52,002 bases of DNA from an uncultured Eubacteriales bacterium. Its GTDB lineage: Bacteria; Bacillota; Clostridia; Oscillospirales; Acutalibacteraceae. The translations under genes and the position numbers were made by a program. The notes under the pieces are model-generated. The model saw nothing but the letters and a program-made list of their open reading frames with translations, was not told where the DNA came from and did no database searches. Where the stretch lies: assembly GCA_900316025.1 (NCBI GenBank), contig ONBJ01000016.1:1-52002 (forward strand), given 5' to 3'. Of the stretch, positions 1 through 52,002 are shown one piece after another. The number at the start of each line of letters is the position of its first letter. The stretch's first letter is position 1.

Positions 1-4
1 TCAT
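1..4 (-). CDS. 5' end of a gene that runs off the left edge
   Basis: Only the start codon lies in the window: ATG at positions 4-2 on the minus strand. It is preceded at normal distance by an AGAGGTGA ribosome-binding site, and a promoter-like pair lies further upstream at 27-55. The product cannot be seen. The call rests only on the match between promoter, ribosome-binding site and ATG, so a chance ATG is possible. Confidence 0.45.
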
Positions 5-26
5 CTCTGTTCACCTCTTTATTTCA

Positions 27-55
27 AAGATACCATAATATGAAGTCATAGTCAA
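27..55 (-). promoter_or_regulatory. Sigma-A type promoter for the off-window gene
   Basis: On the minus strand TTGACT (55-50) is followed after 17 bp by TATCTT (32-27). It sits about 25 bp upstream of the AGAGGTGA ribosome-binding site of the gene starting at position 4. The -10 box matches the consensus only in part. Confidence 0.5.
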
Positions 56-61
56 CAATAA

Positions 62-135
62 TTCAGCCTACGGCTGAAAGGCAATTCATCTCACCGCCTA
101 TAGAGGCGGGAGACTTCTTGCCCGTTAGGTTTAAA
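62..135 (+). mobile_element. Possible remnant of an IS200/IS605-type element end
   Basis: Two adjacent structures are seen. A hairpin TTCAGCC/GGCTGAA lies at 62-78. A nested structure follows, with GGCAA (80-84) pairing TTGCC (118-122) around an inner CCGCC/GGCGG stem (94-109), then GTTAGGTTTAAAAG. The layout (ATTCATCTC, GC-rich inner stem, GAGACTTCTTGCC, then TTTAAA) resembles the structured 3' end of tnpB-type IS605 elements as I remember them. No tnpA or tnpB sequence is in the window, so this would be a solo end. The identification is tentative. Confidence 0.35.
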
Positions 136-158
136 AGATGTAAGTTGCTTCTATATGT

Positions 159-254
159 GGCGATTGCAGACCGTTTCGGACAAGTCCGAAACGGAACAGC
201 AGGCTTGAGCCTGCTGTTCATCAAAAGCTTTTGCTTTTGATGTCTGCAATCGCC
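159..254. repeat. Cloverleaf repeat, copy 1
   Basis: The outer stem GGCGATTGCAGAC (159-171) pairs with its complement at 242-254. Inside lie three hairpins of exactly 24 nt, each with a 10-bp stem and 4-nt loop: CCGTTTCGGA (171-194), AACAGCAGGC (195-218) and CATCAAAAGC (219-242), each followed by loop and perfect complement. It belongs to an eight-copy family. By arm order this copy has the same orientation as copies 2, 3 and 8 and is inverted relative to copies 4-7. It lies downstream of the kinase-like gene, beyond that gene's terminator. Confidence 0.95.
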
Positions 255-326
255 TTTTCAGTATAGCCGCAAGCCGCTGTTTCCGCTTTTCTCAAATAAA
301 AAGCACAAAAAACAAAATTAAATACT

Positions 327-364
327 AAAAACAAGCCACCAACAATCACTTATTGCGGTGGCTT
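327..364 (-). terminator. Rho-independent terminator of the kinase-like gene
   Basis: Minus-strand hairpin AAGCCACC/GGTGGCTT (364-333) with a 16-nt loop, followed by GTTTTTAG. It begins 16 bp past the stop codon at 381. Confidence 0.8.
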
Positions 365-380
365 AAATTTTGGAATTATA

Positions 381-2093
381 TTACTGAATTGCGGGAGCTG
401 TTCTGTCCTTATAGACAAACGTCTGTTCCGTAGCACTTTCGGGCTTCTTGCCAAGACTTACGTTTATCGTGATAGCTGAGCCGTACTCCTGCTTATCTCC
501 CTCTTTTATGTTTCCTGAGTAGCCGATGACATTTCCTGCCGGAATGCTGTCGCTGTAACCAAGAGTTGAATTTACAACAAATCCGTTTTTAACAAGATTT
601 TCTGTCGCAACATCCTTGTTGACATTCTGAATCTTAGGCAGCTCTCTGTACTGTGTTCCCTTGCTTATGGTACAGGTTATCGTTACGCCGTCATTTCCTC
701 TTGAAACAGTTTTCTGAGCATCGGGAGTCTGCTTGCATATTTTACCTTCTGGTACAGTATCGCTGAATTCTTCATCTATAGCCTTGTATATTGCATATTC
801 ATTGCTGCTGTCTGCTACAGTCTTTGCTTCCTCCCATGTCTTTCCTATAAAATCGGGTACACGGAAATATTCGCTGTCAGCGGCATAAGTAAAGTCCTCC
901 GGCATAGCCTCAGATGACATAGTAGCACTCTGTGTAGGCTCATTGTTTATGTCAAACATACCGTCAAGCGGGTTTTTTGAATACCACAGGTATCCAAGAC
1001 CTCCGAACACGGCAAGGGCTATGAGCATTGATATTACTCCTACCCTGAAGTTGCTTATTTTGCCCTTCTCCTCCTGAGGTGCTTTCTCATCGGGTACTTC
1101 GACCGTTCTGGATATTTCGTCCTGCATAGCCTTGACAGTAGGTGCTGCCGAAAGCTGCTCGGCAAGCTCTCTGAAAGAAGATATTCTTTCAGCCCTGTTT
1201 ACCTGAAGTCCCTTTGCCAGTGTCGATATTACAAAAGGCGGAAGCTTCTTTGCTATGCTTGTACTCATTAAAAGACGGCCGTCCTCTTTTCTTTTCAAAG
1301 CATCAAGCGGAAGCTTTCCTGTAAGAGCAAAAAACATAGATGCACAGAAACCGTAAACATCTGTTACAGCGTCAAGCTCGCCGTCTTCCTCATACTGTTC
1401 GGGGGCACTGCACCCTGAAAACAGCTCAGCTTCTGTTGCGTTTCCTTTCTGCCTTACCTCACGAATGGCAAAGTCATCAAGTCTGAGCCTTCCCTCTGAC
1501 GAAACAAACAGAAGATTTGACGGACATATACCCAGATGATACATTCCGCTTTCTGAGAGTGTTATCATTCCTTCAAGGAACGGTTTTACCAATGATCTCA
1601 GACTTTCCCATTCAAGGTGTCCGCCGTTTCGTCTGACGTAATCCTCAAACGAAATCACATCTTCATACATACTTACAGTATACACCGTATTGTTATCCTG
1701 AAATACATTTTCTACCTTAACTATGCTGTCATTATCATCGAGGTTCATAACAGCTTGTCCTATGTCGGCAAAGCTGTCCTTCAAAGCGTTGAATTTTCCT
1801 GAACAACCTTTTTTTACAGTGACAACAGAGCTTCCCTCTGTTCTTCTTATCAGATTTTCGGGCAAAAACTCACGTATTTCTACTATTTTTTCCGTTTTGT
1901 TGTCATATCCTATATATCTTACGCTGTCCGACCTGGTATCAAGAACCTTGCCTACAGTGTATCTGTCGTTTTCCAATCCTGTTCCTAATGGCAAAAACGG
2001 CGAGAACTGCTCCGTGTCCTGCGAAAAACCACAGTGAGGACAAATCTGCTCACCGTGCGTATCTTTCATACAACCGTAACATAAATCAGCCAT
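381..2093 (-). CDS. Zinc-ribbon, kinase-fold, PASTA membrane protein (predicted pseudokinase)
   Basis: About 570 aa. The N-terminus is a zinc ribbon (CYGC and CPHC). A Ser/Thr-kinase-like domain, one transmembrane helix (VGVISMLIALAVFGGLGYLW) and two extracellular PASTA-like modules follow. The kinase motifs are degraded: the VAIK lysine position reads VEIRE, the HRD catalytic loop reads YHLGICPSN (Asp lost, Asn kept) and DFG reads DDFA. It is therefore probably catalytically dead and may act as a sensor or scaffold for cell-wall muropeptides; that role is inferred from PASTA kinases. I chose the ATG at 2093 because AGGTG precedes it and the promoter -10 box overlaps the upstream ATG at 2126. 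Its neighbours are lipoproteins of unknown role. Confidence 0.8.
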   Translation of the reverse strand: MADLCYGCMKDTHGEQICPHCGFSQDTEQFSPFLPLGTGLENDRYTVGKVLDTRSDSVRYIGYDNKTEKIVEIREFLPENLIRRTEGSSVVTVKKGCSGKFNALKDSFADIGQAVMNLDDNDSIVKVENVFQDNNTVYTVSMYEDVISFEDYVRRNGGHLEWESLRSLVKPFLEGMITLSESGMYHLGICPSNLLFVSSEGRLRLDDFAIREVRQKGNATEAELFSGCSAPEQYEEDGELDAVTDVYGFCASMFFALTGKLPLDALKRKEDGRLLMSTSIAKKLPPFVISTLAKGLQVNRAERISSFRELAEQLSAAPTVKAMQDEISRTVEVPDEKAPQEEKGKISNFRVGVISMLIALAVFGGLGYLWYSKNPLDGMFDINNEPTQSATMSSEAMPEDFTYAADSEYFRVPDFIGKTWEEAKTVADSSNEYAIYKAIDEEFSDTVPEGKICKQTPDAQKTVSRGNDGVTITCTISKGTQYRELPKIQNVNKDVATENLVKNGFVVNSTLGYSDSIPAGNVIGYSGNIKEGDKQEYGSAITINVSLGKKPESATEQTFVYKDRTAPAIQ

Positions 2094-2124
2094 AAAAGCA
2101 CACCTACTTTCCGAATATGTAATC

Positions 2125-2154
2125 ATTATAACATATATACACTTACGTTTTCAA
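2125..2154 (-). promoter_or_regulatory. Promoter of the kinase-like gene
   Basis: TTGAAA (2154-2149), 18-bp spacer, TATAAT (2130-2125) on the minus strand. Transcription would start near 2118, giving a leader of about 25 nt to the ATG at 2093. Confidence 0.65.
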
Positions 2155-2330
2155 CTAAAATATAGCAATAAATCTTATTTTATACACATAATTTTCTTTA
2201 TATGACAGGAACAGAAACCGAATATCATCTTAAAATATGCGTACAAGACCTTTTCTTTAAGTATATTTAACCTTATTTCTGCAATTATACCATATACTTC
2301 TTCAAAATATATCAGAAATTTTGAAGTAAG

Positions 2331-3590
2331 TTACTGATGTTCACTTTCTGTCGGCTTTTTTGTAGGAGCCTGTGTGGGAGGCTCGGTTTCAGGTTCGGCA
2401 TACGCTGTCAGATTGAAGTCCTTGTCAAAATATTCGGACGTGTATGTTGTTATACCAAGCTGTTTCTGAATTGCAGGGATTGTCTTTCCGCTTGCACTGT
2501 TGAAGTATATATAGTTGTTCTTGTCAAGCTGATTATTTGAATCCATTTTCAGCGGATTTGTAGAAATCGCAACATATGCAACTCCCTTATCCTTTTCGCC
2601 CTTCTTCATAGCCGTACAGCCCTTGCCTACGTTTTTCTGATCCTCATTGCTTACAAAGTTCACAGTAACCTTGTAGTATGCTATAAGACTGTTGTTGCTT
2701 ATATCCTTTCTGAAGTATATGTACTGGTATTTTTCCAGCGAAAAGCTTGTGTCATATGTACATTCAAATGAGCTTAAATCCCTCTTTTTTCCGCTTGCGT
2801 ATGTATAGTCGCAGTCAAATATGTAATAATCATTCTGCATATGATACTTCATCTCTTTGTTCATCTCTTCACGCAGATTTTCAGTATCAACACCATCCAG
2901 TGATGTTCTCGAGCCTGCAAGCTTTTCCACGGTATATTTTTTTGTTTCTTCCTTGAGGAAATATCCTTTTTTCTTCAGCTTGTCATCAATTTCCTTTGCG
3001 GATACTGTAACGGTATCTCCGTTCCAGAGGTATTTGTCTGCACTTTCTATTTTGAATTTCACACAGTTTTTTACAACCTCAGAACAGTTTCCGGTATCCA
3101 GCTTTGCCGTACCTTTTCCGTTCGTTCCTGCAAACTTAATTTTAAGATTTTTGAATGCGTCAAGCTCTTCTCCGTCAGACAGATTTTTTGCCGTACATGT
3201 GAGTGTCGTATCCTCCATTACAACATTTGCTCTTTCCGCAAGATATTTGTCATATGATGCAACAACGTCAAATTCTTCATTGTTTTTGAGCTTTCCGTCC
3301 TGATTTTTATTTGCAAACTCAAACTTTATTCCGTTGAGCAGCTTTTTTATTTCCGAGTAATGCTCATTTTCCTTATATTTTGCAAGTTCCTTTTCAACAT
3401 TCTCGGTATTAAGCGAAAGAACCGCCGTTCCGTGACCGTTGCAGCCTCCTATCTGAACATCAAGAAGCTTTGACGATATTATGCTTATCTTAACTCTTCC
3501 ACAGCCCGTAAAAATAAATGCACTCAACAAAACAACCCCGACAAGCAGGGCATACAGAAAAATATTTCTTTTTTTTTCTGTTTTTCTCAT
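2331..3590 (-). CDS. Uncharacterised lipoprotein with duplicated N-terminal domain
   Basis: About 419 aa. The signal peptide ends in a lipobox (FIFTGC), so it is probably exported and lipid-anchored. Two related Ig-like segments follow one another: one contains VQIGGCNGHGTAVLSLNTEN, the other KIKFAGTNGKGTAKLDTGN, both of the type 'fG..GkGtA.ld...'. A C-terminal domain contains MKKGEKDKGVAYVAI, and the protein ends in a Pro/Thr-rich tail (PPTQAPTKKPTE). The lipoprotein at 5056-5910 is a paralogue with one copy of the repeated segment and the same C-terminal motif. I chose ATG 3590 over TTG 3593 because GAGGT lies 7 nt upstream. I do not recognise a function. Proximity to a PASTA protein suggests an envelope role. 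Confidence 0.8.
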   Translation of the reverse strand: MRKTEKKRNIFLYALLVGVVLLSAFIFTGCGRVKISIISSKLLDVQIGGCNGHGTAVLSLNTENVEKELAKYKENEHYSEIKKLLNGIKFEFANKNQDGKLKNNEEFDVVASYDKYLAERANVVMEDTTLTCTAKNLSDGEELDAFKNLKIKFAGTNGKGTAKLDTGNCSEVVKNCVKFKIESADKYLWNGDTVTVSAKEIDDKLKKKGYFLKEETKKYTVEKLAGSRTSLDGVDTENLREEMNKEMKYHMQNDYYIFDCDYTYASGKKRDLSSFECTYDTSFSLEKYQYIYFRKDISNNSLIAYYKVTVNFVSNEDQKNVGKGCTAMKKGEKDKGVAYVAISTNPLKMDSNNQLDKNNYIYFNSASGKTIPAIQKQLGITTYTSEYFDKDFNLTAYAEPETEPPTQAPTKKPTESEHQ

Positions 3591-3682
3591 CAATATTACC
3601 TCGCTTTATTACCTCACTTTTTGTCTGTATTCCGTATACAAACGGAATTTGCGGTATACAGCCATACCTGAAGCAACGCACA

Positions 3683-3783
3683 GTGCGATTGCAGACCCTT
3701 GCGGAATATTCCGCAAGGAGTTTAATTGCCTCGGCAATTAGACAATAAAAAGACGTACGTCTTTTTATTGTCTGCAATCGCAC
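3683..3783. repeat. Cloverleaf repeat, copy 2
   Basis: The outer stem GTGCGATTGCAGAC (3683-3696) pairs with its complement at 3770-3783. The arms are CCTTGCGGAA with its complement, a shorter TAATTGCC/GGCAATTA arm, and a 28-nt perfect palindrome beginning CAATAAAAAGACG. It lies between the alcohol dehydrogenase stop and the lipoprotein start. It is the least regular copy, because its middle arm is shorter. Confidence 0.92.
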
Positions 3784-3808
3784 ACTCAGTCTGACAGTCT
3801 ACAATGTA

Positions 3809-4975
3809 TCAGAGGCTTTCTCTAAGAATTTGCTTTACCTCGTCCTTTGTAAGAACCTTGTAGCCTCCGTTAAGAATGATGGTTGCGTCTGCTATTCCGT
3901 CAATCATATATTCATCGACACCAAGCTCTCCTGTTCTCAGGCAAAGACCGAGATTATTCATCCACGTTTCCAGTGCATTCAGACCTGCTTCTGCTGCCTG
4001 CTTGTCTGTCATTCCGCTGGTATCAATCTGCCATACCTGCTCTGCAAAACGTCTGAATTTTTTAATTCCATAGGGCATAATCATTCTGTAGTAGGGCAGC
4101 GATACCGCAGCAAGAGTCATTCCGTGAGTAGCGTCCGTGTAAGCCCCCACAGCCTGTCCTATCATATGCACCATCCAGTCCGTGGATTTTCCTCTTGATA
4201 TAAGGGTATTAAGTGCCCATGTCGCCGTCCACATTATATTTGAACGTGCTTCATAATCTTCTGGATTTTCCAGTGCTTTATATGAGCTGTTTATAAGCGA
4301 TTTCATCAGTCCCTCAGCTATATAGTCGCTGGTGTTGTCATCATCTCCGGAAAAATACTGCTCGCATATATGATTGAATATGTCATATATTCCGGCAACC
4401 ATCTGACGCTTGGGAAGGGAATATGTGAATACGGGGTTTAATATTGAAAATTTCGGCATTACGTTTTCCTTGAAAACATGACCTATTTTGAGCTTCTGAG
4501 CATGGTTTGTTATTACAGAGCCTGCGTTCATCTCAGAGCCTGTTCCTGCCATTGTAAGTATGCAGCCTACGGGAATTATCTCGCAGTCAGGGTCTTCAAA
4601 TTTGATATAGTACTTGTCCCACGGGTCGTCCTTACAGTTTACCGATACGGACAATGCCTTTGCGTAGTCACAGCACGAGCCTCCTCCTACTGCAAGAATA
4701 AGGTCAATATTGTTTTCACGTGCTGTCTTTATTCCGTCATAGAGCTTATCGACTGTGGGATTGGGCATAACCCCTCCGTCCTCAACGACGTTCTTTCCGT
4801 TTTTTCTGAGTATGTCAATAACTGCATCGTATATGCCGTTTCTCTTTATCGAACCGCCTCCGTATACAAGCTGTACATTTTTTCCGTACTTCGGAAGCTC
4901 ATTGTTCAGATATTTGAGTGAATCATCACCGAAATAAAGCTTTGTTGCATTTACATAACTGAAATTGCCTAACAT
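3809..4975 (-). CDS. Iron-containing alcohol dehydrogenase (butanol dehydrogenase / YqhD-like)
   Basis: 388 aa, full length for the family. It probably reduces aldehydes to alcohols with NAD(P)H in fermentation, in the cytoplasm. The N-terminal dinucleotide fold carries the GGGSCCDYAKAL motif. The C-terminal metal-binding domain has GIYDIFNHICEQYF and DATHGMTLAAVSLPYY, which hold the Asp and His ligands of the family. The start is well supported (GGAAGG about 9 nt before the ATG). It is closest in look to the BdhA/YqhD group; the actual substrate cannot be told. A short TTAAACTTTTTATG string upstream (5021-5034) may be debris of the second repeat family. Confidence 0.9.
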   Translation of the reverse strand: MLGNFSYVNATKLYFGDDSLKYLNNELPKYGKNVQLVYGGGSIKRNGIYDAVIDILRKNGKNVVEDGGVMPNPTVDKLYDGIKTARENNIDLILAVGGGSCCDYAKALSVSVNCKDDPWDKYYIKFEDPDCEIIPVGCILTMAGTGSEMNAGSVITNHAQKLKIGHVFKENVMPKFSILNPVFTYSLPKRQMVAGIYDIFNHICEQYFSGDDDNTSDYIAEGLMKSLINSSYKALENPEDYEARSNIMWTATWALNTLISRGKSTDWMVHMIGQAVGAYTDATHGMTLAAVSLPYYRMIMPYGIKKFRRFAEQVWQIDTSGMTDKQAAEAGLNALETWMNNLGLCLRTGELGVDEYMIDGIADATIILNGGYKVLTKDEVKQILRESL

Positions 4976-5055
4976 ATTATTCGTCCTTCCTTTATTATCT
5001 GCATAAGGTCATTCTTGTTGCCTTAAACTTTTTATGATTTTGTATACAGACAGCA

Positions 5056-5910
5056 TTACACAAAAAGTTCGTACACCATCTTATAATCGCCGCCGTATCT
5101 GCAGTAATCCTCAGCGTCCTCCTTGCTGTCAAACACTTTTTTTATTGCTTTCATACCTTCCGCATTTGAATCAGCCCTGAATATCTTATCACCTGTAGCT
5201 CTTACAGAGGTAAGTCCTACCAGAACATATGCCGTTCCCCTGTCATTTTCGCCCTTTTTCATAGGTGCTTCAAAGCTGCTATCCATATCCTCAGTGCATA
5301 CTATGCTGTTTTCAAGCTCGTACAATACGAAATATGCGTTCTTTTTATGCTCTTTCTGATGGAATGTATATAGCATTTTAATATCGTAATATGTGTAGGT
5401 GTAACTGAACGAACCGCTTCTGCTCCAGCCTGTGCGGTCAAATCCGCTGTCGTACAGCATATGAAAGTTATTTATGCTTTCAGAGATAAACTTATCGGCA
5501 ATACGGCGTATTTCTTTATTCAGAGCTTCTTTTTCGTAATCCTCAATTGCTGTCGGATAAAAATCCACTCCTGTTACGATATATTCTTTTTCGTAAGCGG
5601 CAGAACCCAAACGGCTTTTCCCGATATTTTTGTTTCTGACTGACGCTTTTACCGATACTGTTTCTCCGTTTGAAAGATTTCCGTTATTTTTACATTCAAA
5701 CTCAAAGTTATCACGTATGAAGATTTCGCAATTACTTGTGTCAAAATCGGCAAAACCCTTTTCAGGTTCTCCGTGAAATGAAACTCTCAGCCCTCTGAAC
5801 GGGTCTGTTGTATCTGCACTGAATTTTTTATCTCCGCTGCCCGACACCGCTCCGCATGAACACAGAAGCAGCGAAGCAGCAAAAAACATAGCCGTAACCC
5901 TAAATTTCAA
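5056..5910 (-). CDS. Uncharacterised lipoprotein, paralogue of the one at 2331-3590
   Basis: 284 aa. The signal peptide has lipobox LLLCSC. It shares with the 2331-3590 protein a segment of the form 'FrgLrvsFhGepekGfAdfDTsNC' followed by 'NGetVsVkAsv', and a C-terminal MKKGENDRGTAYVLVGLTS. Here the N-terminal segment is single rather than duplicated. The start codon is TTG at 5910 with GGTGA 7 nt upstream; the next Met (residue 8) would shorten the signal peptide. Function is unknown. Two related lipoproteins flanking a dehydrogenase suggest duplication and divergence. Confidence 0.8.
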   Translation of the reverse strand: MKFRVTAMFFAASLLLCSCGAVSGSGDKKFSADTTDPFRGLRVSFHGEPEKGFADFDTSNCEIFIRDNFEFECKNNGNLSNGETVSVKASVRNKNIGKSRLGSAAYEKEYIVTGVDFYPTAIEDYEKEALNKEIRRIADKFISESINNFHMLYDSGFDRTGWSRSGSFSYTYTYYDIKMLYTFHQKEHKKNAYFVLYELENSIVCTEDMDSSFEAPMKKGENDRGTAYVLVGLTSVRATGDKIFRADSNAEGMKAIKKVFDSKEDAEDYCRYGGDYKMVYELFV

Positions 5911-5936
5911 GTAATCTTCACCACCGAAAAATACGA

Positions 5937-6024
5937 GTTCAAGGGCTTTGCCCTTGAAAATCCCACCAAAGGCTCTGCCTTTGGAAACCGCAAGCCTTTG
6001 AAAAGGCTTGACCTAAACTTTATG
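5937..6024. repeat. Triple-hairpin repeat (family 2), copy a
   Basis: Three hairpins in order: AAGGGCTTTGCCCTT (5941-5955), CCAAAGG/CCTTTGG (5966-5984) and AAGCCTTT/AAAGGCTT (5992-6009), ending in GACCTAAACTTTATG (6010-6024). The same order recurs near 17.2, 19.3 and 36.1 kb. It lies between the HAD phosphatase stop and the lipoprotein start. Confidence 0.9.
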
Positions 6025-6043
6025 GTGTCAAAGTTCAGACTGA

Positions 6044-6682
6044 TTATCTGAAAATATTTTCTGCAATCTTTAAAATATCATCTATGCGATTTATTGTATA
6101 GTCAGCACTGTTTACATGACCAAAGCCGTACTCAGCCCAGACAAAAGGAATACCCGCAAAATGCGACGCATCACAGTCCCCCTGAGTATCACCTGCATAT
6201 ACAGCCCTGTCAAGATTGTTTCTTTCATATATAAGTTTTATGTTTTCCCCCTTTGACAAGCCTGTACCTCCGTGACATTCCGTATCCGTAAAGTACTTTG
6301 CAAGATTATGAGCCTTGAAAAAGGCTTTTATGTAATCCTCTCCGCAGTTGCTGACAATATAAAGAGTTATTCCTTTTTCTGTAAGCTCTCCAAGAGTTTT
6401 TTCCAGATTAGGATAAAGTTTTCCTCCGTATTCCGAAAGATACCTGCATTCACGATTATCGCATATTTTCATAAGCTCCATCGCACGTTCTCTTGAGGTA
6501 TTCGGGAAAAATACTTTGGAAATGTCCTCAGCGGTTTTCCCCATCTGGGATTTAAGAACTTCTTCTGTAAGCGTATAGTCAACATCATCATAATTCTTTA
6601 TTTCATCGTTAAATGCTCTCGTTACCGTTTCTGCAGAATCCCAGAGTGTACCGTCAAGGTCAAAAATAATTCCGTTCTTCAT
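6044..6682 (-). CDS. HAD-family hydrolase (phosphoglycolate phosphatase-like)
   Basis: 212 aa from the ATG at 6682. It carries the HAD motifs: IFDLDGTLWDS (nucleophile and acid/base Asp), VSNCGEDY (motif II) and YAGDTQGDCDASHFAG (motif IV). An alpha-helical cap lies between motifs I and II, so this is a small-molecule phosphatase of the Gph/PgmB type; the substrate is unknown. ATG 6682 is preceded by GAGGAG at 9 nt, whereas the longer reading frame to 6718 has no ribosome-binding site. It lies downstream of metK in the same direction. Confidence 0.88.
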   Translation of the reverse strand: MKNGIIFDLDGTLWDSAETVTRAFNDEIKNYDDVDYTLTEEVLKSQMGKTAEDISKVFFPNTSRERAMELMKICDNRECRYLSEYGGKLYPNLEKTLGELTEKGITLYIVSNCGEDYIKAFFKAHNLAKYFTDTECHGGTGLSKGENIKLIYERNNLDRAVYAGDTQGDCDASHFAGIPFVWAEYGFGHVNSADYTINRIDDILKIAENIFR

Positions 6683-6712
6683 ATAGGCATACTCCTCAAT
6701 AATTACAATTAC

Positions 6713-6738
6713 AGCCAAGGAGAAAAATCTCCTTGGCT
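6713..6738 (-). terminator. Inverted repeat between metK and the HAD gene, possible terminator
   Basis: An 11-bp stem AGCCAAGGAGA/TCTCCTTGGCT with a 4-nt loop. There is no U-run on the minus strand after it (GTAATTGTAATT), so it may be an imperfect terminator of metK or a leader hairpin for the HAD gene. A TATAAT lies just before it. Confidence 0.4.
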
Positions 6739-6790
6739 ATTATAACATATATATTCGGTTTTTAGTACATATTTAAATAAAAATTAAAAT

Positions 6791-7978
6791 TTATTTTACG
6801 TTTAAGGCATTTTTAAGTTCTTCGGTTCTGTCCGTCTTTTCCCACGATACGCCAAGTTCTTCTCGTCCCATATGTCCGTATGCCGCCGTAGGTCTGTACT
6901 TTGTATTTCTGAGATTAAGATTTTCTATAATCGCAGCCGGTCTGAGGTCAAAAACCTTGTTTACGGCATTTGCAAGTTCCTCGTTTGTGTATTCCGATGT
7001 TCCGAACGAATCCACGAATACGGAAACAGGTTTCGCCACACCTATTGCATATGCAAGCTGTACCTCACATTTTCTTGCTATTCCTGCTCCTACTATGTTC
7101 TTAGCAACATATCTTGCCGCATATGCCGCACTTCTGTCTACCTTTGTAGGGTCTTTTCCGCTGAATGCTCCGCCTCCGTGTCTGGAAAATCCTCCGTAGG
7201 TATCTACTATTATCTTTCTTCCTGTAAGTCCGCTGTCACCCACAGGACCTCCTATTACAAATCTTCCTGTAGGGTTGACAAATATCTTAGTGTCTTTATC
7301 AATAAGTTCGTAAGGAATAACAGGCTCTATTACGTGTTTTCTGATGTCCGCTCTTATCTGCTCAAGTGTTACGCTCTCGTCATGCTGAGTTGATACAACT
7401 ATTGCTTCAATTCTTACTATTTTATCATCGTTGTACTCTACTGTAACCTGAGTTTTTCCGTCAGGTCTGAGATAGTCAAGCTCTCCGCTTTTGCGTACAG
7501 CGGTAAGTCTTCTCGCAAGTCTGTGAGCATATGATATTGCCGCAGGCATAAGCTCGGGTGTCTCATCGCAGGCATATCCGAACATCATTCCCTGATCTCC
7601 TGCTCCTATGCTGTTATAGATGTGATTTTCTCCGTCTTTCAGCTCATAGCTTTCATTTACTCCCATAGCTATGTCTGCCGACTGCGTATCGAGTGATGTT
7701 ATTACCGCACAGGTGTTTCCGTCAAATCCGCATTCACTGCTGTTATATCCTATTTCTTTTATTACGTTTCTTGCTATCTGAGGTATGTCAACATTTGCCT
7801 TGGTCGATATTTCTCCCATAATATGTACCATACCTGTTGTAACGGTGGTTTCACATGCTACGTGTGCTTCCTTGTCCTTCTCCAGAACTGCATCGAGTAT
7901 TGCATCAGAAACCTGATCGCATATCTTGTCGGGATGTCCCTCAGTTACCGATTCCGATGTAAAAAAATGCTTTACCAA
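6791..7978 (-). CDS. metK: S-adenosylmethionine synthetase
   Basis: 395 aa, full length. It makes SAM from methionine and ATP as a cytoplasmic homotetramer. Visible signatures are [17 protein letters not shown] near the N-terminus, [12 protein letters not shown] (ATP-binding hexapeptide region) and [16 protein letters not shown] (phosphate-binding loop). The start codon is TTG at 7978, with AAGGAG 9 nt upstream. Expression is almost certainly under SAM-I riboswitch control: aptamer 8074-8169, terminator 8020-8060 and a consensus promoter at 8205-8233. Confidence 0.98.
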
Positions 7979-8019
7979 TTTTCCCTTCTCCTTTGCTTGT
8001 CAGATTGTAAAAAACTGTA

Positions 8020-8060
8020 TGCAAACAAAAACAACCTCCCGGTGTCTGTCACCGAAAGGC
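8020..8060 (-). terminator. Expression-platform terminator of the SAM riboswitch
   Basis: On the minus strand CCTTTCGGTG pairs with CACCGGGAGG (with G-U pairs) and is followed by TTGTTTTTGTTT. It lies between the aptamer and metK, so SAM binding would end transcription here. Confidence 0.88.
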
Positions 8061-8073
8061 TTTATATTTTTCT

Positions 8074-8169
8074 CTCATCTCTCGGCTTCACCGCAGGATT
8101 TGGCACCTTACTGCTTGCAGCAGGTTGCCGGACTTCTTCGGGCCTGTTCCCTCCGTCACTCTTGATAAG
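8074..8169 (-). promoter_or_regulatory. SAM-I (S-box) riboswitch aptamer
   Basis: Reading the minus strand, the conserved S-box elements appear in order: CTTATCAAGAG at 8169, GGAGGGA, GGCCC, the AAGTCCGGCAACCT core, GGTGCCAAATCCTGC and the closing GAGAGATGAG at about 8074. This is the usual arrangement of the four-way junction. Placement just before metK with a downstream terminator implies transcriptional OFF control by SAM. Confidence 0.95.
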
Positions 8170-8204
8170 TCAGTTGCTTTATTCACTTTTTACGTACGTG
8201 CGGT

Positions 8205-8233
8205 ATTATACAAAATATATTCGGTTTTGTCAA
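8205..8233 (-). promoter_or_regulatory. Consensus promoter of metK
   Basis: TTGACA (8233-8228), exactly 17 bp, TATAAT (8210-8205). Both hexamers match the sigma-A consensus fully. Transcription would begin about 30 bp before the riboswitch aptamer. Confidence 0.88.
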
Positions 8234-8320
8234 TACTATGTTATTATTTTCATTATTTTTACTTAATTTAAAGATTTTTCTGTGGTTTTATAGGGTAAAA
8301 AGCTGTTGCTGAAACATAGT

Positions 8321-8422
8321 CGGGCGATTGCAGCCCCCTGCGGATTTAATCCGCAGGGGTACAAAGTGCCTGCACTTTGTACAATCAAAATACGCAGTAT
8401 TTTGATTGGCTGCAATCGCCCG
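8321..8422. repeat. Cloverleaf repeat, copy 3
   Basis: The outer stem CGGGCGATTGCAGCC (8321-8335) pairs with its complement at 8408-8422. The last base pair of the core differs from most copies (GCC/GGC instead of GAC/GTC), again as a matched change. The arms start CCCTGCGGAT, TACAAAGTGC and CAATCAAAATAC, each followed by its complement. It lies between yajC and the metK promoter. The gap 7979-8487 is fully accounted for by the riboswitch, the promoter and this repeat. Confidence 0.94.
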
Positions 8423-8487
8423 TTCTGTGCAAAACTTCAAGAACGTACATAAACCTTAAAAAAGGCTTTGGCTTTCAGCATAAGATA

Positions 8488-8922
8488 TTATTTTTCTTCA
8501 GCCTTTTCCTTCTTCTTTTTGTCCTTTTTGTCGTTCTTTGCTTCGTTCAGATTTTTTTCGGTAACTATTGATGACAATGCCCACTGCTGGAACAGTATTT
8601 TTGTTCTGTCGGGGCCTGTTTCCATTATAAAAGCACCATCCTCCTTTATGTTTACAACTCTTCCCGTAATTCCTCCTATCGTGATGATTTCATCTCCGAT
8701 TTCGAGGCTTTCTCTCATCTGCTCCTCTTCCTTTTTCTTCTTTGAGCTGGGTCTTATAAAAAGGAAATACATAGCTCCGAGTATAACTACATAAAATACT
8801 ACCATCATAATCATACTTACAGGATTATTTGCTTCCTGTCCCTGCTCGCCCGATGTGGGAACGCAGGCTGTAAGACCTGACAATGCTATAATTCCTGACA
8901 ATGCAGCAACTAATTTCTTCAT
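8488..8922 (-). CDS. yajC: YajC-like subunit of the Sec preprotein translocase
   Basis: 144 aa. A hydrophobic N-terminal segment resembles a lipoprotein signal (SGLTAC). It is followed by a membrane helix (MIMMVVFYVVILGAMYFLFI), the family hallmark FIRPSSKKKKEE, and a YajC domain ending in ITGRVVNIKEDGAFIMETG. The C-terminal tail is Lys/Glu-rich. The usual partners secD/secF do not follow it here. The ATG at 8922 is preceded by AAAGGA; the longer frame begins with a TTG lacking a ribosome-binding site. The lipobox-like leader is unusual, as most YajC proteins start directly with the membrane helix. Confidence 0.9.
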   Translation of the reverse strand: MKKLVAALSGIIALSGLTACVPTSGEQGQEANNPVSMIMMVVFYVVILGAMYFLFIRPSSKKKKEEEQMRESLEIGDEIITIGGITGRVVNIKEDGAFIMETGPDRTKILFQQWALSSIVTEKNLNEAKNDKKDKKKKEKAEEK

Positions 8923-8963
8923 TAAAAATTCAATCCTTTCAGTTTTCAAAAATCAACAGGTAA

Positions 8964-8991
8964 ATTATATCATATTTTTTGTTCAATTCAA
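8964..8991 (-). promoter_or_regulatory. Putative yajC promoter
   Basis: TTGAAT (8991-8986), 16 bp, TATAAT (8969-8964), with TGA directly before the -10 (extended -10 form). It lies in the short gap between tgt and yajC. Confidence 0.55.
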
Positions 8992-9007
8992 TAGCAAATT
9001 TCAAAGG

Positions 9008-10165
9008 CTATATTCTTTTACCGAGAATTTCTCTGTAATGATTGTAAAACTCTGTAAATCTATCTTCATCTATCGCTTTTCTTATTTTCTCCATAAGATT
9101 GTTATAGAAATAAAGGTTGTGCATTACTGCAAGACGCATACCAAGCATTTCGCCGCTTTTGAAAAGATGATGTACATACGCTCTGTCAAAATTACGGCAT
9201 ACGGGACAGTCACAGTTTTCATCTATCGGGTTGGTATCAAGCTTATATTTTGCATTAAGGATATTTCTTATTCCGTTCCACGTAAAAAGATGTGCGTGTC
9301 TTGCGTTTCTGCTTGGCATAACGCAGTCGAACATATCAATTCCCCTGTATACAGTCTCAAGTATGTTTACGGGAGTTCCCACTCCCATAAGATAGCGTGG
9401 CTTATCCTGCGGCATATGTTCTTCAACATTTTCAATTACGTGATACATTACCTCGGCAGGCTCTCCTACCGCAAGCCCTCCTATTGCATATCCTGATAAA
9501 TCAAGCTCCCTTATTTCTTTCATATGGTCTGTTCGTATGTCGTCATATGTAGAACCCTGATTTATTCCGAAAAGCATCTGCTCTCTGTTTATTGTAGTAT
9601 CCAGAGAATTAAGCCTTTCCATTTCTTCCTTGCAGCGTACAAGCCAGCGTGTTGTTCTTGCAACAGAATTTTTTGTATAGCTGTACTCCGCAGGATTTTC
9701 TATACATTCGTCAAATGCCATAGCTATAGTTGACGCTAAATTTGACTGTATACGCATACTTTCTTCAGGCCCCATAAAGATTTTTCTGCCGTCTATATGT
9801 GAAGAAAAATATACGCCTTCTTCCTTTATGCTCCTGAGCTTTGCAAGCGAAAACACCTGAAATCCTCCGCTGTCCGTAAGTATCGGAGCGTTCCAGCGGG
9901 TAAAATTGTGAAGTCCGCCGAGCTTCTTTACAACATCGTCCGTAGGTCTGAGGTGAAGATGATATGTGTTGCAAAGCTGTATCTGACACTTTATTTTTTT
10001 CAAATCCAACGCACTTACTGCTCCCTTTATAGCTCCGCAGGTAGCAACATTCATAAACACGGGTGTCTGAACCGTTCCGTGAACCGTACTCAGTTCACCA
10101 CGTCTTGCATAACCCTCTTTTTTTATCAGCTTAAACAAATGTATTTTTCCTTTCTGTTTTGTCAT
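9008..10165 (-). CDS. tgt: Queuine / preQ1 tRNA-ribosyltransferase
   Basis: About 385 aa. It exchanges guanine-34 of GUN-anticodon tRNAs for the queuosine precursor preQ1. Seen are LTDSGGFQVFSL (active-site region), MFDCVMPSRNARHAHLF (second catalytic Asp) and the zinc site CDCPVC with a downstream His (VHHLFKSGE). The reading frame is open up to 10330 through cloverleaf repeat copy 4, but that extension is not protein-like. I take ATG 10165. A TTG at 10138 preceded by AAAGGA is a serious alternative, because its spacing is better and the protein would begin LFKLIKKEG. It is paired with queA upstream, the next enzyme of the same pathway. Confidence 0.93.
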   Translation of the reverse strand: MTKQKGKIHLFKLIKKEGYARRGELSTVHGTVQTPVFMNVATCGAIKGAVSALDLKKIKCQIQLCNTYHLHLRPTDDVVKKLGGLHNFTRWNAPILTDSGGFQVFSLAKLRSIKEEGVYFSSHIDGRKIFMGPEESMRIQSNLASTIAMAFDECIENPAEYSYTKNSVARTTRWLVRCKEEMERLNSLDTTINREQMLFGINQGSTYDDIRTDHMKEIRELDLSGYAIGGLAVGEPAEVMYHVIENVEEHMPQDKPRYLMGVGTPVNILETVYRGIDMFDCVMPSRNARHAHLFTWNGIRNILNAKYKLDTNPIDENCDCPVCRNFDRAYVHHLFKSGEMLGMRLAVMHNLYFYNNLMEKIRKAIDEDRFTEFYNHYREILGKRI

Positions 10166-10186
10166 AATCAGACGGCTTCGCTCATA

Positions 10187-10287
10187 CTGCGATTGCAGAC
10201 GACAAAAGCGTTCCGCTTTTGTCAGATTGCAGGCTTTAGCCTGCAATCTCGTTTCGGACAAATGTCCGAAACGGTCTGCAATCGCAG
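10187..10287. repeat. Cloverleaf repeat, copy 4
   Basis: The outer stem CTGCGATTGCAGAC (10187-10200) pairs with its complement at 10274-10287. The arms start GACAAAAGCG, AGATTGCAGGC and CGTTTCGGAC. The preceding 14 bases (CGGCTTCGCTCATA) are shared with copy 5 and nearly with copy 6. It fills the space between queA and tgt, ending 21 bp before the tgt ATG. Its orientation is opposite to copies 1-3 and 8. Confidence 0.95.
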
Positions 10288-10310
10288 TGTTGGACGTACT
10301 CTGCTTCTTT

Positions 10311-11336
10311 TCAGAATATAGCCATAGCATCTCCGAACGAGAAAAATCTGTACTTTTCCTCCACTGCTATTTTATAGCTTTCCATAATTGTATCGTAATC
10401 CGCAAACGCGGACACAAGCATTATCAGCGTACTTTCTGGAAGGTGAAAGTTAGTTATAAGTCCGTCCAAAAGCCTGAACTCATATCCCGGATAAATGAAA
10501 ATATCGGTAAAACCTTCATCGGCTTCAGCTCTTCCGTTATGCTTTCCTGCAACGGTTTCAAGCGTTCGGCAGCTTGTTGTGCCTACCGCTATAACTCTTC
10601 CTCCGCTTTCTTTTGTACGGTTTATAAGCTGTGCAGTTTCCTCAGGCATTTCGTAATGCTCAGAGTGCATTTTATGCTTTGTTACATCATCAACCTTTAC
10701 GGGTCTGAACGTTCCAAGTCCTACGTGCAGAGTTACATAGCCTATTTTTACTCCCTTATCCTCAATTTTACGCATAAGTTCAGGTGTAAAATGAAGTCCT
10801 GCCGTGGGGGCTGCCGCTGAGCCAAGCTCTCTGCTGTAAACGGTCTGATACCTTTCCTTGTCCTCAAGCTTTTTTGTTATATACGGCGGCAGCGGCATTT
10901 GTCCTACCTTATCAAGTGCAGAGTAAAAGTTTTCCTTACATTCAAACTCAACAAGTCTGTTTCCGTTTTCAAGCACCTCTTTGACCCTGCATTTCATTAC
11001 ATCGCCAAAGCTGAACTCGTCACCCTCTCTTGCTTTTTTACCCGGCTTCGTAAGACATTCCCATACATTTCCGTATGACTGCGACAACAATAAAAATTCC
11101 ACTTTAGCTCCCGTTTTTTTAGTTCCGTAAATTCTTGCAGGCAGCACCCTTGAATCATTTACTATAAGACAGTCACCTTCTTTAAGATATTCCGTTATAT
11201 CGTAAAAATGCCTGTGCTCTACGGTTTTGCTTTTCCTGTCTATAACCATAAGTCTTGATGAATCCCTTGGCTGTGCGGGTGTCTGTGCGATAAGCTCCTT
11301 CGGAAGCTCATAGTAAAAATCGCTTGTTTTCAGCAA
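10311..11336 (-). CDS. queA: S-adenosylmethionine:tRNA ribosyltransferase-isomerase
   Basis: 341 aa, full length. It moves the ribosyl part of SAM onto preQ1 in tRNA to form epoxyqueuosine. Family features are [20 protein letters not shown] at the N-terminus, [16 protein letters not shown] in the centre and [20 protein letters not shown]-type sequence near the end. The start codon is TTG at 11336 with GGGAG 7 nt upstream. It lies immediately before tgt but is separated from it by a cloverleaf repeat, and from the upstream peptidase gene by another copy. Confidence 0.97.
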
Positions 11337-11381
11337 AATAACACTCCCTAAACAATAATAAGTTTTCGGCTTCGCTCATAC

Positions 11382-11480
11382 TGCGATTGCAGACGGCAAA
11401 AGCTTAACGCTTTTGCCAAATTTCAAGCCTGAGCTTGAAATTTCGTTTCGGACATTCGTCCGAAACGGTCTGCAATCGCA
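11382..11480. repeat. Cloverleaf repeat, copy 5
   Basis: The outer stem TGCGATTGCAGAC (11382-11394) pairs with its complement at 11468-11480. The arms start GGCAAAAGCT, AAATTTCAAGC and CGTTTCGGAC. The left flank CGGCTTCGCTCATA matches copy 4. The third arm is nearly identical to that of copies 1, 4 and 6, while the middle arm is unique. It lies between the M24 peptidase gene and queA. Confidence 0.95.
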
Positions 11481-11501
11481 ACATCAAGCTCAAACCCGTA
11501 T

Positions 11502-11510
11502 ATTATATCA
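11502..11510 (-). promoter_or_regulatory. Possible extended -10 promoter for queA
   Basis: TGATATAAT on the minus strand overlaps the stop codon of the upstream peptidase gene. No good -35 box is visible. A transcript from here would carry cloverleaf copy 5 in its 5' leader. Confidence 0.3.
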
Positions 11511-12584
11511 CAATACAATCAAATTTTTATCAATACTCGCAAAATTATCGCAGCCGTTTCTGGTGACGGCAAGCATATCCTCAATTCTTACTCCGAACTT
11601 ATCGGGAAGATATATGCCGGGTTCTACGGTTATAATCATTCCCTCGCTGAGTATCGTATCATTGGTTTTATAAACTGACGGCTGCTCGTGTATATCAAGA
11701 CCCACTCCGTGACCCGTTGAATGTCCGAATTTATCGCCGTAACCGTATTTTTCTATGATACCTCTTGCAGTGCTGTCTATATCTCCTGCCCTTACTCCGT
11801 TTCTGACCTTTTTCAAAGCAGAAATCTGAGCTTCAAGAACTATCTCATAAATTTTACGCATTTCGTCAGTGGCATAGCCTACAGCAACGGTTCTTGTCAT
11901 ATCGCTGTGATAGCCCCTGTACAAAGCACCTATATCACTTAAAAAGAAATCTCCCTCTTTAACTGCGTTGTCATCTGGAACACCGTGAGGCAAAGATGTC
12001 TTTTTACCTGATATTGTTATAAGGTCGAAAGAAACACCATCAGCACCCTTTTTTCTCATAAGATATTCAAGCTCCAGAGCAATTTTTCTTTCTTCGACCC
12101 CCGGCTTTATATAATTAAGAACCTCTGTATAAGCTTCTTCTGTAATCCGCTGAGCCGTTCTGAGCATATCTTTTTCGTCATTACTTTTTACTTTTCTGAA
12201 ATTGCACAGCAAGGTATCGAGTATTCCGTCATCAGAAATAGTAACCCCAAAGCCTTTAAACGCTTTTTTATACCTGTCGGCTATTGCAAGAGTAACGCTT
12301 TCTCTTTCAACAAATATTTCGTTTATTTTTTCCTCTGAACATATCTGTTTTATACTGTCGAAAAGCTTTCTGAACACAACAGTTTTACAGCTTTTCACAG
12401 TTTTTTCGGCTGCCTCTCCGTAGCGGAAATCAACAAGCAGATAAGCATTTTTCCTTGTTACAAGCACTGCTCCCTCTGATGATGAAAAGCCTGTAAGGTA
12501 GAACCTGTTTACGCCAGAGGTTATAAGAAACGCTTTTCCGTCACCCTTTATATTTTTTTGCAGACGGGATATTCTTTTTTCCAT
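11508..12584 (-). CDS. M24 family metallopeptidase (Xaa-Pro aminopeptidase / dipeptidase)
   Basis: About 358 aa. It cleaves N-terminal X-Pro bonds. The N-terminal creatinase-like domain is followed by the pita-bread domain with the metal ligands: FLSDIGALYRGYHSDMTRT (two Asp), HSTGHGVGLDIHE (His) and TVEPGIYLPDKFGVRIEDM (two Glu). I chose ATG 12584 rather than TTG 12590, because GGAG lies 8 nt upstream of the former. It begins 2 bp after the aroQ stop, so the two are co-transcribed. A neighbouring efp gene, common in related genomes, is absent. Confidence 0.93.
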   Translation of the reverse strand: MEKRISRLQKNIKGDGKAFLITSGVNRFYLTGFSSSEGAVLVTRKNAYLLVDFRYGEAAEKTVKSCKTVVFRKLFDSIKQICSEEKINEIFVERESVTLAIADRYKKAFKGFGVTISDDGILDTLLCNFRKVKSNDEKDMLRTAQRITEEAYTEVLNYIKPGVEERKIALELEYLMRKKGADGVSFDLITISGKKTSLPHGVPDDNAVKEGDFFLSDIGALYRGYHSDMTRTVAVGYATDEMRKIYEIVLEAQISALKKVRNGVRAGDIDSTARGIIEKYGYGDKFGHSTGHGVGLDIHEQPSVYKTNDTILSEGMIITVEPGIYLPDKFGVRIEDMLAVTRNGCDNFASIDKNLIVL

Positions 12585-12586
12585 AA

Positions 12587-13024
12587 TCAAAGCTCCGTTT
12601 CCGCAATATATGAAAGTGCCAGATCATATCCTTTTGCACCAAAGCCTGCTATCTGTCCCACACACGCAGGAGCGGTTACGGACTTATGCCTGAATTCTTC
12701 TCTTTGATGTATGTTGGACATATGCACTTCTATGAAGGGTATGCTTACTCCCTTTATTGCATCGTGAAGTGCGTAGCTATAGTGTGTCAATGCTCCGGGA
12801 TTGATTATAACAGCGTCATAAACAGTACGTGCCTTATGTATTTCGTCAATCAATGCACCCTCCCAGTTAGACTGGAACACCGTTACTTCTATACCTATAC
12901 TTTCACCGTATTTTTTTACATTATCTTCTATTGTTTCTGCATTTACCTCTCCGTATACGGATTTTTCCCTTATTCCCACAAGATTAAGGTTAGGGCCGAG
13001 CAGCAGCAGTACTTTCTTTTTCAT
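12587..13024 (-). CDS. aroQ: Type II 3-dehydroquinate dehydratase
   Basis: 145 aa. It converts 3-dehydroquinate to 3-dehydroshikimate, step three of the shikimate pathway. Motifs are LLGPNLNLVGIRE, SVYGEV (catalytic Tyr region), INPGALTHYSYALHDAI and EVHMSNIHQREEFRHKS. It is located apart from the other aro genes of this window (41-49 kb), which lack this step. Its start overlaps the 3' end of yqeG by 4 bp. Confidence 0.96.
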   Translation of the reverse strand: MKKKVLLLLGPNLNLVGIREKSVYGEVNAETIEDNVKKYGESIGIEVTVFQSNWEGALIDEIHKARTVYDAVIINPGALTHYSYALHDAIKGVSIPFIEVHMSNIHQREEFRHKSVTAPACVGQIAGFGAKGYDLALSYIAETEL

Positions 13025-13551
13025 TTTTTCTTACTTCCTTTACAGTATATGTTTTCCCTGTTCCTTATTCTGTCAGTAAACGGTTTTGTCAGCCTTCTTC
13101 TCAGCCTTACGGTCGAACCCTCACTTTCTTCAGAAATGGGGTCTACGAGAAATGTCTTTATAAACATAAGCTTTCCTCCGAGTATATCGGTGAAAAACTG
13201 GTCGCCTATGATAAGAATATTTTTTATCTTTGTTTTCGATTTCAGGTAAGCTCTGAAATATCCGAACGGTGACGGCTTCAGACAGAACGCTGCAAAATCA
13301 CAGCCGAGCTGTCGGGCTATCGGCTCAACATTCCGCCTGTAATTATTTGAACACAATATTATATTTATGCCTGCCGCTTTTGCTTCCTCTATCCAGATAA
13401 CGCAGTCATCATCTGCCTTTTCCGCTCCGTAAGGCTTTATCGTGTTGTCTATGTCAAGCAAAACGCACGTTATTTCAAGATTTTTAAGTACGGATATTTC
13501 TATATCCGTCAGGCTTTTAAAAAACAGAGTTTTCAATTTTTTCTTCCTCAT
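13021..13551 (-). CDS. yqeG: YqeG-family HAD-type phosphatase
   Basis: About 176 aa. HAD motifs seen are VLLDIDNTIKPYG, ILCSNNYRR and LIIGDQFFTDILGG. The family is thought to include phosphatidylglycerophosphate-type phosphatases, but the substrate here is uncertain. I used ATG 13551, which has a poor ribosome-binding site. TTG 13536, with AGGA 8 nt upstream, is a good alternative. The gene starts just past the rpsU terminator hairpin, so it may depend on read-through from rpsU. Confidence 0.85.
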   Translation of the reverse strand: MRKKKLKTLFFKSLTDIEISVLKNLEITCVLLDIDNTIKPYGAEKADDDCVIWIEEAKAAGINIILCSNNYRRNVEPIARQLGCDFAAFCLKPSPFGYFRAYLKSKTKIKNILIIGDQFFTDILGGKLMFIKTFLVDPISEESEGSTVRLRRRLTKPFTDRIRNRENIYCKGSKKK

Positions 13552-13552
13552 A

Positions 13553-13587
13553 TAAAGCACAAAAGGACAAGCCAAGGCTCGTCCTTT
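13553..13587 (-). terminator. Terminator / attenuator after rpsU
   Basis: Minus-strand stem AAAGGACGAGCC pairs with GGCTTGTCCTTT around a TT loop, then TGTGCTTT. The U-tract is weak and yqeG begins 2 bp later, so partial read-through is likely. Confidence 0.6.
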
Positions 13588-13608
13588 GTTAGACTAAAAT
13601 AAAAAAGT

Positions 13609-13785
13609 TTACTTAAACTTACGCTTACGAGCTGCTTCAGACTTCTTCTTACGCTTTACGGAAGGTTTCTCATAAGCCTCTCTTTTACGCACCTCAGCAA
13701 TAACTCCTGCTCTTGCACACTGCTTCTTAAATCTTCTGAGTGCACTTTCAAGAGATTCGTTATCTTTTATTCTGATTTCTGCCAT
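13609..13785 (-). CDS. rpsU: 30S ribosomal protein S21
   Basis: 58 aa, translated by hand. It begins [20 protein letters not shown] and ends in a Lys/Arg-rich tail ([15 protein letters not shown]), typical of bS21. GGGAGGG precedes the ATG by about 8 nt. It is a small-subunit protein that contacts the 16S 3' end. It has its own consensus promoter (13846-13874) and a hairpin after the stop. The gene heads the yqeG-aroQ-peptidase run. Confidence 0.97.
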
Positions 13786-13845
13786 CTATCTTCCCTCCCA
13801 TCCGCCTTGTGGCACTGGGTAATATTGCATACACTTGCACGGAAT

Positions 13846-13874
13846 ATTATACAGTATATTCTTGTAGGTGTCAA
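13846..13874 (-). promoter_or_regulatory. Consensus promoter of rpsU
   Basis: TTGACA (13874-13869), 17 bp, TATAAT (13851-13846), a full match to the sigma-A consensus, about 60 bp before the rpsU ATG. Confidence 0.88.
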
Positions 13875-13940
13875 GACTTACGTATAAATTTAAGAAAATA
13901 TTTAACAATAAGATGATAAGGAAAAACGTATTTATTTCCG

Positions 13941-14606
13941 TCAATTATTGCTGTCCGACTGTTTATTCTGTTTTTTTATTCCGAGGTTATAAGCAATTCT
14001 CAGCAGATTGACAACTATTATATCCTCAGCAATAATAGCGATTGTTATAAATACAATTCCGTTTTCGCCGAAAGAATACAAATCTCTCCAGCCGCCGTTT
14101 GCTTCTCCGATTACGTTTACCATTACAAAATATACCGCAGCATATGCAGCCATAGGCACATAGGCAAGATGTGACTTTATAAAGCTGAGCCTGTCACTCT
14201 TTTCAAACAGACATAACGAGAAAAGCGACATCAGCGGAGCTGTCAGGTGCATATGAAAGAATGTTCCTCCGAATATAAAAGAAAATCCGTACATAGGCAC
14301 AAGATAGAACAGACTTGTAAGAAACGTAATCATAAGGCAGGCTGTACCTGCAAACTTGAAAAATATCGCCGCCTGAGGTATTTTTTCTGTCTTTCCTCTG
14401 ATAATTTTTATATCGAATATCATTACAACAACTGCTGCAACTGCTGCCAGAATGTTGGAGTCCGTGGTAAAAAATCTGAATATCTCTGTCGTACTTTTAA
14501 TAAAAGTGCTTTCCGTGAAAAAATACGAAATAATTATACCTGTTGTTACCGCCGCAATAAGAAAATTTATAATGAGCGAAACTGTTGCTTGTGTTTTTAC
14601 TGACAT
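13941..14606 (-). CDS. Polytopic membrane protein (possibly Pr6Pr-like)
   Basis: 221 aa with about six hydrophobic helices. A His-containing segment (FFHMHLTAPLMSLFSL) in the middle recalls the Pr6Pr/AIG1-like membrane family, but I am not certain of the assignment. The ATG at 14606 has AGAGGTGAT immediately upstream; the frame extends to 14639 without a ribosome-binding site. It lies alone, downstream of a strong leuS terminator and upstream of the rpsU promoter. Function unknown. Confidence 0.75.
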   Translation of the reverse strand: MSVKTQATVSLIINFLIAAVTTGIIISYFFTESTFIKSTTEIFRFFTTDSNILAAVAAVVVMIFDIKIIRGKTEKIPQAAIFFKFAGTACLMITFLTSLFYLVPMYGFSFIFGGTFFHMHLTAPLMSLFSLCLFEKSDRLSFIKSHLAYVPMAAYAAVYFVMVNVIGEANGGWRDLYSFGENGIVFITIAIIAEDIIVVNLLRIAYNLGIKKQNKQSDSNN

Positions 14607-14709
14607 ATTATCACCTCTTTTTTTGTCATAATTTATCATTTATACAATTATAAATAAAAATCATATAACAATCAAGTAAAAAGTAAAAATAAAATATAAT
14701 CTGTTGTGG

Positions 14710-14748
14710 AAAAAGCCGCCGCCCTCACGTTAACGTGAGGGCGGCGGC
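14710..14748 (-). terminator. Very strong terminator of leuS
   Basis: A perfect GC-rich 15-bp stem (GCCGCCGCCCTCACG with its complement) around a TTAA loop at 14715-14748, followed on the minus strand by TTTTTCC. It begins 16 bp past the leuS stop codon. Confidence 0.9.
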
Positions 14749-14763
14749 GTAATTATTCTGACA

Positions 14764-17172
14764 TTACTTTACAACTATGTTTACAAGCTTTTTCGGAACA
14801 TATATTTCCTTTATGATATTTTTGTCCTTAATCAGAGGAATGATTTTTTCATCGGACTTTGCCATTTCAAGTACGGCTTCTTTCTTAATATCAACGGGAA
14901 TGTTCATTTTGATTTTAACTTTTCCGTTTATCTGCACTACGATTTCAACCGTATTTTCAACGCACTTGCTTTCATCGTACTCAGGCCACGAGTTTTCCGT
15001 TACCATACCGTTTCCGAGGTTCTGTTTTTCCCATACTTCTTCCGTAACGTGAGGTGCAAACGGATTGAGCAGAATTGTAAATATTTCAAGCTCTTTTCTT
15101 GTTACCGAGCCTTTTGCGTTTATCTCATTTATAAGTGACATAAGTCCTGCAATAGCCGTATTGAACTTGATATTTTCTATATCGTCACCGACTTTTTTAA
15201 TAGTCTTATGGAATGCCGCTTCAAGTTCAGGTCTTATGCTGTCGCCGTCAGTAAGAATATCCTGCAAATTCCAGTATCTTTCTATAAATCTGCGGCAGCC
15301 CTTTATTCCCTTAGGATCCCAGGGGGCACTCTTTTCAAAGTCGCCTATGAACATTTCGTACAATCTCATAGTATCCGCACCGTACTCATCAACGACTTCA
15401 TCGGGGTTTACTACGTTGCCTCTGGACTTGCTCATTTTGCCGCCGTCCTCACCGAGTATCATACCGTGACTTGTTCTCTTTGAATAAGGCTCTTTTGTGG
15501 GAACTACTCCTATATCATACAGGAATTTATGCCAGAAACGGCTGTAAAGCAAGTGAAGTGTTGTATGCTCCATACCGCCGTTATACCAGTCCACGGGCGT
15601 CCAGTAATCTATAGCGTCCTTTCCTGCAAGAGCTTCGCTATTGTGGGGGTCTGCATATCTGAGGAAATACCACGATGAGCCTGCCCACTGAGGCATTGTA
15701 TCTGTTTCTCTGTAAGCTTTTCCTCCGCAGTGAGGGCAGGTTGTTTCTACCCAGTCCGTCATATTTGCAAGCGGTGATTCGCCGTTTTCGGTAGGCTCAT
15801 ATGACTCAACATCGGGCAGTGTCAGCGGAAGCTCACTTTCGGAAAGCGGAACATATCCGCATTTTTCGCAGTGAACTATAGGTATAGGCTCTCCCCAGTA
15901 TCTCTGACGTGAGAACACCCAGTCCCTGAGCTTGAAGTTCGTTTTTGAATGTCCTATGCCTTTTTCCGTCAGAAACTCCGTAATAGCCTTTTTAGCTTCT
16001 TCAACAGACATTCCGTCAAGGAAATCGGAATTTACCATAATTCCTGTAGAGCAGTTTGTAAAGGCTTCTTTTTCTACATCTCCGCCCTTTACTACTTCGA
16101 TTATGGGCAGATTGAATTTCTGAGCAAATTCCCAGTCACGGGTATCGTGTGCAGGAACAGCCATAATAGCTCCCGTTCCGTATGACACAAGAACATAGTC
16201 TGATATAAAGATGGGAATTTCCCTTCCGTTTACGGGATTTACCGCACTTACACCTTTTATACATACGCCTGTTTTGTCCTTTGCGACTTCTGTTCTTTCA
16301 AAGTCGCTTTTCTTAGCGGCTTCAGCCTGATATGCTTTTACCTCGTCCATATTTTCTATGATATTTTCCCATTTTCTGAGCATAGGGTGTTCGGGAGAAA
16401 TTACCATATATGTTGCACCGAAAAGTGTATCGGGTCTTGTTGTATATACTGTGAGTGTATCTCCTGCCGAGGTTCTGAAATCTACTTCTGCACCGTATGA
16501 GCGACCTATCCAGTTTTTCTGCTGAAGCTTAACTCTTTCGGGATAATCAACCAAATCGAGGTCATCAATAAGTCTGTCGGCATACGCAGTAATTCTGAGC
16601 ATCCACTGAGATTTTACCTTGTGTACTACTTCACTTCCGCAGCGTTCGCAAACTCCGTTTACAACTTCCTCATTTGCAAGTACGCACTTACATGATGTAC
16701 ACCAGTTTACGGACATTTCTTTTTTATAGGCAAGACCTTTTTTGAAAAGCTGGAGGAAAATCCACTGTGTCCATTTATAGTAGTCGGGGTCTGTAGTATT
16801 TATTTCTCTGCTCCAGTCGAATGATATTCCGAGTGACTGTATCTGTTTTTTAAATCTTGCCACATTTTTTTCTGTTACCGTTCTGGGGTGAACGTGATTT
16901 TTTATAGCATAGTTTTCTGTCGGAAGTCCGAAAGCGTCCCAGCCTATGGGATAAAGCACGTTATATCCCTGCAGTCTTCTTTTTCTTGAAACTATGTCCA
17001 GTGCCGTATAAGGACGGGGGTGTCCTACGTGCAGACCCTGTCCCGAGGGATAGGGAAATTCTATAAGTGCATAGAATTTTTTCTTTTCCGAATTATTTTC
17101 TGCGTGAAACACGCCCTTTTCTTCCCATTTTTCCTGCCATTTAGGTTCTATGGCTTTGTGGTCGTACCTCAA
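14764..17172 (-). CDS. leuS: Leucyl-tRNA synthetase
   Basis: 802 aa, class I synthetase of normal bacterial length. HIGH-type motif [15 protein letters not shown], zinc-finger segment [24 protein letters not shown]1 editing domain with [13 protein letters not shown] and [19 protein letters not shown], and KMSKSRGN. It charges tRNA-Leu. The start is TTG at 17172 with AAGGAGG 7 nt upstream. No T-box leader is visible: the upstream gap is filled by triple-hairpin repeat copy b. Confidence 0.98.
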
Positions 17173-17187
17173 TTCTATTCCTCCTTG

Positions 17188-17313
17188 TGTTTAAGGGCTT
17201 CGCCCTTAAAAATCCCGTCTGTGTCGTTTAAGGGCTTTGCCCTTAAAAATCCCACCAAAGGCTCCGCCTTTGGAAACCGCAAGCCTTTGAAAAGGCTTGA
17301 CCTAAACTTTATG
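17188..17313. repeat. Triple-hairpin repeat (family 2), copy b, with duplicated first module
   Basis: The first hairpin module (TTTAAGGGCTTCGCCCTTAAA followed by AATCCC) occurs twice (17190-17216 and 17227-17252). CCAAAGG/CCTTTGG, AAGCCTTT/AAAGGCTT and GACCTAAACTTTATG follow. This duplication is the only length variation of this type in the window. It lies between rsfS and leuS. Confidence 0.9.
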
Positions 17314-17338
17314 TCGGGGTAATTAAAGTTTTATGTTA

Positions 17339-17689
17339 TTATAATATATCGGAAACATCTATAATCTCTCCGTCTTTCCAAAGACGCTCAAGGTCATAGA
17401 AATTTCTTGCTTCTTCCATAAATACGTGAACTATTACGTCAATATAGTCCATCAGTATCCAACTGTTGGAGCGGTAACCCTCAATATGGCTTACCGATAT
17501 TCCTGCCTTGTCAAGCTCATACTCAACATTGTCAGACATCGCCTTTACCTGTGTACTGCTCGTACCTGTGGCTATTACCATATAATCTGCAAGAACTGAT
17601 ATATCGTTAATTCTTATTACTCTTATATCAAGTCCCTTTTTATCGCTCAAAGCTTTTGCTGCAATTCTTGCTGTTTCAAGAGATGTCAT
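17339..17689 (-). CDS. rsfS: Ribosomal silencing factor RsfS
   Basis: 116 aa, full length for the DUF143/Iojap family. It binds uL14 and blocks subunit joining under starvation. Characteristic segments are DISVLADYMVIATGTSSTQV, EGYRSNSWILMDYIDVIVHVF and ARNFYDLERLW. It starts 7 bp after yqeK, with GGAAGTGA as ribosome-binding site. The yhbY-yqeK-rsfS order is typical of Firmicutes. Confidence 0.96.
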   Translation of the reverse strand: MTSLETARIAAKALSDKKGLDIRVIRINDISVLADYMVIATGTSSTQVKAMSDNVEYELDKAGISVSHIEGYRSNSWILMDYIDVIVHVFMEEARNFYDLERLWKDGEIIDVSDIL

Positions 17690-17696
17690 ATCAAAT

Positions 17697-18281
17697 TCAC
17701 TTCCTGTTCTTTTTATTGCTAAGCTCCATTATAAGCTCGTTGTAAAGTCCGAATGTGTTTCTGTCTATCGCACACTGACGCTCCGTCAGGTCTGTTATGC
17801 TGAAGCTTACTCCGTAAAGCATAGCTTCTTCAAGACTTCTTTTAGCCTTTTCACGCATAATCTCAACGCCCTCGTAGTCACGCTCTTCCCCTATAAAATC
17901 CGCCGTGAAAATAATTTTTTCAAGCAGGCTCATTCCGGCTCTTCCGCTCGTGTGATACCTTATAGCGTTGATAATATCCTCGTCCTCTATTCTCAGAACC
18001 CGTCTTACGTACACACTTCCCGAAATTGCGTGCCATGTCTTAGGTGAAAACTGCTGAACATCGTCAAGTATTATACCATTGATTTCCATTATTTTCAACT
18101 GCTCGTCATAAGGGGATTCCTTGGTTATATCGTGCAGAATACCTGCAATTTTAGCCTTTTCGACATCTCCCCCATACTTTACGGCAAGCTGCTCGGCTGC
18201 TTTTGCAACGTTTACGCTGTGTATAAAACGCTTCTTGCTCATTTTTTCCTTTATCAGTTTCTTGTAATCCTCAAAGTTCAT
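17697..18281 (-). CDS. yqeK: HD-domain nucleotide hydrolase YqeK
   Basis: 194 aa. HD-superfamily metal ligands are visible in FIHSVNVAKAAEQL, AGILHDITKE and later KTWHAISGSV and HTSGRAGMS. The family hydrolyses Ap4A symmetrically to ADP. GGAGGTGAA lies just before the ATG at 18281. It sits between yhbY and rsfS in a conserved housekeeping operon. Confidence 0.93.
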   Translation of the reverse strand: MNFEDYKKLIKEKMSKKRFIHSVNVAKAAEQLAVKYGGDVEKAKIAGILHDITKESPYDEQLKIMEINGIILDDVQQFSPKTWHAISGSVYVRRVLRIEDEDIINAIRYHTSGRAGMSLLEKIIFTADFIGEERDYEGVEIMREKAKRSLEEAMLYGVSFSITDLTERQCAIDRNTFGLYNELIMELSNKKNRK

Positions 18282-18324
18282 TTTTTCACCTCCGCACGGA
18301 AATATTAATTTTTATTTTAAGTTT

Positions 18325-18633
18325 TTACTTTTCGGCTTTCTTCTTCGGCAAAGTGAACTGTGATTCCTTTTTCTTCTGCCTGAAAAGCACAAATTTTGAA
18401 CCTATAACCTGCACTACATCGGCATTTACGCTTTCGGCTATCCTGTCGGCTGTTTCCATAGGGGTTACATCGGAATTTTCAAGTACTCTGCCCTTTATCA
18501 GCTCTCTTGCTTCAAGAGCTTCGTCAGCTTCCTTTATGACATTTTCCGTTATGCCGCCCTTGCCTATTATAAGTATTGTTTCAATAGGATTTGCAAGTCC
18601 TCTGAGATATGCCCTCTGTTTACTTGTAAGCAT
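18325..18633 (-). CDS. yhbY: YhbY-family (CRM domain) RNA-binding protein
   Basis: 102 aa. The CRM fold begins LTSKQRAYLRGLANPIE and has the KGGIT motif of the GxxG loop, followed by the ELIKGRVL strand. It associates with pre-50S ribosomal particles in other bacteria. The C-terminal tail is Lys-rich. Its ATG overlaps the rdgB stop codon by one base (TAATG), with GGAGG upstream inside rdgB. Confidence 0.95.
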   Translation of the reverse strand: MLTSKQRAYLRGLANPIETILIIGKGGITENVIKEADEALEARELIKGRVLENSDVTPMETADRIAESVNADVVQVIGSKFVLFRQKKKESQFTLPKKKAEK

Positions 18634-19253
18634 TATTTTACCTCCGAAAAATATTTGTCCAGATAATATTTTTCTATCTGACTTTTCAATACTGTCAACG
18701 CTCTGCCACGGTGACTTATCTTGTCCTTTTCGTCTGCCGTGAGCTGAGCATAGCTTCTTCCGTCCTGAGTCAGAAATACAGGGTCATATCCGAAACCGCC
18801 TTCACCTATCGGTTCAAAGCCTATTCTTCCTACACACTCGCCGTATGATATGAGCTGCTTTCCGTTTCCTAAAATACAGTATATCGCACATACAAATTTT
18901 GCTGTACGCTGTGCAAGAGGTACACCCTCCATTTTACTCAGAAGCTTTTCTATATTCTTTTTGTCTGTCGCTCCCTCTCCAGAATACCTTGCGGAATATA
19001 CTCCCGGTTCTCCGTTCAGAGCGTCTACCATAAGTCCCGAATCATCTGCTATACACGGCATACCTGTACGCTCATATGCCGCCTTTGCCTTTATTCTTGC
19101 GTTCTCTATGAAAGTCTTTCCTGTTTCCTCCACATCGTCAAGAGTTACTCCAAGTTCCTTTGCTGTCTTTGCCGTTATTCCCATAGGGTTCAGTATTCTG
19201 TTAAGCTCCTGCACCTTTTTGGGATTGTTGCTTGCTATTACAAATGTTTCCAT
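18633..19253 (-). CDS. rdgB: XTP/dITP pyrophosphatase (Ham1 family)
   Basis: 206 aa. It hydrolyses non-canonical purine NTPs (ITP, XTP, dITP) to monophosphates. Motifs are IASNNPKKVQELNRIL, CIADDSGLMVDALNGEPGVYSARYSG, GFGYDPVF and SHRGRAL. GGAGAGGAT precedes the ATG. A family-2 repeat lies between it and ftsY. Confidence 0.96.
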   Translation of the reverse strand: METFVIASNNPKKVQELNRILNPMGITAKTAKELGVTLDDVEETGKTFIENARIKAKAAYERTGMPCIADDSGLMVDALNGEPGVYSARYSGEGATDKKNIEKLLSKMEGVPLAQRTAKFVCAIYCILGNGKQLISYGECVGRIGFEPIGEGGFGYDPVFLTQDGRSYAQLTADEKDKISHRGRALTVLKSQIEKYYLDKYFSEVK

Positions 19254-19280
19254 AAATATTATCCTCTCCTGTTAATAAAC

Positions 19281-19369
19281 CATAAAGTTTAGGTCAAGCC
19301 TTTTCAAAGGCTTGCGGTTTCCAAAGGCGGAGCCTTTGGTCAGGATTTTTAAGGGTGAAACCCTTAAAC
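19281..19369. repeat. Triple-hairpin repeat (family 2), copy c, inverted
   Basis: Reverse orientation compared with copies a, b and e. It starts CATAAAGTTTAGGTC (19281-19295), then the AAGCCTTT, CCAAAGG and TTTAAGGG hairpins in reverse order. It lies between ftsY and rdgB. Confidence 0.9.
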
Positions 19370-19378
19370 AACTGCTGA

Positions 19379-20290
19379 TTAGACTTTGGTGAACAGTGCT
19401 TTTGCAAAGTCGTCTGCGTCAAACGGCTGCAAGTCGTCCATCTGTTCGCCTACTCCTATGAACTTTACGGGTACTCCAAGTTCTTCCTTTATCGAAAGTA
19501 CTACGCCGCCCTTTGCCGTTCCGTCAAGCTTTGTCAGTACTATTCCTGTTATGCCTGCCGCATTCTTGAATTCCCTTGCCTGATTTACAGCATTCTGTCC
19601 TGTCGTTGCGTCAAGCACTATAAGAAATTCCTTGTCAGCTTCGGGAAGCTCCCTGTCTATTATCCTGCTTATTTTTCCAAGCTCATTCATAAGATGCTTC
19701 TTGTTGTGAAGTCTGCCTGCCGTATCGGCTATTATTACATCTGCCTTTCTCGCCTTTGCCGCCGATATTGCATCATATACAACTGCCGCCGGGTCTGAAC
19801 CCTCTTTCTGCTTTATAACCTCACAGCCTGCCCTGTCTGCCCATACTTCAAGCTGTTCTATAGCCGCCGCCCTGAATGTGTCGGCTGCTGCAAGAAGTAC
19901 GCTTTTTCCCTGATTTTTCAGATACTTTGCAAGCTTTCCTATCGTGGTTGTCTTGCCTACTCCGTTTACTCCTATTACCAGTATTATCGAGGGCTTTGTG
20001 CTTATATTAAGTTCTTCGCCGCCCCTGAGCATATCGGCTGTTATCTCTCTTAACAGTCCCATAACGTCATCGGGATTTGTTATTCCCTCTTTTTTTACTC
20101 TTTTTCTGAGTTCGTCCGTTATCTTCGTTGCCGTATTTACTCCGACATCTCCCATAACAAGAAGTTCTTCAAGCTCTTCAAAAAGTTCTTCATCAATCTT
20201 TGTGAAAGATTTCAGCATACTGTCTATCTGATTTACTACAGCTTCTCTTGTCTTTTTAAGTCCGTCCTTTATTTTTTTGAACAATCCCAT
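19379..20290 (-). CDS. ftsY: Signal recognition particle receptor FtsY
   Basis: 303 aa: NG domain only, without the long acidic A domain of E. coli. SRP-type GTPase motifs are GVNGVGKTTTIGKLAKYL (P-loop), AADTFRAAAIEQLEVWADR, ADTAGRLHNKKHLMNEL and LTKLDGTAKGG. It docks ribosome-SRP complexes at the membrane for co-translational export. AGGTGA precedes the ATG. It follows smc by 22 bp. Confidence 0.97.
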   Translation of the reverse strand: MGLFKKIKDGLKKTREAVVNQIDSMLKSFTKIDEELFEELEELLVMGDVGVNTATKITDELRKRVKKEGITNPDDVMGLLREITADMLRGGEELNISTKPSIILVIGVNGVGKTTTIGKLAKYLKNQGKSVLLAAADTFRAAAIEQLEVWADRAGCEVIKQKEGSDPAAVVYDAISAAKARKADVIIADTAGRLHNKKHLMNELGKISRIIDRELPEADKEFLIVLDATTGQNAVNQAREFKNAAGITGIVLTKLDGTAKGGVVLSIKEELGVPVKFIGVGEQMDDLQPFDADDFAKALFTKV

Positions 20291-20312
20291 TCTGTTTCAC
20301 CTTTTTTCCTAT

Positions 20313-23300
20313 TTATTTCATATTCAGCTTTCCTGCCACCTCTGAAGCTTTCAGCGACAGCAGCTTCGATATTCCTTTATCCTGCATTGTAACTCCGTAC
20401 AGAACATCGGCTTCTTCCATAGTTCCCCTTCTGTGGGTTATGAGTATGAACTGTGTATTTTCGTTCATAAGCCTGAGATACTGTGCAAACCTGTCTACAT
20501 TTACCTCGTCCAGTGCGGCTTCTATCTCGTCCATTACGCAGAACGGTGCAGGACTTACTTTCATTATGGCAAAATATAAGGCTATGGCTACAAGTGCCTT
20601 TTCACCGCCCGACAGTGCTTCAAGATGAACTACTATTTTTCCGGGAGGGTGTACTATTATCTCTATTCCGCTTGTCAGGACATCTTCGGGATTTGTAAGC
20701 TCAAGATGTGCCTTTCCTCCTCCGAACAGCTCAACAAAGGTCTTTGAGAAATTTGCGTTAATCTGATTGAAACGTTCCGAAAAAAGTTCCTTCATCTGCT
20801 TTGTGAGGTCGCCTATGAGCCTTATTATTTCGTTTTTGGACTTCTCAACGTCATTTACCTGCATAGTCATAAATTTGTGACGCTCTGATACTTCCTTATA
20901 CTCCTCTATTGCGGAAACGTTTACACTGCCTAAAGCTTTTATTTTTCCTTTAAGCTCGTTCAGACGTTTTTTGGCTGTCGGTACGCTTTCTATCGGCTTT
21001 GCTTTCTGCTCGGCTTCTCTCGGAGTAAGCTCGTATTCTTCCCACAGCTTGCTTATTATTTCGTCATACTGCTTCTGGAGATTTTCCTTACGCTCCTCCA
21101 GCTTTGAAAGCTCTCTGCCGATAACCTCACGCTCGTTAAGCTTTTCTCTTTCCTGACTTCTCAGCTTTGAGATTTTACCCTCAGTTTCAATTCTTTTTGC
21201 GATTAAAGCGTCAGTCCTGTTCTGAGCCGATCTGGCTTTTTCTGACAAACTGCTTATAAAATCATTCAAAAGCTTTATCTGAGCTTCAGTTTCAGAAATT
21301 TTGGACTTGTAATCCTTTATTTCAGAGTTTATACTCTGCTTTCTCTGATTTTTTGTATTTTCTCCTGTAACTGCAAGCTTTATTTCGGCTTCTATGTTTT
21401 CTATGTCCTTTTCGGCTGAAAGAATGTCAAAACGCAGATTTTGCATTTTCCCCGACAGCTTTTCTCTTTCTTCCGAAAGCTTTTTCTGTGCCTCATTCAG
21501 TGAAGATGAGTTTTTTTCAGCCTGCTTTATCTGTGCATTAAGAGTTTCAAGTTCCTTCTGGGAGCTTCGGTGTACGTCTGACTGACCCTTTATGCGTTGA
21601 TTGAGTGCTTCTATTTCCTTTTCAAGCTCATCAAGGGCAGACTGCATATTTGAAAGCTCCGTTTTGCTTCCTATTAGCATAGCTTCTGTCTTTACCCTGT
21701 TTTCCTGAGATTTTGAAAGTTCGGCACGTATGCCTGTAATCTCGGCTTCGGCTGAAAAATATTCCTTTACTGACAATTCATATTCCTGTGCGGACTGCTC
21801 AGCATTCTTTTTCAGATTTTCTGCTGTTTCCTTATTTTTTCGTATTTCGCCTGCTCTTGAAAGCAATCCCGATTTTCTTCCCTGAGAACCTCCCGTCAGA
21901 GAACCGCCTGCATTTACCACCTGTCCGTCCAGAGTTACTATTCTGAACCTGTAGCCATACTTTTTTGCTATATTTACGGCATTGTTGAGATTATCGGCTA
22001 TCGCTATTCTTCCTAAAAGCGAATTTAAAATGCCTGTGTATTCCTCATTACAGGAACAAAGCTCTGAGGCTGTTCCGATAAAGCCCCTGCACTGTTCAAG
22101 ACCCTTTTCGCTTAAAGTACTTCCCTTTACGGTAGTAAGCGGAAGAAATGTTGCTCTTCCACCGTCACGCTGTTTCAGATAATTGATTGCAGCTTTTGCA
22201 CTTTCTTCATCTGATGTGACTATGTGCTGCATTGAGTTTCCCAAAGCTGTTTCTACCGCCACGGCATATTCCTGCGGTACGCTTATTATTCTCGATACAG
22301 GTCCTCTTATTCCACTGAGATTTCCTCTGTCGGCTTCCTTTATGACAAGCTTTACGCTGTTATAGAAGCCTTCCATATTACGCTCCAAATCTTCAAGTAT
22401 GCGTATGCGTCTTAATCTTTCCTGATAGTCAAGATTAAGCTTGTCTGCCTTTTCTTTAAGACTGTCACGCTTTTTCTTTCTGCTTTCAAGCTTTAACTGA
22501 CAGCCTGAAAGCGAATTTTTAAGCTTTGTACACTGTTCCTCTGCCTGAGATAATCTGTCTTCGTATTCACTGCACTGAACTTTAAGAGAGTTTCTTTTCT
22601 GTATGCGTATGCTTTTTGAATTGTTAAGATTGTCTGTACGCTCCTTTGCTTCGCTTACCGATGCCATACTGGTCATTGCGGAAACCTTTATATCAGCCGC
22701 TCTTGATGTAAGACCTGCAAGCTTTGATGCTGCTTCCTGTAAAAGTCTTGAATTTCGGCTGGTATCGTCTGTAAGCTGTGCAAGCTGATTTTCACACTCG
22801 GAATATTCTTTTTTCAGATTTTCTATATCAAGTCTGTATTTTCCGATTTTTTCCCTTTTTTCCTTTATCTCGTTTTCAGTATCCTTGCTGGAGTTTGCAA
22901 GAAATGATAATTCGGCTTCAAGTCTTGCTATGTTTTCCTCACTGTGCTTTATGTTGTTATGTGATACCGATATTTCCGCTTTTTTTTGCAATGACTGTTC
23001 TTCATAGCCTGAAGCTTCCTTTCTTATGCTCTCAATTTTAGTATTATATTCTACGTTTTTCTGAAAAAGCTCTTCGCTTTCCTTCTGTATCTTCTCCAGT
23101 GCCTTGTGTGCCTGCCTGTGCTGTGAAGCCGCTATTTCAAGCTTTTCTTCCTGCTCTCTCAGAACCGCCGCCGACTGTTTTATAGTATTTACCCATAAAG
23201 CTGTTTCAAGCTCCTTTTTCTCGTTTGAGTATTCCAGAAATGCTTCTGCCTTTTTTGACTGCGTTTCAAGCGGAATTATTCTGTCGTCAAGCTCCTTAAG

Positions 23301-23882
23301 TATATCCCTAAGTCTGACAAGGTTTTCTTCCGTTCCCTGAAGCTTTCTTTCTGCTTCAAGCTTTCTGTACCTGTAGCGTGATATTCCTGCGGCTTCTTCA
23401 AATATTTCACGTCTGTCCTCGCTCTTTGACGCTACTATACTGTCTATCTTTCCCTGTCCTATCATTGAGTAGCCGTCACGTCCAAGCCCTGTATCCATAA
23501 ACAGCTCGTGAATATCCTTAAGTCTTACTGCTGCCTTGTTTATCATATATTCGCTGTCGCCCGAACGGTAGTACCGCCTTGTTACCGAAACCTCATCGCC
23601 GTTATATGAAAGCATTCTGTCCCTGTTGTCAAACGAAAGCGTTACCTCGGCATATCCCTGCTTCTTTCGGGAATCCGTTCCGTTGAATACTACGTCCTCC
23701 ATCTTTGAACATCTTATAGCTTTCGGCGACTGCTCACCGAGAACCCATCTTATTGCATCGCTTATATTACTTTTTCCGCTTCCGTTCGGCCCTACTATTG
23801 ATGTTATGCCTTTGTCAAAAGTAAGCTTCGTTTTGTCGGGAAACGTCTTGAAGCCCTGTACCTCCAGCGATTTTAAAAGCAC
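20313..23882 (-). CDS. smc: Chromosome partition protein SMC
   Basis: About 1189 aa, the usual length. Walker A GPNGSGKSNISDAIRW lies near the N-terminus; a coiled-coil arm, a hinge in the middle (RDGGRATFLPL to GGSLTGGS) and a second coiled coil follow. The C-terminal signature and Walker B read LEALSGGEKALVAIAL and PFCVMDEIEAALDEVN. It is the ATPase of the SMC-ScpAB condensin. The frame opens with TTG at 23894, but AGGAG abuts it. GTG at 23882 gives the family-typical start (M)LLKSLEVQGFKTFPDK with AGGAG 12 nt upstream, so I prefer it. Confidence 0.97.
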   Translation of the reverse strand: MLLKSLEVQGFKTFPDKTKLTFDKGITSIVGPNGSGKSNISDAIRWVLGEQSPKAIRCSKMEDVVFNGTDSRKKQGYAEVTLSFDNRDRMLSYNGDEVSVTRRYYRSGDSEYMINKAAVRLKDIHELFMDTGLGRDGYSMIGQGKIDSIVASKSEDRREIFEEAAGISRYRYRKLEAERKLQGTEENLVRLRDILKELDDRIIPLETQSKKAEAFLEYSNEKKELETALWVNTIKQSAAVLREQEEKLEIAASQHRQAHKALEKIQKESEELFQKNVEYNTKIESIRKEASGYEEQSLQKKAEISVSHNNIKHSEENIARLEAELSFLANSSKDTENEIKEKREKIGKYRLDIENLKKEYSECENQLAQLTDDTSRNSRLLQEAASKLAGLTSRAADIKVSAMTSMASVSEAKERTDNLNNSKSIRIQKRNSLKVQCSEYEDRLSQAEEQCTKLKNSLSGCQLKLESRKKKRDSLKEKADKLNLDYQERLRRIRILEDLERNMEGFYNSVKLVIKEADRGNLSGIRGPVSRIISVPQEYAVAVETALGNSMQHIVTSDEESAKAAINYLKQRDGGRATFLPLTTVKGSTLSEKGLEQCRGFIGTASELCSCNEEYTGILNSLLGRIAIADNLNNAVNIAKKYGYRFRIVTLDGQVVNAGGSLTGGSQGRKSGLLSRAGEIRKNKETAENLKKNAEQSAQEYELSVKEYFSAEAEITGIRAELSKSQENRVKTEAMLIGSKTELSNMQSALDELEKEIEALNQRIKGQSDVHRSSQKELETLNAQIKQAEKNSSSLNEAQKKLSEEREKLSGKMQNLRFDILSAEKDIENIEAEIKLAVTGENTKNQRKQSINSEIKDYKSKISETEAQIKLLNDFISSLSEKARSAQNRTDALIAKRIETEGKISKLRSQEREKLNEREVIGRELSKLEERKENLQKQYDEIISKLWEEYELTPREAEQKAKPIESVPTAKKRLNELKGKIKALGSVNVSAIEEYKEVSERHKFMTMQVNDVEKSKNEIIRLIGDLTKQMKELFSERFNQINANFSKTFVELFGGGKAHLELTNPEDVLTSGIEIIVHPPGKIVVHLEALSGGEKALVAIALYFAIMKVSPAPFCVMDEIEAALDEVNVDRFAQYLRLMNENTQFILITHRRGTMEEADVLYGVTMQDKGISKLLSLKASEVAGKLNMK

Positions 23883-23969
23883 CTGTCTGTTCAACTCCTA
23901 ACCATTCCATAAGGTTTTATGCAAGCCGCATTTCTACACTCATTCCCAGTCTGCGGCTACGCTCAAACT

Positions 23970-24065
23970 GCGATTGCAGCCGACAAAAGCTTACGCTTTT
24001 GTCAGATTGTCGGTTACCACCGACAATCTCGTTTCGGACAAATGTCCGAAACGGGCTGCAATCGC
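23970..24065. repeat. Cloverleaf repeat, copy 6
   Basis: The outer stem GCGATTGCAGCC (23970-23981) pairs with its complement at 24054-24065. The arms start CGACAAAAGC (fused to the outer stem), AGATTGTCGGT and CGTTTCGGAC. The left flank CGGCTACGCTCAAA resembles the flank of copies 4 and 5. It lies between the radical SAM gene and smc. Confidence 0.94.
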
Positions 24066-24079
24066 CGCAAATCCCTCAC

Positions 24080-24122
24080 AAAGCTGTATTTTCACGGCTA
24101 CGCTCCGACAAAATACAGCTTT
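24080..24122. repeat. Long hairpin at the 3' end of the radical SAM gene
   Basis: AAAGCTGTATTTT (24080-24092) pairs perfectly with AAAATACAGCTTT (24110-24122). The 17-nt loop contains CGGCTACGCTCCG, similar to the flank of cloverleaf copy 6. There is no U-run on either side, so it is not a classic terminator. It may belong to the repeat system. Confidence 0.6.
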
Positions 24123-24123
24123 A

Positions 24124-25131
24124 TCATGGATTTTTTACAAACTCAGTTTTATATTTTTCAATATCTTCTCTGCCCTTTATGCTTATCGAATAGCCTTTTT
24201 TTCTGAAATAGGCTATGTTACTTTTTTTCTGACCCAAAGCCTTTGATATTTCCCGTTGGTTTACGTAAAAAGTATATATACCCTCAGGCAGAGCATTTTT
24301 TTCTATACAGCTTTCAAAGATTTTTCTGTAAAGAACCGAAAAGCACAGTTCACCAAAAGACGGATGCCACGCTCCGGACAGCATTCCCTTTGCAATATCA
24401 TCGGTATTGTGCAGACCAAGCCTTATTACTTTTATGCCGTTTTTCTCAAACATACAGAGAAGCTCCGCACAGAGTTCAACAGTTTCTTCAAGACTGTATG
24501 TATCGTAAATTCCCTGAATATAATAATCCGCAAGCAGGGTATCTTTCATTATTATTGTAGGGTATATCCTGACCGTTGCAGGTTTAAGCTCGCATATACG
24601 CTTTGCTGTATATAAATCCTTTTCTGCGGTTGCAAGATAAAGTCCCGTCATCATTTGCAGACCAAGTTCAAAGCCGAATTTCTTTATCATCTCTGACGCT
24701 TTCACAACATCTTCTGCCGTATGACCTCTTTTATTTGCATTAAGTACATCATCGCACATACTCTGTGCTCCAAGCTCTATTGATGTTACTCCGTACTGCC
24801 TCAGTATTCCGAGAACATCTTCGTCTATGCAGTCGGGTCTTGTGGAAATTCTTATTCCTGCAAAGCTTCCGTCACTGACGTGTTTATATGCTGTTTCCAG
24901 AAGCATAAGCATATAGCTGCGTTCTATCGCTGTGAAACTTCCTCCGAAAAATGCTATTTCGGATTTTTCGGGATTATAGCTTCTGCTTTCCTTTGCCGTA
25001 ATAACTGCCGTTTCTATGTCCTCCGCTTTGGGCTGATTATCCTTTCCTGTTATCCTTACCTGATTGCAGAACGAACAGCAGTGAGGACAGCCGTTATGCG
25101 GTACAAATATGGCTACATTTGAATGTTTCAA
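24124..25131 (-). CDS. Radical SAM protein (Elp3-like, clostridial rnc-smc neighbour)
   Basis: 335 aa. The N-terminal CX3CX2C iron-sulfur motif is in GCPHCCSFCNQ, followed by AFFGGSFTAIE and an Elp3-like radical SAM barrel (STRPDCIDEDVLGIL, ELGAQSMCDDVL). No acetyltransferase domain is visible, so it is not a complete Elp3. Substrate unknown; tRNA modification is a reasonable guess. The start is TTG at 25131, overlapping the rnc stop codon (TTGA), and the protein begins MKHSNVAIFVPHNGCP as homologues do. The position between rnc and smc is common in Clostridia. Confidence 0.88.
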   Translation of the reverse strand: MKHSNVAIFVPHNGCPHCCSFCNQVRITGKDNQPKAEDIETAVITAKESRSYNPEKSEIAFFGGSFTAIERSYMLMLLETAYKHVSDGSFAGIRISTRPDCIDEDVLGILRQYGVTSIELGAQSMCDDVLNANKRGHTAEDVVKASEMIKKFGFELGLQMMTGLYLATAEKDLYTAKRICELKPATVRIYPTIIMKDTLLADYYIQGIYDTYSLEETVELCAELLCMFEKNGIKVIRLGLHNTDDIAKGMLSGAWHPSFGELCFSVLYRKIFESCIEKNALPEGIYTFYVNQREISKALGQKKSNIAYFRKKGYSISIKGREDIEKYKTEFVKNP

Positions 25132-25838
25132 TATCCCATCAACCTCAATGCTTCTCTTGCCGCCTGCTGTTCGGCTTCCTTTTTGCTTTTTCCTCCGCCT
25201 TTTCCTATAACGTTGCTGTTGAGGTGAACCTCTACCTGAAAATGCTTGTTATGGTCGGGGCCGCTTTCTCCTACAAGTACATACTCAAGCTTTTCTTCGG
25301 GATTTTTCTGTACTATCTCCTGCAAAGCTGTCTTATAGTCCTTAAGGCGGTAATCCTTGGATTTTATCAGCTTTCCTCCCTTTATGTCGGGGACTACAAA
25401 ATTATATATAAACTTTCTTGCTTCTTCCATTCCTCCGTCAAGATAGATTGCTGCTATTACCGATTCAAAGGCATCGGCTAAAATTGACGGTCTGTCCTGA
25501 CCGTTTGTATGACGTTCTCCCCTGCTCAGAAAAAGATACTTTCCAAGACCTATGGAACGTGCATAACCTGCAAGAGATTTCTCACAGACAAGTGCAGCTC
25601 TCAGCTTTGTAAGCTCTCCCTCGGGCAGCATAGGACAGTTCCTGTATATATAATCAGATACAACTATGCTGAGTACCGCATCGCCCAGAAACTCCTGACG
25701 CTCATTACACTTTATATTAAGCTTTCTGAACTCGTTTGCATATGAGGAATGTGTAAGTCCTGTACTCAGATATTTTATATCCCTGAATTTGTATCCCAGC
25801 TTTTCTTCAAGCTGGGAAAAATCATTTTTTTCGTCCAC
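25128..25838 (-). CDS. rnc: Ribonuclease III
   Basis: About 236 aa. The signature NERQEFLGDAVLSIVVSDYIY contains the metal-binding Glu and Asp. The second active-site region is ILADAFESVIAAIYLDGG. A C-terminal double-stranded-RNA-binding domain (DYKTALQEIVQK to KKEAEQQAAREAL) follows. It processes rRNA and other structured RNAs, and is a candidate to cut cloverleaf-repeat transcripts. Start: GTG 25838 has AGGTGA 8 nt upstream; the frame also allows GTG 25850, which lacks a clear site. It is 20 bp downstream of plsX. Confidence 0.96.
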   Translation of the reverse strand: MDEKNDFSQLEEKLGYKFRDIKYLSTGLTHSSYANEFRKLNIKCNERQEFLGDAVLSIVVSDYIYRNCPMLPEGELTKLRAALVCEKSLAGYARSIGLGKYLFLSRGERHTNGQDRPSILADAFESVIAAIYLDGGMEEARKFIYNFVVPDIKGGKLIKSKDYRLKDYKTALQEIVQKNPEEKLEYVLVGESGPDHNKHFQVEVHLNSNVIGKGGGKSKKEAEQQAAREALRLMGY

Positions 25839-25858
25839 TGCGGATTTCACCTACGGTT

Positions 25859-26863
25859 CTATATATTTTCGGTTTTGTATATACTTATATTTTTCTCTAT
25901 TTCATTTATCACGTTCGCCTGTGTGAACTGTTTTGTAAGCTTTATAGCATTTTTCATAGTCCTTGCCTTGGAGCTTCCGTGTGCCTTGAATACAGGTCTG
26001 CTTATTCCTATAATGGGTGCTCCGCCGTATTCGTGATAGTCCATTTCCTTTGCAAGTCCTTTAAGGTCGCCCATAATCATCGCCGCTGCAATCTTATTCT
26101 TTATATTCTTTCCGAATATCGCCTTTATTCTTGCCATTATCTCTATTGCAGCTCCCTCATATGTCTTTAATATGAGGTTTCCGCTGAATCCGTCCGCTAC
26201 GAGAACATCGCAGGCATCTCCGGGGACATCTCTTCCCTCAATATTTCCGACAAAATTCAGATTTGTGCCGCTCAGAAGTCTGTAGGCATCATTCTGAAGA
26301 ACTCCGCCCTTATGCTCCTCAGTTCCTACGTTTGCAAGTCCTACACGTGGATTTTTTATTCCCATAACCTTTTCCATATATATAGAACCCATTATTCCGA
26401 ACTGACAAAGCATATCTGCTCTTACATCTACGTTAGCTCCACCGTCAGCAAGCATAAAGCAGCCGTTTCTTTTAGGCATAACGGGTGCAAATGCCGCCCT
26501 CTTTACACCTTTTATTCTCTTTACTATCATACTGCTTCCTACAAGCAAAGCTCCGCTGTTGCCTGCCGATACAAAAGCGTCACCCTCTCCGCTTTTCAGA
26601 AGCTCAAGTCCTTTTCCCATTGAGGAATCTCTTTTTTCCTTGAGTATGTATGTTGATTCGTCATCGGGAGTTATAACCCCCTCGGTATGTACTATGCTCA
26701 TTCTGTCAAGCGATACGGAATTTTCTTCTGCACTTTTTTCTATCAGCTCCCTGTTTCCAGTAAGAATTATGTCTACATCATATTCCTCAACAGCCTGCTG
26801 ACAGCCCTTTATTATTTCTGACGGTGCGTTATCTCCGCCGAATGCGTCTACTATAATTTTCAT
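25859..26863 (-). CDS. plsX: Phosphate acyltransferase PlsX
   Basis: 334 aa. It makes acyl-phosphate from acyl-ACP for phospholipid synthesis and is membrane-associated. It begins MKIIVDAFGGDNAPSEIIKG and carries the family segments VSAGNSGALLVGS, ALANVGTEEHKG-type sequence and VADGFSGNLILKTYEG. An ideal ribosome-binding site (AAAGGAGG) precedes the ATG. acpP, often next to plsX, is instead at 49.6 kb. Confidence 0.97.
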   Translation of the reverse strand: MKIIVDAFGGDNAPSEIIKGCQQAVEEYDVDIILTGNRELIEKSAEENSVSLDRMSIVHTEGVITPDDESTYILKEKRDSSMGKGLELLKSGEGDAFVSAGNSGALLVGSSMIVKRIKGVKRAAFAPVMPKRNGCFMLADGGANVDVRADMLCQFGIMGSIYMEKVMGIKNPRVGLANVGTEEHKGGVLQNDAYRLLSGTNLNFVGNIEGRDVPGDACDVLVADGFSGNLILKTYEGAAIEIMARIKAIFGKNIKNKIAAAMIMGDLKGLAKEMDYHEYGGAPIIGISRPVFKAHGSSKARTMKNAIKLTKQFTQANVINEIEKNISIYKTENI

Positions 26864-26926
26864 ATAAGACCTCCTTTACAACAAATAACGGTTTACCATA
26901 TCAGGATCTCTGCCTCCGTCAGCACC

Positions 26927-27022
26927 GCTGCGATTGCAGACGGCAAAAGCAAAGCTTTTGCCAGCTTTAGTATTAAAGCTCGCTTTTCGGATTAAATCCG
27001 AAAAGCGGTCTGCAATCGCAGC
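26927..27022. repeat. Cloverleaf repeat, copy 7
   Basis: The outer stem GCTGCGATTGCAGAC (26927-26941) pairs with its complement at 27008-27022. The arms start GGCAAAAGC (3-nt loop), AGCTTTAGTA and CGCTTTTCGGAT. Outside the main stem, TCCGTCA (26916-26922) can pair with TGACGGA (27031-27037), extending the stem after small internal loops. It lies between trmFO and plsX. Confidence 0.94.
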
Positions 27023-27039
27023 CTGAGCGTTGACGGAAC

Positions 27040-28362
27040 TTACAGCTTAATCCTGTTTTCGTCCATAAATGCTTCGAGTACCGAAAATGACCGCTCAGCC
27101 AATTTTTCAGCTTTAAGTTTTTTATCACGTATATTTTCCGCAAGCGGAGGAAGTATTCCTATGTTTGCACCCATAGGCTGAAAGTCATTTACTGAGCTGT
27201 CGCTTATATAGGCAGCCAAAGCTCCGGTCATAGTTTCCTTTGGAAATGTAAGTAACAGCAGATTTTCAAAAAGTCTTGCGGCATTTATACCTGCCACAAG
27301 TCCGCTTGAACCTGACTCCATATAACCCTCGACACCTGTCATCTGACCTGCAAAGAAGATATTCGGATTTTCTCTCAGCGAAAAGTCGGGATTCAGAAGC
27401 TGAGGTGAATTTATAAACGTATTTCTGTGCATAACGCCGTATCTTACGAAATCAGCGTTTTTCAGGGCAGGTATGAGCGAAAAAACTCTTTTCTGCTCGG
27501 GAAATTTAAGATTTGTCTGAAATCCCACCATATTATAGAGTGTACCCTCACGGTTTTCCTTTCGCAGCTGCAAAACAGCCCACGGACGGTGTCCTGTTTT
27601 GGGATTTGTAAGTCCTACAGGCTTCATAGGTCCGAACCTTATTGTATCTTCTCCACGCTGTGCCATAACCTCTATCGGCATACAGCCCTCGTAAACCTTC
27701 GGATTACGGACATCTATATCTTTAAGAGCTGCTCTTTCTGCGTTTACAAGCTCTCTGTGAAATATTTCGTATTCTTCCTTGTCAAGCGGACAGTTTATAT
27801 AATCATCGGGACTTCCCTTTCCGTATCTGCTTGCGGAAAACGCATTTTCCATATCTATGGATTCGGATGTGACTATAGGTGCGGCGGCATCAAAAAAGCT
27901 CAACGCTCCCCCAAACCTGTTCCTTATATTTTCAGCCAGCAAGTCGGAAGTAAGAGGTCCTGTAGCTATTATACATATGCCGTCATTCGGTATTTCGGTT
28001 ATTTCCTCGGATATAACGGTTATGTTGGGGTGAGATTTTATTTTCTCAGTGACCATAGCCGAAAAATCATCTCTGTTTACGGCAAGTGCTCCGCCTGCCG
28101 GAACACTGCATTTATCGGCACATTCCAGCAGAAGCGAACCCAGCATACGCATTTCCTGTTTAAGCATACCTGCCGCACTGGCAAATCTTGCCGCCTTAAG
28201 TGAGTTTGAACATACAAGCTCCGCAAAGCCGTCACTGTGATGTGCAGGTGTTTTTTTGATGGGCTTCATTTCGTAAAGCTCCGTTTTTATTCCACGGCAC
28301 GCAATCTGCCACGCAGCCTCACAGCCTGCAAGTCCTGCTCCTATTACCTTTATACTGCTCAT
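27040..28362 (-). CDS. trmFO: Methylenetetrahydrofolate-tRNA-(uracil-5-)-methyltransferase TrmFO
   Basis: 440 aa. FAD-binding GIDA-like fold beginning VIGAGLAGCEAAWQIACRG. The family segments HSDGFAELVCSNSLKA, GCMPIEVMAQRGEDTIRFGPMKP and FFAGQMTGVEGYMESGSSGLVAG are all present. It makes the T54 methyl group of tRNA with CH2-THF and FADH2. The ATG overlaps the topA stop by four bases (ATGA), indicating translational coupling. Confidence 0.97.
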   Translation of the reverse strand: MSSIKVIGAGLAGCEAAWQIACRGIKTELYEMKPIKKTPAHHSDGFAELVCSNSLKAARFASAAGMLKQEMRMLGSLLLECADKCSVPAGGALAVNRDDFSAMVTEKIKSHPNITVISEEITEIPNDGICIIATGPLTSDLLAENIRNRFGGALSFFDAAAPIVTSESIDMENAFSASRYGKGSPDDYINCPLDKEEYEIFHRELVNAERAALKDIDVRNPKVYEGCMPIEVMAQRGEDTIRFGPMKPVGLTNPKTGHRPWAVLQLRKENREGTLYNMVGFQTNLKFPEQKRVFSLIPALKNADFVRYGVMHRNTFINSPQLLNPDFSLRENPNIFFAGQMTGVEGYMESGSSGLVAGINAARLFENLLLLTFPKETMTGALAAYISDSSVNDFQPMGANIGILPPLAENIRDKKLKAEKLAERSFSVLEAFMDENRIKL

Positions 28363-30455
28363 ACTCCGTTTTCCTCAAAGTTCTTTGAAAAGCCGCAGCC
28401 CTCTGCCGCACAGTACAGCTTTGTTACCTTGCCTTTTCTTTTGTACAGAATTCCTCCGCAGTTGGGACAACGCTCGTTTGTCGGCTCTGTCCAGGATACG
28501 AAATCGCAGTCGGGATATTTGCTGCAGCCGTAGAAAATTCTGCCTCTTTTGGATTTTCTCATAACTATGTCGCCGTTTCCGCACTTAGGACACTTTACTC
28601 CGACAGTTTCGACAAAGTTCTTTACGTTCTTGCATTCGGGATAACCGGGGCAGGCTATGAACTTTCCGTATCTTCCTGTTTTCACGACCATTTTTCTTCC
28701 GCATTTTTCGCATACAATGTCGGTTTCCTCGTCCTGAACCTTTATTTTTACGTCTTTCATATCCTCTTTTGCTTTTTTGAGAGTTTCCTTGAAGTCACCG
28801 TAAAAACTTTCGAGAAGCTCTGCCCACTGCTCCTCACCGTGTTCTACCTTGTCAAGTCTTTCCTCCATCTGTGCGGTAAACTTTACGTTTACTATCTTGG
28901 GAAAATGCTCAAGCATAAGCTTTGTTGATACTTCTCCCAGCTCTGTGGGAAAAAGCGTTTTTCCCTCACGCTTCACATATCCTCTTGAAGTTATTGTCGA
29001 TATGGTTGCTGCATATGTTGAGGGTCGTCCTATGCCGTTTTCTTCAAGAGTTTTTATTAAAGTAGCTTCGGTAAAACGTGCAGGCGGCTGCGTGAAATGC
29101 TGATTGGGTACTATCTCCTTTGGACGTACCTGCATATCCTTTTCAAGCGGCGGAAGTTCCGTCTGTTTTTCTTCTTCGGAGTCCTGTCCCTCGACATAAA
29201 GAGTTGTAAAGCCGTCAAAATCCACTCTGTAACCTGTAGCTTTGAAAATGTATTTTCCGCCTGTTATTTCGGCACTTGTTGTTTTCTGTATACACTCAGC
29301 CATCTGACAGGCTATAAATCTTTCCCATATCAGCTTGTACATCTTGTACTGGTCTGTTGTAAGGCTGGATTTTATTTTTTCGGGTTCAAGAGAGGGCATA
29401 GTAGGACGTATTGCTTCGTGTCCGTCCTGAGCCCCTGCCTTCGTCTTGAAAACTCTCGGTTTTTCGGGAAGATATTTTTCTCCCCATCTTCCCTTTATAT
29501 ATTCGCCAGCCTCTGCTATGGCATCATTTGAAATTCTCAGCGAGTCGGTTCTCATATAGGTTATAAGACCGACTGCTCCCATCTGAGGAATTTCTACACC
29601 TTCGTAAAGCTCCTGTGCAACCTTCATTGTTCTTTTGGACTGGAAGTTCAGCTTTCTTGAAGCTTCCTGCTGTAGTGTTGAGGTTGTAAAGGGTGGTGCA
29701 GGCTGTTTTTTTCTTGTTCCGTTTCTCAGCTTTGAAACTATAAATTCTTCTTCCTTTTCAAGCTCTGAAAGAATTTTCTTAGCTTCTTCCTCATTGGAAA
29801 TTTTTATCTTTCCTTCATCTGTTGCATAGAGTGTTGCCGAAAATGCCTTTCGGCTGCCCTTTGGAATGAACTTTGCGTCCATTGTCCAGTATTCCTCAGG
29901 CTTGAATTCTTTTATCTGATTTTCCCTGTCAATTATTATCTTTACGGCTACAGACTGTACTCTTCCTGCCGAAAGACCTCTCCTTATGCTTCTCGACAGA
30001 AAAGGACTAAGCTTATATCCCACAAGCCTGTCTAATATTCTTCTTGCCTGCTGTGCGTCCACCAAATCTATATTTATGCTTCTAGGACTTGCCATTCCGT
30101 TTGTAACGCCTGTTTTTGTTATTTCGTTGAACTCAACTCTGTTTTTTTCGTCAAGCTGAAGTCCAAGTATATAGGCAAGATGCCATGATATTGCTTCTCC
30201 CTCACGGTCGGGGTCGGTAGCAAGGTATACGCATTCTGATTTTTTGGCAGCTTTTTCAAGCTTTTTTACAAGTTCCTCCTTGCCCTCTATTATTTCATAG
30301 TTCGGTTCAAAATGTTTTCTCACATTAACGCTCAGCTTCTTTGCCGGCAAGTCCCTGACGTGTCCCATAGATGCCATTACCTCGTATCCGTCGCCCAGAT
30401 ACTTCTTTATCGTCTTGGCTTTTGCCGGTGACTCCACTATTACAAGCTTCGACAT
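28359..30455 (-). CDS. topA: DNA topoisomerase I
   Basis: 698 aa. Type IA enzyme that relaxes negative supercoils. Toprim domain LVIVESPAKAKTIKKYLG with the DPDREGEAISWHL metal motif; active-site Tyr in GLITYMRTDSLRIS. Three C-terminal four-Cys zinc ribbons begin at CEKCGRKM, CPKCGNGD and CPNCGGIL. AAGGAGG precedes the ATG at 30455. It forms an operon with dprA upstream and trmFO downstream. Confidence 0.98.
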   Translation of the reverse strand: MSKLVIVESPAKAKTIKKYLGDGYEVMASMGHVRDLPAKKLSVNVRKHFEPNYEIIEGKEELVKKLEKAAKKSECVYLATDPDREGEAISWHLAYILGLQLDEKNRVEFNEITKTGVTNGMASPRSINIDLVDAQQARRILDRLVGYKLSPFLSRSIRRGLSAGRVQSVAVKIIIDRENQIKEFKPEEYWTMDAKFIPKGSRKAFSATLYATDEGKIKISNEEEAKKILSELEKEEEFIVSKLRNGTRKKQPAPPFTTSTLQQEASRKLNFQSKRTMKVAQELYEGVEIPQMGAVGLITYMRTDSLRISNDAIAEAGEYIKGRWGEKYLPEKPRVFKTKAGAQDGHEAIRPTMPSLEPEKIKSSLTTDQYKMYKLIWERFIACQMAECIQKTTSAEITGGKYIFKATGYRVDFDGFTTLYVEGQDSEEEKQTELPPLEKDMQVRPKEIVPNQHFTQPPARFTEATLIKTLEENGIGRPSTYAATISTITSRGYVKREGKTLFPTELGEVSTKLMLEHFPKIVNVKFTAQMEERLDKVEHGEEQWAELLESFYGDFKETLKKAKEDMKDVKIKVQDEETDIVCEKCGRKMVVKTGRYGKFIACPGYPECKNVKNFVETVGVKCPKCGNGDIVMRKSKRGRIFYGCSKYPDCDFVSWTEPTNERCPNCGGILYKRKGKVTKLYCAAEGCGFSKNFEENGV

Positions 30456-30471
30456 ATAATCCTCCTTAAAT

Positions 30472-31770
30472 TCAGACAGGAATATACTTTCCGTCTCTTG
30501 TTGCTTCTATTGCCCCGTAAATTTCAAGCTCCGTTATTGACTGGAGTATTTTATTTATCGGAAGCTTTGTTCTGTGCAGTATGCTGTCAATGGTTGACAC
30601 ATTTTCGCATATTGCATTATAAACGAGGTTTGCTTCATCACTCAGAAGATTTGCAGGAATTTTTTTGAATGATGTTTCCTGCCTGTTTCCGGTTTCCTTA
30701 TCCTCTTTGCTTTTCCGTCTTTTTTTATCCTTACTGCTTTTCGTTACAGTGCTGTTCATTTTTAACTGCTTGTCATCAGAGTTTAACCTTATCTTTTCGG
30801 CTGCTTTCGGAATGTTCTGCCTGTTCATCTGATTTGAAGAAATACTTTTTGCGTTCTCAGCGGCAGAAACGGGTTTTTCCTCTATTGTAAGCGAATATTT
30901 GCCAAGATATTCTCCGAGAATATCATATGCGTTGGTAACAGGCGTTGCTCCCTGCTTTATAAGCTCATTTGTTCCTGCTGACAAAAAGCTGCTCGGATTT
31001 CCTGGAACTGCAAATACATCTCTGTTCTGCTCTGCTGCATTAGCAGCAGTTATCAAAGCTCCGCTGTTTTTTCCTGCCTCTACGACAAGTATTCCCTGAG
31101 AAAGTGCCGAAATAATCCTGTTTCTTTTCGGAAAGCTGTTCCTGTATGGTGCAAGATTAGGCGGATATTCTGATATGACTGCTCCGTTTTCTGCTATGTC
31201 AGCTCTAAGTCCTGCATTACTCATAAGATAATTATAGTTAAGACCGCAGCCAAGAACACATACGGTTTTTCCTCCTGCGTCCAACGCTCCCTTATGTGCG
31301 GAGCTGTCTATTCCCAATGCTCCTCCGCTTATAATATTGACTCCTGCTTTTGCAAGGTCAAAGCTTATGGAATACGCAAGCTTTTTACCTGACGGTGTTG
31401 CTTCCCTTGTTCCTACAACTCCTATGGAAAGAGTATTTCCCATCGGCGGAAGCTCACCGTTTACATAAAGTACTGCGGGCGGGTCATAAATTTCTTTAAG
31501 CTGTATGGGATAATCCTCGCTGTCCGGTGTCAGAATATTATAACCCAATAATTCGCATCTGTCTATAATTTCTTCTGTTTCGTCAAGAGTATTTTCATAT
31601 AATTTTTCAAGCTCTCTTTTTGTGAAGCAGCCGCAATGCTCCCAATCATGCTTTCCTGCGTTGTAAAAATCGACTATTGAGGAATAAAATCTTCTGATAA
31701 CGTTTATTTTATGACTGCCGTATCCCAAGCTTTGCTGAAGCCATATCCAGTATTTGTAGTTGCCGTCCAA
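30472..31770 (-). CDS. dprA: DNA-processing protein DprA (Smf)
   Basis: About 432 aa. It loads RecA onto incoming single-stranded DNA during transformation and may act more widely in recombination. The Rossmann core has GVVGTREATPSGKKLAYS, ISGGALGIDSSAHKGALDAGG and FPKRNRIISALSQGILVVEA. A long basic, probably disordered linker (near KDKKRRKSKEDKE) precedes a C-terminal winged-helix domain. Start: TTG at 31770 lies 8 nt after AAGGAGG; the longer frame begins with GTG 31797 inside the upstream gene without a ribosome-binding site. It is 5 bp downstream of the SpoU-type gene. Confidence 0.95.
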   Translation of the reverse strand: MDGNYKYWIWLQQSLGYGSHKINVIRRFYSSIVDFYNAGKHDWEHCGCFTKRELEKLYENTLDETEEIIDRCELLGYNILTPDSEDYPIQLKEIYDPPAVLYVNGELPPMGNTLSIGVVGTREATPSGKKLAYSISFDLAKAGVNIISGGALGIDSSAHKGALDAGGKTVCVLGCGLNYNYLMSNAGLRADIAENGAVISEYPPNLAPYRNSFPKRNRIISALSQGILVVEAGKNSGALITAANAAEQNRDVFAVPGNPSSFLSAGTNELIKQGATPVTNAYDILGEYLGKYSLTIEEKPVSAAENAKSISSNQMNRQNIPKAAEKIRLNSDDKQLKMNSTVTKSSKDKKRRKSKEDKETGNRQETSFKKIPANLLSDEANLVYNAICENVSTIDSILHRTKLPINKILQSITELEIYGAIEATRDGKYIPV

Positions 31771-31775
31771 TGCAC

Positions 31776-32564
31776 TCACCTCCTTAAAAGTTCCCACATA
31801 CAGATTGCCGCCGCTGCAGACGCATTAAGTGACTCAGCTTTTCCTGTCATCGGAATTACGGCTTTTATACTGCACTTTTCAACGGTTTCTGCTTTCAGAC
31901 CGTTTCCCTCGTTTCCTATGAGCAGTATGCAGCTTTTTTTGTCGGCTTCGCTGATTTCTGTTATGGGTACGGAGTTTTCGTGAAGTACTGTCGCTATAGA
32001 AGCTATACCTTTACTTCTGCATTTTTCTATATCATCGGTTATATTTTCGCTGAATTTTACAGGAATACGGAAAGCTGCTCCCATTGTTCCTCTGAGAACC
32101 TTGGGCGATAGAATATCACAGCAATCCCTGCTCATAATTACGCCCTTTACTCCCAACGCTTCGGCCGTTCTCAGGATAGTTCCCATATTTGACGGGTCCT
32201 GTATACATTCCAGACCGAGGTATACTTCACCTTTTTCAATTCTGAGTTTTTTCAGTTCAGCCCTGCACACGCAGAGAACTCCCTGAGGTGTTTTTGTATC
32301 TGATATTTGCGAAAACAGCTTTTCGGTAAGTATGATTGTACTTTTGCTGGCTTTTTCAAGTTTTTTATAGAGGTCGCTGTATTTTTTGGCAGCCTTTTCG
32401 GTAAACACGGCTTTTTCTATATTTATTCCGCTTTCCAGTGCATCGCTGCAAAGTCTTGTTCCTTCTGTCACAAAGCTTTTATGCTCATTTCTGTAAGATG
32501 TACTCTTCATAAGCTTTACTATGTGCTTTACATCGGCGTTATCTCTGCTTGCAATACACTTCAT
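31776..32564 (-). CDS. TrmH/SpoU-family RNA 2'-O-ribose methyltransferase
   Basis: 262 aa. An N-terminal substrate-binding domain precedes the knotted SPOUT fold with motif 1 LECIQDPSNMGTILRTAEALG, motif 2 LLIGNEGNGL and motif 3 IPMTGKAESLNASAAAAI. It methylates rRNA or tRNA ribose; the exact target is not evident (RlmB-like or YsgA-like). I chose ATG 32564 (GGGA 8 nt upstream) over TTG 32570. Clostridial genomes often place it between rplT and dprA. Confidence 0.93.
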   Translation of the reverse strand: MKCIASRDNADVKHIVKLMKSTSYRNEHKSFVTEGTRLCSDALESGINIEKAVFTEKAAKKYSDLYKKLEKASKSTIILTEKLFSQISDTKTPQGVLCVCRAELKKLRIEKGEVYLGLECIQDPSNMGTILRTAEALGVKGVIMSRDCCDILSPKVLRGTMGAAFRIPVKFSENITDDIEKCRSKGIASIATVLHENSVPITEISEADKKSCILLIGNEGNGLKAETVEKCSIKAVIPMTGKAESLNASAAAAICMWELLRR

Positions 32565-32577
32565 AACCAATTTCCCG

Positions 32578-32595
32578 CTTGACCTAAACTTTATG
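32578..32595. repeat. Fragment of triple-hairpin repeat (family 2), copy d
   Basis: Only the conserved tail CTTGACCTAAACTTTATG is present, directly upstream of the SpoU-type gene. The hairpin modules are missing, so this is a decayed or truncated copy. Confidence 0.7.
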
Positions 32596-32630
32596 TTTTT
32601 AGAATTTATGATTTTGGAATTTATGCTAAT

Positions 32631-32670
32631 AAAACAGCGTTTGGAAGTACAGTATATCCTCCCAAACGCA
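32631..32670 (-). terminator. Terminator of the infC-rpmI-rplT operon
   Basis: Minus-strand stem GCGTTTGG/CCAAACGC (outer part of an interrupted hairpin at 32637-32669), followed by TGTTTTATT. It begins 15 bp after the rplT stop. Confidence 0.8.
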
Positions 32671-32683
32671 GCTTTAAGCTATA

Positions 32684-33037
32684 TTATTGAGCGTTCTTTG
32701 CCTTTTCAACAAGCTCTGTAAATGCCTTAGGATCAGCTATTGCTATCTCGGAAAGCATTTTTCTGTTAAGAGTAATGCCTGCTTTTTTAAGTCCGTTCAT
32801 AAATGTGGAATAGTTTGTTCCGTTCATCTTGCAAGCAGCCGAAATACGGGTAATCCAAAGTCTTCTGAAATCTCTCTTTCTCTGCTTACGTCCTATATAT
32901 GCGTAGTTGCCGCTCTTCATTACAGCCTGTTTAGCCATTTTGAAGTGCTTGCTCTTAGCTCCCCAGTATCCCTTAGCTAACTTTAATACTTTCTTTCTTC
33001 TTTTGCGTGTCATCATCGCACCTTTTACACGTGCCAT
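32684..33037 (-). CDS. rplT: 50S ribosomal protein L20
   Basis: 117 aa, full length bL20 ([24 protein letters not shown]-type start, [15 protein letters not shown] core). An early assembly protein of the 50S subunit that, in Firmicutes, also represses its own operon through the infC leader. AGGTAGAAG precedes the ATG. It is the last gene of infC-rpmI-rplT. Confidence 0.98.
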
Positions 33038-33097
33038 ATTTCTTCTACCTCCATACGGTTGTTATTTATTATTAAACGCACTCACTTGTTTTCTGCA

Positions 33098-33301
33098 TTA
33101 TTTGTAAGGAATAAGTCTTTTGAGCTGTGCTACATTTGTCTTGTCAGCCAGAGTTGTCTGTCTTAACCCTCTCTTACGCTTTGTTGTCTTTTTTGCACTG
33201 TTGAGAATGTGTCTTTTGTTAGCGTGTGCTCTGACAATCTTTCCATTCTTTGTTACTTTAAAACGCTTTTTTGCACCGCTGTGTGTTTTTATCTTCGGCA
33301 T
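33098..33301 (-). CDS. rpmI: 50S ribosomal protein L35
   Basis: 67 aa. Begins [20 protein letters not shown], the bL35 hallmark, and is very basic throughout. It lies between infC and rplT in the conserved order. Confidence 0.98.
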
Positions 33302-33327
33302 AACATTGTCCTCCTTGATTTTCCCTA

Positions 33328-33846
33328 TTATCTGCCTGTTTTCGGAGCCAGGAACATAAGCATACTGCGACCTTCAAGCTTAGCCGGCTTCTCTACTACC
33401 GCTATTTCCTCCATAGCGGCTGCAAATCTGTCCATATTTTCCTGACCGATTTCGGGGTGACCCATCTCTCTGCCACGGAAACGGATAGATACCTTTACCT
33501 TGTCACCGCTTTTTATAAATTTTGAAGCCTGATTCACCTTGGTATTGAAATCGTGCGTATCTATGTTCAGTGAAAGTCTTATTTCCTTTACATCAATTAC
33601 ACGCTGATTTTTCTTTGCCTCTTTTTCACGTTTTGCCTGTTCAAAGCGATACTTGCCGTAGTCCATTATTTTGCACACAGGCGGCTTTGCCTGCGGTGCT
33701 ATCTTTACCAGGTCAAGATTTTTCGACTCTGCAAGCTGTAATGCCTTTGCAGCAGACATAACTCCCAACTGTGAACCGTCCGAGTTTATAACTCTTATCT
33801 CTTTATCTCGAATTTCGTCATTTATCTGTAGTTCCTTGTTGCTAAT
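33328..33846 (-). CDS. infC: Translation initiation factor IF-3, with an ATT start codon
   Basis: 172 aa when started at the ATT at 33846. Upstream of the TTG at 33768 the frame continues as (M)[20 protein letters not shown] and then SDGSQLGV, which is the normal IF-3 N-terminus. ATT is placed 8 nt after a perfect GGAGGT. AUU initiation is the classic self-regulating feature of infC, because IF-3 discriminates against non-canonical starts. The remaining sequence shows [19 protein letters not shown] and the C-terminal domain with [14 protein letters not shown]. Starting at the TTG would lose most of the N-terminal domain. Confidence 0.95.
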
Positions 33847-33872
33847 GGGTAAGCACCTCCAAAAATTACTTT

Positions 33873-33910
33873 GAGAAACAAAAGTACGGGCAGATAACTC
33901 CGCCCGTACT
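33873..33910 (-). terminator. Attenuator terminator in the infC leader
   Basis: Minus-strand AGTACGGGC pairs with GCCCGTACT around a 10-nt loop (33883-33910), followed by TTTTGTTTCTC. It lies between the leader and the infC ribosome-binding site. Confidence 0.85.
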
Positions 33911-34027
33911 CAAACGTCAAAACAGAAACCGCAAAGCTGACTGCGGCTGTTAATTCTCAAACGATTGACCCGTGTCGGACGAAACCTCACAGGTGAAAGC
34001 ATATATCTGCCTTTCTTTATTTTCCTG
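33873..34027 (-). promoter_or_regulatory. L20-type leader RNA of infC-rpmI-rplT
   Basis: A leader of about 180 nt runs from the promoter to infC, contains local inverted repeats (for example GCCGCAGTCAGCTTTGCGGT) and ends in a terminator. Placement and layout match the Firmicute L20 leader, where L20 binding promotes termination. I infer the class from context and did not compare it with a covariance model. Confidence 0.7.
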
Positions 34028-34033
34028 AAAGAT

Positions 34034-34062
34034 ATTATACAGGATTATTATGTTTTTGTCAA
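34034..34062 (-). promoter_or_regulatory. Consensus promoter of infC-rpmI-rplT
   Basis: TTGACA (34062-34057), 17 bp, TATAAT (34039-34034), a full consensus match. Confidence 0.88.
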
Positions 34063-34082
34063 GCCGCTTATTATAATATTTT

Positions 34083-34859
34083 TTATTTCAGACATTGTTT
34101 AAGCTTGGAAACGATTTCATTTATATCATATTCCAGCTTATCGGTATGATTAAGCATATCATCGAACAACTGATTAAGATTTTCTTCAAATCTGTTCGGA
34201 AGAATACGGCAGTTTTTTCTGCATAATTCCATAAGTCTTTTTTCTCCGGGGTGTGTCTTTTTGTTTACGGCAAAAATTATATCGAAATACGACTCCAGAA
34301 ATGCGGCTGTTCGGTGTACGATACTTACCCTGTCATTTCTTGCCGATGCTTTCAAAATCTGTGAGGAATATGCAGGCATTGCGGCATATAAAAGATTGAT
34401 GTTTCTTTCAATTATATTCTTTTTAAGCTCATCGGGATATGGTATGCAAAAGCGTTCCTTTGCTTTTTGAAGTCTGCTGTTTTTATCGTATATAATTTTG
34501 CAGGTCAGAAGATTATGCCACATACAGGTTGTATATCCGTTATGCGGTATGTGCTTTTCCGCAACATCAGAAACCTCTTTGCAGAAATCATCAAGGCTGC
34601 GGTACAGAATATCTATATCAATACCGTTGTTTAATACACAGTTGTCCTCATATTCCCAGTAGTGATTTCCGATTTCCATATATCCGCAATATTTTTCAAG
34701 TATGCTTTTTCTGACTTGTTCGCTCAAAGGCTCTGTCACATATACATAAACATCATAATCAGACTTTTCGTCATAGTTTTCGCCCGAACGTGAACCGCCC
34801 AGTGAAATAGCCTCTACTTGTTCAAGCTCGGAAAGCTCCCAGAACAGATTATCAATCAT
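34083..34859 (-). CDS. Nucleotidyltransferase-fold protein with DUF4037-like domain
   Basis: 258 aa. The N-terminus has the nucleotidyltransferase signature GGSRSGENYDEKSDYDVYVY (GS plus DxD), with a further acidic strand NNGIDIDILYR that may supply the third carboxylate. The rest is helical and resembles DUF4037. Members of this fold transfer nucleotides to proteins, RNA or drugs; the substrate is unknown. AAGGAG lies 7 nt before the ATG. It is the last gene of the galactofuranose-like cluster, 11 bp after the FrhB-like gene. Confidence 0.82.
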   Translation of the reverse strand: MIDNLFWELSELEQVEAISLGGSRSGENYDEKSDYDVYVYVTEPLSEQVRKSILEKYCGYMEIGNHYWEYEDNCVLNNGIDIDILYRSLDDFCKEVSDVAEKHIPHNGYTTCMWHNLLTCKIIYDKNSRLQKAKERFCIPYPDELKKNIIERNINLLYAAMPAYSSQILKASARNDRVSIVHRTAAFLESYFDIIFAVNKKTHPGEKRLMELCRKNCRILPNRFEENLNQLFDDMLNHTDKLEYDINEIVSKLKQCLK

Positions 34860-34870
34860 ACTATTTCTCC

Positions 34871-35833
34871 TTAATATTTTTTACCCATTAATTTTCTTAT
34901 GCTCTTTTTAATCCGAGGTACTATACCGTGTCCGCCGTATTTTGCAGCTACCTTTGAAAAATCGTAATTATGGTAATCTTCCCAGAATTCATCTCGTCTT
35001 GCAGGAATTTTGCAGGGTTCTCTCAGAGGAAGCGTCATACTGTCCTCTATTCTACAGCTTACGGAATCAATTTCTCCGCTTACCTTATTGAAAATTTCTT
35101 CCGCCGTATCGTTGTTGATAAGTACAAGCGATACGCCTTTGTTATCGTTGAAACCGGGGGCTGCCTTGTCTATCTGCCAGTAATCGGCTATGCTTATATC
35201 TCCGGGGTGCATTACCGATTTGTAAGGACAGTGATAGCAGGCAGGTCTTAATGCACAGTGGGTGTAGTATATAGTTTTGAAAACTTCGCTGTCAACCTTT
35301 TTTATCTTTCCGTTCTTATCCTTTATTCCGAGTGTTTCAACGTGTGAATCCCAGCCGTAGTCCTTTTTGTTGCGGAAGTCTGCCGAAATACATTTTCCGC
35401 CGTTTCTTTTTTCCTGCCAGTCAAGATAGGATTTCCACACAGCAAGACTTGGTACTCCGTGGCATACTATATCCACACAGAAAAGATTGTCATATTCCTT
35501 TCCCAAAAATGATTTCAGACCCTTTACCTGACAAGATGTTCCAGAAAACAGAACCCGGTGTCCGTTATCCAAATCATTTTTTACATTTTTGAAAGTATCG
35601 CCCATATCGCTTTGTATATACTTTGAGCCTCTCATTAAGTTGCGTTGCTGCTTGTTTTCGGCTCTGAAATGTCCTGCCGTGAGGTCATCTCTCAGAATGC
35701 AGCCGTAGACTACTCCGCCGTTTTCCAGACAATAGTCAGACAAAGCCGTAAATATTCCGCCCGACCTTGATTCCATTCTGGTATCTAAATTTTTATGCTT
35801 TACCGCATAAACCTTAGGATTTTCCCAATTCAT
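34871..35833 (-). CDS. FrhB-like flavin-iron-sulfur oxidoreductase domain protein
   Basis: 320 aa. It matches the C-terminal part of 'coenzyme F420 hydrogenase/dehydrogenase beta subunit' proteins (RSGGIFTALSDYCLENGGVVYG, CQVKGLKSFLGK, DIVCHGVPS, RPACYHCPYKS...DISIADYW with Cys for Fe-S). These bind FAD and move electrons from ferredoxin. The usual N-terminal ferredoxin domain is absent and is encoded by the separate gene just upstream. ATG 35833 has GGAGG 8 nt before it. The same frame stays open to 35896, reaching into the ferredoxin gene past an A7 run. Confidence 0.85.
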   Translation of the reverse strand: MNWENPKVYAVKHKNLDTRMESRSGGIFTALSDYCLENGGVVYGCILRDDLTAGHFRAENKQQRNLMRGSKYIQSDMGDTFKNVKNDLDNGHRVLFSGTSCQVKGLKSFLGKEYDNLFCVDIVCHGVPSLAVWKSYLDWQEKRNGGKCISADFRNKKDYGWDSHVETLGIKDKNGKIKKVDSEVFKTIYYTHCALRPACYHCPYKSVMHPGDISIADYWQIDKAAPGFNDNKGVSLVLINNDTAEEIFNKVSGEIDSVSCRIEDSMTLPLREPCKIPARRDEFWEDYHNYDFSKVAAKYGGHGIVPRIKKSIRKLMGKKY

Positions 35834-35855
35834 ATAATTTTCCTCCATTTTGTTA

Positions 35856-36110
35856 TCAGAAGTAACCTCTTTTTTTCTGGTCGGCTTTGAATACACATAC
35901 GCTTTCGCATTTGTAGCACCTTATACATATTTCGGCATCTGCAACAGGATACAGAAAACCTTCGTCATCAAGCTTCATTGATATAGCCTGTACGGGACAA
36001 ATCGAGTAACAGGCTGAACAGCCGCAGCAATGCTCTTTTTTATCGTATATTACAGGCAGTCTTTTTTTATTGTCGTCCTGCTCCTGATTTATATATCTGA
36101 AATCGCTCAT
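35856..36110 (-). CDS. 2[4Fe-4S] ferredoxin-like protein, split from the FrhB domain
   Basis: 84 aa. Two CxxCxxCxxxC clusters: CCGCSACYSICP and CIRCYKCESVC followed by V (instead of P). The spacing DDEGFLYPVAD between clusters is typical of the N-terminal domain of FrhB-like proteins. It ends at TGA shortly after a run of seven A (within CAGAAAAAAAGAGG). Removal of one A would join it in frame to the downstream gene and give a protein of about 404 aa, a normal length for the fused family. AAGGAG precedes the ATG. Confidence 0.85.
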   Translation of the reverse strand: MSDFRYINQEQDDNKKRLPVIYDKKEHCCGCSACYSICPVQAISMKLDDEGFLYPVADAEICIRCYKCESVCVFKADQKKRGYF

Positions 36111-36129
36111 TTATCTAGCTCCTTTGTGT

Positions 36130-36213
36130 GTTTAATCACCCTTAAAAATCCTGACCAAAGGCTCTGCCTTTGGAAACCGCAAGCCTTTGAAAAGGCTTGA
36201 CCGAAACTTTATG
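36130..36213. repeat. Triple-hairpin repeat (family 2), copy e
   Basis: The first module is degenerate (TTTAATCACCCTTAAA). CCAAAGG/CCTTTGG and AAGCCTTT/AAAGGCTT follow, then GACCGAAACTTTATG (one change from GACCTAAACTTTATG). It lies between the ferredoxin start and the glf terminator. Confidence 0.88.
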
Positions 36214-36254
36214 TTTTTTCTTTTTCGGTCTGCATTTGAAAATCATTTCAACAT

Positions 36255-36285
36255 AAAAGCACCCGACAAAAGTCAAGTGCCTTAA
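36255..36285 (-). terminator. Terminator after glf
   Basis: Minus-strand AAGGCACTTGAC pairs with GTCGGGTGCTTT (three G-U pairs, TTTT loop), followed by TATG. It starts 12 bp past the glf stop. It would separate glf from the ferredoxin genes, at least in part. Confidence 0.7.
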
Positions 36286-36296
36286 ATTATGTTTTA

Positions 36297-37397
36297 TTAT
36301 TTGTCAAGCTCTGCACGGGCTGTTTTCATAGCGTCCTCAATGGTCTTGTCCATATCAAAGTACTTATACTGTCCCAGACGACCGCCGAAAATAACATTCT
36401 CTTCTTCCTTTGCCTTTTCCGCATATCTGCTGTAAAGACTGTTGTTTCTCTCGTTGTTTACAGGATAGTATGCTTCTTCTCCCTGACTCCACTTCATCGG
36501 ATATTCCCTTGTAACTATGGTCTTAGGCTGTGTTCCGAACTCGAAATGCTTATGCTCTATAATTCTTGTATACGGAATTTCAGCTTCATTATAGTTTATA
36601 ACGGCATTTCCCTGATAGTTTTCACAGTCAAGAACCTCTGTTTCAAATCTCAGACTTCTGTATTCAAGCTCACCGAAGCAGTAATTGAAATATGTATCTA
36701 TCTGTCCTGTGTAGACTATTTTCTTTGCTATGCCCTTGTTTTCTTTTATAAACTCAAAGAAATCGGTATTGAGCTTTACATCGCAGCCCTCAAGCATTTT
36801 CTCAACTATCTGAGTATAGCCGCCTACAGGTATTCCCTGATATACGTCATTGAAATAGCGGTTGTCATAAGTATAGCGTACAGGCAGTCTTTTTATAATA
36901 AAAGGCGGAAGCTCACTGCACTTTTTGCCCCACTGCTTTTCGGTGTATCCTTTTACAAGCTTTTCGTATATATCCTTGCCTATGAGATATATAGCCTGTT
37001 CTTCAAGGTTCTTAGGCTCGGTTATGCCGCTTTCCTTTTTCTGCTCCTCTATTTTCTCTTTAGCCTGCTGAGGTGTAACAACTCCCCACATCTTATTGAA
37101 AGTGTTCATATTGAACGGAAGATTGTACATTTCACCCTTATAATTGGCTACAGGCATATTTATAAAGCCGTTGAAATCCGCAAACTTGTTTACAAACTCC
37201 CATACTTCTTTGTTTGAGGTATGGAAAATATGTGCTCCGTAGCAGTGAACCTGTATACCCTCCTGTTCCTCGGTATATATATTGCCGCCTACATTTCCTC
37301 TTTTTTCTATGACAAGACAGCTTTTTCCCTTTTGCCTTGCCATATATGCAAATGTCGCTCCGTAAAGTCCCGAACCGACTATTAAGTAATCATACAT
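36297..37397 (-). CDS. glf: UDP-galactopyranose mutase
   Basis: 366 aa. Interconverts UDP-Galp and UDP-Galf, supplying galactofuranose for surface glycans; it works only with reduced FAD. The N-terminal FAD fold YLIVGSGLYGATFAYMARQKG and EKRGNVGGNIYTEE is followed by YGAHIFHTSNKEVWEFVN. The C-terminus has YPVNNERNNSLYSRYAE and NVIFGGRLGQYKYFDMD. GGAG lies about 10 nt upstream of the ATG. Its neighbours are a GT2 glycosyltransferase, a flippase-like membrane protein and an electron-transfer pair. Confidence 0.97.
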   Translation of the reverse strand: MYDYLIVGSGLYGATFAYMARQKGKSCLVIEKRGNVGGNIYTEEQEGIQVHCYGAHIFHTSNKEVWEFVNKFADFNGFINMPVANYKGEMYNLPFNMNTFNKMWGVVTPQQAKEKIEEQKKESGITEPKNLEEQAIYLIGKDIYEKLVKGYTEKQWGKKCSELPPFIIKRLPVRYTYDNRYFNDVYQGIPVGGYTQIVEKMLEGCDVKLNTDFFEFIKENKGIAKKIVYTGQIDTYFNYCFGELEYRSLRFETEVLDCENYQGNAVINYNEAEIPYTRIIEHKHFEFGTQPKTIVTREYPMKWSQGEEAYYPVNNERNNSLYSRYAEKAKEEENVIFGGRLGQYKYFDMDKTIEDAMKTARAELDK

Positions 37398-37426
37398 AGT
37401 GATAACGCTCCTGACAGATAAATTTT

Positions 37427-38536
37427 TTATTTTTCAAAAACCTTGTCCTGTATTTTCTTTCTGCCCTTAACAAAATGGAAAATTATTGTTACAGCAAAGC
37501 CTACAATAAGCGGAAGATAAAAACTTATTCCCCTTGTAATAAGAACCGATGCGGGAAGATATGCACCTATAAATATAAGTCCGAATGTTGTCTGATACAT
37601 AAGCTCGGAAATTCCCTGAGAGCCGGGCAGCGGCAGAAGGTCAACCGCTACATATACGGAAGCCTGAAGCACTGTTATAAGCACTACACTTTCCTTATTA
37701 AGACCCATTCCTCTGTATATGAAATATGTTATAAAGAATATGCTGCATCTTTGCAGAACCGTAACAAAAGCGGTAATTACTATGGTTTTTATATTTTTCA
37801 TAAAAGCCGTAACCGCCATATTATATTCTTTTGCAAGCTTTGTAATTCTTCTCACCCTGTCAACAGAGGGCTTGAGAATATGTGTTTTAACAAGACCTCT
37901 TTCACATTTCCTTGCTATCCTGCGGAAGGCATTGGGATTTATCATAAGAAATACCAGAACAACAACCACTATAAAATTGAGCGAAAGTCCAAAATAGAAC
38001 AGATAAATATACCCTTCAAGATACCTGTTAAGGGTACTGTTGAAAAATATCGCAATAAATACGCCTATAAGAACAAGCACAAACTTATACAGCGTTGCGA
38101 CTATTGTAAGTGCCACTGTTGAATGCGATATTTTTATTCCGTCCTTGCTCATATAGTAAAGCTGCATAGGCTGTCCGCCCGATGCTGACGGCGTTATTCC
38201 CGAAAAGAAAAATCCCACAAAAGAGTAACCTATACAGTTTGGCAGTGATATTCCGCATTTCAGCGTTCTTAATATGTACCATATCATAAAGCCTTCGGCG
38301 GAAACAAAGAACAAGGCTGTAGCAACTGCCGCCGCAAGCCAGCCTGTATCAAGACCTATGATTGCTTCATATATGGCAGTTATATCATTGTCTTTCAAAA
38401 TCATCCAGAATGTGAGTCCTATAAGAACTACAAGAAAGAGTACACTTAGCAGATTTGTACTCATTCTCTTATCTTTCATTTTTTTTTCGCCAGCTTCAAG
38501 CTCCGCCGCATCAACATCAATATATTTCTTGCTCAT
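37427..38536 (-). CDS. Lysylphosphatidylglycerol synthase TM-like (UPF0104) membrane protein
   Basis: 369 aa. About eight hydrophobic helices, with the family region GYSFVGFFFSGITPSASGGQPMQLYYM and, near the C-terminus, DLLPLPGSQGISELMYQ. The fold is shared with the flippase half of MprF, but no lysyl-transferase domain is present. A role in moving a lipid-linked glycan or lipid across the membrane is an inference from fold and context. The ribosome-binding site is weak (GGAG 14 nt away). Confidence 0.88.
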   Translation of the reverse strand: MSKKYIDVDAAELEAGEKKMKDKRMSTNLLSVLFLVVLIGLTFWMILKDNDITAIYEAIIGLDTGWLAAAVATALFFVSAEGFMIWYILRTLKCGISLPNCIGYSFVGFFFSGITPSASGGQPMQLYYMSKDGIKISHSTVALTIVATLYKFVLVLIGVFIAIFFNSTLNRYLEGYIYLFYFGLSLNFIVVVVLVFLMINPNAFRRIARKCERGLVKTHILKPSVDRVRRITKLAKEYNMAVTAFMKNIKTIVITAFVTVLQRCSIFFITYFIYRGMGLNKESVVLITVLQASVYVAVDLLPLPGSQGISELMYQTTFGLIFIGAYLPASVLITRGISFYLPLIVGFAVTIIFHFVKGRKKIQDKVFEK

Positions 38537-38567
38537 TTTTTCTCATTTCAGCTCCACAAAATAATCA

Positions 38568-39158
38568 TCAGTCGGCACTTTCAGTTATGGCAGCAAACTC
38601 CGCTGTATAGCCCAGAGGCATCTTTGACCATATGTACCTCTGTGCCAGAACCGAAATTTCCCCCTCGTATATAACAGGGAGGTTCAAATCGTAAAAATCT
38701 CTTGGTGTTACAAGTGAAAAATGCTTGTCGAAAAGCTTTATTCCGTTTTCTTCAAGTATTTTGCTTGTGAACGATGAACAGGTATAATGATTTTTCTGAT
38801 AAAACGGCTTGTTCATCAGCAGAAACGGAAGTCCGAGTGTACAGTAATGATATTTATACCTGTTTCTGTGACAATCTCTCAACTGTCTTTCTATATTTTT
38901 CTTCTGCTGCTTTGTACACTCTATGTACATAACCTTGTATCTTGCATTTGGAAACTTATTATATATTTTTTCAAGATCTTCTCTCTCAAAGCCTGATATA
39001 AGAGGTATTGCAGGGTGTCTTCGCCCAACGCTGTACGCCTCAAAAAGATTTTTGTCAAGCGAAAGTACTACGTGTACATAATTCATCTTTACCACACATC
39101 TTATCATTTCCGCAAACAACCCTGGAGTATCAACCAATGCAATATAAAGCTTTTCCAT
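38568..39158 (-). CDS. YiiX/YebB-like permuted NlpC/P60 protein
   Basis: 196 aa. It shows YVHVVLSLD (candidate catalytic His) followed later by YTCSSFTSKILEENGI (candidate catalytic Cys), the order found in permuted papain-like folds such as YiiX and LRAT. No signal peptide is visible. These enzymes act on acyl or amide bonds of lipids or peptides; the substrate is not known here. It lies between the GT2 gene and the flippase-like gene. Confidence 0.72.
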   Translation of the reverse strand: MEKLYIALVDTPGLFAEMIRCVVKMNYVHVVLSLDKNLFEAYSVGRRHPAIPLISGFEREDLEKIYNKFPNARYKVMYIECTKQQKKNIERQLRDCHRNRYKYHYCTLGLPFLLMNKPFYQKNHYTCSSFTSKILEENGIKLFDKHFSLVTPRDFYDLNLPVIYEGEISVLAQRYIWSKMPLGYTAEFAAITESAD

Positions 39159-39189
39159 AAATTTTATCCCTGTCCTTATTTTTATAACG

Positions 39190-40215
39190 TCAGTTAAACT
39201 TGTAAATGGATTTTGCGAGCCTGTAGACCTTCATAGTAAGTTTATCCCCTAATCTTCCGAAAGGAAGGTAAGCTCCGCCGCTCAATGTATGATACCTGAG
39301 CTGTCTGTATACTTGTTTGTCCTTTTGTTTTATCGTATTCCAGAGGTCATCTCTTTTGGCAAGAGCCTCGTCCGTTCCTATCATAAGAAGATGCAGGCAT
39401 GAAATCGTTGTCATTATTGATAGGTTTCTTATAAGATATTTTCTGAGCTTTTTGGGAGCTTTTCTTTCTTCAGGTGTTGTAACCCTGTCGAGTATCATCT
39501 TGTTTACTTTAAGCTGCTGGTCTATTCTTTTCATCAGAACCTGCTCATTTACCGACTGGTCATCTCTTCCCAGAAAATAGTGGTACAAATCAAGATTAAG
39601 ATAGCAGATACTCTTTGCATAGCAAAGTGGCTGATGTGTGAATATGTTGTCAACATAAAAGGTATGCTCGGGAAGAACAACTCCCGACTCTCTGAGAACG
39701 TCTGTTCTGAACATCGCAGAGTGCATTATTATATACTGTGACGGTGAAAAATGTCCTATATCGTCCCAGCCCATTATAACATTTTCCTTGAAAACGTTCT
39801 TGTATGTCATAACCTTCTGCTTGTTTTCATATAAATGGTCATATATATAGTTGCACATTATCAAATCTATTCTTGTTTTGGAGCTTTCCCACTCTTTAAG
39901 ATGTGCAATAAGCTTTTTCAGACTTTCGGTGTCGAGCCAGTCGTCAGAATCCACTACCTTGAGATACTGTCCCCTTGCAAGCTCAAGACCTTTGTTTACC
40001 GCTGAGCCGTGTCCTCCGTTCTCCTTATGAACCACTCTCACGGTATCGGGATATTTCTCTCTGTAGCTGTCTGCTATATCCCCTGTTCTGTCCTTTGAAC
40101 CATCGTCAACTATTATTATTTCTATATCCGTACTGTCCGGCATAAGAGTATCTACGCAACGCTCAAGATAATCCTCTGAATTGTAGCTTGGCACAACAAA
40201 TGAAATATATATCAT
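39190..40215 (-). CDS. Family 2 glycosyltransferase
   Basis: 341 aa. GT-A fold beginning YISFVVPSYNSEDYLERCVDTL, nucleotide-binding IEIIIVDDGSKDRTGDIA, acceptor-side HKENGGHGSAVNKGLELARGQYLKVVDSDDWLD (the DxD metal motif is DSD). The C-terminal part is helical and basic. Donor unknown; co-location with glf makes UDP-Galf a possibility. AGGAGAA precedes the ATG. It heads the minus-strand cluster, with its own promoter at 40265-40293. Confidence 0.92.
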   Translation of the reverse strand: MIYISFVVPSYNSEDYLERCVDTLMPDSTDIEIIIVDDGSKDRTGDIADSYREKYPDTVRVVHKENGGHGSAVNKGLELARGQYLKVVDSDDWLDTESLKKLIAHLKEWESSKTRIDLIMCNYIYDHLYENKQKVMTYKNVFKENVIMGWDDIGHFSPSQYIIMHSAMFRTDVLRESGVVLPEHTFYVDNIFTHQPLCYAKSICYLNLDLYHYFLGRDDQSVNEQVLMKRIDQQLKVNKMILDRVTTPEERKAPKKLRKYLIRNLSIMTTISCLHLLMIGTDEALAKRDDLWNTIKQKDKQVYRQLRYHTLSGGAYLPFGRLGDKLTMKVYRLAKSIYKFN

Positions 40216-40264
40216 AAATCAAATTCTCCTATCCTGATAACAGGCGTATTTTTACATAGAATCT

Positions 40265-40293
40265 ATTATACAGAATTTTTCTGAAAAAGTCTA
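40265..40293 (-). promoter_or_regulatory. Promoter of the glycosyltransferase-glf cluster
   Basis: TAGACT (40293-40288), 17 bp, TATAAT (40270-40265). The -35 box is imperfect. The rest of the 349-bp gap 40216-40564 is AT-rich, with the sigma-factor promoter at its other end and nothing else that I can recognise. Confidence 0.6.
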
Positions 40294-40500
40294 ATCAATT
40301 ACATAAATTTTATTTTTTTTTATATTTTGCTCAGAATTACATCACATTTTCAATGCTCTGTTATATACATAGACAAGCTTATCACAATTAACAGCTTTTA
40401 TCAAGTACTTATAACGTACTATTCAATAATTCTTAATAATTCATATTTACTTATAGTTGTAAACCGATAACCGCAGTTTATTAAATATTTTTTAAAATAA

Positions 40501-40529
40501 TTGACTATCATTAAGCTTAGGTGTATTAT
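40501..40529 (+). promoter_or_regulatory. Promoter of the sigma-factor gene
   Basis: TTGACT (40501-40506), 17 bp, TATTAT (40524-40529) on the plus strand, 36 bp before the coding region. Confidence 0.75.
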
Positions 40530-40564
40530 AAAGGGTATATTTAAAATTTTTTGTATATTTAAGG

Positions 40565-41173
40565 GTGAAACCATTGGAAAATATTAATGGAATAAATCGA
40601 AAAAATGATAATAATGCTTCCTCCGATGATGCTCTTGCGATACAGGCACAGAACGACAGCGAACAAAGCTTTGAACTGCTGGTAAAACGCTACTACCCTC
40701 TTATATTCAGAAAAGCATACGGATTTTCTTCCTCCGATAATGAAGATTTGATACAGGAGGGACTTCTCGGACTTTGGAGTGCTGTCCAGTCATACAGACG
40801 GGACAAGAACACAAGCTTTAAAACGTATGCGTCAAAGTGTATAGACAACCGTATGATTTCAAAAATCAAAAAGAGCAGAAGCAAAAAAACAATTCCTGCC
40901 GAACGGCTCATATATCTTGACAGCGACGATTCAAGGCAGATAGAAAATACCGAAAATCCCGAACAAAACTTAATAGAACAGGAAAACTATATAAATGCTG
41001 TCAAACGCATAAGAGCTGTGTTATCGTGCAGAGAGCTGAAAATTCTGTCTTACTATCTTGCAGGATATACCTACGCACAGATAGGCAAGGTTCTTTCCTG
41101 CGATACCAAATCCATAGACAACGCTATTCAGAGGATAAGACGCAAGCTCAGAAAAAACAGTATTCCACGTTAG
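40565..41173 (+). CDS. Sigma-70 family RNA polymerase sigma factor, SigH-like
   Basis: 202 aa. Region 2 is seen in FELLVKRYYPLIFRKAYGFSSSDNEDLIQEGLLGLWSAVQSYR followed by TSFKTYASKCIDNRMISKIKK. Region 4 is in LSCRELKILSYYLAGYTYAQIGKVLSCDTKSIDNAIQRIRRKL. The shape and lack of region 1.1 and 3 fit the Spo0H/SigH type; whether this species sporulates is unknown. The frame starts at GTG 40565. TTG 40574, 5 nt after GGTGA, may be the true start. It is one of only two plus-strand genes and converges on aroC with a 15-bp gap. Confidence 0.88.
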   Translation: MKPLENINGINRKNDNNASSDDALAIQAQNDSEQSFELLVKRYYPLIFRKAYGFSSSDNEDLIQEGLLGLWSAVQSYRRDKNTSFKTYASKCIDNRMISKIKKSRSKKTIPAERLIYLDSDDSRQIENTENPEQNLIEQENYINAVKRIRAVLSCRELKILSYYLAGYTYAQIGKVLSCDTKSIDNAIQRIRRKLRKNSIPR

Positions 41174-41188
41174 CCACTGAACTCTGCA

Positions 41189-42262
41189 CTACAAAAGATT
41201 TATCAGTGCTATTGCAAGAGCTGATTCGACCGCCACACAAGCACGTGGTACTATACAGGGGTCATGTCTGCCCTTTATAACAAGCTCCGTATTTTCCTTT
41301 GATGAAAGATTTACTGTTTTCTGCGGTACGGAAATTGAAGGTGTAGGCTTTATGGCTACTCTGAAAAGTATAGGCATACCGTTTGTTATTCCTCCTACAA
41401 TACCTCCGTTATTGTTAGAGGACGTAACCACATTTCCGTTATCGTCATATTCGTAGCAGTCGTTAGCCTGACTTCCCAGCATTTTTGTTATGTCAAAGCC
41501 TGCACCGAACTCAATTCCCTTTACCGCAGGGATTCCGAACATTACAGACGATATTATATTTTCGACACCTGCAAACATAGGACTTCCAATTCCTGCCTGT
41601 ACACCCGAAGCAACACACTCTATTATACCGCCTGTGCTGTCACCTTTAAGACGTGCAGCTTCTATGTATTCACGCATATCTTTTTCGACCGAGCTTTCTA
41701 TTAACGGAAAGCTCATTTTATTGAGCTTTTCAGCAAGACTGTCTTCAATTTTTAACGGATTGAACGGAGTGTCGCATATATTACCAACGGAATATATATG
41801 CGATGCAATTTTTATACCCCTTTTTTCAAGTATCTGTCTGCAAACTGAGCCTGCAAAAACAATCGGAGCAGTAAGCCTGCCCGAAAAATGTCCTCCGCCC
41901 CTTATATCATTGAAACCGTTATATCGGATATATCCCGAATAATCTCCGTGTCCGGGTCTTGGAACAGTCATAAGATTTCCGTAATCGCCTGAGCGTGTGT
42001 TTGTATTTTCTATCACGGCACACAGCGGTGTACCTGTTGTAGTATCGCCGAGCATACCGCTCATAATTACGGGCAAGTCTTTTTCAAGCCTTGGAGTAGC
42101 TGTCTTATCCTTTCCGGGAGCACGTCTGCCCATAAACATAAGAAGCTTTTCCATATCTATTTTTTCACCTGCGGGAAGGTCATCTATAACTACACCTATT
42201 CCCCTGCCGTGACTTTCTCCGAAAACAGATACCTTTACTTTTTTCCCGAAGTAAGATGACAT
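41189..42262 (-). CDS. aroC: Chorismate synthase
   Basis: 357 aa, full length. FMN-dependent last step of the shikimate pathway (EPSP to chorismate). Motifs are VFGESHGRGIGVVIDDLPAG, GRRAPGKDKTATPRLEKDLP, RPGHGDYSGYIRYNGFNDIRGGGHFSGRLTA and RHDPCIVPRA. GGAGG lies 9 nt upstream of the ATG. It is separated from aroA by the two-gene methyltransferase/HNH insert, with which it would be co-transcribed. Confidence 0.97.
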   Translation of the reverse strand: MSSYFGKKVKVSVFGESHGRGIGVVIDDLPAGEKIDMEKLLMFMGRRAPGKDKTATPRLEKDLPVIMSGMLGDTTTGTPLCAVIENTNTRSGDYGNLMTVPRPGHGDYSGYIRYNGFNDIRGGGHFSGRLTAPIVFAGSVCRQILEKRGIKIASHIYSVGNICDTPFNPLKIEDSLAEKLNKMSFPLIESSVEKDMREYIEAARLKGDSTGGIIECVASGVQAGIGSPMFAGVENIISSVMFGIPAVKGIEFGAGFDITKMLGSQANDCYEYDDNGNVVTSSNNNGGIVGGITNGMPILFRVAIKPTPSISVPQKTVNLSSKENTELVIKGRHDPCIVPRACVAVESALAIALINLL

Positions 42263-42292
42263 TCTCTTTTTCCTCCGTTTCCAAAAAATATT

Positions 42293-43390
42293 CTATTTCC
42301 CTGATTTTCTGCGGTTGCACTGTCTGCACAACATCTGACAATTTTCTGAATTTGTTTTTCCTCCCGAATGCCAAGGGTCTATATGGTCGCCCTCCATTTC
42401 TGTAATATCGAAATGTTTTCCACATTCTGCACAAATACCGTTCTGTCTTTCGTAAGCTGCCTGTTTCATACTTTCGCTGAATTTTCTGATATTCAATGTT
42501 TTTTCATCACCCGAAAGCAAATACTCATAAATACCGCTTTTGCTTGTAACGTCATCATCTATCATCAGTTCTTTTGTACGCTTTTCCATTTCTGTAGGAT
42601 TATAGTTATTGTTATGGTACAAATGATAGAGCTTTCCCCAGTTTAAACCTTTCATTTTAGGTCTGTAGACAGTAAAAATGGTATTTACCCAATTAATGAC
42701 ACTCTGAAAATACAGCCATAACGGTGAAGCATTATCATCTTTCTGATGCTCAGCCATATAAGCTTCAATCGTTTTATTTTTATCTTCGGAAAAGGCTTTC
42801 CATTCTATAGCGGTCTGCAAATACTCCTGACGGATTAAGCTTCCCGACAATAATTTATTGCCTATTTTATATGCAGCACAGCCGTTTTTACTGAAATAAC
42901 GTTTAGCGTCCGTCAGCCATTGTCCTGTATATATAGCATTACGCAATTCCTGTTTAGTAAGTTCCTCACTGCCTATATTAATAGTCTTAAACCAGTCAAG
43001 TTTTTCTTTGTCATTACCTTTACAAATATAAATCATCAGCTTATAGTCTAATATCTGATTTTTTTCCGTTTCAGTAAGATTATGAAAAAATCTGTTTTCA
43101 ATAGAAAAATCACCGTTGACATACTGACAGAAACTGACTGTTCTCTGCTGACCGTCAAGCAGTTCATAAGTACCGTCACTGTTTTCGCACCAGTACATAA
43201 CATTCAGCGGAAAATTATGTACAATCGTACGAATAACAGCATCTCTTTGTTCCTCTTTATAAACAAACTCTCTTTGATAAGCAGGTCTTATATTCAGCTT
43301 GCCGCCATAGCCGACAGCACCGTTTTCAGCACTGTCTGCATAGCCGTTGACAACATCTCTTACAGGAATTTGCTTTAATTCTATTTCCAT
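42293..43390 (-). CDS. DUF262 / HNH endonuclease fusion protein
   Basis: 365 aa. N-terminal DUF262 (ParB/sulfiredoxin-like) domain with RPAYQREFVYKEEQRDAVI and YELLDGQQRTVSFCQYVNG, where DGQQR is the signature. A helical middle is followed by a C-terminal HNH nuclease: CAECGKHFDITEMEGDHIDPWHSGG and NCQMLCRQCNRRKSG (two Cys pairs for zinc, His of DHI, Asn). DUF262-HNH proteins are often phage-defence nucleases that restrict modified or unmodified DNA. It follows the EcoRI-type methyltransferase by 5 bp. ATG 43390 has a weak ribosome-binding site (AAGTGA), suggesting coupling to the upstream gene. The frame extends to 43465, inside the upstream gene, without a good site. Confidence 0.9.
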   Translation of the reverse strand: MEIELKQIPVRDVVNGYADSAENGAVGYGGKLNIRPAYQREFVYKEEQRDAVIRTIVHNFPLNVMYWCENSDGTYELLDGQQRTVSFCQYVNGDFSIENRFFHNLTETEKNQILDYKLMIYICKGNDKEKLDWFKTINIGSEELTKQELRNAIYTGQWLTDAKRYFSKNGCAAYKIGNKLLSGSLIRQEYLQTAIEWKAFSEDKNKTIEAYMAEHQKDDNASPLWLYFQSVINWVNTIFTVYRPKMKGLNWGKLYHLYHNNNYNPTEMEKRTKELMIDDDVTSKSGIYEYLLSGDEKTLNIRKFSESMKQAAYERQNGICAECGKHFDITEMEGDHIDPWHSGGKTNSENCQMLCRQCNRRKSGK

Positions 43391-43395
43391 ATGGT

Positions 43396-44514
43396 TCACT
43401 TCTTTCTGCGAATAAGTATTCTTCTGTAACACATTTGCAATTTTCCACTTTGATTTCTGTAACACAATTTACCACGTCTAAATCCTTTGTGTTCTTGGAA
43501 TCTTGCGGTTACTTCTTCTTTCGACAACATAGCTCCTACTCCATAACTTACTCCCATATCGCCACCGTCAATTCCCAAAATTTCAAACTGTTCAGGGTTA
43601 TATTTATCCATAAAAGTGATGGGAACACCCATAACACCGTCATAGTCAAACGGAATTTCAGCCGTTTTGCTTACTTCTATGGCATTATAATTATCATATG
43701 TAGGATATTCTTCTGGGTTATATGATTTATAAAGTATTAAATTCTCGTGTCTTTTCTGAATATCAAGATTTGTAAACCAACAAATATTACCCATACTACG
43801 CCATTTTTGTCCTGTTTTATCTATCCAGAAGCGTGTTTCTCTTGCTTCATAACTTTGAGGAACAGTAAAAGCCATATCTCCTGATTTATAGCCAATCCAC
43901 ATTTTATTTTCTTTTAATAAAGGAAAAATTTCTTTATAGGTAATTGCATTCTGATTTCCTATTATAATAAATTTCTTGTCATATTGGATAAGCTGTGCCA
44001 CATATTCCCTAAATAAACTGAACGGCGGATTTGTTACTACAATATCTGCCTTTTTCAACAACTTTATACATTCTTCCGAACGGAAATCACCGTTGCCCTT
44101 CAGCAGTTTTGGCTTTCCCTCTTCAGATTTCAGTAATAACTCTACGTCCTGCAAGTCAAATGCACCGTCACCGTTAAGGTCTTTTACTTCCGTTATCTCA
44201 ATTTTATACGGTTTCCTGTCCGTAACCTTACCCACAACCTTTTCTTCTCCGAACAACGAAAGCTGTGTGTAAACAATCGGTGAACCTGCATAACAGGTGC
44301 ATATCAGCTTTTTTAACCCTAAATGATTGAAATTCATCGCAAAGTATTTAAAAAAATTGCTTTCGTAAGGGTCATCGCAGTTACATAACACTACCTTATC
44401 TTTAAAATGATTTTTATAATGCCGCAATTCATTTTCAATATCAGAAAGCTGTGTATAGAACTCGTCTTTTTTCGCTTTGTTGGCAGCACTCAAAGCTTTA
44501 TTGTTATTAGCCGT
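43396..44514 (-). CDS. EcoRI-type adenine-specific DNA methyltransferase, apparent ACG start
   Basis: 372 aa. Beta-class-like N6-adenine methyltransferase of the EcoRI_methylase family: NKAKKDEFYTQLSDIENEL at the start, CNCDDPYESNFFKYF, the catalytic ADIVVTNPPFSLFREYVAQL (NPPF) and a C-terminal RILIRRK. An EF-hand-like DLNGDGAFDLQDVELLL sits before the NPPF motif. The family-typical start would be (M)ANNNKALSAANKAKKDEFY, but that codon is ACG (44514-44512), placed 8 nt after a perfect GGAGG. The only other candidate, TTG 44547, lacks a ribosome-binding site. It is more AT-rich than the aro genes around it. Confidence 0.9.
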   Translation of the reverse strand, partial: TANNNKALSAANKAKKDEFYTQLSDIENELRHYKNHFKDKVVLCNCDDPYESNFFKYFAMNFNHLGLKKLICTCYAGSPIVYTQLSLFGEEKVVGKVTDRKPYKIEITEVKDLNGDGAFDLQDVELLLKSEEGKPKLLKGNGDFRSEECIKLLKKADIVVTNPPFSLFREYVAQLIQYDKKFIIIGNQNAITYKEIFPLLKENKMWIGYKSGDMAFTVPQSYEARETRFWIDKTGQKWRSMGNICWFTNLDIQKRHENLILYKSYNPEEYPTYDNYNAIEVSKTAEIPFDYDGVMGVPITFMDKYNPEQFEILGIDGGDMGVSYGVGAMLSKEEVTARFQEHKGFRRGKLCYRNQSGKLQMCYRRILIRRKK

Positions 44515-44550
44515 AACAAACACCTCCGTTTTTACTAAAGTTTTCAAAAT

Positions 44551-45807
44551 TCAGAATTTGCCGTTGATTTTTCGGTAATCCTCAAAAAATGACGGATAAG
44601 ATTTATTGATACTTTCTCTGTCGGTAATCTCTATAGCTCCTCTGCATTTAGCCACAGCTATAGCCATAGACATAACTATTCTGTGGTCGTTGCAGCCGTT
44701 TACAAAGCCGCCGCCCGCACTTTTTATTCCGTGAATTATCAGACCATCTGCTTTTTCCGTAACGTCCGCACCTATTCCGCAGAGTGCTTCGCTTATAGCT
44801 TTGAGCCTGTCACTTTCCTTTATGCGAAGCCTTTCAGCTCCGTATATATTTGTAGTTCCCTCGGCAAATGCAGCCGTAACAGCAAGTATCGGAACAAGGT
44901 CGGGAATTTGCGTTGCGTCAATGTCAGTTCCGTGCAGACCATCTTTTCCGCTGACTTCTATAGAGTTTTCATTTATTTTCACATCAGCACCAAATTTTCT
45001 GAAAATATCAATACACGCACTGTCGCCCTGTGCTGTTTCCGTACTAAGTCCGTTAAGCGTGATATTTCCGCCCAAAGCTCCTGCCGCCATAAAAAATCCT
45101 GCCTGCGACCAATCACCCTCACATCTGTATTTGCAAGGTTCGTACTTCTGACCGCCCTTTATAAAATATCCGTATTCTGTACGCTCAATCTTAACCCCGA
45201 ATTTCGACATCGTATTTATTGTCATATCTATATACCCTGCCGATTGAAGCGGTGATGTGAGTATTATTTTTGATGAAGCCTCTGCAAGCGGTAGTGCAAG
45301 CAAAAGTCCTGTTATAAACTGGGAGCTTACATCTCCTTTTATGCGGAACTCTCCGCCTGATAATCTGCCCTTTATCCTGAGCGGTAAGCCTCCCTGAGTT
45401 ATGCACTCGACACCCGCTTTCGGCAGACAGTCAAGATAAATTCCTACAGGTCTTTGCGGAAGTCTGCCCTTTCCTGTGAATACCGCTTCCACACCTCCGA
45501 CAGCCGCTACGGGAATAAAAAACCTGAGTGTAGAACCTGACTCCCTACAGTCAAGCTCTGCTCTATTTTCGGAAAACAATGTCGTACCGTCAATATACAG
45601 CGTATTTCCGTTTTTAGTTATTTCCGCTCCCAAGGCTCTCGCACAGTCTATGGTAGCAAGAATATCCTGAGAATAGTCTACAGGCGAAATTACGCTCTTT
45701 CCCCTTGCCAGAGAAGCACAGATTATCGCTCTGTGTACATCGCTTTTTGACGGCGGCAGCGTAACCTCTCCCTTAAATACTGTCGGCATAACCCTTATAT
45801 TGCTCAT
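44551..45807 (-). CDS. aroA: 3-phosphoshikimate 1-carboxyvinyltransferase (EPSP synthase)
   Basis: 418 aa. Joins shikimate-3-phosphate and PEP. Motifs are LPPSKSDVHRAIICASLA, RESGSTLRFFIPVAA, LSGGEFRIKGDVSSQFITGLL, RLRIKESDRLKAISEAL and NGCNDHRIVMSMAIA. ATG 45807 begins the conserved MSNIRVMPTVFKGEVTLPPSK; the frame extends to 45837 without a better site. It follows aroB by 63 bp. Confidence 0.97.
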   Translation of the reverse strand: MSNIRVMPTVFKGEVTLPPSKSDVHRAIICASLARGKSVISPVDYSQDILATIDCARALGAEITKNGNTLYIDGTTLFSENRAELDCRESGSTLRFFIPVAAVGGVEAVFTGKGRLPQRPVGIYLDCLPKAGVECITQGGLPLRIKGRLSGGEFRIKGDVSSQFITGLLLALPLAEASSKIILTSPLQSAGYIDMTINTMSKFGVKIERTEYGYFIKGGQKYEPCKYRCEGDWSQAGFFMAAGALGGNITLNGLSTETAQGDSACIDIFRKFGADVKINENSIEVSGKDGLHGTDIDATQIPDLVPILAVTAAFAEGTTNIYGAERLRIKESDRLKAISEALCGIGADVTEKADGLIIHGIKSAGGGFVNGCNDHRIVMSMAIAVAKCRGAIEITDRESINKSYPSFFEDYRKINGKF

Positions 45808-45870
45808 ATATAACAAGCTTCCTTTCTGCAGGTACAAAATTCAGGTAAAACATCGGCTGAAATTTGTTTT

Positions 45871-46923
45871 TTACACATTACAAAAGTCAAACATATCAGC
45901 CTTTTTCACGGAAAAAATTCTGCTTGAACCTATCCTGTCCAGCACAACAAGCGATATTGATGAGCCTGTGCTTTTTTTATCCGAAAAACTGCTTTTCACT
46001 ATGCTTTCCAAAGAAATTCTGTCGGAAACAGGCAGATTATACTTTATGCAAAGTTCGGAAATTCTGTTTGCAGTACCCTTTTCGCTGATACCCTTTTCTT
46101 CGCTTGCCTTTGTAATCATAACCATACCTACAGCGACAGCCTGTCCGTGTGATATTTCCTGAAAATTATGCTCTTTCTCTATTGCGTGACCAAGTGTATG
46201 TCCGAAATTAAGCAAGGCTCTTTCTCCCTTGTCCGTTTCGTCACGCTCCACGACATCACGCTTTATACTTACACAGCGGTATATAATATCGTCAATTATG
46301 CTTTTTATATTATCACAGCTTTCCAGAATGTCAAAAAGCTCCGTACTTTTTATACAGCCGTATTTTATTACTTCTCCCATTCCGTCAGCAAAAAAGTGAG
46401 GTGTGAGCGTATCAAGCGTATCGGGGTCAATCAGAACTGCCGAAGGCTGCCAGAACGCTCCTACAAGATTTTTGCCCTGTGGTATATCCACTCCTGTTTT
46501 TCCTCCCACAGATGAATCCACCTGAGATAAAAGTGATGTCGGTATCTGAACAAAGTCAATACCCCTCAGGTATGTTGCAGCAGCAAAGCCTGCCATATCA
46601 CCCGTAACACCTCCGCCCAAGGCTACGATTATATCCGAACGTGTAAAGCCGTTGTCTGTCAGCTCACTGTACATAGAATAAACAGTGTCAAGTCTTTTGC
46701 TCTGCTCGCCTGCCTTAAACACAAAGCTGAAAGTGTCGAACCCAAACTCCGAAAGCGATTTTTTTACCCTTTCGCCGTAAATCGGAGAAACATTTGTGTC
46801 CGATATAATCATAGCCTTTTTAGCTTTTGAAACATTCCTTATATATTCTCCGCAGTTTTCGGTAATCCCACGTTCAATAAATATGTCATAAGGCTTTCCC
46901 GTATTAACGTGTACCTTTTTCAT
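45871..46923 (-). CDS. aroB: 3-dehydroquinate synthase
   Basis: 350 aa. NAD- and metal-dependent conversion of DAHP to 3-dehydroquinate. Motifs include VALGGGVTGDMAGFAAATYLRGIDFVQIPTSLLSQVDSSVGGKTGVD, GMGEVIKYGCIKS, RALLNFGHTLGHAIE (metal His) and SHGQAVAVGM. AAGGAGG precedes the ATG, which overlaps the tyrA stop by four bases. Confidence 0.97.
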   Translation of the reverse strand: MKKVHVNTGKPYDIFIERGITENCGEYIRNVSKAKKAMIISDTNVSPIYGERVKKSLSEFGFDTFSFVFKAGEQSKRLDTVYSMYSELTDNGFTRSDIIVALGGGVTGDMAGFAAATYLRGIDFVQIPTSLLSQVDSSVGGKTGVDIPQGKNLVGAFWQPSAVLIDPDTLDTLTPHFFADGMGEVIKYGCIKSTELFDILESCDNIKSIIDDIIYRCVSIKRDVVERDETDKGERALLNFGHTLGHAIEKEHNFQEISHGQAVAVGMVMITKASEEKGISEKGTANRISELCIKYNLPVSDRISLESIVKSSFSDKKSTGSSISLVVLDRIGSSRIFSVKKADMFDFCNV

Positions 46924-47750
46924 TCGTTAAGCTCCTCCTTGACCGTTCTTCCTGCCTTGAGCTGACGGTAAAGACTTTGACCGTCCTCGTTTGCTATGCT
47001 GTTCCTTATTCTTGAAAGATTATCAATAAGCGTGTCAAGCTCCGACAAAAGAGGAGCTTTATTTTCAAGAAACAGCTCAGTCCATAGCTCGGCATTTATT
47101 TTCGCTACCCTTGATACATCTCTGTAGCTTCCTGCTGAAAATCCCTTGTGGTTTCTGCATACAGGACTAAGCACATATGCACAGGCAAGTGCATGGGGTA
47201 GCTGTGATGTAAATGCTATCATTCTGTCATGTACTTTCGGCGTTACTACAGGGGTTTGTGTAAAGCCGATTGATGTCACAAAATTCGTTACGGCTTCTAC
47301 CGATTTACGCTTTGCCTTGCACGGAACTATTATACACGATGCACCCTGAAACAAATCTGCGTCCGATGCTGAAAATCCGTTTACTTCTTTTCCTGCCATC
47401 GGGTGCGTTCCTACAAACGTAAAGCCAAACTTATCGGAAAGATTTACCATATTACCGCATATCTCCGACTTTATACCGCAGGTATCCGTTACAATACAGT
47501 CCTTGTTTATGTATTCTCCGTTCTTTTCGATAAACTCTACCGCCGCCTTGGGATAAGTTCCCAGAATAAGCATATCTGCGTCCCTTAAATCCTCAGCCGT
47601 ACCCTCTCTGTCTATTGCACCGCACTCCAATGCAAGCTCTATCGGCTCTTTACTTCTGTTTATTCCTATTACCGTATGCTCTGTGTATTTCTTTATCGCC
47701 TTGGCATATGAGCCGCCTATTATTCCCAGACCTGAAATAACAATTTTCAT
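46920..47750 (-). CDS. tyrA: Prephenate dehydrogenase
   Basis: 276 aa. Oxidative decarboxylation of prephenate to 4-hydroxyphenylpyruvate for tyrosine. N-terminal NAD fold VISGLGIIGGSYAKAIKKY, then DVTDTCGIKSEI-type sequence (VTDTCGIKSEICGNM), FVGTHPMAGKEVNGF and FTSQLPHALACAYVLS. No ACT or chorismate mutase domain is fused. GGAGGTACT lies upstream of the ATG. Cloverleaf copy 8 separates it from aroK. Confidence 0.95.
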   Translation of the reverse strand: MKIVISGLGIIGGSYAKAIKKYTEHTVIGINRSKEPIELALECGAIDREGTAEDLRDADMLILGTYPKAAVEFIEKNGEYINKDCIVTDTCGIKSEICGNMVNLSDKFGFTFVGTHPMAGKEVNGFSASDADLFQGASCIIVPCKAKRKSVEAVTNFVTSIGFTQTPVVTPKVHDRMIAFTSQLPHALACAYVLSPVCRNHKGFSAGSYRDVSRVAKINAELWTELFLENKAPLLSELDTLIDNLSRIRNSIANEDGQSLYRQLKAGRTVKEELNE

Positions 47751-47804
47751 TCACTCAGTACCTCCCTGCTTATTTTTTCGGGCTTTCATCTTAACCCATA
47801 GTTA

Positions 47805-47900
47805 TGCGATTGCAGACCCTCGTAAACGAACGTTTACGAGGCTTTAAAGGCAAAGCCTTTAAAGTATCAAAATACAGGTATTTTGATGTCTGCAATCGCA
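47805..47900. repeat. Cloverleaf repeat, copy 8
   Basis: The outer stem TGCGATTGCAGAC (47805-47817) pairs with its complement at 47888-47900. The arms start CCTCGTAAACG, CTTTAAAGGC and ATCAAAATA. The same orientation as copies 1-3. It lies inside the shikimate operon between tyrA and aroK, so it would be transcribed as part of the operon mRNA. Confidence 0.95.
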
Positions 47901-47937
47901 CAGTGACAAACCTTAAGAAAGATATTCAGTCAACAAA

Positions 47938-48447
47938 TCACTTTTTTATAATCTTACAAATATCCTTTGCCACCCCTATAGGCGACTTTGTTGCATCTAT
48001 CCTGTAGTCGGCAGCTTTCAGATACAGGGGCATTCTTTGATTGTAAAGCTCCTCCATTACCCTGTCCTTATCTGGTCTTTGAAGAAGAGGTCGCTTTGTA
48101 TCGTTGCGAAGCCTGTATTTTATTGCACTGAGCGGCACATCAAGAAATATAACGGTACAGCTTTCTTTCAGAACCTGCACATTTCTTTCATACAGCAGCG
48201 TTCCTCCGCCTGCGGATATAACATACCCTTTTTTTAATGAAAGCTCCTTTGCAGCTTCATATTCCAAATCCCTGAAATGTTGTTCACCGCTTTCGGCAAA
48301 TATTTCAGATATTGTTTTTCCTGTTTTCCGTTCTATGTAATTGTCAATATCGACATAATTCAGGCTTGTAAGTCTTGAAAGCTGCTTTCCGACTGCTGTT
48401 TTTCCGCTTCCCATAAAGCCGCACAGAACTATATTTTTTTTATTCAA
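47938..48447 (-). CDS. aroK: Shikimate kinase
   Basis: 169 aa. Phosphorylates shikimate at O-3. P-loop GFMGSGKTAVGKQLS, shikimate-binding YVDIDNYIERKTGKTISEIF, E..FRDLE and VISAGGGTLLYE, lid LRNDTKRPLLQRPD. The start is TTG at 48447 with AGGTGA 5 nt upstream. It lies 24 bp after aroE. Confidence 0.95.
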   Translation of the reverse strand: MNKKNIVLCGFMGSGKTAVGKQLSRLTSLNYVDIDNYIERKTGKTISEIFAESGEQHFRDLEYEAAKELSLKKGYVISAGGGTLLYERNVQVLKESCTVIFLDVPLSAIKYRLRNDTKRPLLQRPDKDRVMEELYNQRMPLYLKAADYRIDATKSPIGVAKDICKIIKK

Positions 48448-48471
48448 TCAAATCACCTTCATTATTTCAGG

Positions 48472-49317
48472 TCAGAAAATTTTTTCAAGCTCTGCGGCAG
48501 CATCTTCACACAGCTTTTCTATATCCTTTTTATCATACACAGAGCCGTCCCATATACGGTGTGACTCCACTGCCTGCCATACAAGCATAGACATACCGCC
48601 TATAGCTGTCTTTCCCATTTTTTTAGCCGTCTTTATAAGCTTTGTTTCAAGCGGATTGTATACAGCGTCAAATACAACTTTCGATTTTTCGATTATGCTC
48701 TCGTTTACAGCCATATTGTCGGCATTGGGATACATTCCCACAGGAGTTGCATTTACAAGTAAATCTATATCCTTGTCAAGCTTTTCTATTCTGTCTATAT
48801 AGCAGGTGGAAACGGCAGGGTGTATAGTCTTGTCAAGAATTTCACACGCAAGAGCCGAAACCATATGTATATCCTCGTGTCTTACGGCTATTGTAATATT
48901 TGCACCTGCCTTCGCAGCTTCAAATGCCATAATTCTTGCCACGCCGCCTGTTCCGACTATAACAACATTTCCGTCAGGCTTTACGCCGTATGCACCAAGT
49001 GCCTTTATAAAGCCGTCAGGGTCGGTCGTATAACCCTTTCCGTCTGTATCGACAGTATTTACGCTTCCGTACATTTCGGCTTTTCTGTCAAGTGACGAAA
49101 GAAACGGTATAATTGCCGTCTTGTGAGGAATTGTAATATTAAAACCGTCCAGTCCCGATAAAGTTTCCTTGTAGGATTTTTCCAGCTCTCCGACAGGAAT
49201 ATCCATTACAGAATACTCTGCTTCTATTCCCGAAAGCTCAAAAAGTCTGCTGTGTATAAAAGGTGACATCGTGTGTCCTATGGGGTGACCTATCACTGCA
49301 TATTTCTTTTTTGACAT
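48472..49317 (-). CDS. aroE: Shikimate dehydrogenase
   Basis: 281 aa. NADPH-dependent reduction of 3-dehydroshikimate. Motifs are AVIGHPIGHTMSPFIH, FNITIPHKTAIIPFL (catalytic Lys), TDPDGFIKAL (Asp) and VVIVGTGGVARIMAFEAAKAGA. GAGGTAA precedes the ATG. First gene of the shikimate run. A TATACT -10-like box lies at 49351-49346, but no convincing -35 is visible. It is divergent from acpP. Confidence 0.96.
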   Translation of the reverse strand: MSKKKYAVIGHPIGHTMSPFIHSRLFELSGIEAEYSVMDIPVGELEKSYKETLSGLDGFNITIPHKTAIIPFLSSLDRKAEMYGSVNTVDTDGKGYTTDPDGFIKALGAYGVKPDGNVVIVGTGGVARIMAFEAAKAGANITIAVRHEDIHMVSALACEILDKTIHPAVSTCYIDRIEKLDKDIDLLVNATPVGMYPNADNMAVNESIIEKSKVVFDAVYNPLETKLIKTAKKMGKTAIGGMSMLVWQAVESHRIWDGSVYDKKDIEKLCEDAAAELEKIF

Positions 49318-49398
49318 ATAAAATTACCTCGATTCATAGATTTTTAGTATAGGTTACAAAAATTTAGCAAAATAATTTAAAAATTTTTCAGAATCATA

Positions 49399-49427
49399 TT
49401 GACAAAGTTATGTTTTATCAATAATAT
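49399..49427 (+). promoter_or_regulatory. Promoter of acpP
   Basis: TTGACA (49399-49404), 17 bp, TAATAT (49422-49427). An alternative TATAAT lies 3 bp later, with 20-bp spacing. It implies a leader of about 120 nt before acpP, in which I see no recognised regulator site. Confidence 0.65.
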
Positions 49428-49556
49428 AATTTTGTACTCAATTTTACTCATATCCGCAAGACTTCCGTCTTTGAGTTATTGTACCAAAAAAAGGCGGCTT
49501 TGTCTACTGCAAAGCTTGCGATGTGAGCATTTTAATAAAACTGGAGGAATTAAATT

Positions 49557-49784
49557 ATGGTACTGGAAAAGGTTAAAGCCATTCTGGCTGATCAGTTTGA
49601 TGCTGAGGAGGAAAAAATTACTACGGAAACTACTATTCAGGAAGACCTGGGTGCTGACTCTCTTGATGTAGTTGACCTTCTTATGACAATCGAGGACGAG
49701 TTCGAGGTTGAAATCCCCGATACCGAAATCGAAAATCTCAAGACTGTAGGCGACCTTGTTAAATACATTGAGGAAAGCAAGTAA
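49557..49784 (+). CDS. acpP: Acyl carrier protein
   Basis: 75 aa, very acidic. The phosphopantetheine attachment Ser lies in [14 protein letters not shown]. It carries acyl chains for fatty acid and phospholipid synthesis in the cytoplasm, and PlsX (25.9 kb) uses its acyl form. AGGAGG-like TGGAGGAA precedes the ATG. It is a single-gene unit with its own promoter and terminator. Confidence 0.97.
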
Positions 49785-49804
49785 TTTGCTGTTATTCTTG
49801 ATTT

Positions 49805-49836
49805 GCCCGTACCGTTAAAGCGGTACGGGCATTTTG
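49805..49836 (+). terminator. Terminator of acpP
   Basis: A perfect 10-bp stem GCCCGTACCG/CGGTACGGGC with a 6-nt loop (49805-49830), followed by ATTTTGAGTTTT, 20 bp past the stop. Confidence 0.85.
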
Positions 49837-49881
49837 AGTTTTCCGACTTTTTGACGTATCAGAAAAATTTTCTGCCTGATG

Positions 49882-49974
49882 AGTTTAAGGGCTTCGCCCT
49901 TAAAAATCCCACAATGGGCTTTGCCCCTTGACCCCACCACTTTTGAAAAAGTGGACAAAACTTTTAATTGTCAT
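49882..49974. repeat. Triple-hairpin repeat (family 2), divergent copy f
   Basis: Begins with the usual TTTAAGGGCTTCGCCCTTAAA module. The second (GGGCTTTGCCCC) and third (CCACTTTT/AAAAGTGG) hairpins differ from the other copies, and the tail is GGACAAAACTTTT instead of GACCTAAACTTTATG. It lies between the acpP and amylase terminators. Confidence 0.8.
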
Positions 49975-49992
49975 AGCTGTGTAAAATTTTTG

Positions 49993-50034
49993 AAAAAGCA
50001 AAGGCGGGTAAACGGCATAGACCGTTACCCGCCT
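49993..50034 (-). terminator. Terminator of the amylase gene
   Basis: Minus-strand AGGCGGGTAACGG pairs with CCGTTTACCCGCCT around a short loop (50002-50034), followed by TTGCTTTTTC. It begins about 30 bp past the stop codon. Confidence 0.88.
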
Positions 50035-50064
50035 TAAATTTTATAAGGTTAAAACCAACTTACA

Positions 50065-52002
50065 TTACTTTGAAGAAAGCGAAGTTGTAAACTTATTGCC
50101 TGCACCCCAACCTGTAGCTGTTACATAATTCGTACTGCTGGAGTATTTCAGGTTATCTGACTGGTTCCAACAGTTGTTCCAGTTATTTTCGGTTGTAGCA
50201 CCGTTCATTCTTGCGATAATATAGTTTGTATATCCGCTGGGGAGTGAAATCTGATAAGAGCTTCCTGAGCCTGACATATCAAGCCACTTGTTATCAGTAT
50301 CGCTCTTCCAAACATATACAGCCCATCTTTCGTTTCCGACTGCCACTGTACCGGGATTGAAGTATACAACGTTGTCGCCTACGGGAGTTGTGGGACTTGT
50401 AGGTGTTGTCGGACTTGTAGGACTTGTAGGTGTTGTCGGATTTGTGGGGTCAACGCCGCCTGTTACAACTGCACCTATGTTGTATGTGTTTGTATATCCT
50501 ACAAGGTATCTCATAGTTGCAACTACATCAGCAACGGTAACCTTGCTGTTTCCGTCAACATCAGCAGCAAGCTTGTTTTTGCCTGAAAGTGTTGTGCTTC
50601 CTACAGTAACCTTCTGCATAACGATACAGTCTTTCATATTTACAGCGTTATCACCATTAGCATCGCCTCTTACATACGTTACAGGAGGATTTGTGGGAGG
50701 ATTTGTGGGAGGATTTGTAGGTGTTTCGCCTGCGTTGTAAACAACTGCTATACCTGTGTTGCCAATCTGACCGCTTATCTGTCCGTTTGCAACTGTAAAT
50801 GTATTGCCTGTAACCTGATCCTTATATGTACCTGCAGCCATCTTGTTAGCTTTAACGCTTACCTGCTGTGAGCCGCCGCTTACATTTACAAGAACTACAC
50901 CTGATGTTCCACGCTCGTTATAAGCTATAGAACCGCTTGATGCAAGATATTCGCTCTGTCCCATAAAGTAGTTCTTAAATTTGTTGATCTCCCTCACGGC
51001 TGTGCTTTTCCAGCTTGTATCAGAGCTTGCAAGTCCCATCGTGCTGTTCGGGCGCGCGAAATACAGAGAGGTTGATTTAGCCCTCGCGCCCGTAATCGCC
51101 CACGCCTTTGCTATGACGGAATTGGAAACGCCCGAGGTTTCGTCGTGCATATAGGTATCATGCGATTCCGCCCACAGTACAGAATAAGAAGCCCCTGCGC
51201 CCATTTGATAATTGCTTGCCGCCAGTGAAGACGCATTGCTGTTTTTCGCGGCGGAAAGCGCGCTGTTTCCTGTTTTATTGTCGGTTACATCAATATACTT
51301 GGTGTAGTTTGACATACTCGTCGCGGCGGTGTTGAGAATTTCTCCGTAGCAGAACACGTCGCTTTTGTAGCTCTTGATACCGTTGATCACGTACGGCCAA
51401 AACTCACTCTTGGTGCTTGAATCATCGCTGGGAAGCTCGATATGCTTTGCCGCGTCAAAGCGGAAGCCGTCAACGCCGCAGTCCACACATTCCTTCAACA
51501 ACCCCAGCACACGCTTTTGCACATAGCTGTTGGCGGTGTTCAAATCGGGCATGCCGAGATGGCCGTGGGTCATCTCATAGCGGCTGTTATCGTTGACTCC
51601 GTAGGTTTCGCTGTGATAATACGCGGAGTTTTTCAGATTGCTTTCCACGTTTTCGCTCAGGTGGGAATAACCGCCGCCGGAGGTGTTGTTTGCCATGTGG
51701 TTTGCGACAATATCCACGATCACCTTAATGTTATATTTGTCCGCCTCCGAGCACAACGCTTTCAGTTCGGATTTTGTCCCGAGCCACGTTCCGCCGTCGG
51801 CTACACTCAACGTCAACGGCTGGTAGAGCTTCCACCACTGACCGCTTGTGCTTGTATAGCTCGATTTATAGCTTTTCGGCTTTTGGACAGGAGAGGTTTG
51901 CACCGCAGTGTACCCTGCCGCCGCAATATCGGGCAGATTATTCTTGATTTCGTTATACGACCAGTTGAAGCAGTGCAGCACCGCCGCTCCGCGGATAGAA
52001 TC
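50065..52002 (-). CDS. GH13 alpha-amylase with dockerin and CBM26 (5' end outside window)
   Basis: At least 645 aa are visible; the signal peptide and first residues lie beyond 52002. The catalytic domain resembles subfamily GH13_28 (AmyE-like): AGYTAVQTSPVQ, VIVDIVANHM, GFRFDAAKHIELP (nucleophile Asp codon 51454-51456), CYGEILN (acid Glu codon 51340-51342) and WAESHDTY. Next come a PTNPPTNPP linker, a type I dockerin (about 50494-50673; GDANGDNAVNMKD and ADVDGNSKVTVAD), a TPTSPT linker and a C-terminal CBM26-like starch-binding module (about 50068-50371). It is secreted and probably docked on a cohesin scaffold for starch breakdown. Composition changes near 51.0 kb (see findings). Confidence 0.92.
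   Translation of the reverse strand, partial: DSIRGAAVLHCFNWSYNEIKNNLPDIAAAGYTAVQTSPVQKPKSYKSSYTSTSGQWWKLYQPLTLSVADGGTWLGTKSELKALCSEADKYNIKVIVDIVANHMANNTSGGGYSHLSENVESNLKNSAYYHSETYGVNDNSRYEMTHGHLGMPDLNTANSYVQKRVLGLLKECVDCGVDGFRFDAAKHIELPSDDSSTKSEFWPYVINGIKSYKSDVFCYGEILNTAATSMSNYTKYIDVTDNKTGNSALSAAKNSNASSLAASNYQMGAGASYSVLWAESHDTYMHDETSGVSNSVIAKAWAITGARAKSTSLYFARPNSTMGLASSDTSWKSTAVREINKFKNYFMGQSEYLASSGSIAYNERGTSGVVLVNVSGGSQQVSVKANKMAAGTYKDQVTGNTFTVANGQISGQIGNTGIAVVYNAGETPTNPPTNPPTNPPVTYVRGDANGDNAVNMKDCIVMQKVTVGSTTLSGKNKLAADVDGNSKVTVADVVATMRYLVGYTNTYNIGAVVTGGVDPTNPTTPTSPTSPTTPTSPTTPVGDNVVYFNPGTVAVGNERWAVYVWKSDTDNKWLDMSGSGSSYQISLPSGYTNYIIARMNGATTENNWNNCWNQSDNLKYSSSTNYVTATGWGAGNKFTTSLSSK
50684..50719 (-). 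repeat. 12-bp tandem repeat in the amylase linker
   Basis: Three consecutive units of GGAGGATTTGTG (the last ends in A) encode the PTNPPTNPPTNPP linker between the catalytic domain and the dockerin. Copy number may vary between strains. Confidence 0.9.

Follow-up and report, generated by a model that had tools for sequence, protein, structure and literature searches.

An intergenic cloverleaf repeat present in many copies in two related bacterial species, with base pairing that looks to be kept at the DNA level

The genome of an uncultured Eubacteriales bacterium (G000) and that of its congener RUG213 (G005; the RUG names presumably designate rumen genomes) each contain more than 100 copies of an intergenic repeat in which an outer stem encloses three abutting hairpins. 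Between the two species, changes in arm pairs mostly affect both partners, loops are inverted and hardly any wobble pair is seen on either strand. The reading that best accounts for these data, to which we give a probability slightly under one half, is that of an old MITE-like intergenic repeat whose core would be kept as a DNA four-way junction.

Copies in the window and in the source genome

The window, i.e., the whole stretch of 52,002 nucleotides that was analysed, contains eight copies of the cloverleaf repeat (Table 1), placed where the sequence-only reading had them to within a few bases. A sequence-free scanner (outer stem of at least 9 bp, three hairpins of at least 7 bp, gaps of at most 2 nt) retrieved exactly these eight cloverleafs, and none from five mononucleotide-shuffled windows. 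Both orientations are found (copies 1, 2, 3 and 8 versus copies 4, 5, 6 and 7). Copy 4 lies inside a mechanical ORF (9008-10330); as the tgt profile begins at residue 3 of a shorter frame (9008-10141), this copy sits between queA and tgt, and queA is flanked by copies 4 and 5.

Table 1. Cloverleaf repeats of the window. Orientation is + when the AAAA-type arm is the third hairpin; the core is delimited by the terminal 10-mers.
Copy	Position	Orientation	Core	Context and support	Congeners
1	159-254	+	160-253	fold and sequence-free scan	
2	3683-3783	+	3685-3781		RUG213 orthologue
3	8321-8422	+	8324-8419	upstream of the minus-strand metK SAM riboswitch	G005 orthologue
4	10184-10290	-	10189-10285	between queA and tgt	compensated arm changes in the G005 orthologue; both conserved flanks located in G004, G001 and G003, with no copy between them
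5	11382-11480	-	11383-11479	between a PepQ/Xaa-Pro peptidase-like gene and queA	G005 orthologue; in G001, G002 and G004, queA-side flank alone located, no copy beyond it within the stretch examined
6	23968-24067	-	23970-24065		core identical in the G005 orthologue; both flanks located in G004 and G001, with no copy between them
7	26927-27022	-	26930-27019	between trmFO and plsX	G005 orthologue differing by a loop inversion alone; absent between both flanks in G004
8	47803-47902	+	47806-47899	adjoins a shikimate-kinase-like gene (below curated cut-offs)	

The 2.08 Mb genome that includes the window has 135 occurrences of the exact ends GCGATTGCAG...CTGCAATCGC at a spacing of 61-91 bases, and none of the same pattern read backward, used as a control. 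The family that had been described from eight copies was therefore rightly recognised but understated, further copies being found all over the genome. In approximately 0.99 Mb of stretches, to which search loci were added, 150 distinct copies were gathered through the end patterns or the sequence-free scanner, of which 122 have both exact 10-mer ends. No two of their interiors are identical, the identity to the nearest paralogue reaching 0.94 at most (median 0.74). In 640 kb of G000, the scanner gave 110 matches, 92 of them with canonical ends (17 per 100 kb, a density obtained on stretches picked from contigs known for copies). In 676 kb of G000, 15 of 238 occurrences of the 10-mers are located outside scanner matches: 10 in five cloverleafs missed by the scanner, 4 in two single hairpins and 1 solitary, and none of the 15 belongs to a pair enclosing a gene.

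Anatomy and predicted fold

A typical copy consists of an outer stem and three abutting hairpins of 9-11 bp. Among 146 candidate intervals, 140 were parsed, the six others being chance matches or overlaps with already-counted copies. The 140 parsed copies all differ in sequence and measure 85-107 bp; their outer stem has 12 pairs in 90 cases and their loops are mostly of 3-4 nt. Pairing is nearly complete: 4184 of the 4209 arm pairs (99.4%) are Watson-Crick, with a parser designed to let stems end only on a Watson-Crick pair. The exceptions (13 G.T, 8 A.C and 4 others) include hardly more G.T than A.C. The alignments obtained with MAFFT (A1 and A2) misaligned the arms and were excluded from the counts.

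The copies are predicted to fold into four helices. For copy 1, folding as single-stranded DNA predicts an outer stem of 11 bp and three arms, each with exactly 10 bp and a loop of 4 nt, in agreement with the arm geometry that had been described for it. Relative to dinucleotide shuffles, the z-scores of the three copies tested are -13.2 (copy 1), -12.7 (copy 4) and -11.9 (copy 8).

Variant outer ends are mostly changed on both sides (GCGATTTCAG/CTGAAATCGC, GAGATTGCAG/CTGCAATCTC, GCGGTTGCAG/CTGCAACCGC), so that most variants are compensated, with three one-sided uncompensated exceptions; a few copies carry very different outer stems, up to 37 bp long. The outer stem continues into the flanks as a decaying, one-sided extension whose sequence is close to CGCCTGAGCGAAGCCG. 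Among 120 copies, this motif is found only on the right in 41, only on the left in 10, on both sides in 2 and on neither in 67, and it is absent from the 120 right flanks once shuffled. The conserved 10-bp ends would fit a protein-binding site, one of the options raised by the sequence-only reading. Two single-hairpin derivatives with the ends of the family were also observed (L158 and L165).

Evolution of the pairs between the two species

Among 67 orthologous pairs of copies from G000 and G005, three could not be parsed and one inverted pair was left out of the pair counts. In the arms of the 63 others, 1742 base pairs are unchanged, 86 show a compensated change and 10 an uncompensated double change; single changes lead to G.T in 13 cases, to A.C in 19 and to other mismatches in 19, while 20 pairs fall on gaps and 7 were not Watson-Crick at the outset. 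A like-for-like comparison was made on perfect stems of at least 8 bp, gapped hairpins being kept in and the hairpins of the D1 repeat being counted apart. Unchanged pairs, compensated changes, single changes and uncompensated double changes then number 1658, 83, 50 (12 G.T, 19 A.C, 19 other) and 10, respectively, in the 178 cloverleaf arms, versus 388, 3, 79 (18 G.T, 25 A.C, 36 other) and 1 in the 52 hairpins outside cloverleafs and D1. The 28 hairpins of D1 show 8 compensated and 17 single changes. In some D1 pairs, the two members may derive from separate insertions and not from a single copy that evolved. An alternative control made of 74 of the 87 other hairpins, leaving out 13 gapped ones that include some compensated D1, gives 599 unchanged, 4 compensated and 81 single. 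In 35 orthologous pairs, the sites that differ amount to 120 of 391 in loops and 651 of 3840 in flanks, and stems differ less.

On the transcribed strand of 50 tandem pairs, single changes lead to G.U in 12 cases, to A.C in 13 and to other mismatches in 15, and the mismatches standing among 3708 pairs include 5 G.U versus 3 A.C (with a parser that counts a wobble as a mismatch and accepts no more than one in each stem). As G.U is not tolerated above A.C on this strand, pairing looks to be kept at the DNA level and not through selection on RNA.

Among the loops of 126 arms whose stems are conserved, taken together with their closing pair, 36 have at least two changes. In 23 of them, no more than one change separates the loop from the reverse complement of its orthologue, versus a mean of 6.6 and a maximum of 16 in 2000 shuffles, and 8 are exact inversions (shuffle mean 1.9, p 0.0005). 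A cruder test without the stem condition shows a weaker excess (10 exact inversions; shuffle mean 5.3, maximum 14). In control hairpins, 2 of 11 strongly changed loops look inverted.

Genomic context

Contexts were counted with a crude ORF caller for 118 copies in G000 and 54 in G005. Taken as a whole, these 172 copies comprise 127 in gaps between tandem genes, 23 in convergent and 11 in divergent gaps, 10 inside an ORF and 1 at an edge (87, 15, 9, 6 and 1 in G000; 40, 8, 2 and 4 inside an ORF in G005). The six ORF-internal copies of G000 fall in four ORFs of less than 90 aa, the over-called start of tgt and one ORF of 277 aa. Tandem or convergent placement concerns 102/118 copies in G000 and 48/54 in G005; given that divergent gaps represent 46/274 and 22/155, respectively, of all gaps of at least 100 bp, the copies under-use them.

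Tandem copies start at a median of 36 bp past the upstream stop and end at a median of 70 bp before the next start. Their orientation relative to transcription is random (G000: 40 with, 40 against, 7 undetermined; G005: 20 with, 15 against, 5 undetermined). Flipping of the whole element was rejected as the cause of this, because a single one of 64 parsed orthologous pairs is inverted. T-runs near the 127 tandem copies are found downstream of 33 and on the antisense side of 29; in view of this lack of strand bias, an intrinsic terminator function was rejected.

Site sharing and site history

The exact-end pattern matched two of 118 relatives, G000 and G005, the latter with 134 exact-ended copies. 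Of five G005 loci compared with RUG213 records, two are 100% identical to them, over 3.0 and 3.9 kb. The sequence-free scanner gave 56 matches in 374 kb of G005, 48 of which have canonical ends (15 per 100 kb, again on contigs known for copies), and none in the 396 kb of G004 and 388 kb of G001 that were taken regardless of copies.

Most located sites are shared. When both flanks of G000 copies were located in the G005 stretches, 56 of 60 sites are filled (21 more being unpaired or one-flanked), and 55 of 63 located sites of G005 copies are filled in G000 (15 further unpaired), two counts that overlap and that overstate sharing to some degree as the contigs were chosen for copies. An initial list of orthologous copies is biased further, its RUG213 loci having been selected for the copies they carry. 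The D1 repeat is shared at 9/19 and 8/10 sites, which is clearly less than for cloverleafs in one direction only (8/10 versus 55/63 in the other). Twelve sites were scored as present in one species only, and at least three of them hold remnants of a lost copy. Since copies have been lost at some sites, single copies appear dispensable. One of the 12 gaps holds another repeat.

All seven orthologous gaps located in G004 lack the cloverleaf and are 114-188 bp shorter; all nine located in G001 lack it too, six of them holding two or more other perfect hairpins. None of the 12 aligned one-species sites shows a clean target duplication.

Comparison with known families

ARAGORN found no tRNA or tmRNA gene in the window, and a SAM riboswitch is the sole Rfam match at gathering score there, with none over the eight copies; the best sub-threshold overlap is that of copy 8 with AaHKsRNA22 (E 0.36). 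Identity with a tRNA or an Rfam family was therefore rejected for the window; the sequence-only reading had likewise seen none of the conserved bases of tRNA. That reading also knew of no described family with this design, and none was found in the literature searched, the scope of which leaves aside subscription journals and preprints. The word cloverleaf is absent from the main texts of PMC2267715, PMC3733652, PMC10969869 and PMC13155455, and the first of these main texts also lacks the words four-way, multibranched and cruciform.

REPs are palindromes of 20-40 bp with GTAG or CGTC tags. According to PMC3733652, they are located mainly between tandem and convergent genes, downstream of coding regions. 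The cloverleaf repeat resembles these REPs and BIMEs by its many intergenic palindromic copies, mainly in tandem and convergent gaps. It differs from them by its length of about 96 bp, its four helices and the lack of any match to the Y1 transposase PF01797 in G000 and in G005, on which ground a RAYT-driven REP was rejected. Like the bacterial MITEs ERIC, RUP, Correia and QMITE2, as portrayed in PMC10969869 and PMC2229807, it is short, non-coding, intergenic, multi-copy and bordered by terminal inverted repeats; unlike them, it has no near-identical recent copies (best interior identity 0.94, median 0.74), no clean target duplication was seen at the 12 one-species sites and its arms vary while their pairing stays.

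According to PMC8604942, template switching in yeast homogenises the arms of inverted repeats and inverts their spacers, and according to PMC13155455, spacers of bacterial inverted repeats vary more than arms. The cloverleaf repeat shares arm likeness and flipped spacers with the yeast cases, and spacer flips with what is described of plastid small inversions, but here these features are concentrated in a family of four-helix junctions whose stems change less than the flanks. A survey of stem-loop repeats, which reports 92 families obtained by HMM analysis from 40 genomes (PMC2267715), likewise deals with repeats that have a common fold.

Possible explanations

The history of the repeat could be viewed as follows. 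It would have been about 150 bp long when spreading, its outer inverted repeat measuring at most some 30 bp, and would have colonised the ancestor of the source species and RUG213. What would be retained today, as DNA, is a core of about 96 bp made of an outer stem of 10-12 bp and three abutting hairpins. These hairpins would form in single-stranded or supercoiled DNA, where template switching between the two arms would copy one onto the other and flip the loops, generating paired changes, and copies in which the junction is lost would be eliminated by selection. A putative host protein that binds the junction would recognise the outer stem through its mostly fixed sequence and might act, for example, on local supercoiling or on the packing of the chromosome close to the ends of genes. 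Template switching explains how paired changes arise. As ordinary hairpins are not homogenised, stems evolve more slowly than flanks and the outer 10-mer is kept in 122/150 copies, we infer a function, with selection on the junction and a protein reading the outer stem. The case for selection over pure mutation, already the weakest step, is weakened further by the compensated changes in D1. A more specific proposal is that selection acts on a DNA shape, i.e., a closed four-way junction with four helices of about one turn each, kept through covariation at the DNA level at more than 100 chromosomal sites. Its sequence would be mostly fixed at the outer stem in one genus and would vary even at this stem in a second genus, and a structure-specific protein would make use of it to organise the chromosome or in supercoiling coupled to transcription; this proposal is possible but doubtful.

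The copies might instead be functionless relics of a dead MITE family, their arms being kept perfect solely by polymerase template switching or conversion between copies. Loop inversion and compensated change are both products of template switching according to PMC8604942, the scarcity of wobbles would follow without selection, D1 hairpins show part of the pattern (8 double versus 17 single changes), some copies were lost and the arms of copy 5 are resembled by those of the copy 4 orthologue in G005, an outcome expected from conversion. We nevertheless consider it rather unlikely that nothing else is at work, because homogenisation is not seen in ordinary hairpins of these genomes (3 double versus 79 single changes), because stems change less than flanks when free homogenisation should, by reasoning, bring doubles near the flank rate, and because template switching leaves the mostly fixed outer 10-mer (122/150) unexplained. 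The mRNA folding module envisaged by the sequence-only reading, e.g., a REP-like barrier, a stabiliser or a terminator in 3' regions, is disfavoured and appears improbable. Its placement, with 127/172 copies between tandem genes at a median of 36 bp past the upstream stop, is that reported for REPs in PMC3733652, and random orientation is no objection since a cloverleaf folds from either strand. However, an RNA under selection should tolerate G.U and purge A.C, so that 12 single changes to G.U versus 13 to A.C (5 versus 3 among the 3708 pairs) speak against it, as do the nearly equal T-runs (29 antisense versus 33 downstream of 127) and the lack of an Rfam family above threshold over the window copies.

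The other option of the sequence-only reading, a mobile element, is plausible as an origin, given the orthologous gaps without the repeat in congeners. No sign of recent movement is seen, the nearest paralogues being at most 0.94 identical and most located sites being shared. A currently mobile MITE, with a fold needed for transposition by an unseen transposase, would account for the terminal inverted repeats, the many copies, the seven of seven G004 gaps that are 114-188 bp shorter without the repeat and the 12 sites scored in one of the two species only. It is very improbable in view of the lack of near-identical copies (best 0.94, median 0.74), the lack of a clear target duplication at these 12 sites, at least three of which hold remnants and thus represent losses, the absence from G000 and G005 of PF01797 (the sole transposase family searched) and the stray 10-mers (15 in 0.68 Mb), among which no pair surrounds a gene.

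Covariation is usually taken as proof of RNA structure. Here, very strong covariation comes with almost no wobble pairs on either strand, a combination that points to DNA folding or DNA-level repair and that calls for caution in covariance-based RNA discovery. Two species with more than 100 loci each, together with a second genus, constitute a natural replicated system in which template switching and hairpin or cruciform formation could be measured in bacterial chromosomes. If the reading as a DNA shape is true, we know of no earlier repeat family whose defining feature is a conserved secondary structure of DNA and not of RNA.

Occurrence beyond the two species

The covariance model R1 gave matches in 2 of 150 genomes of the family (28 candidates scored in each), and the mixed model R2 in 4 of 398 genomes of the family and 1 of 394 of the order, the latter being G000 itself (10 candidates scored in each); with so few candidates per genome, these searches can miss rare or divergent families. 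R1 found G142, which belongs to another genus of the family, and neither R1 nor the exact pattern detected a copy in the four congeners G001-G004 (G002 and G003 being 76% and 84% complete). Several other candidate carriers were rejected. G411 contains a tandem array of near-identical hairpins. At least 62 contig stretches had seemed to indicate a wide taxonomic spread; among the matches listed, 44 belong to RUG213 and none of the 18 others folds as a cloverleaf. Carriage by phages was rejected as well, since two of three IMG/VR stretches have no cloverleaf and the third, L102, is chromosomal DNA, 99.7% identical over 11.6 kb to a chromosomal contig of G000 (C24).

In G142, the 11 matches to R1 are weak (E 5e-8 to 0.008). 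The predicted fold at these loci is a cloverleaf whose outer stem is, for example, GGGCGAAGCCC or GGGCGGCAGCCC. Nine further cloverleafs were found with relaxed thresholds in 38.4 kb near known matches (five at the strict ones), versus none in one 12 kb stretch and none in the G142 stretches shuffled 20 times each. All 18 G142 cloverleafs collected differ in their first twelve bases, and their shape may be either homologous to that of the G000 family or convergent with it. One of their arm types (CAAAAGC...GCTTTTG) resembles an arm of the G000 family, so that the two families may have a common origin.

A second family of hairpin repeats

The D1 repeats are distinct from the cloverleafs and are built of three open hairpins. 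The source genome (GCA_900316025.1) harbors 74 of them in the 0.99 Mb covered, and its congeners carry 44 (RUG213, 0.71 Mb covered), 22 (G001, 0.39 Mb covered) and none (G004, across 0.40 Mb). As 35 of the 74 copies of the source genome show at least 90% identity to the window copy and numerous sites are unshared, D1 has probably been mobile in the recent past. A tandem array whose hairpins are nearly identical to one another occurs in another genus of the taxonomic family (stretch L300, contig C197 of genome G411).

Coordinates of D1 copies and other features in the window
Feature	Position	Strand	Remark
D1 copy	5937-6024
D1 copy	17226-17313
D1 copy	19277-19358	minus
D1 copy	36126-36213
D1 copy	49883-49970
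SAM riboswitch	8072-8171	minus	E 4.4e-16; upstream of metK
Imperfect inverted repeat	24069-24133		29-nt arms, 7-nt loop
L20 leader match	33872-34023	minus	sub-threshold: E 0.041, 30.6 bits vs gathering 58.7
Short tandem repeats	50384-50446		9-bp step

Unusual cloverleafs and their surroundings

Two derivatives retain the 10-mer ends of the cloverleaf around a single hairpin (L158:3479 and L165:5871), the latter being located immediately beside a complete cloverleaf. In another cloverleaf of the source genome (L152:2538, contig C47:28538), which is identical in RUG213, the terminal 10-mer recurs in the first arm, so that two alternative outer stems can be read. Within the window, cloverleaf copy 3 lies a short distance upstream of the SAM riboswitch, and the inverted repeat abuts cloverleaf copy 6.

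Three cloverleafs are carried by an IMG/VR contig labeled as viral (L102, IMGVR_UViG_3300032007_004071). This contig shares 99.7% identity across 11.6 kb with chromosomal contig C24 of the source genome, and its label is probably a misclassification.
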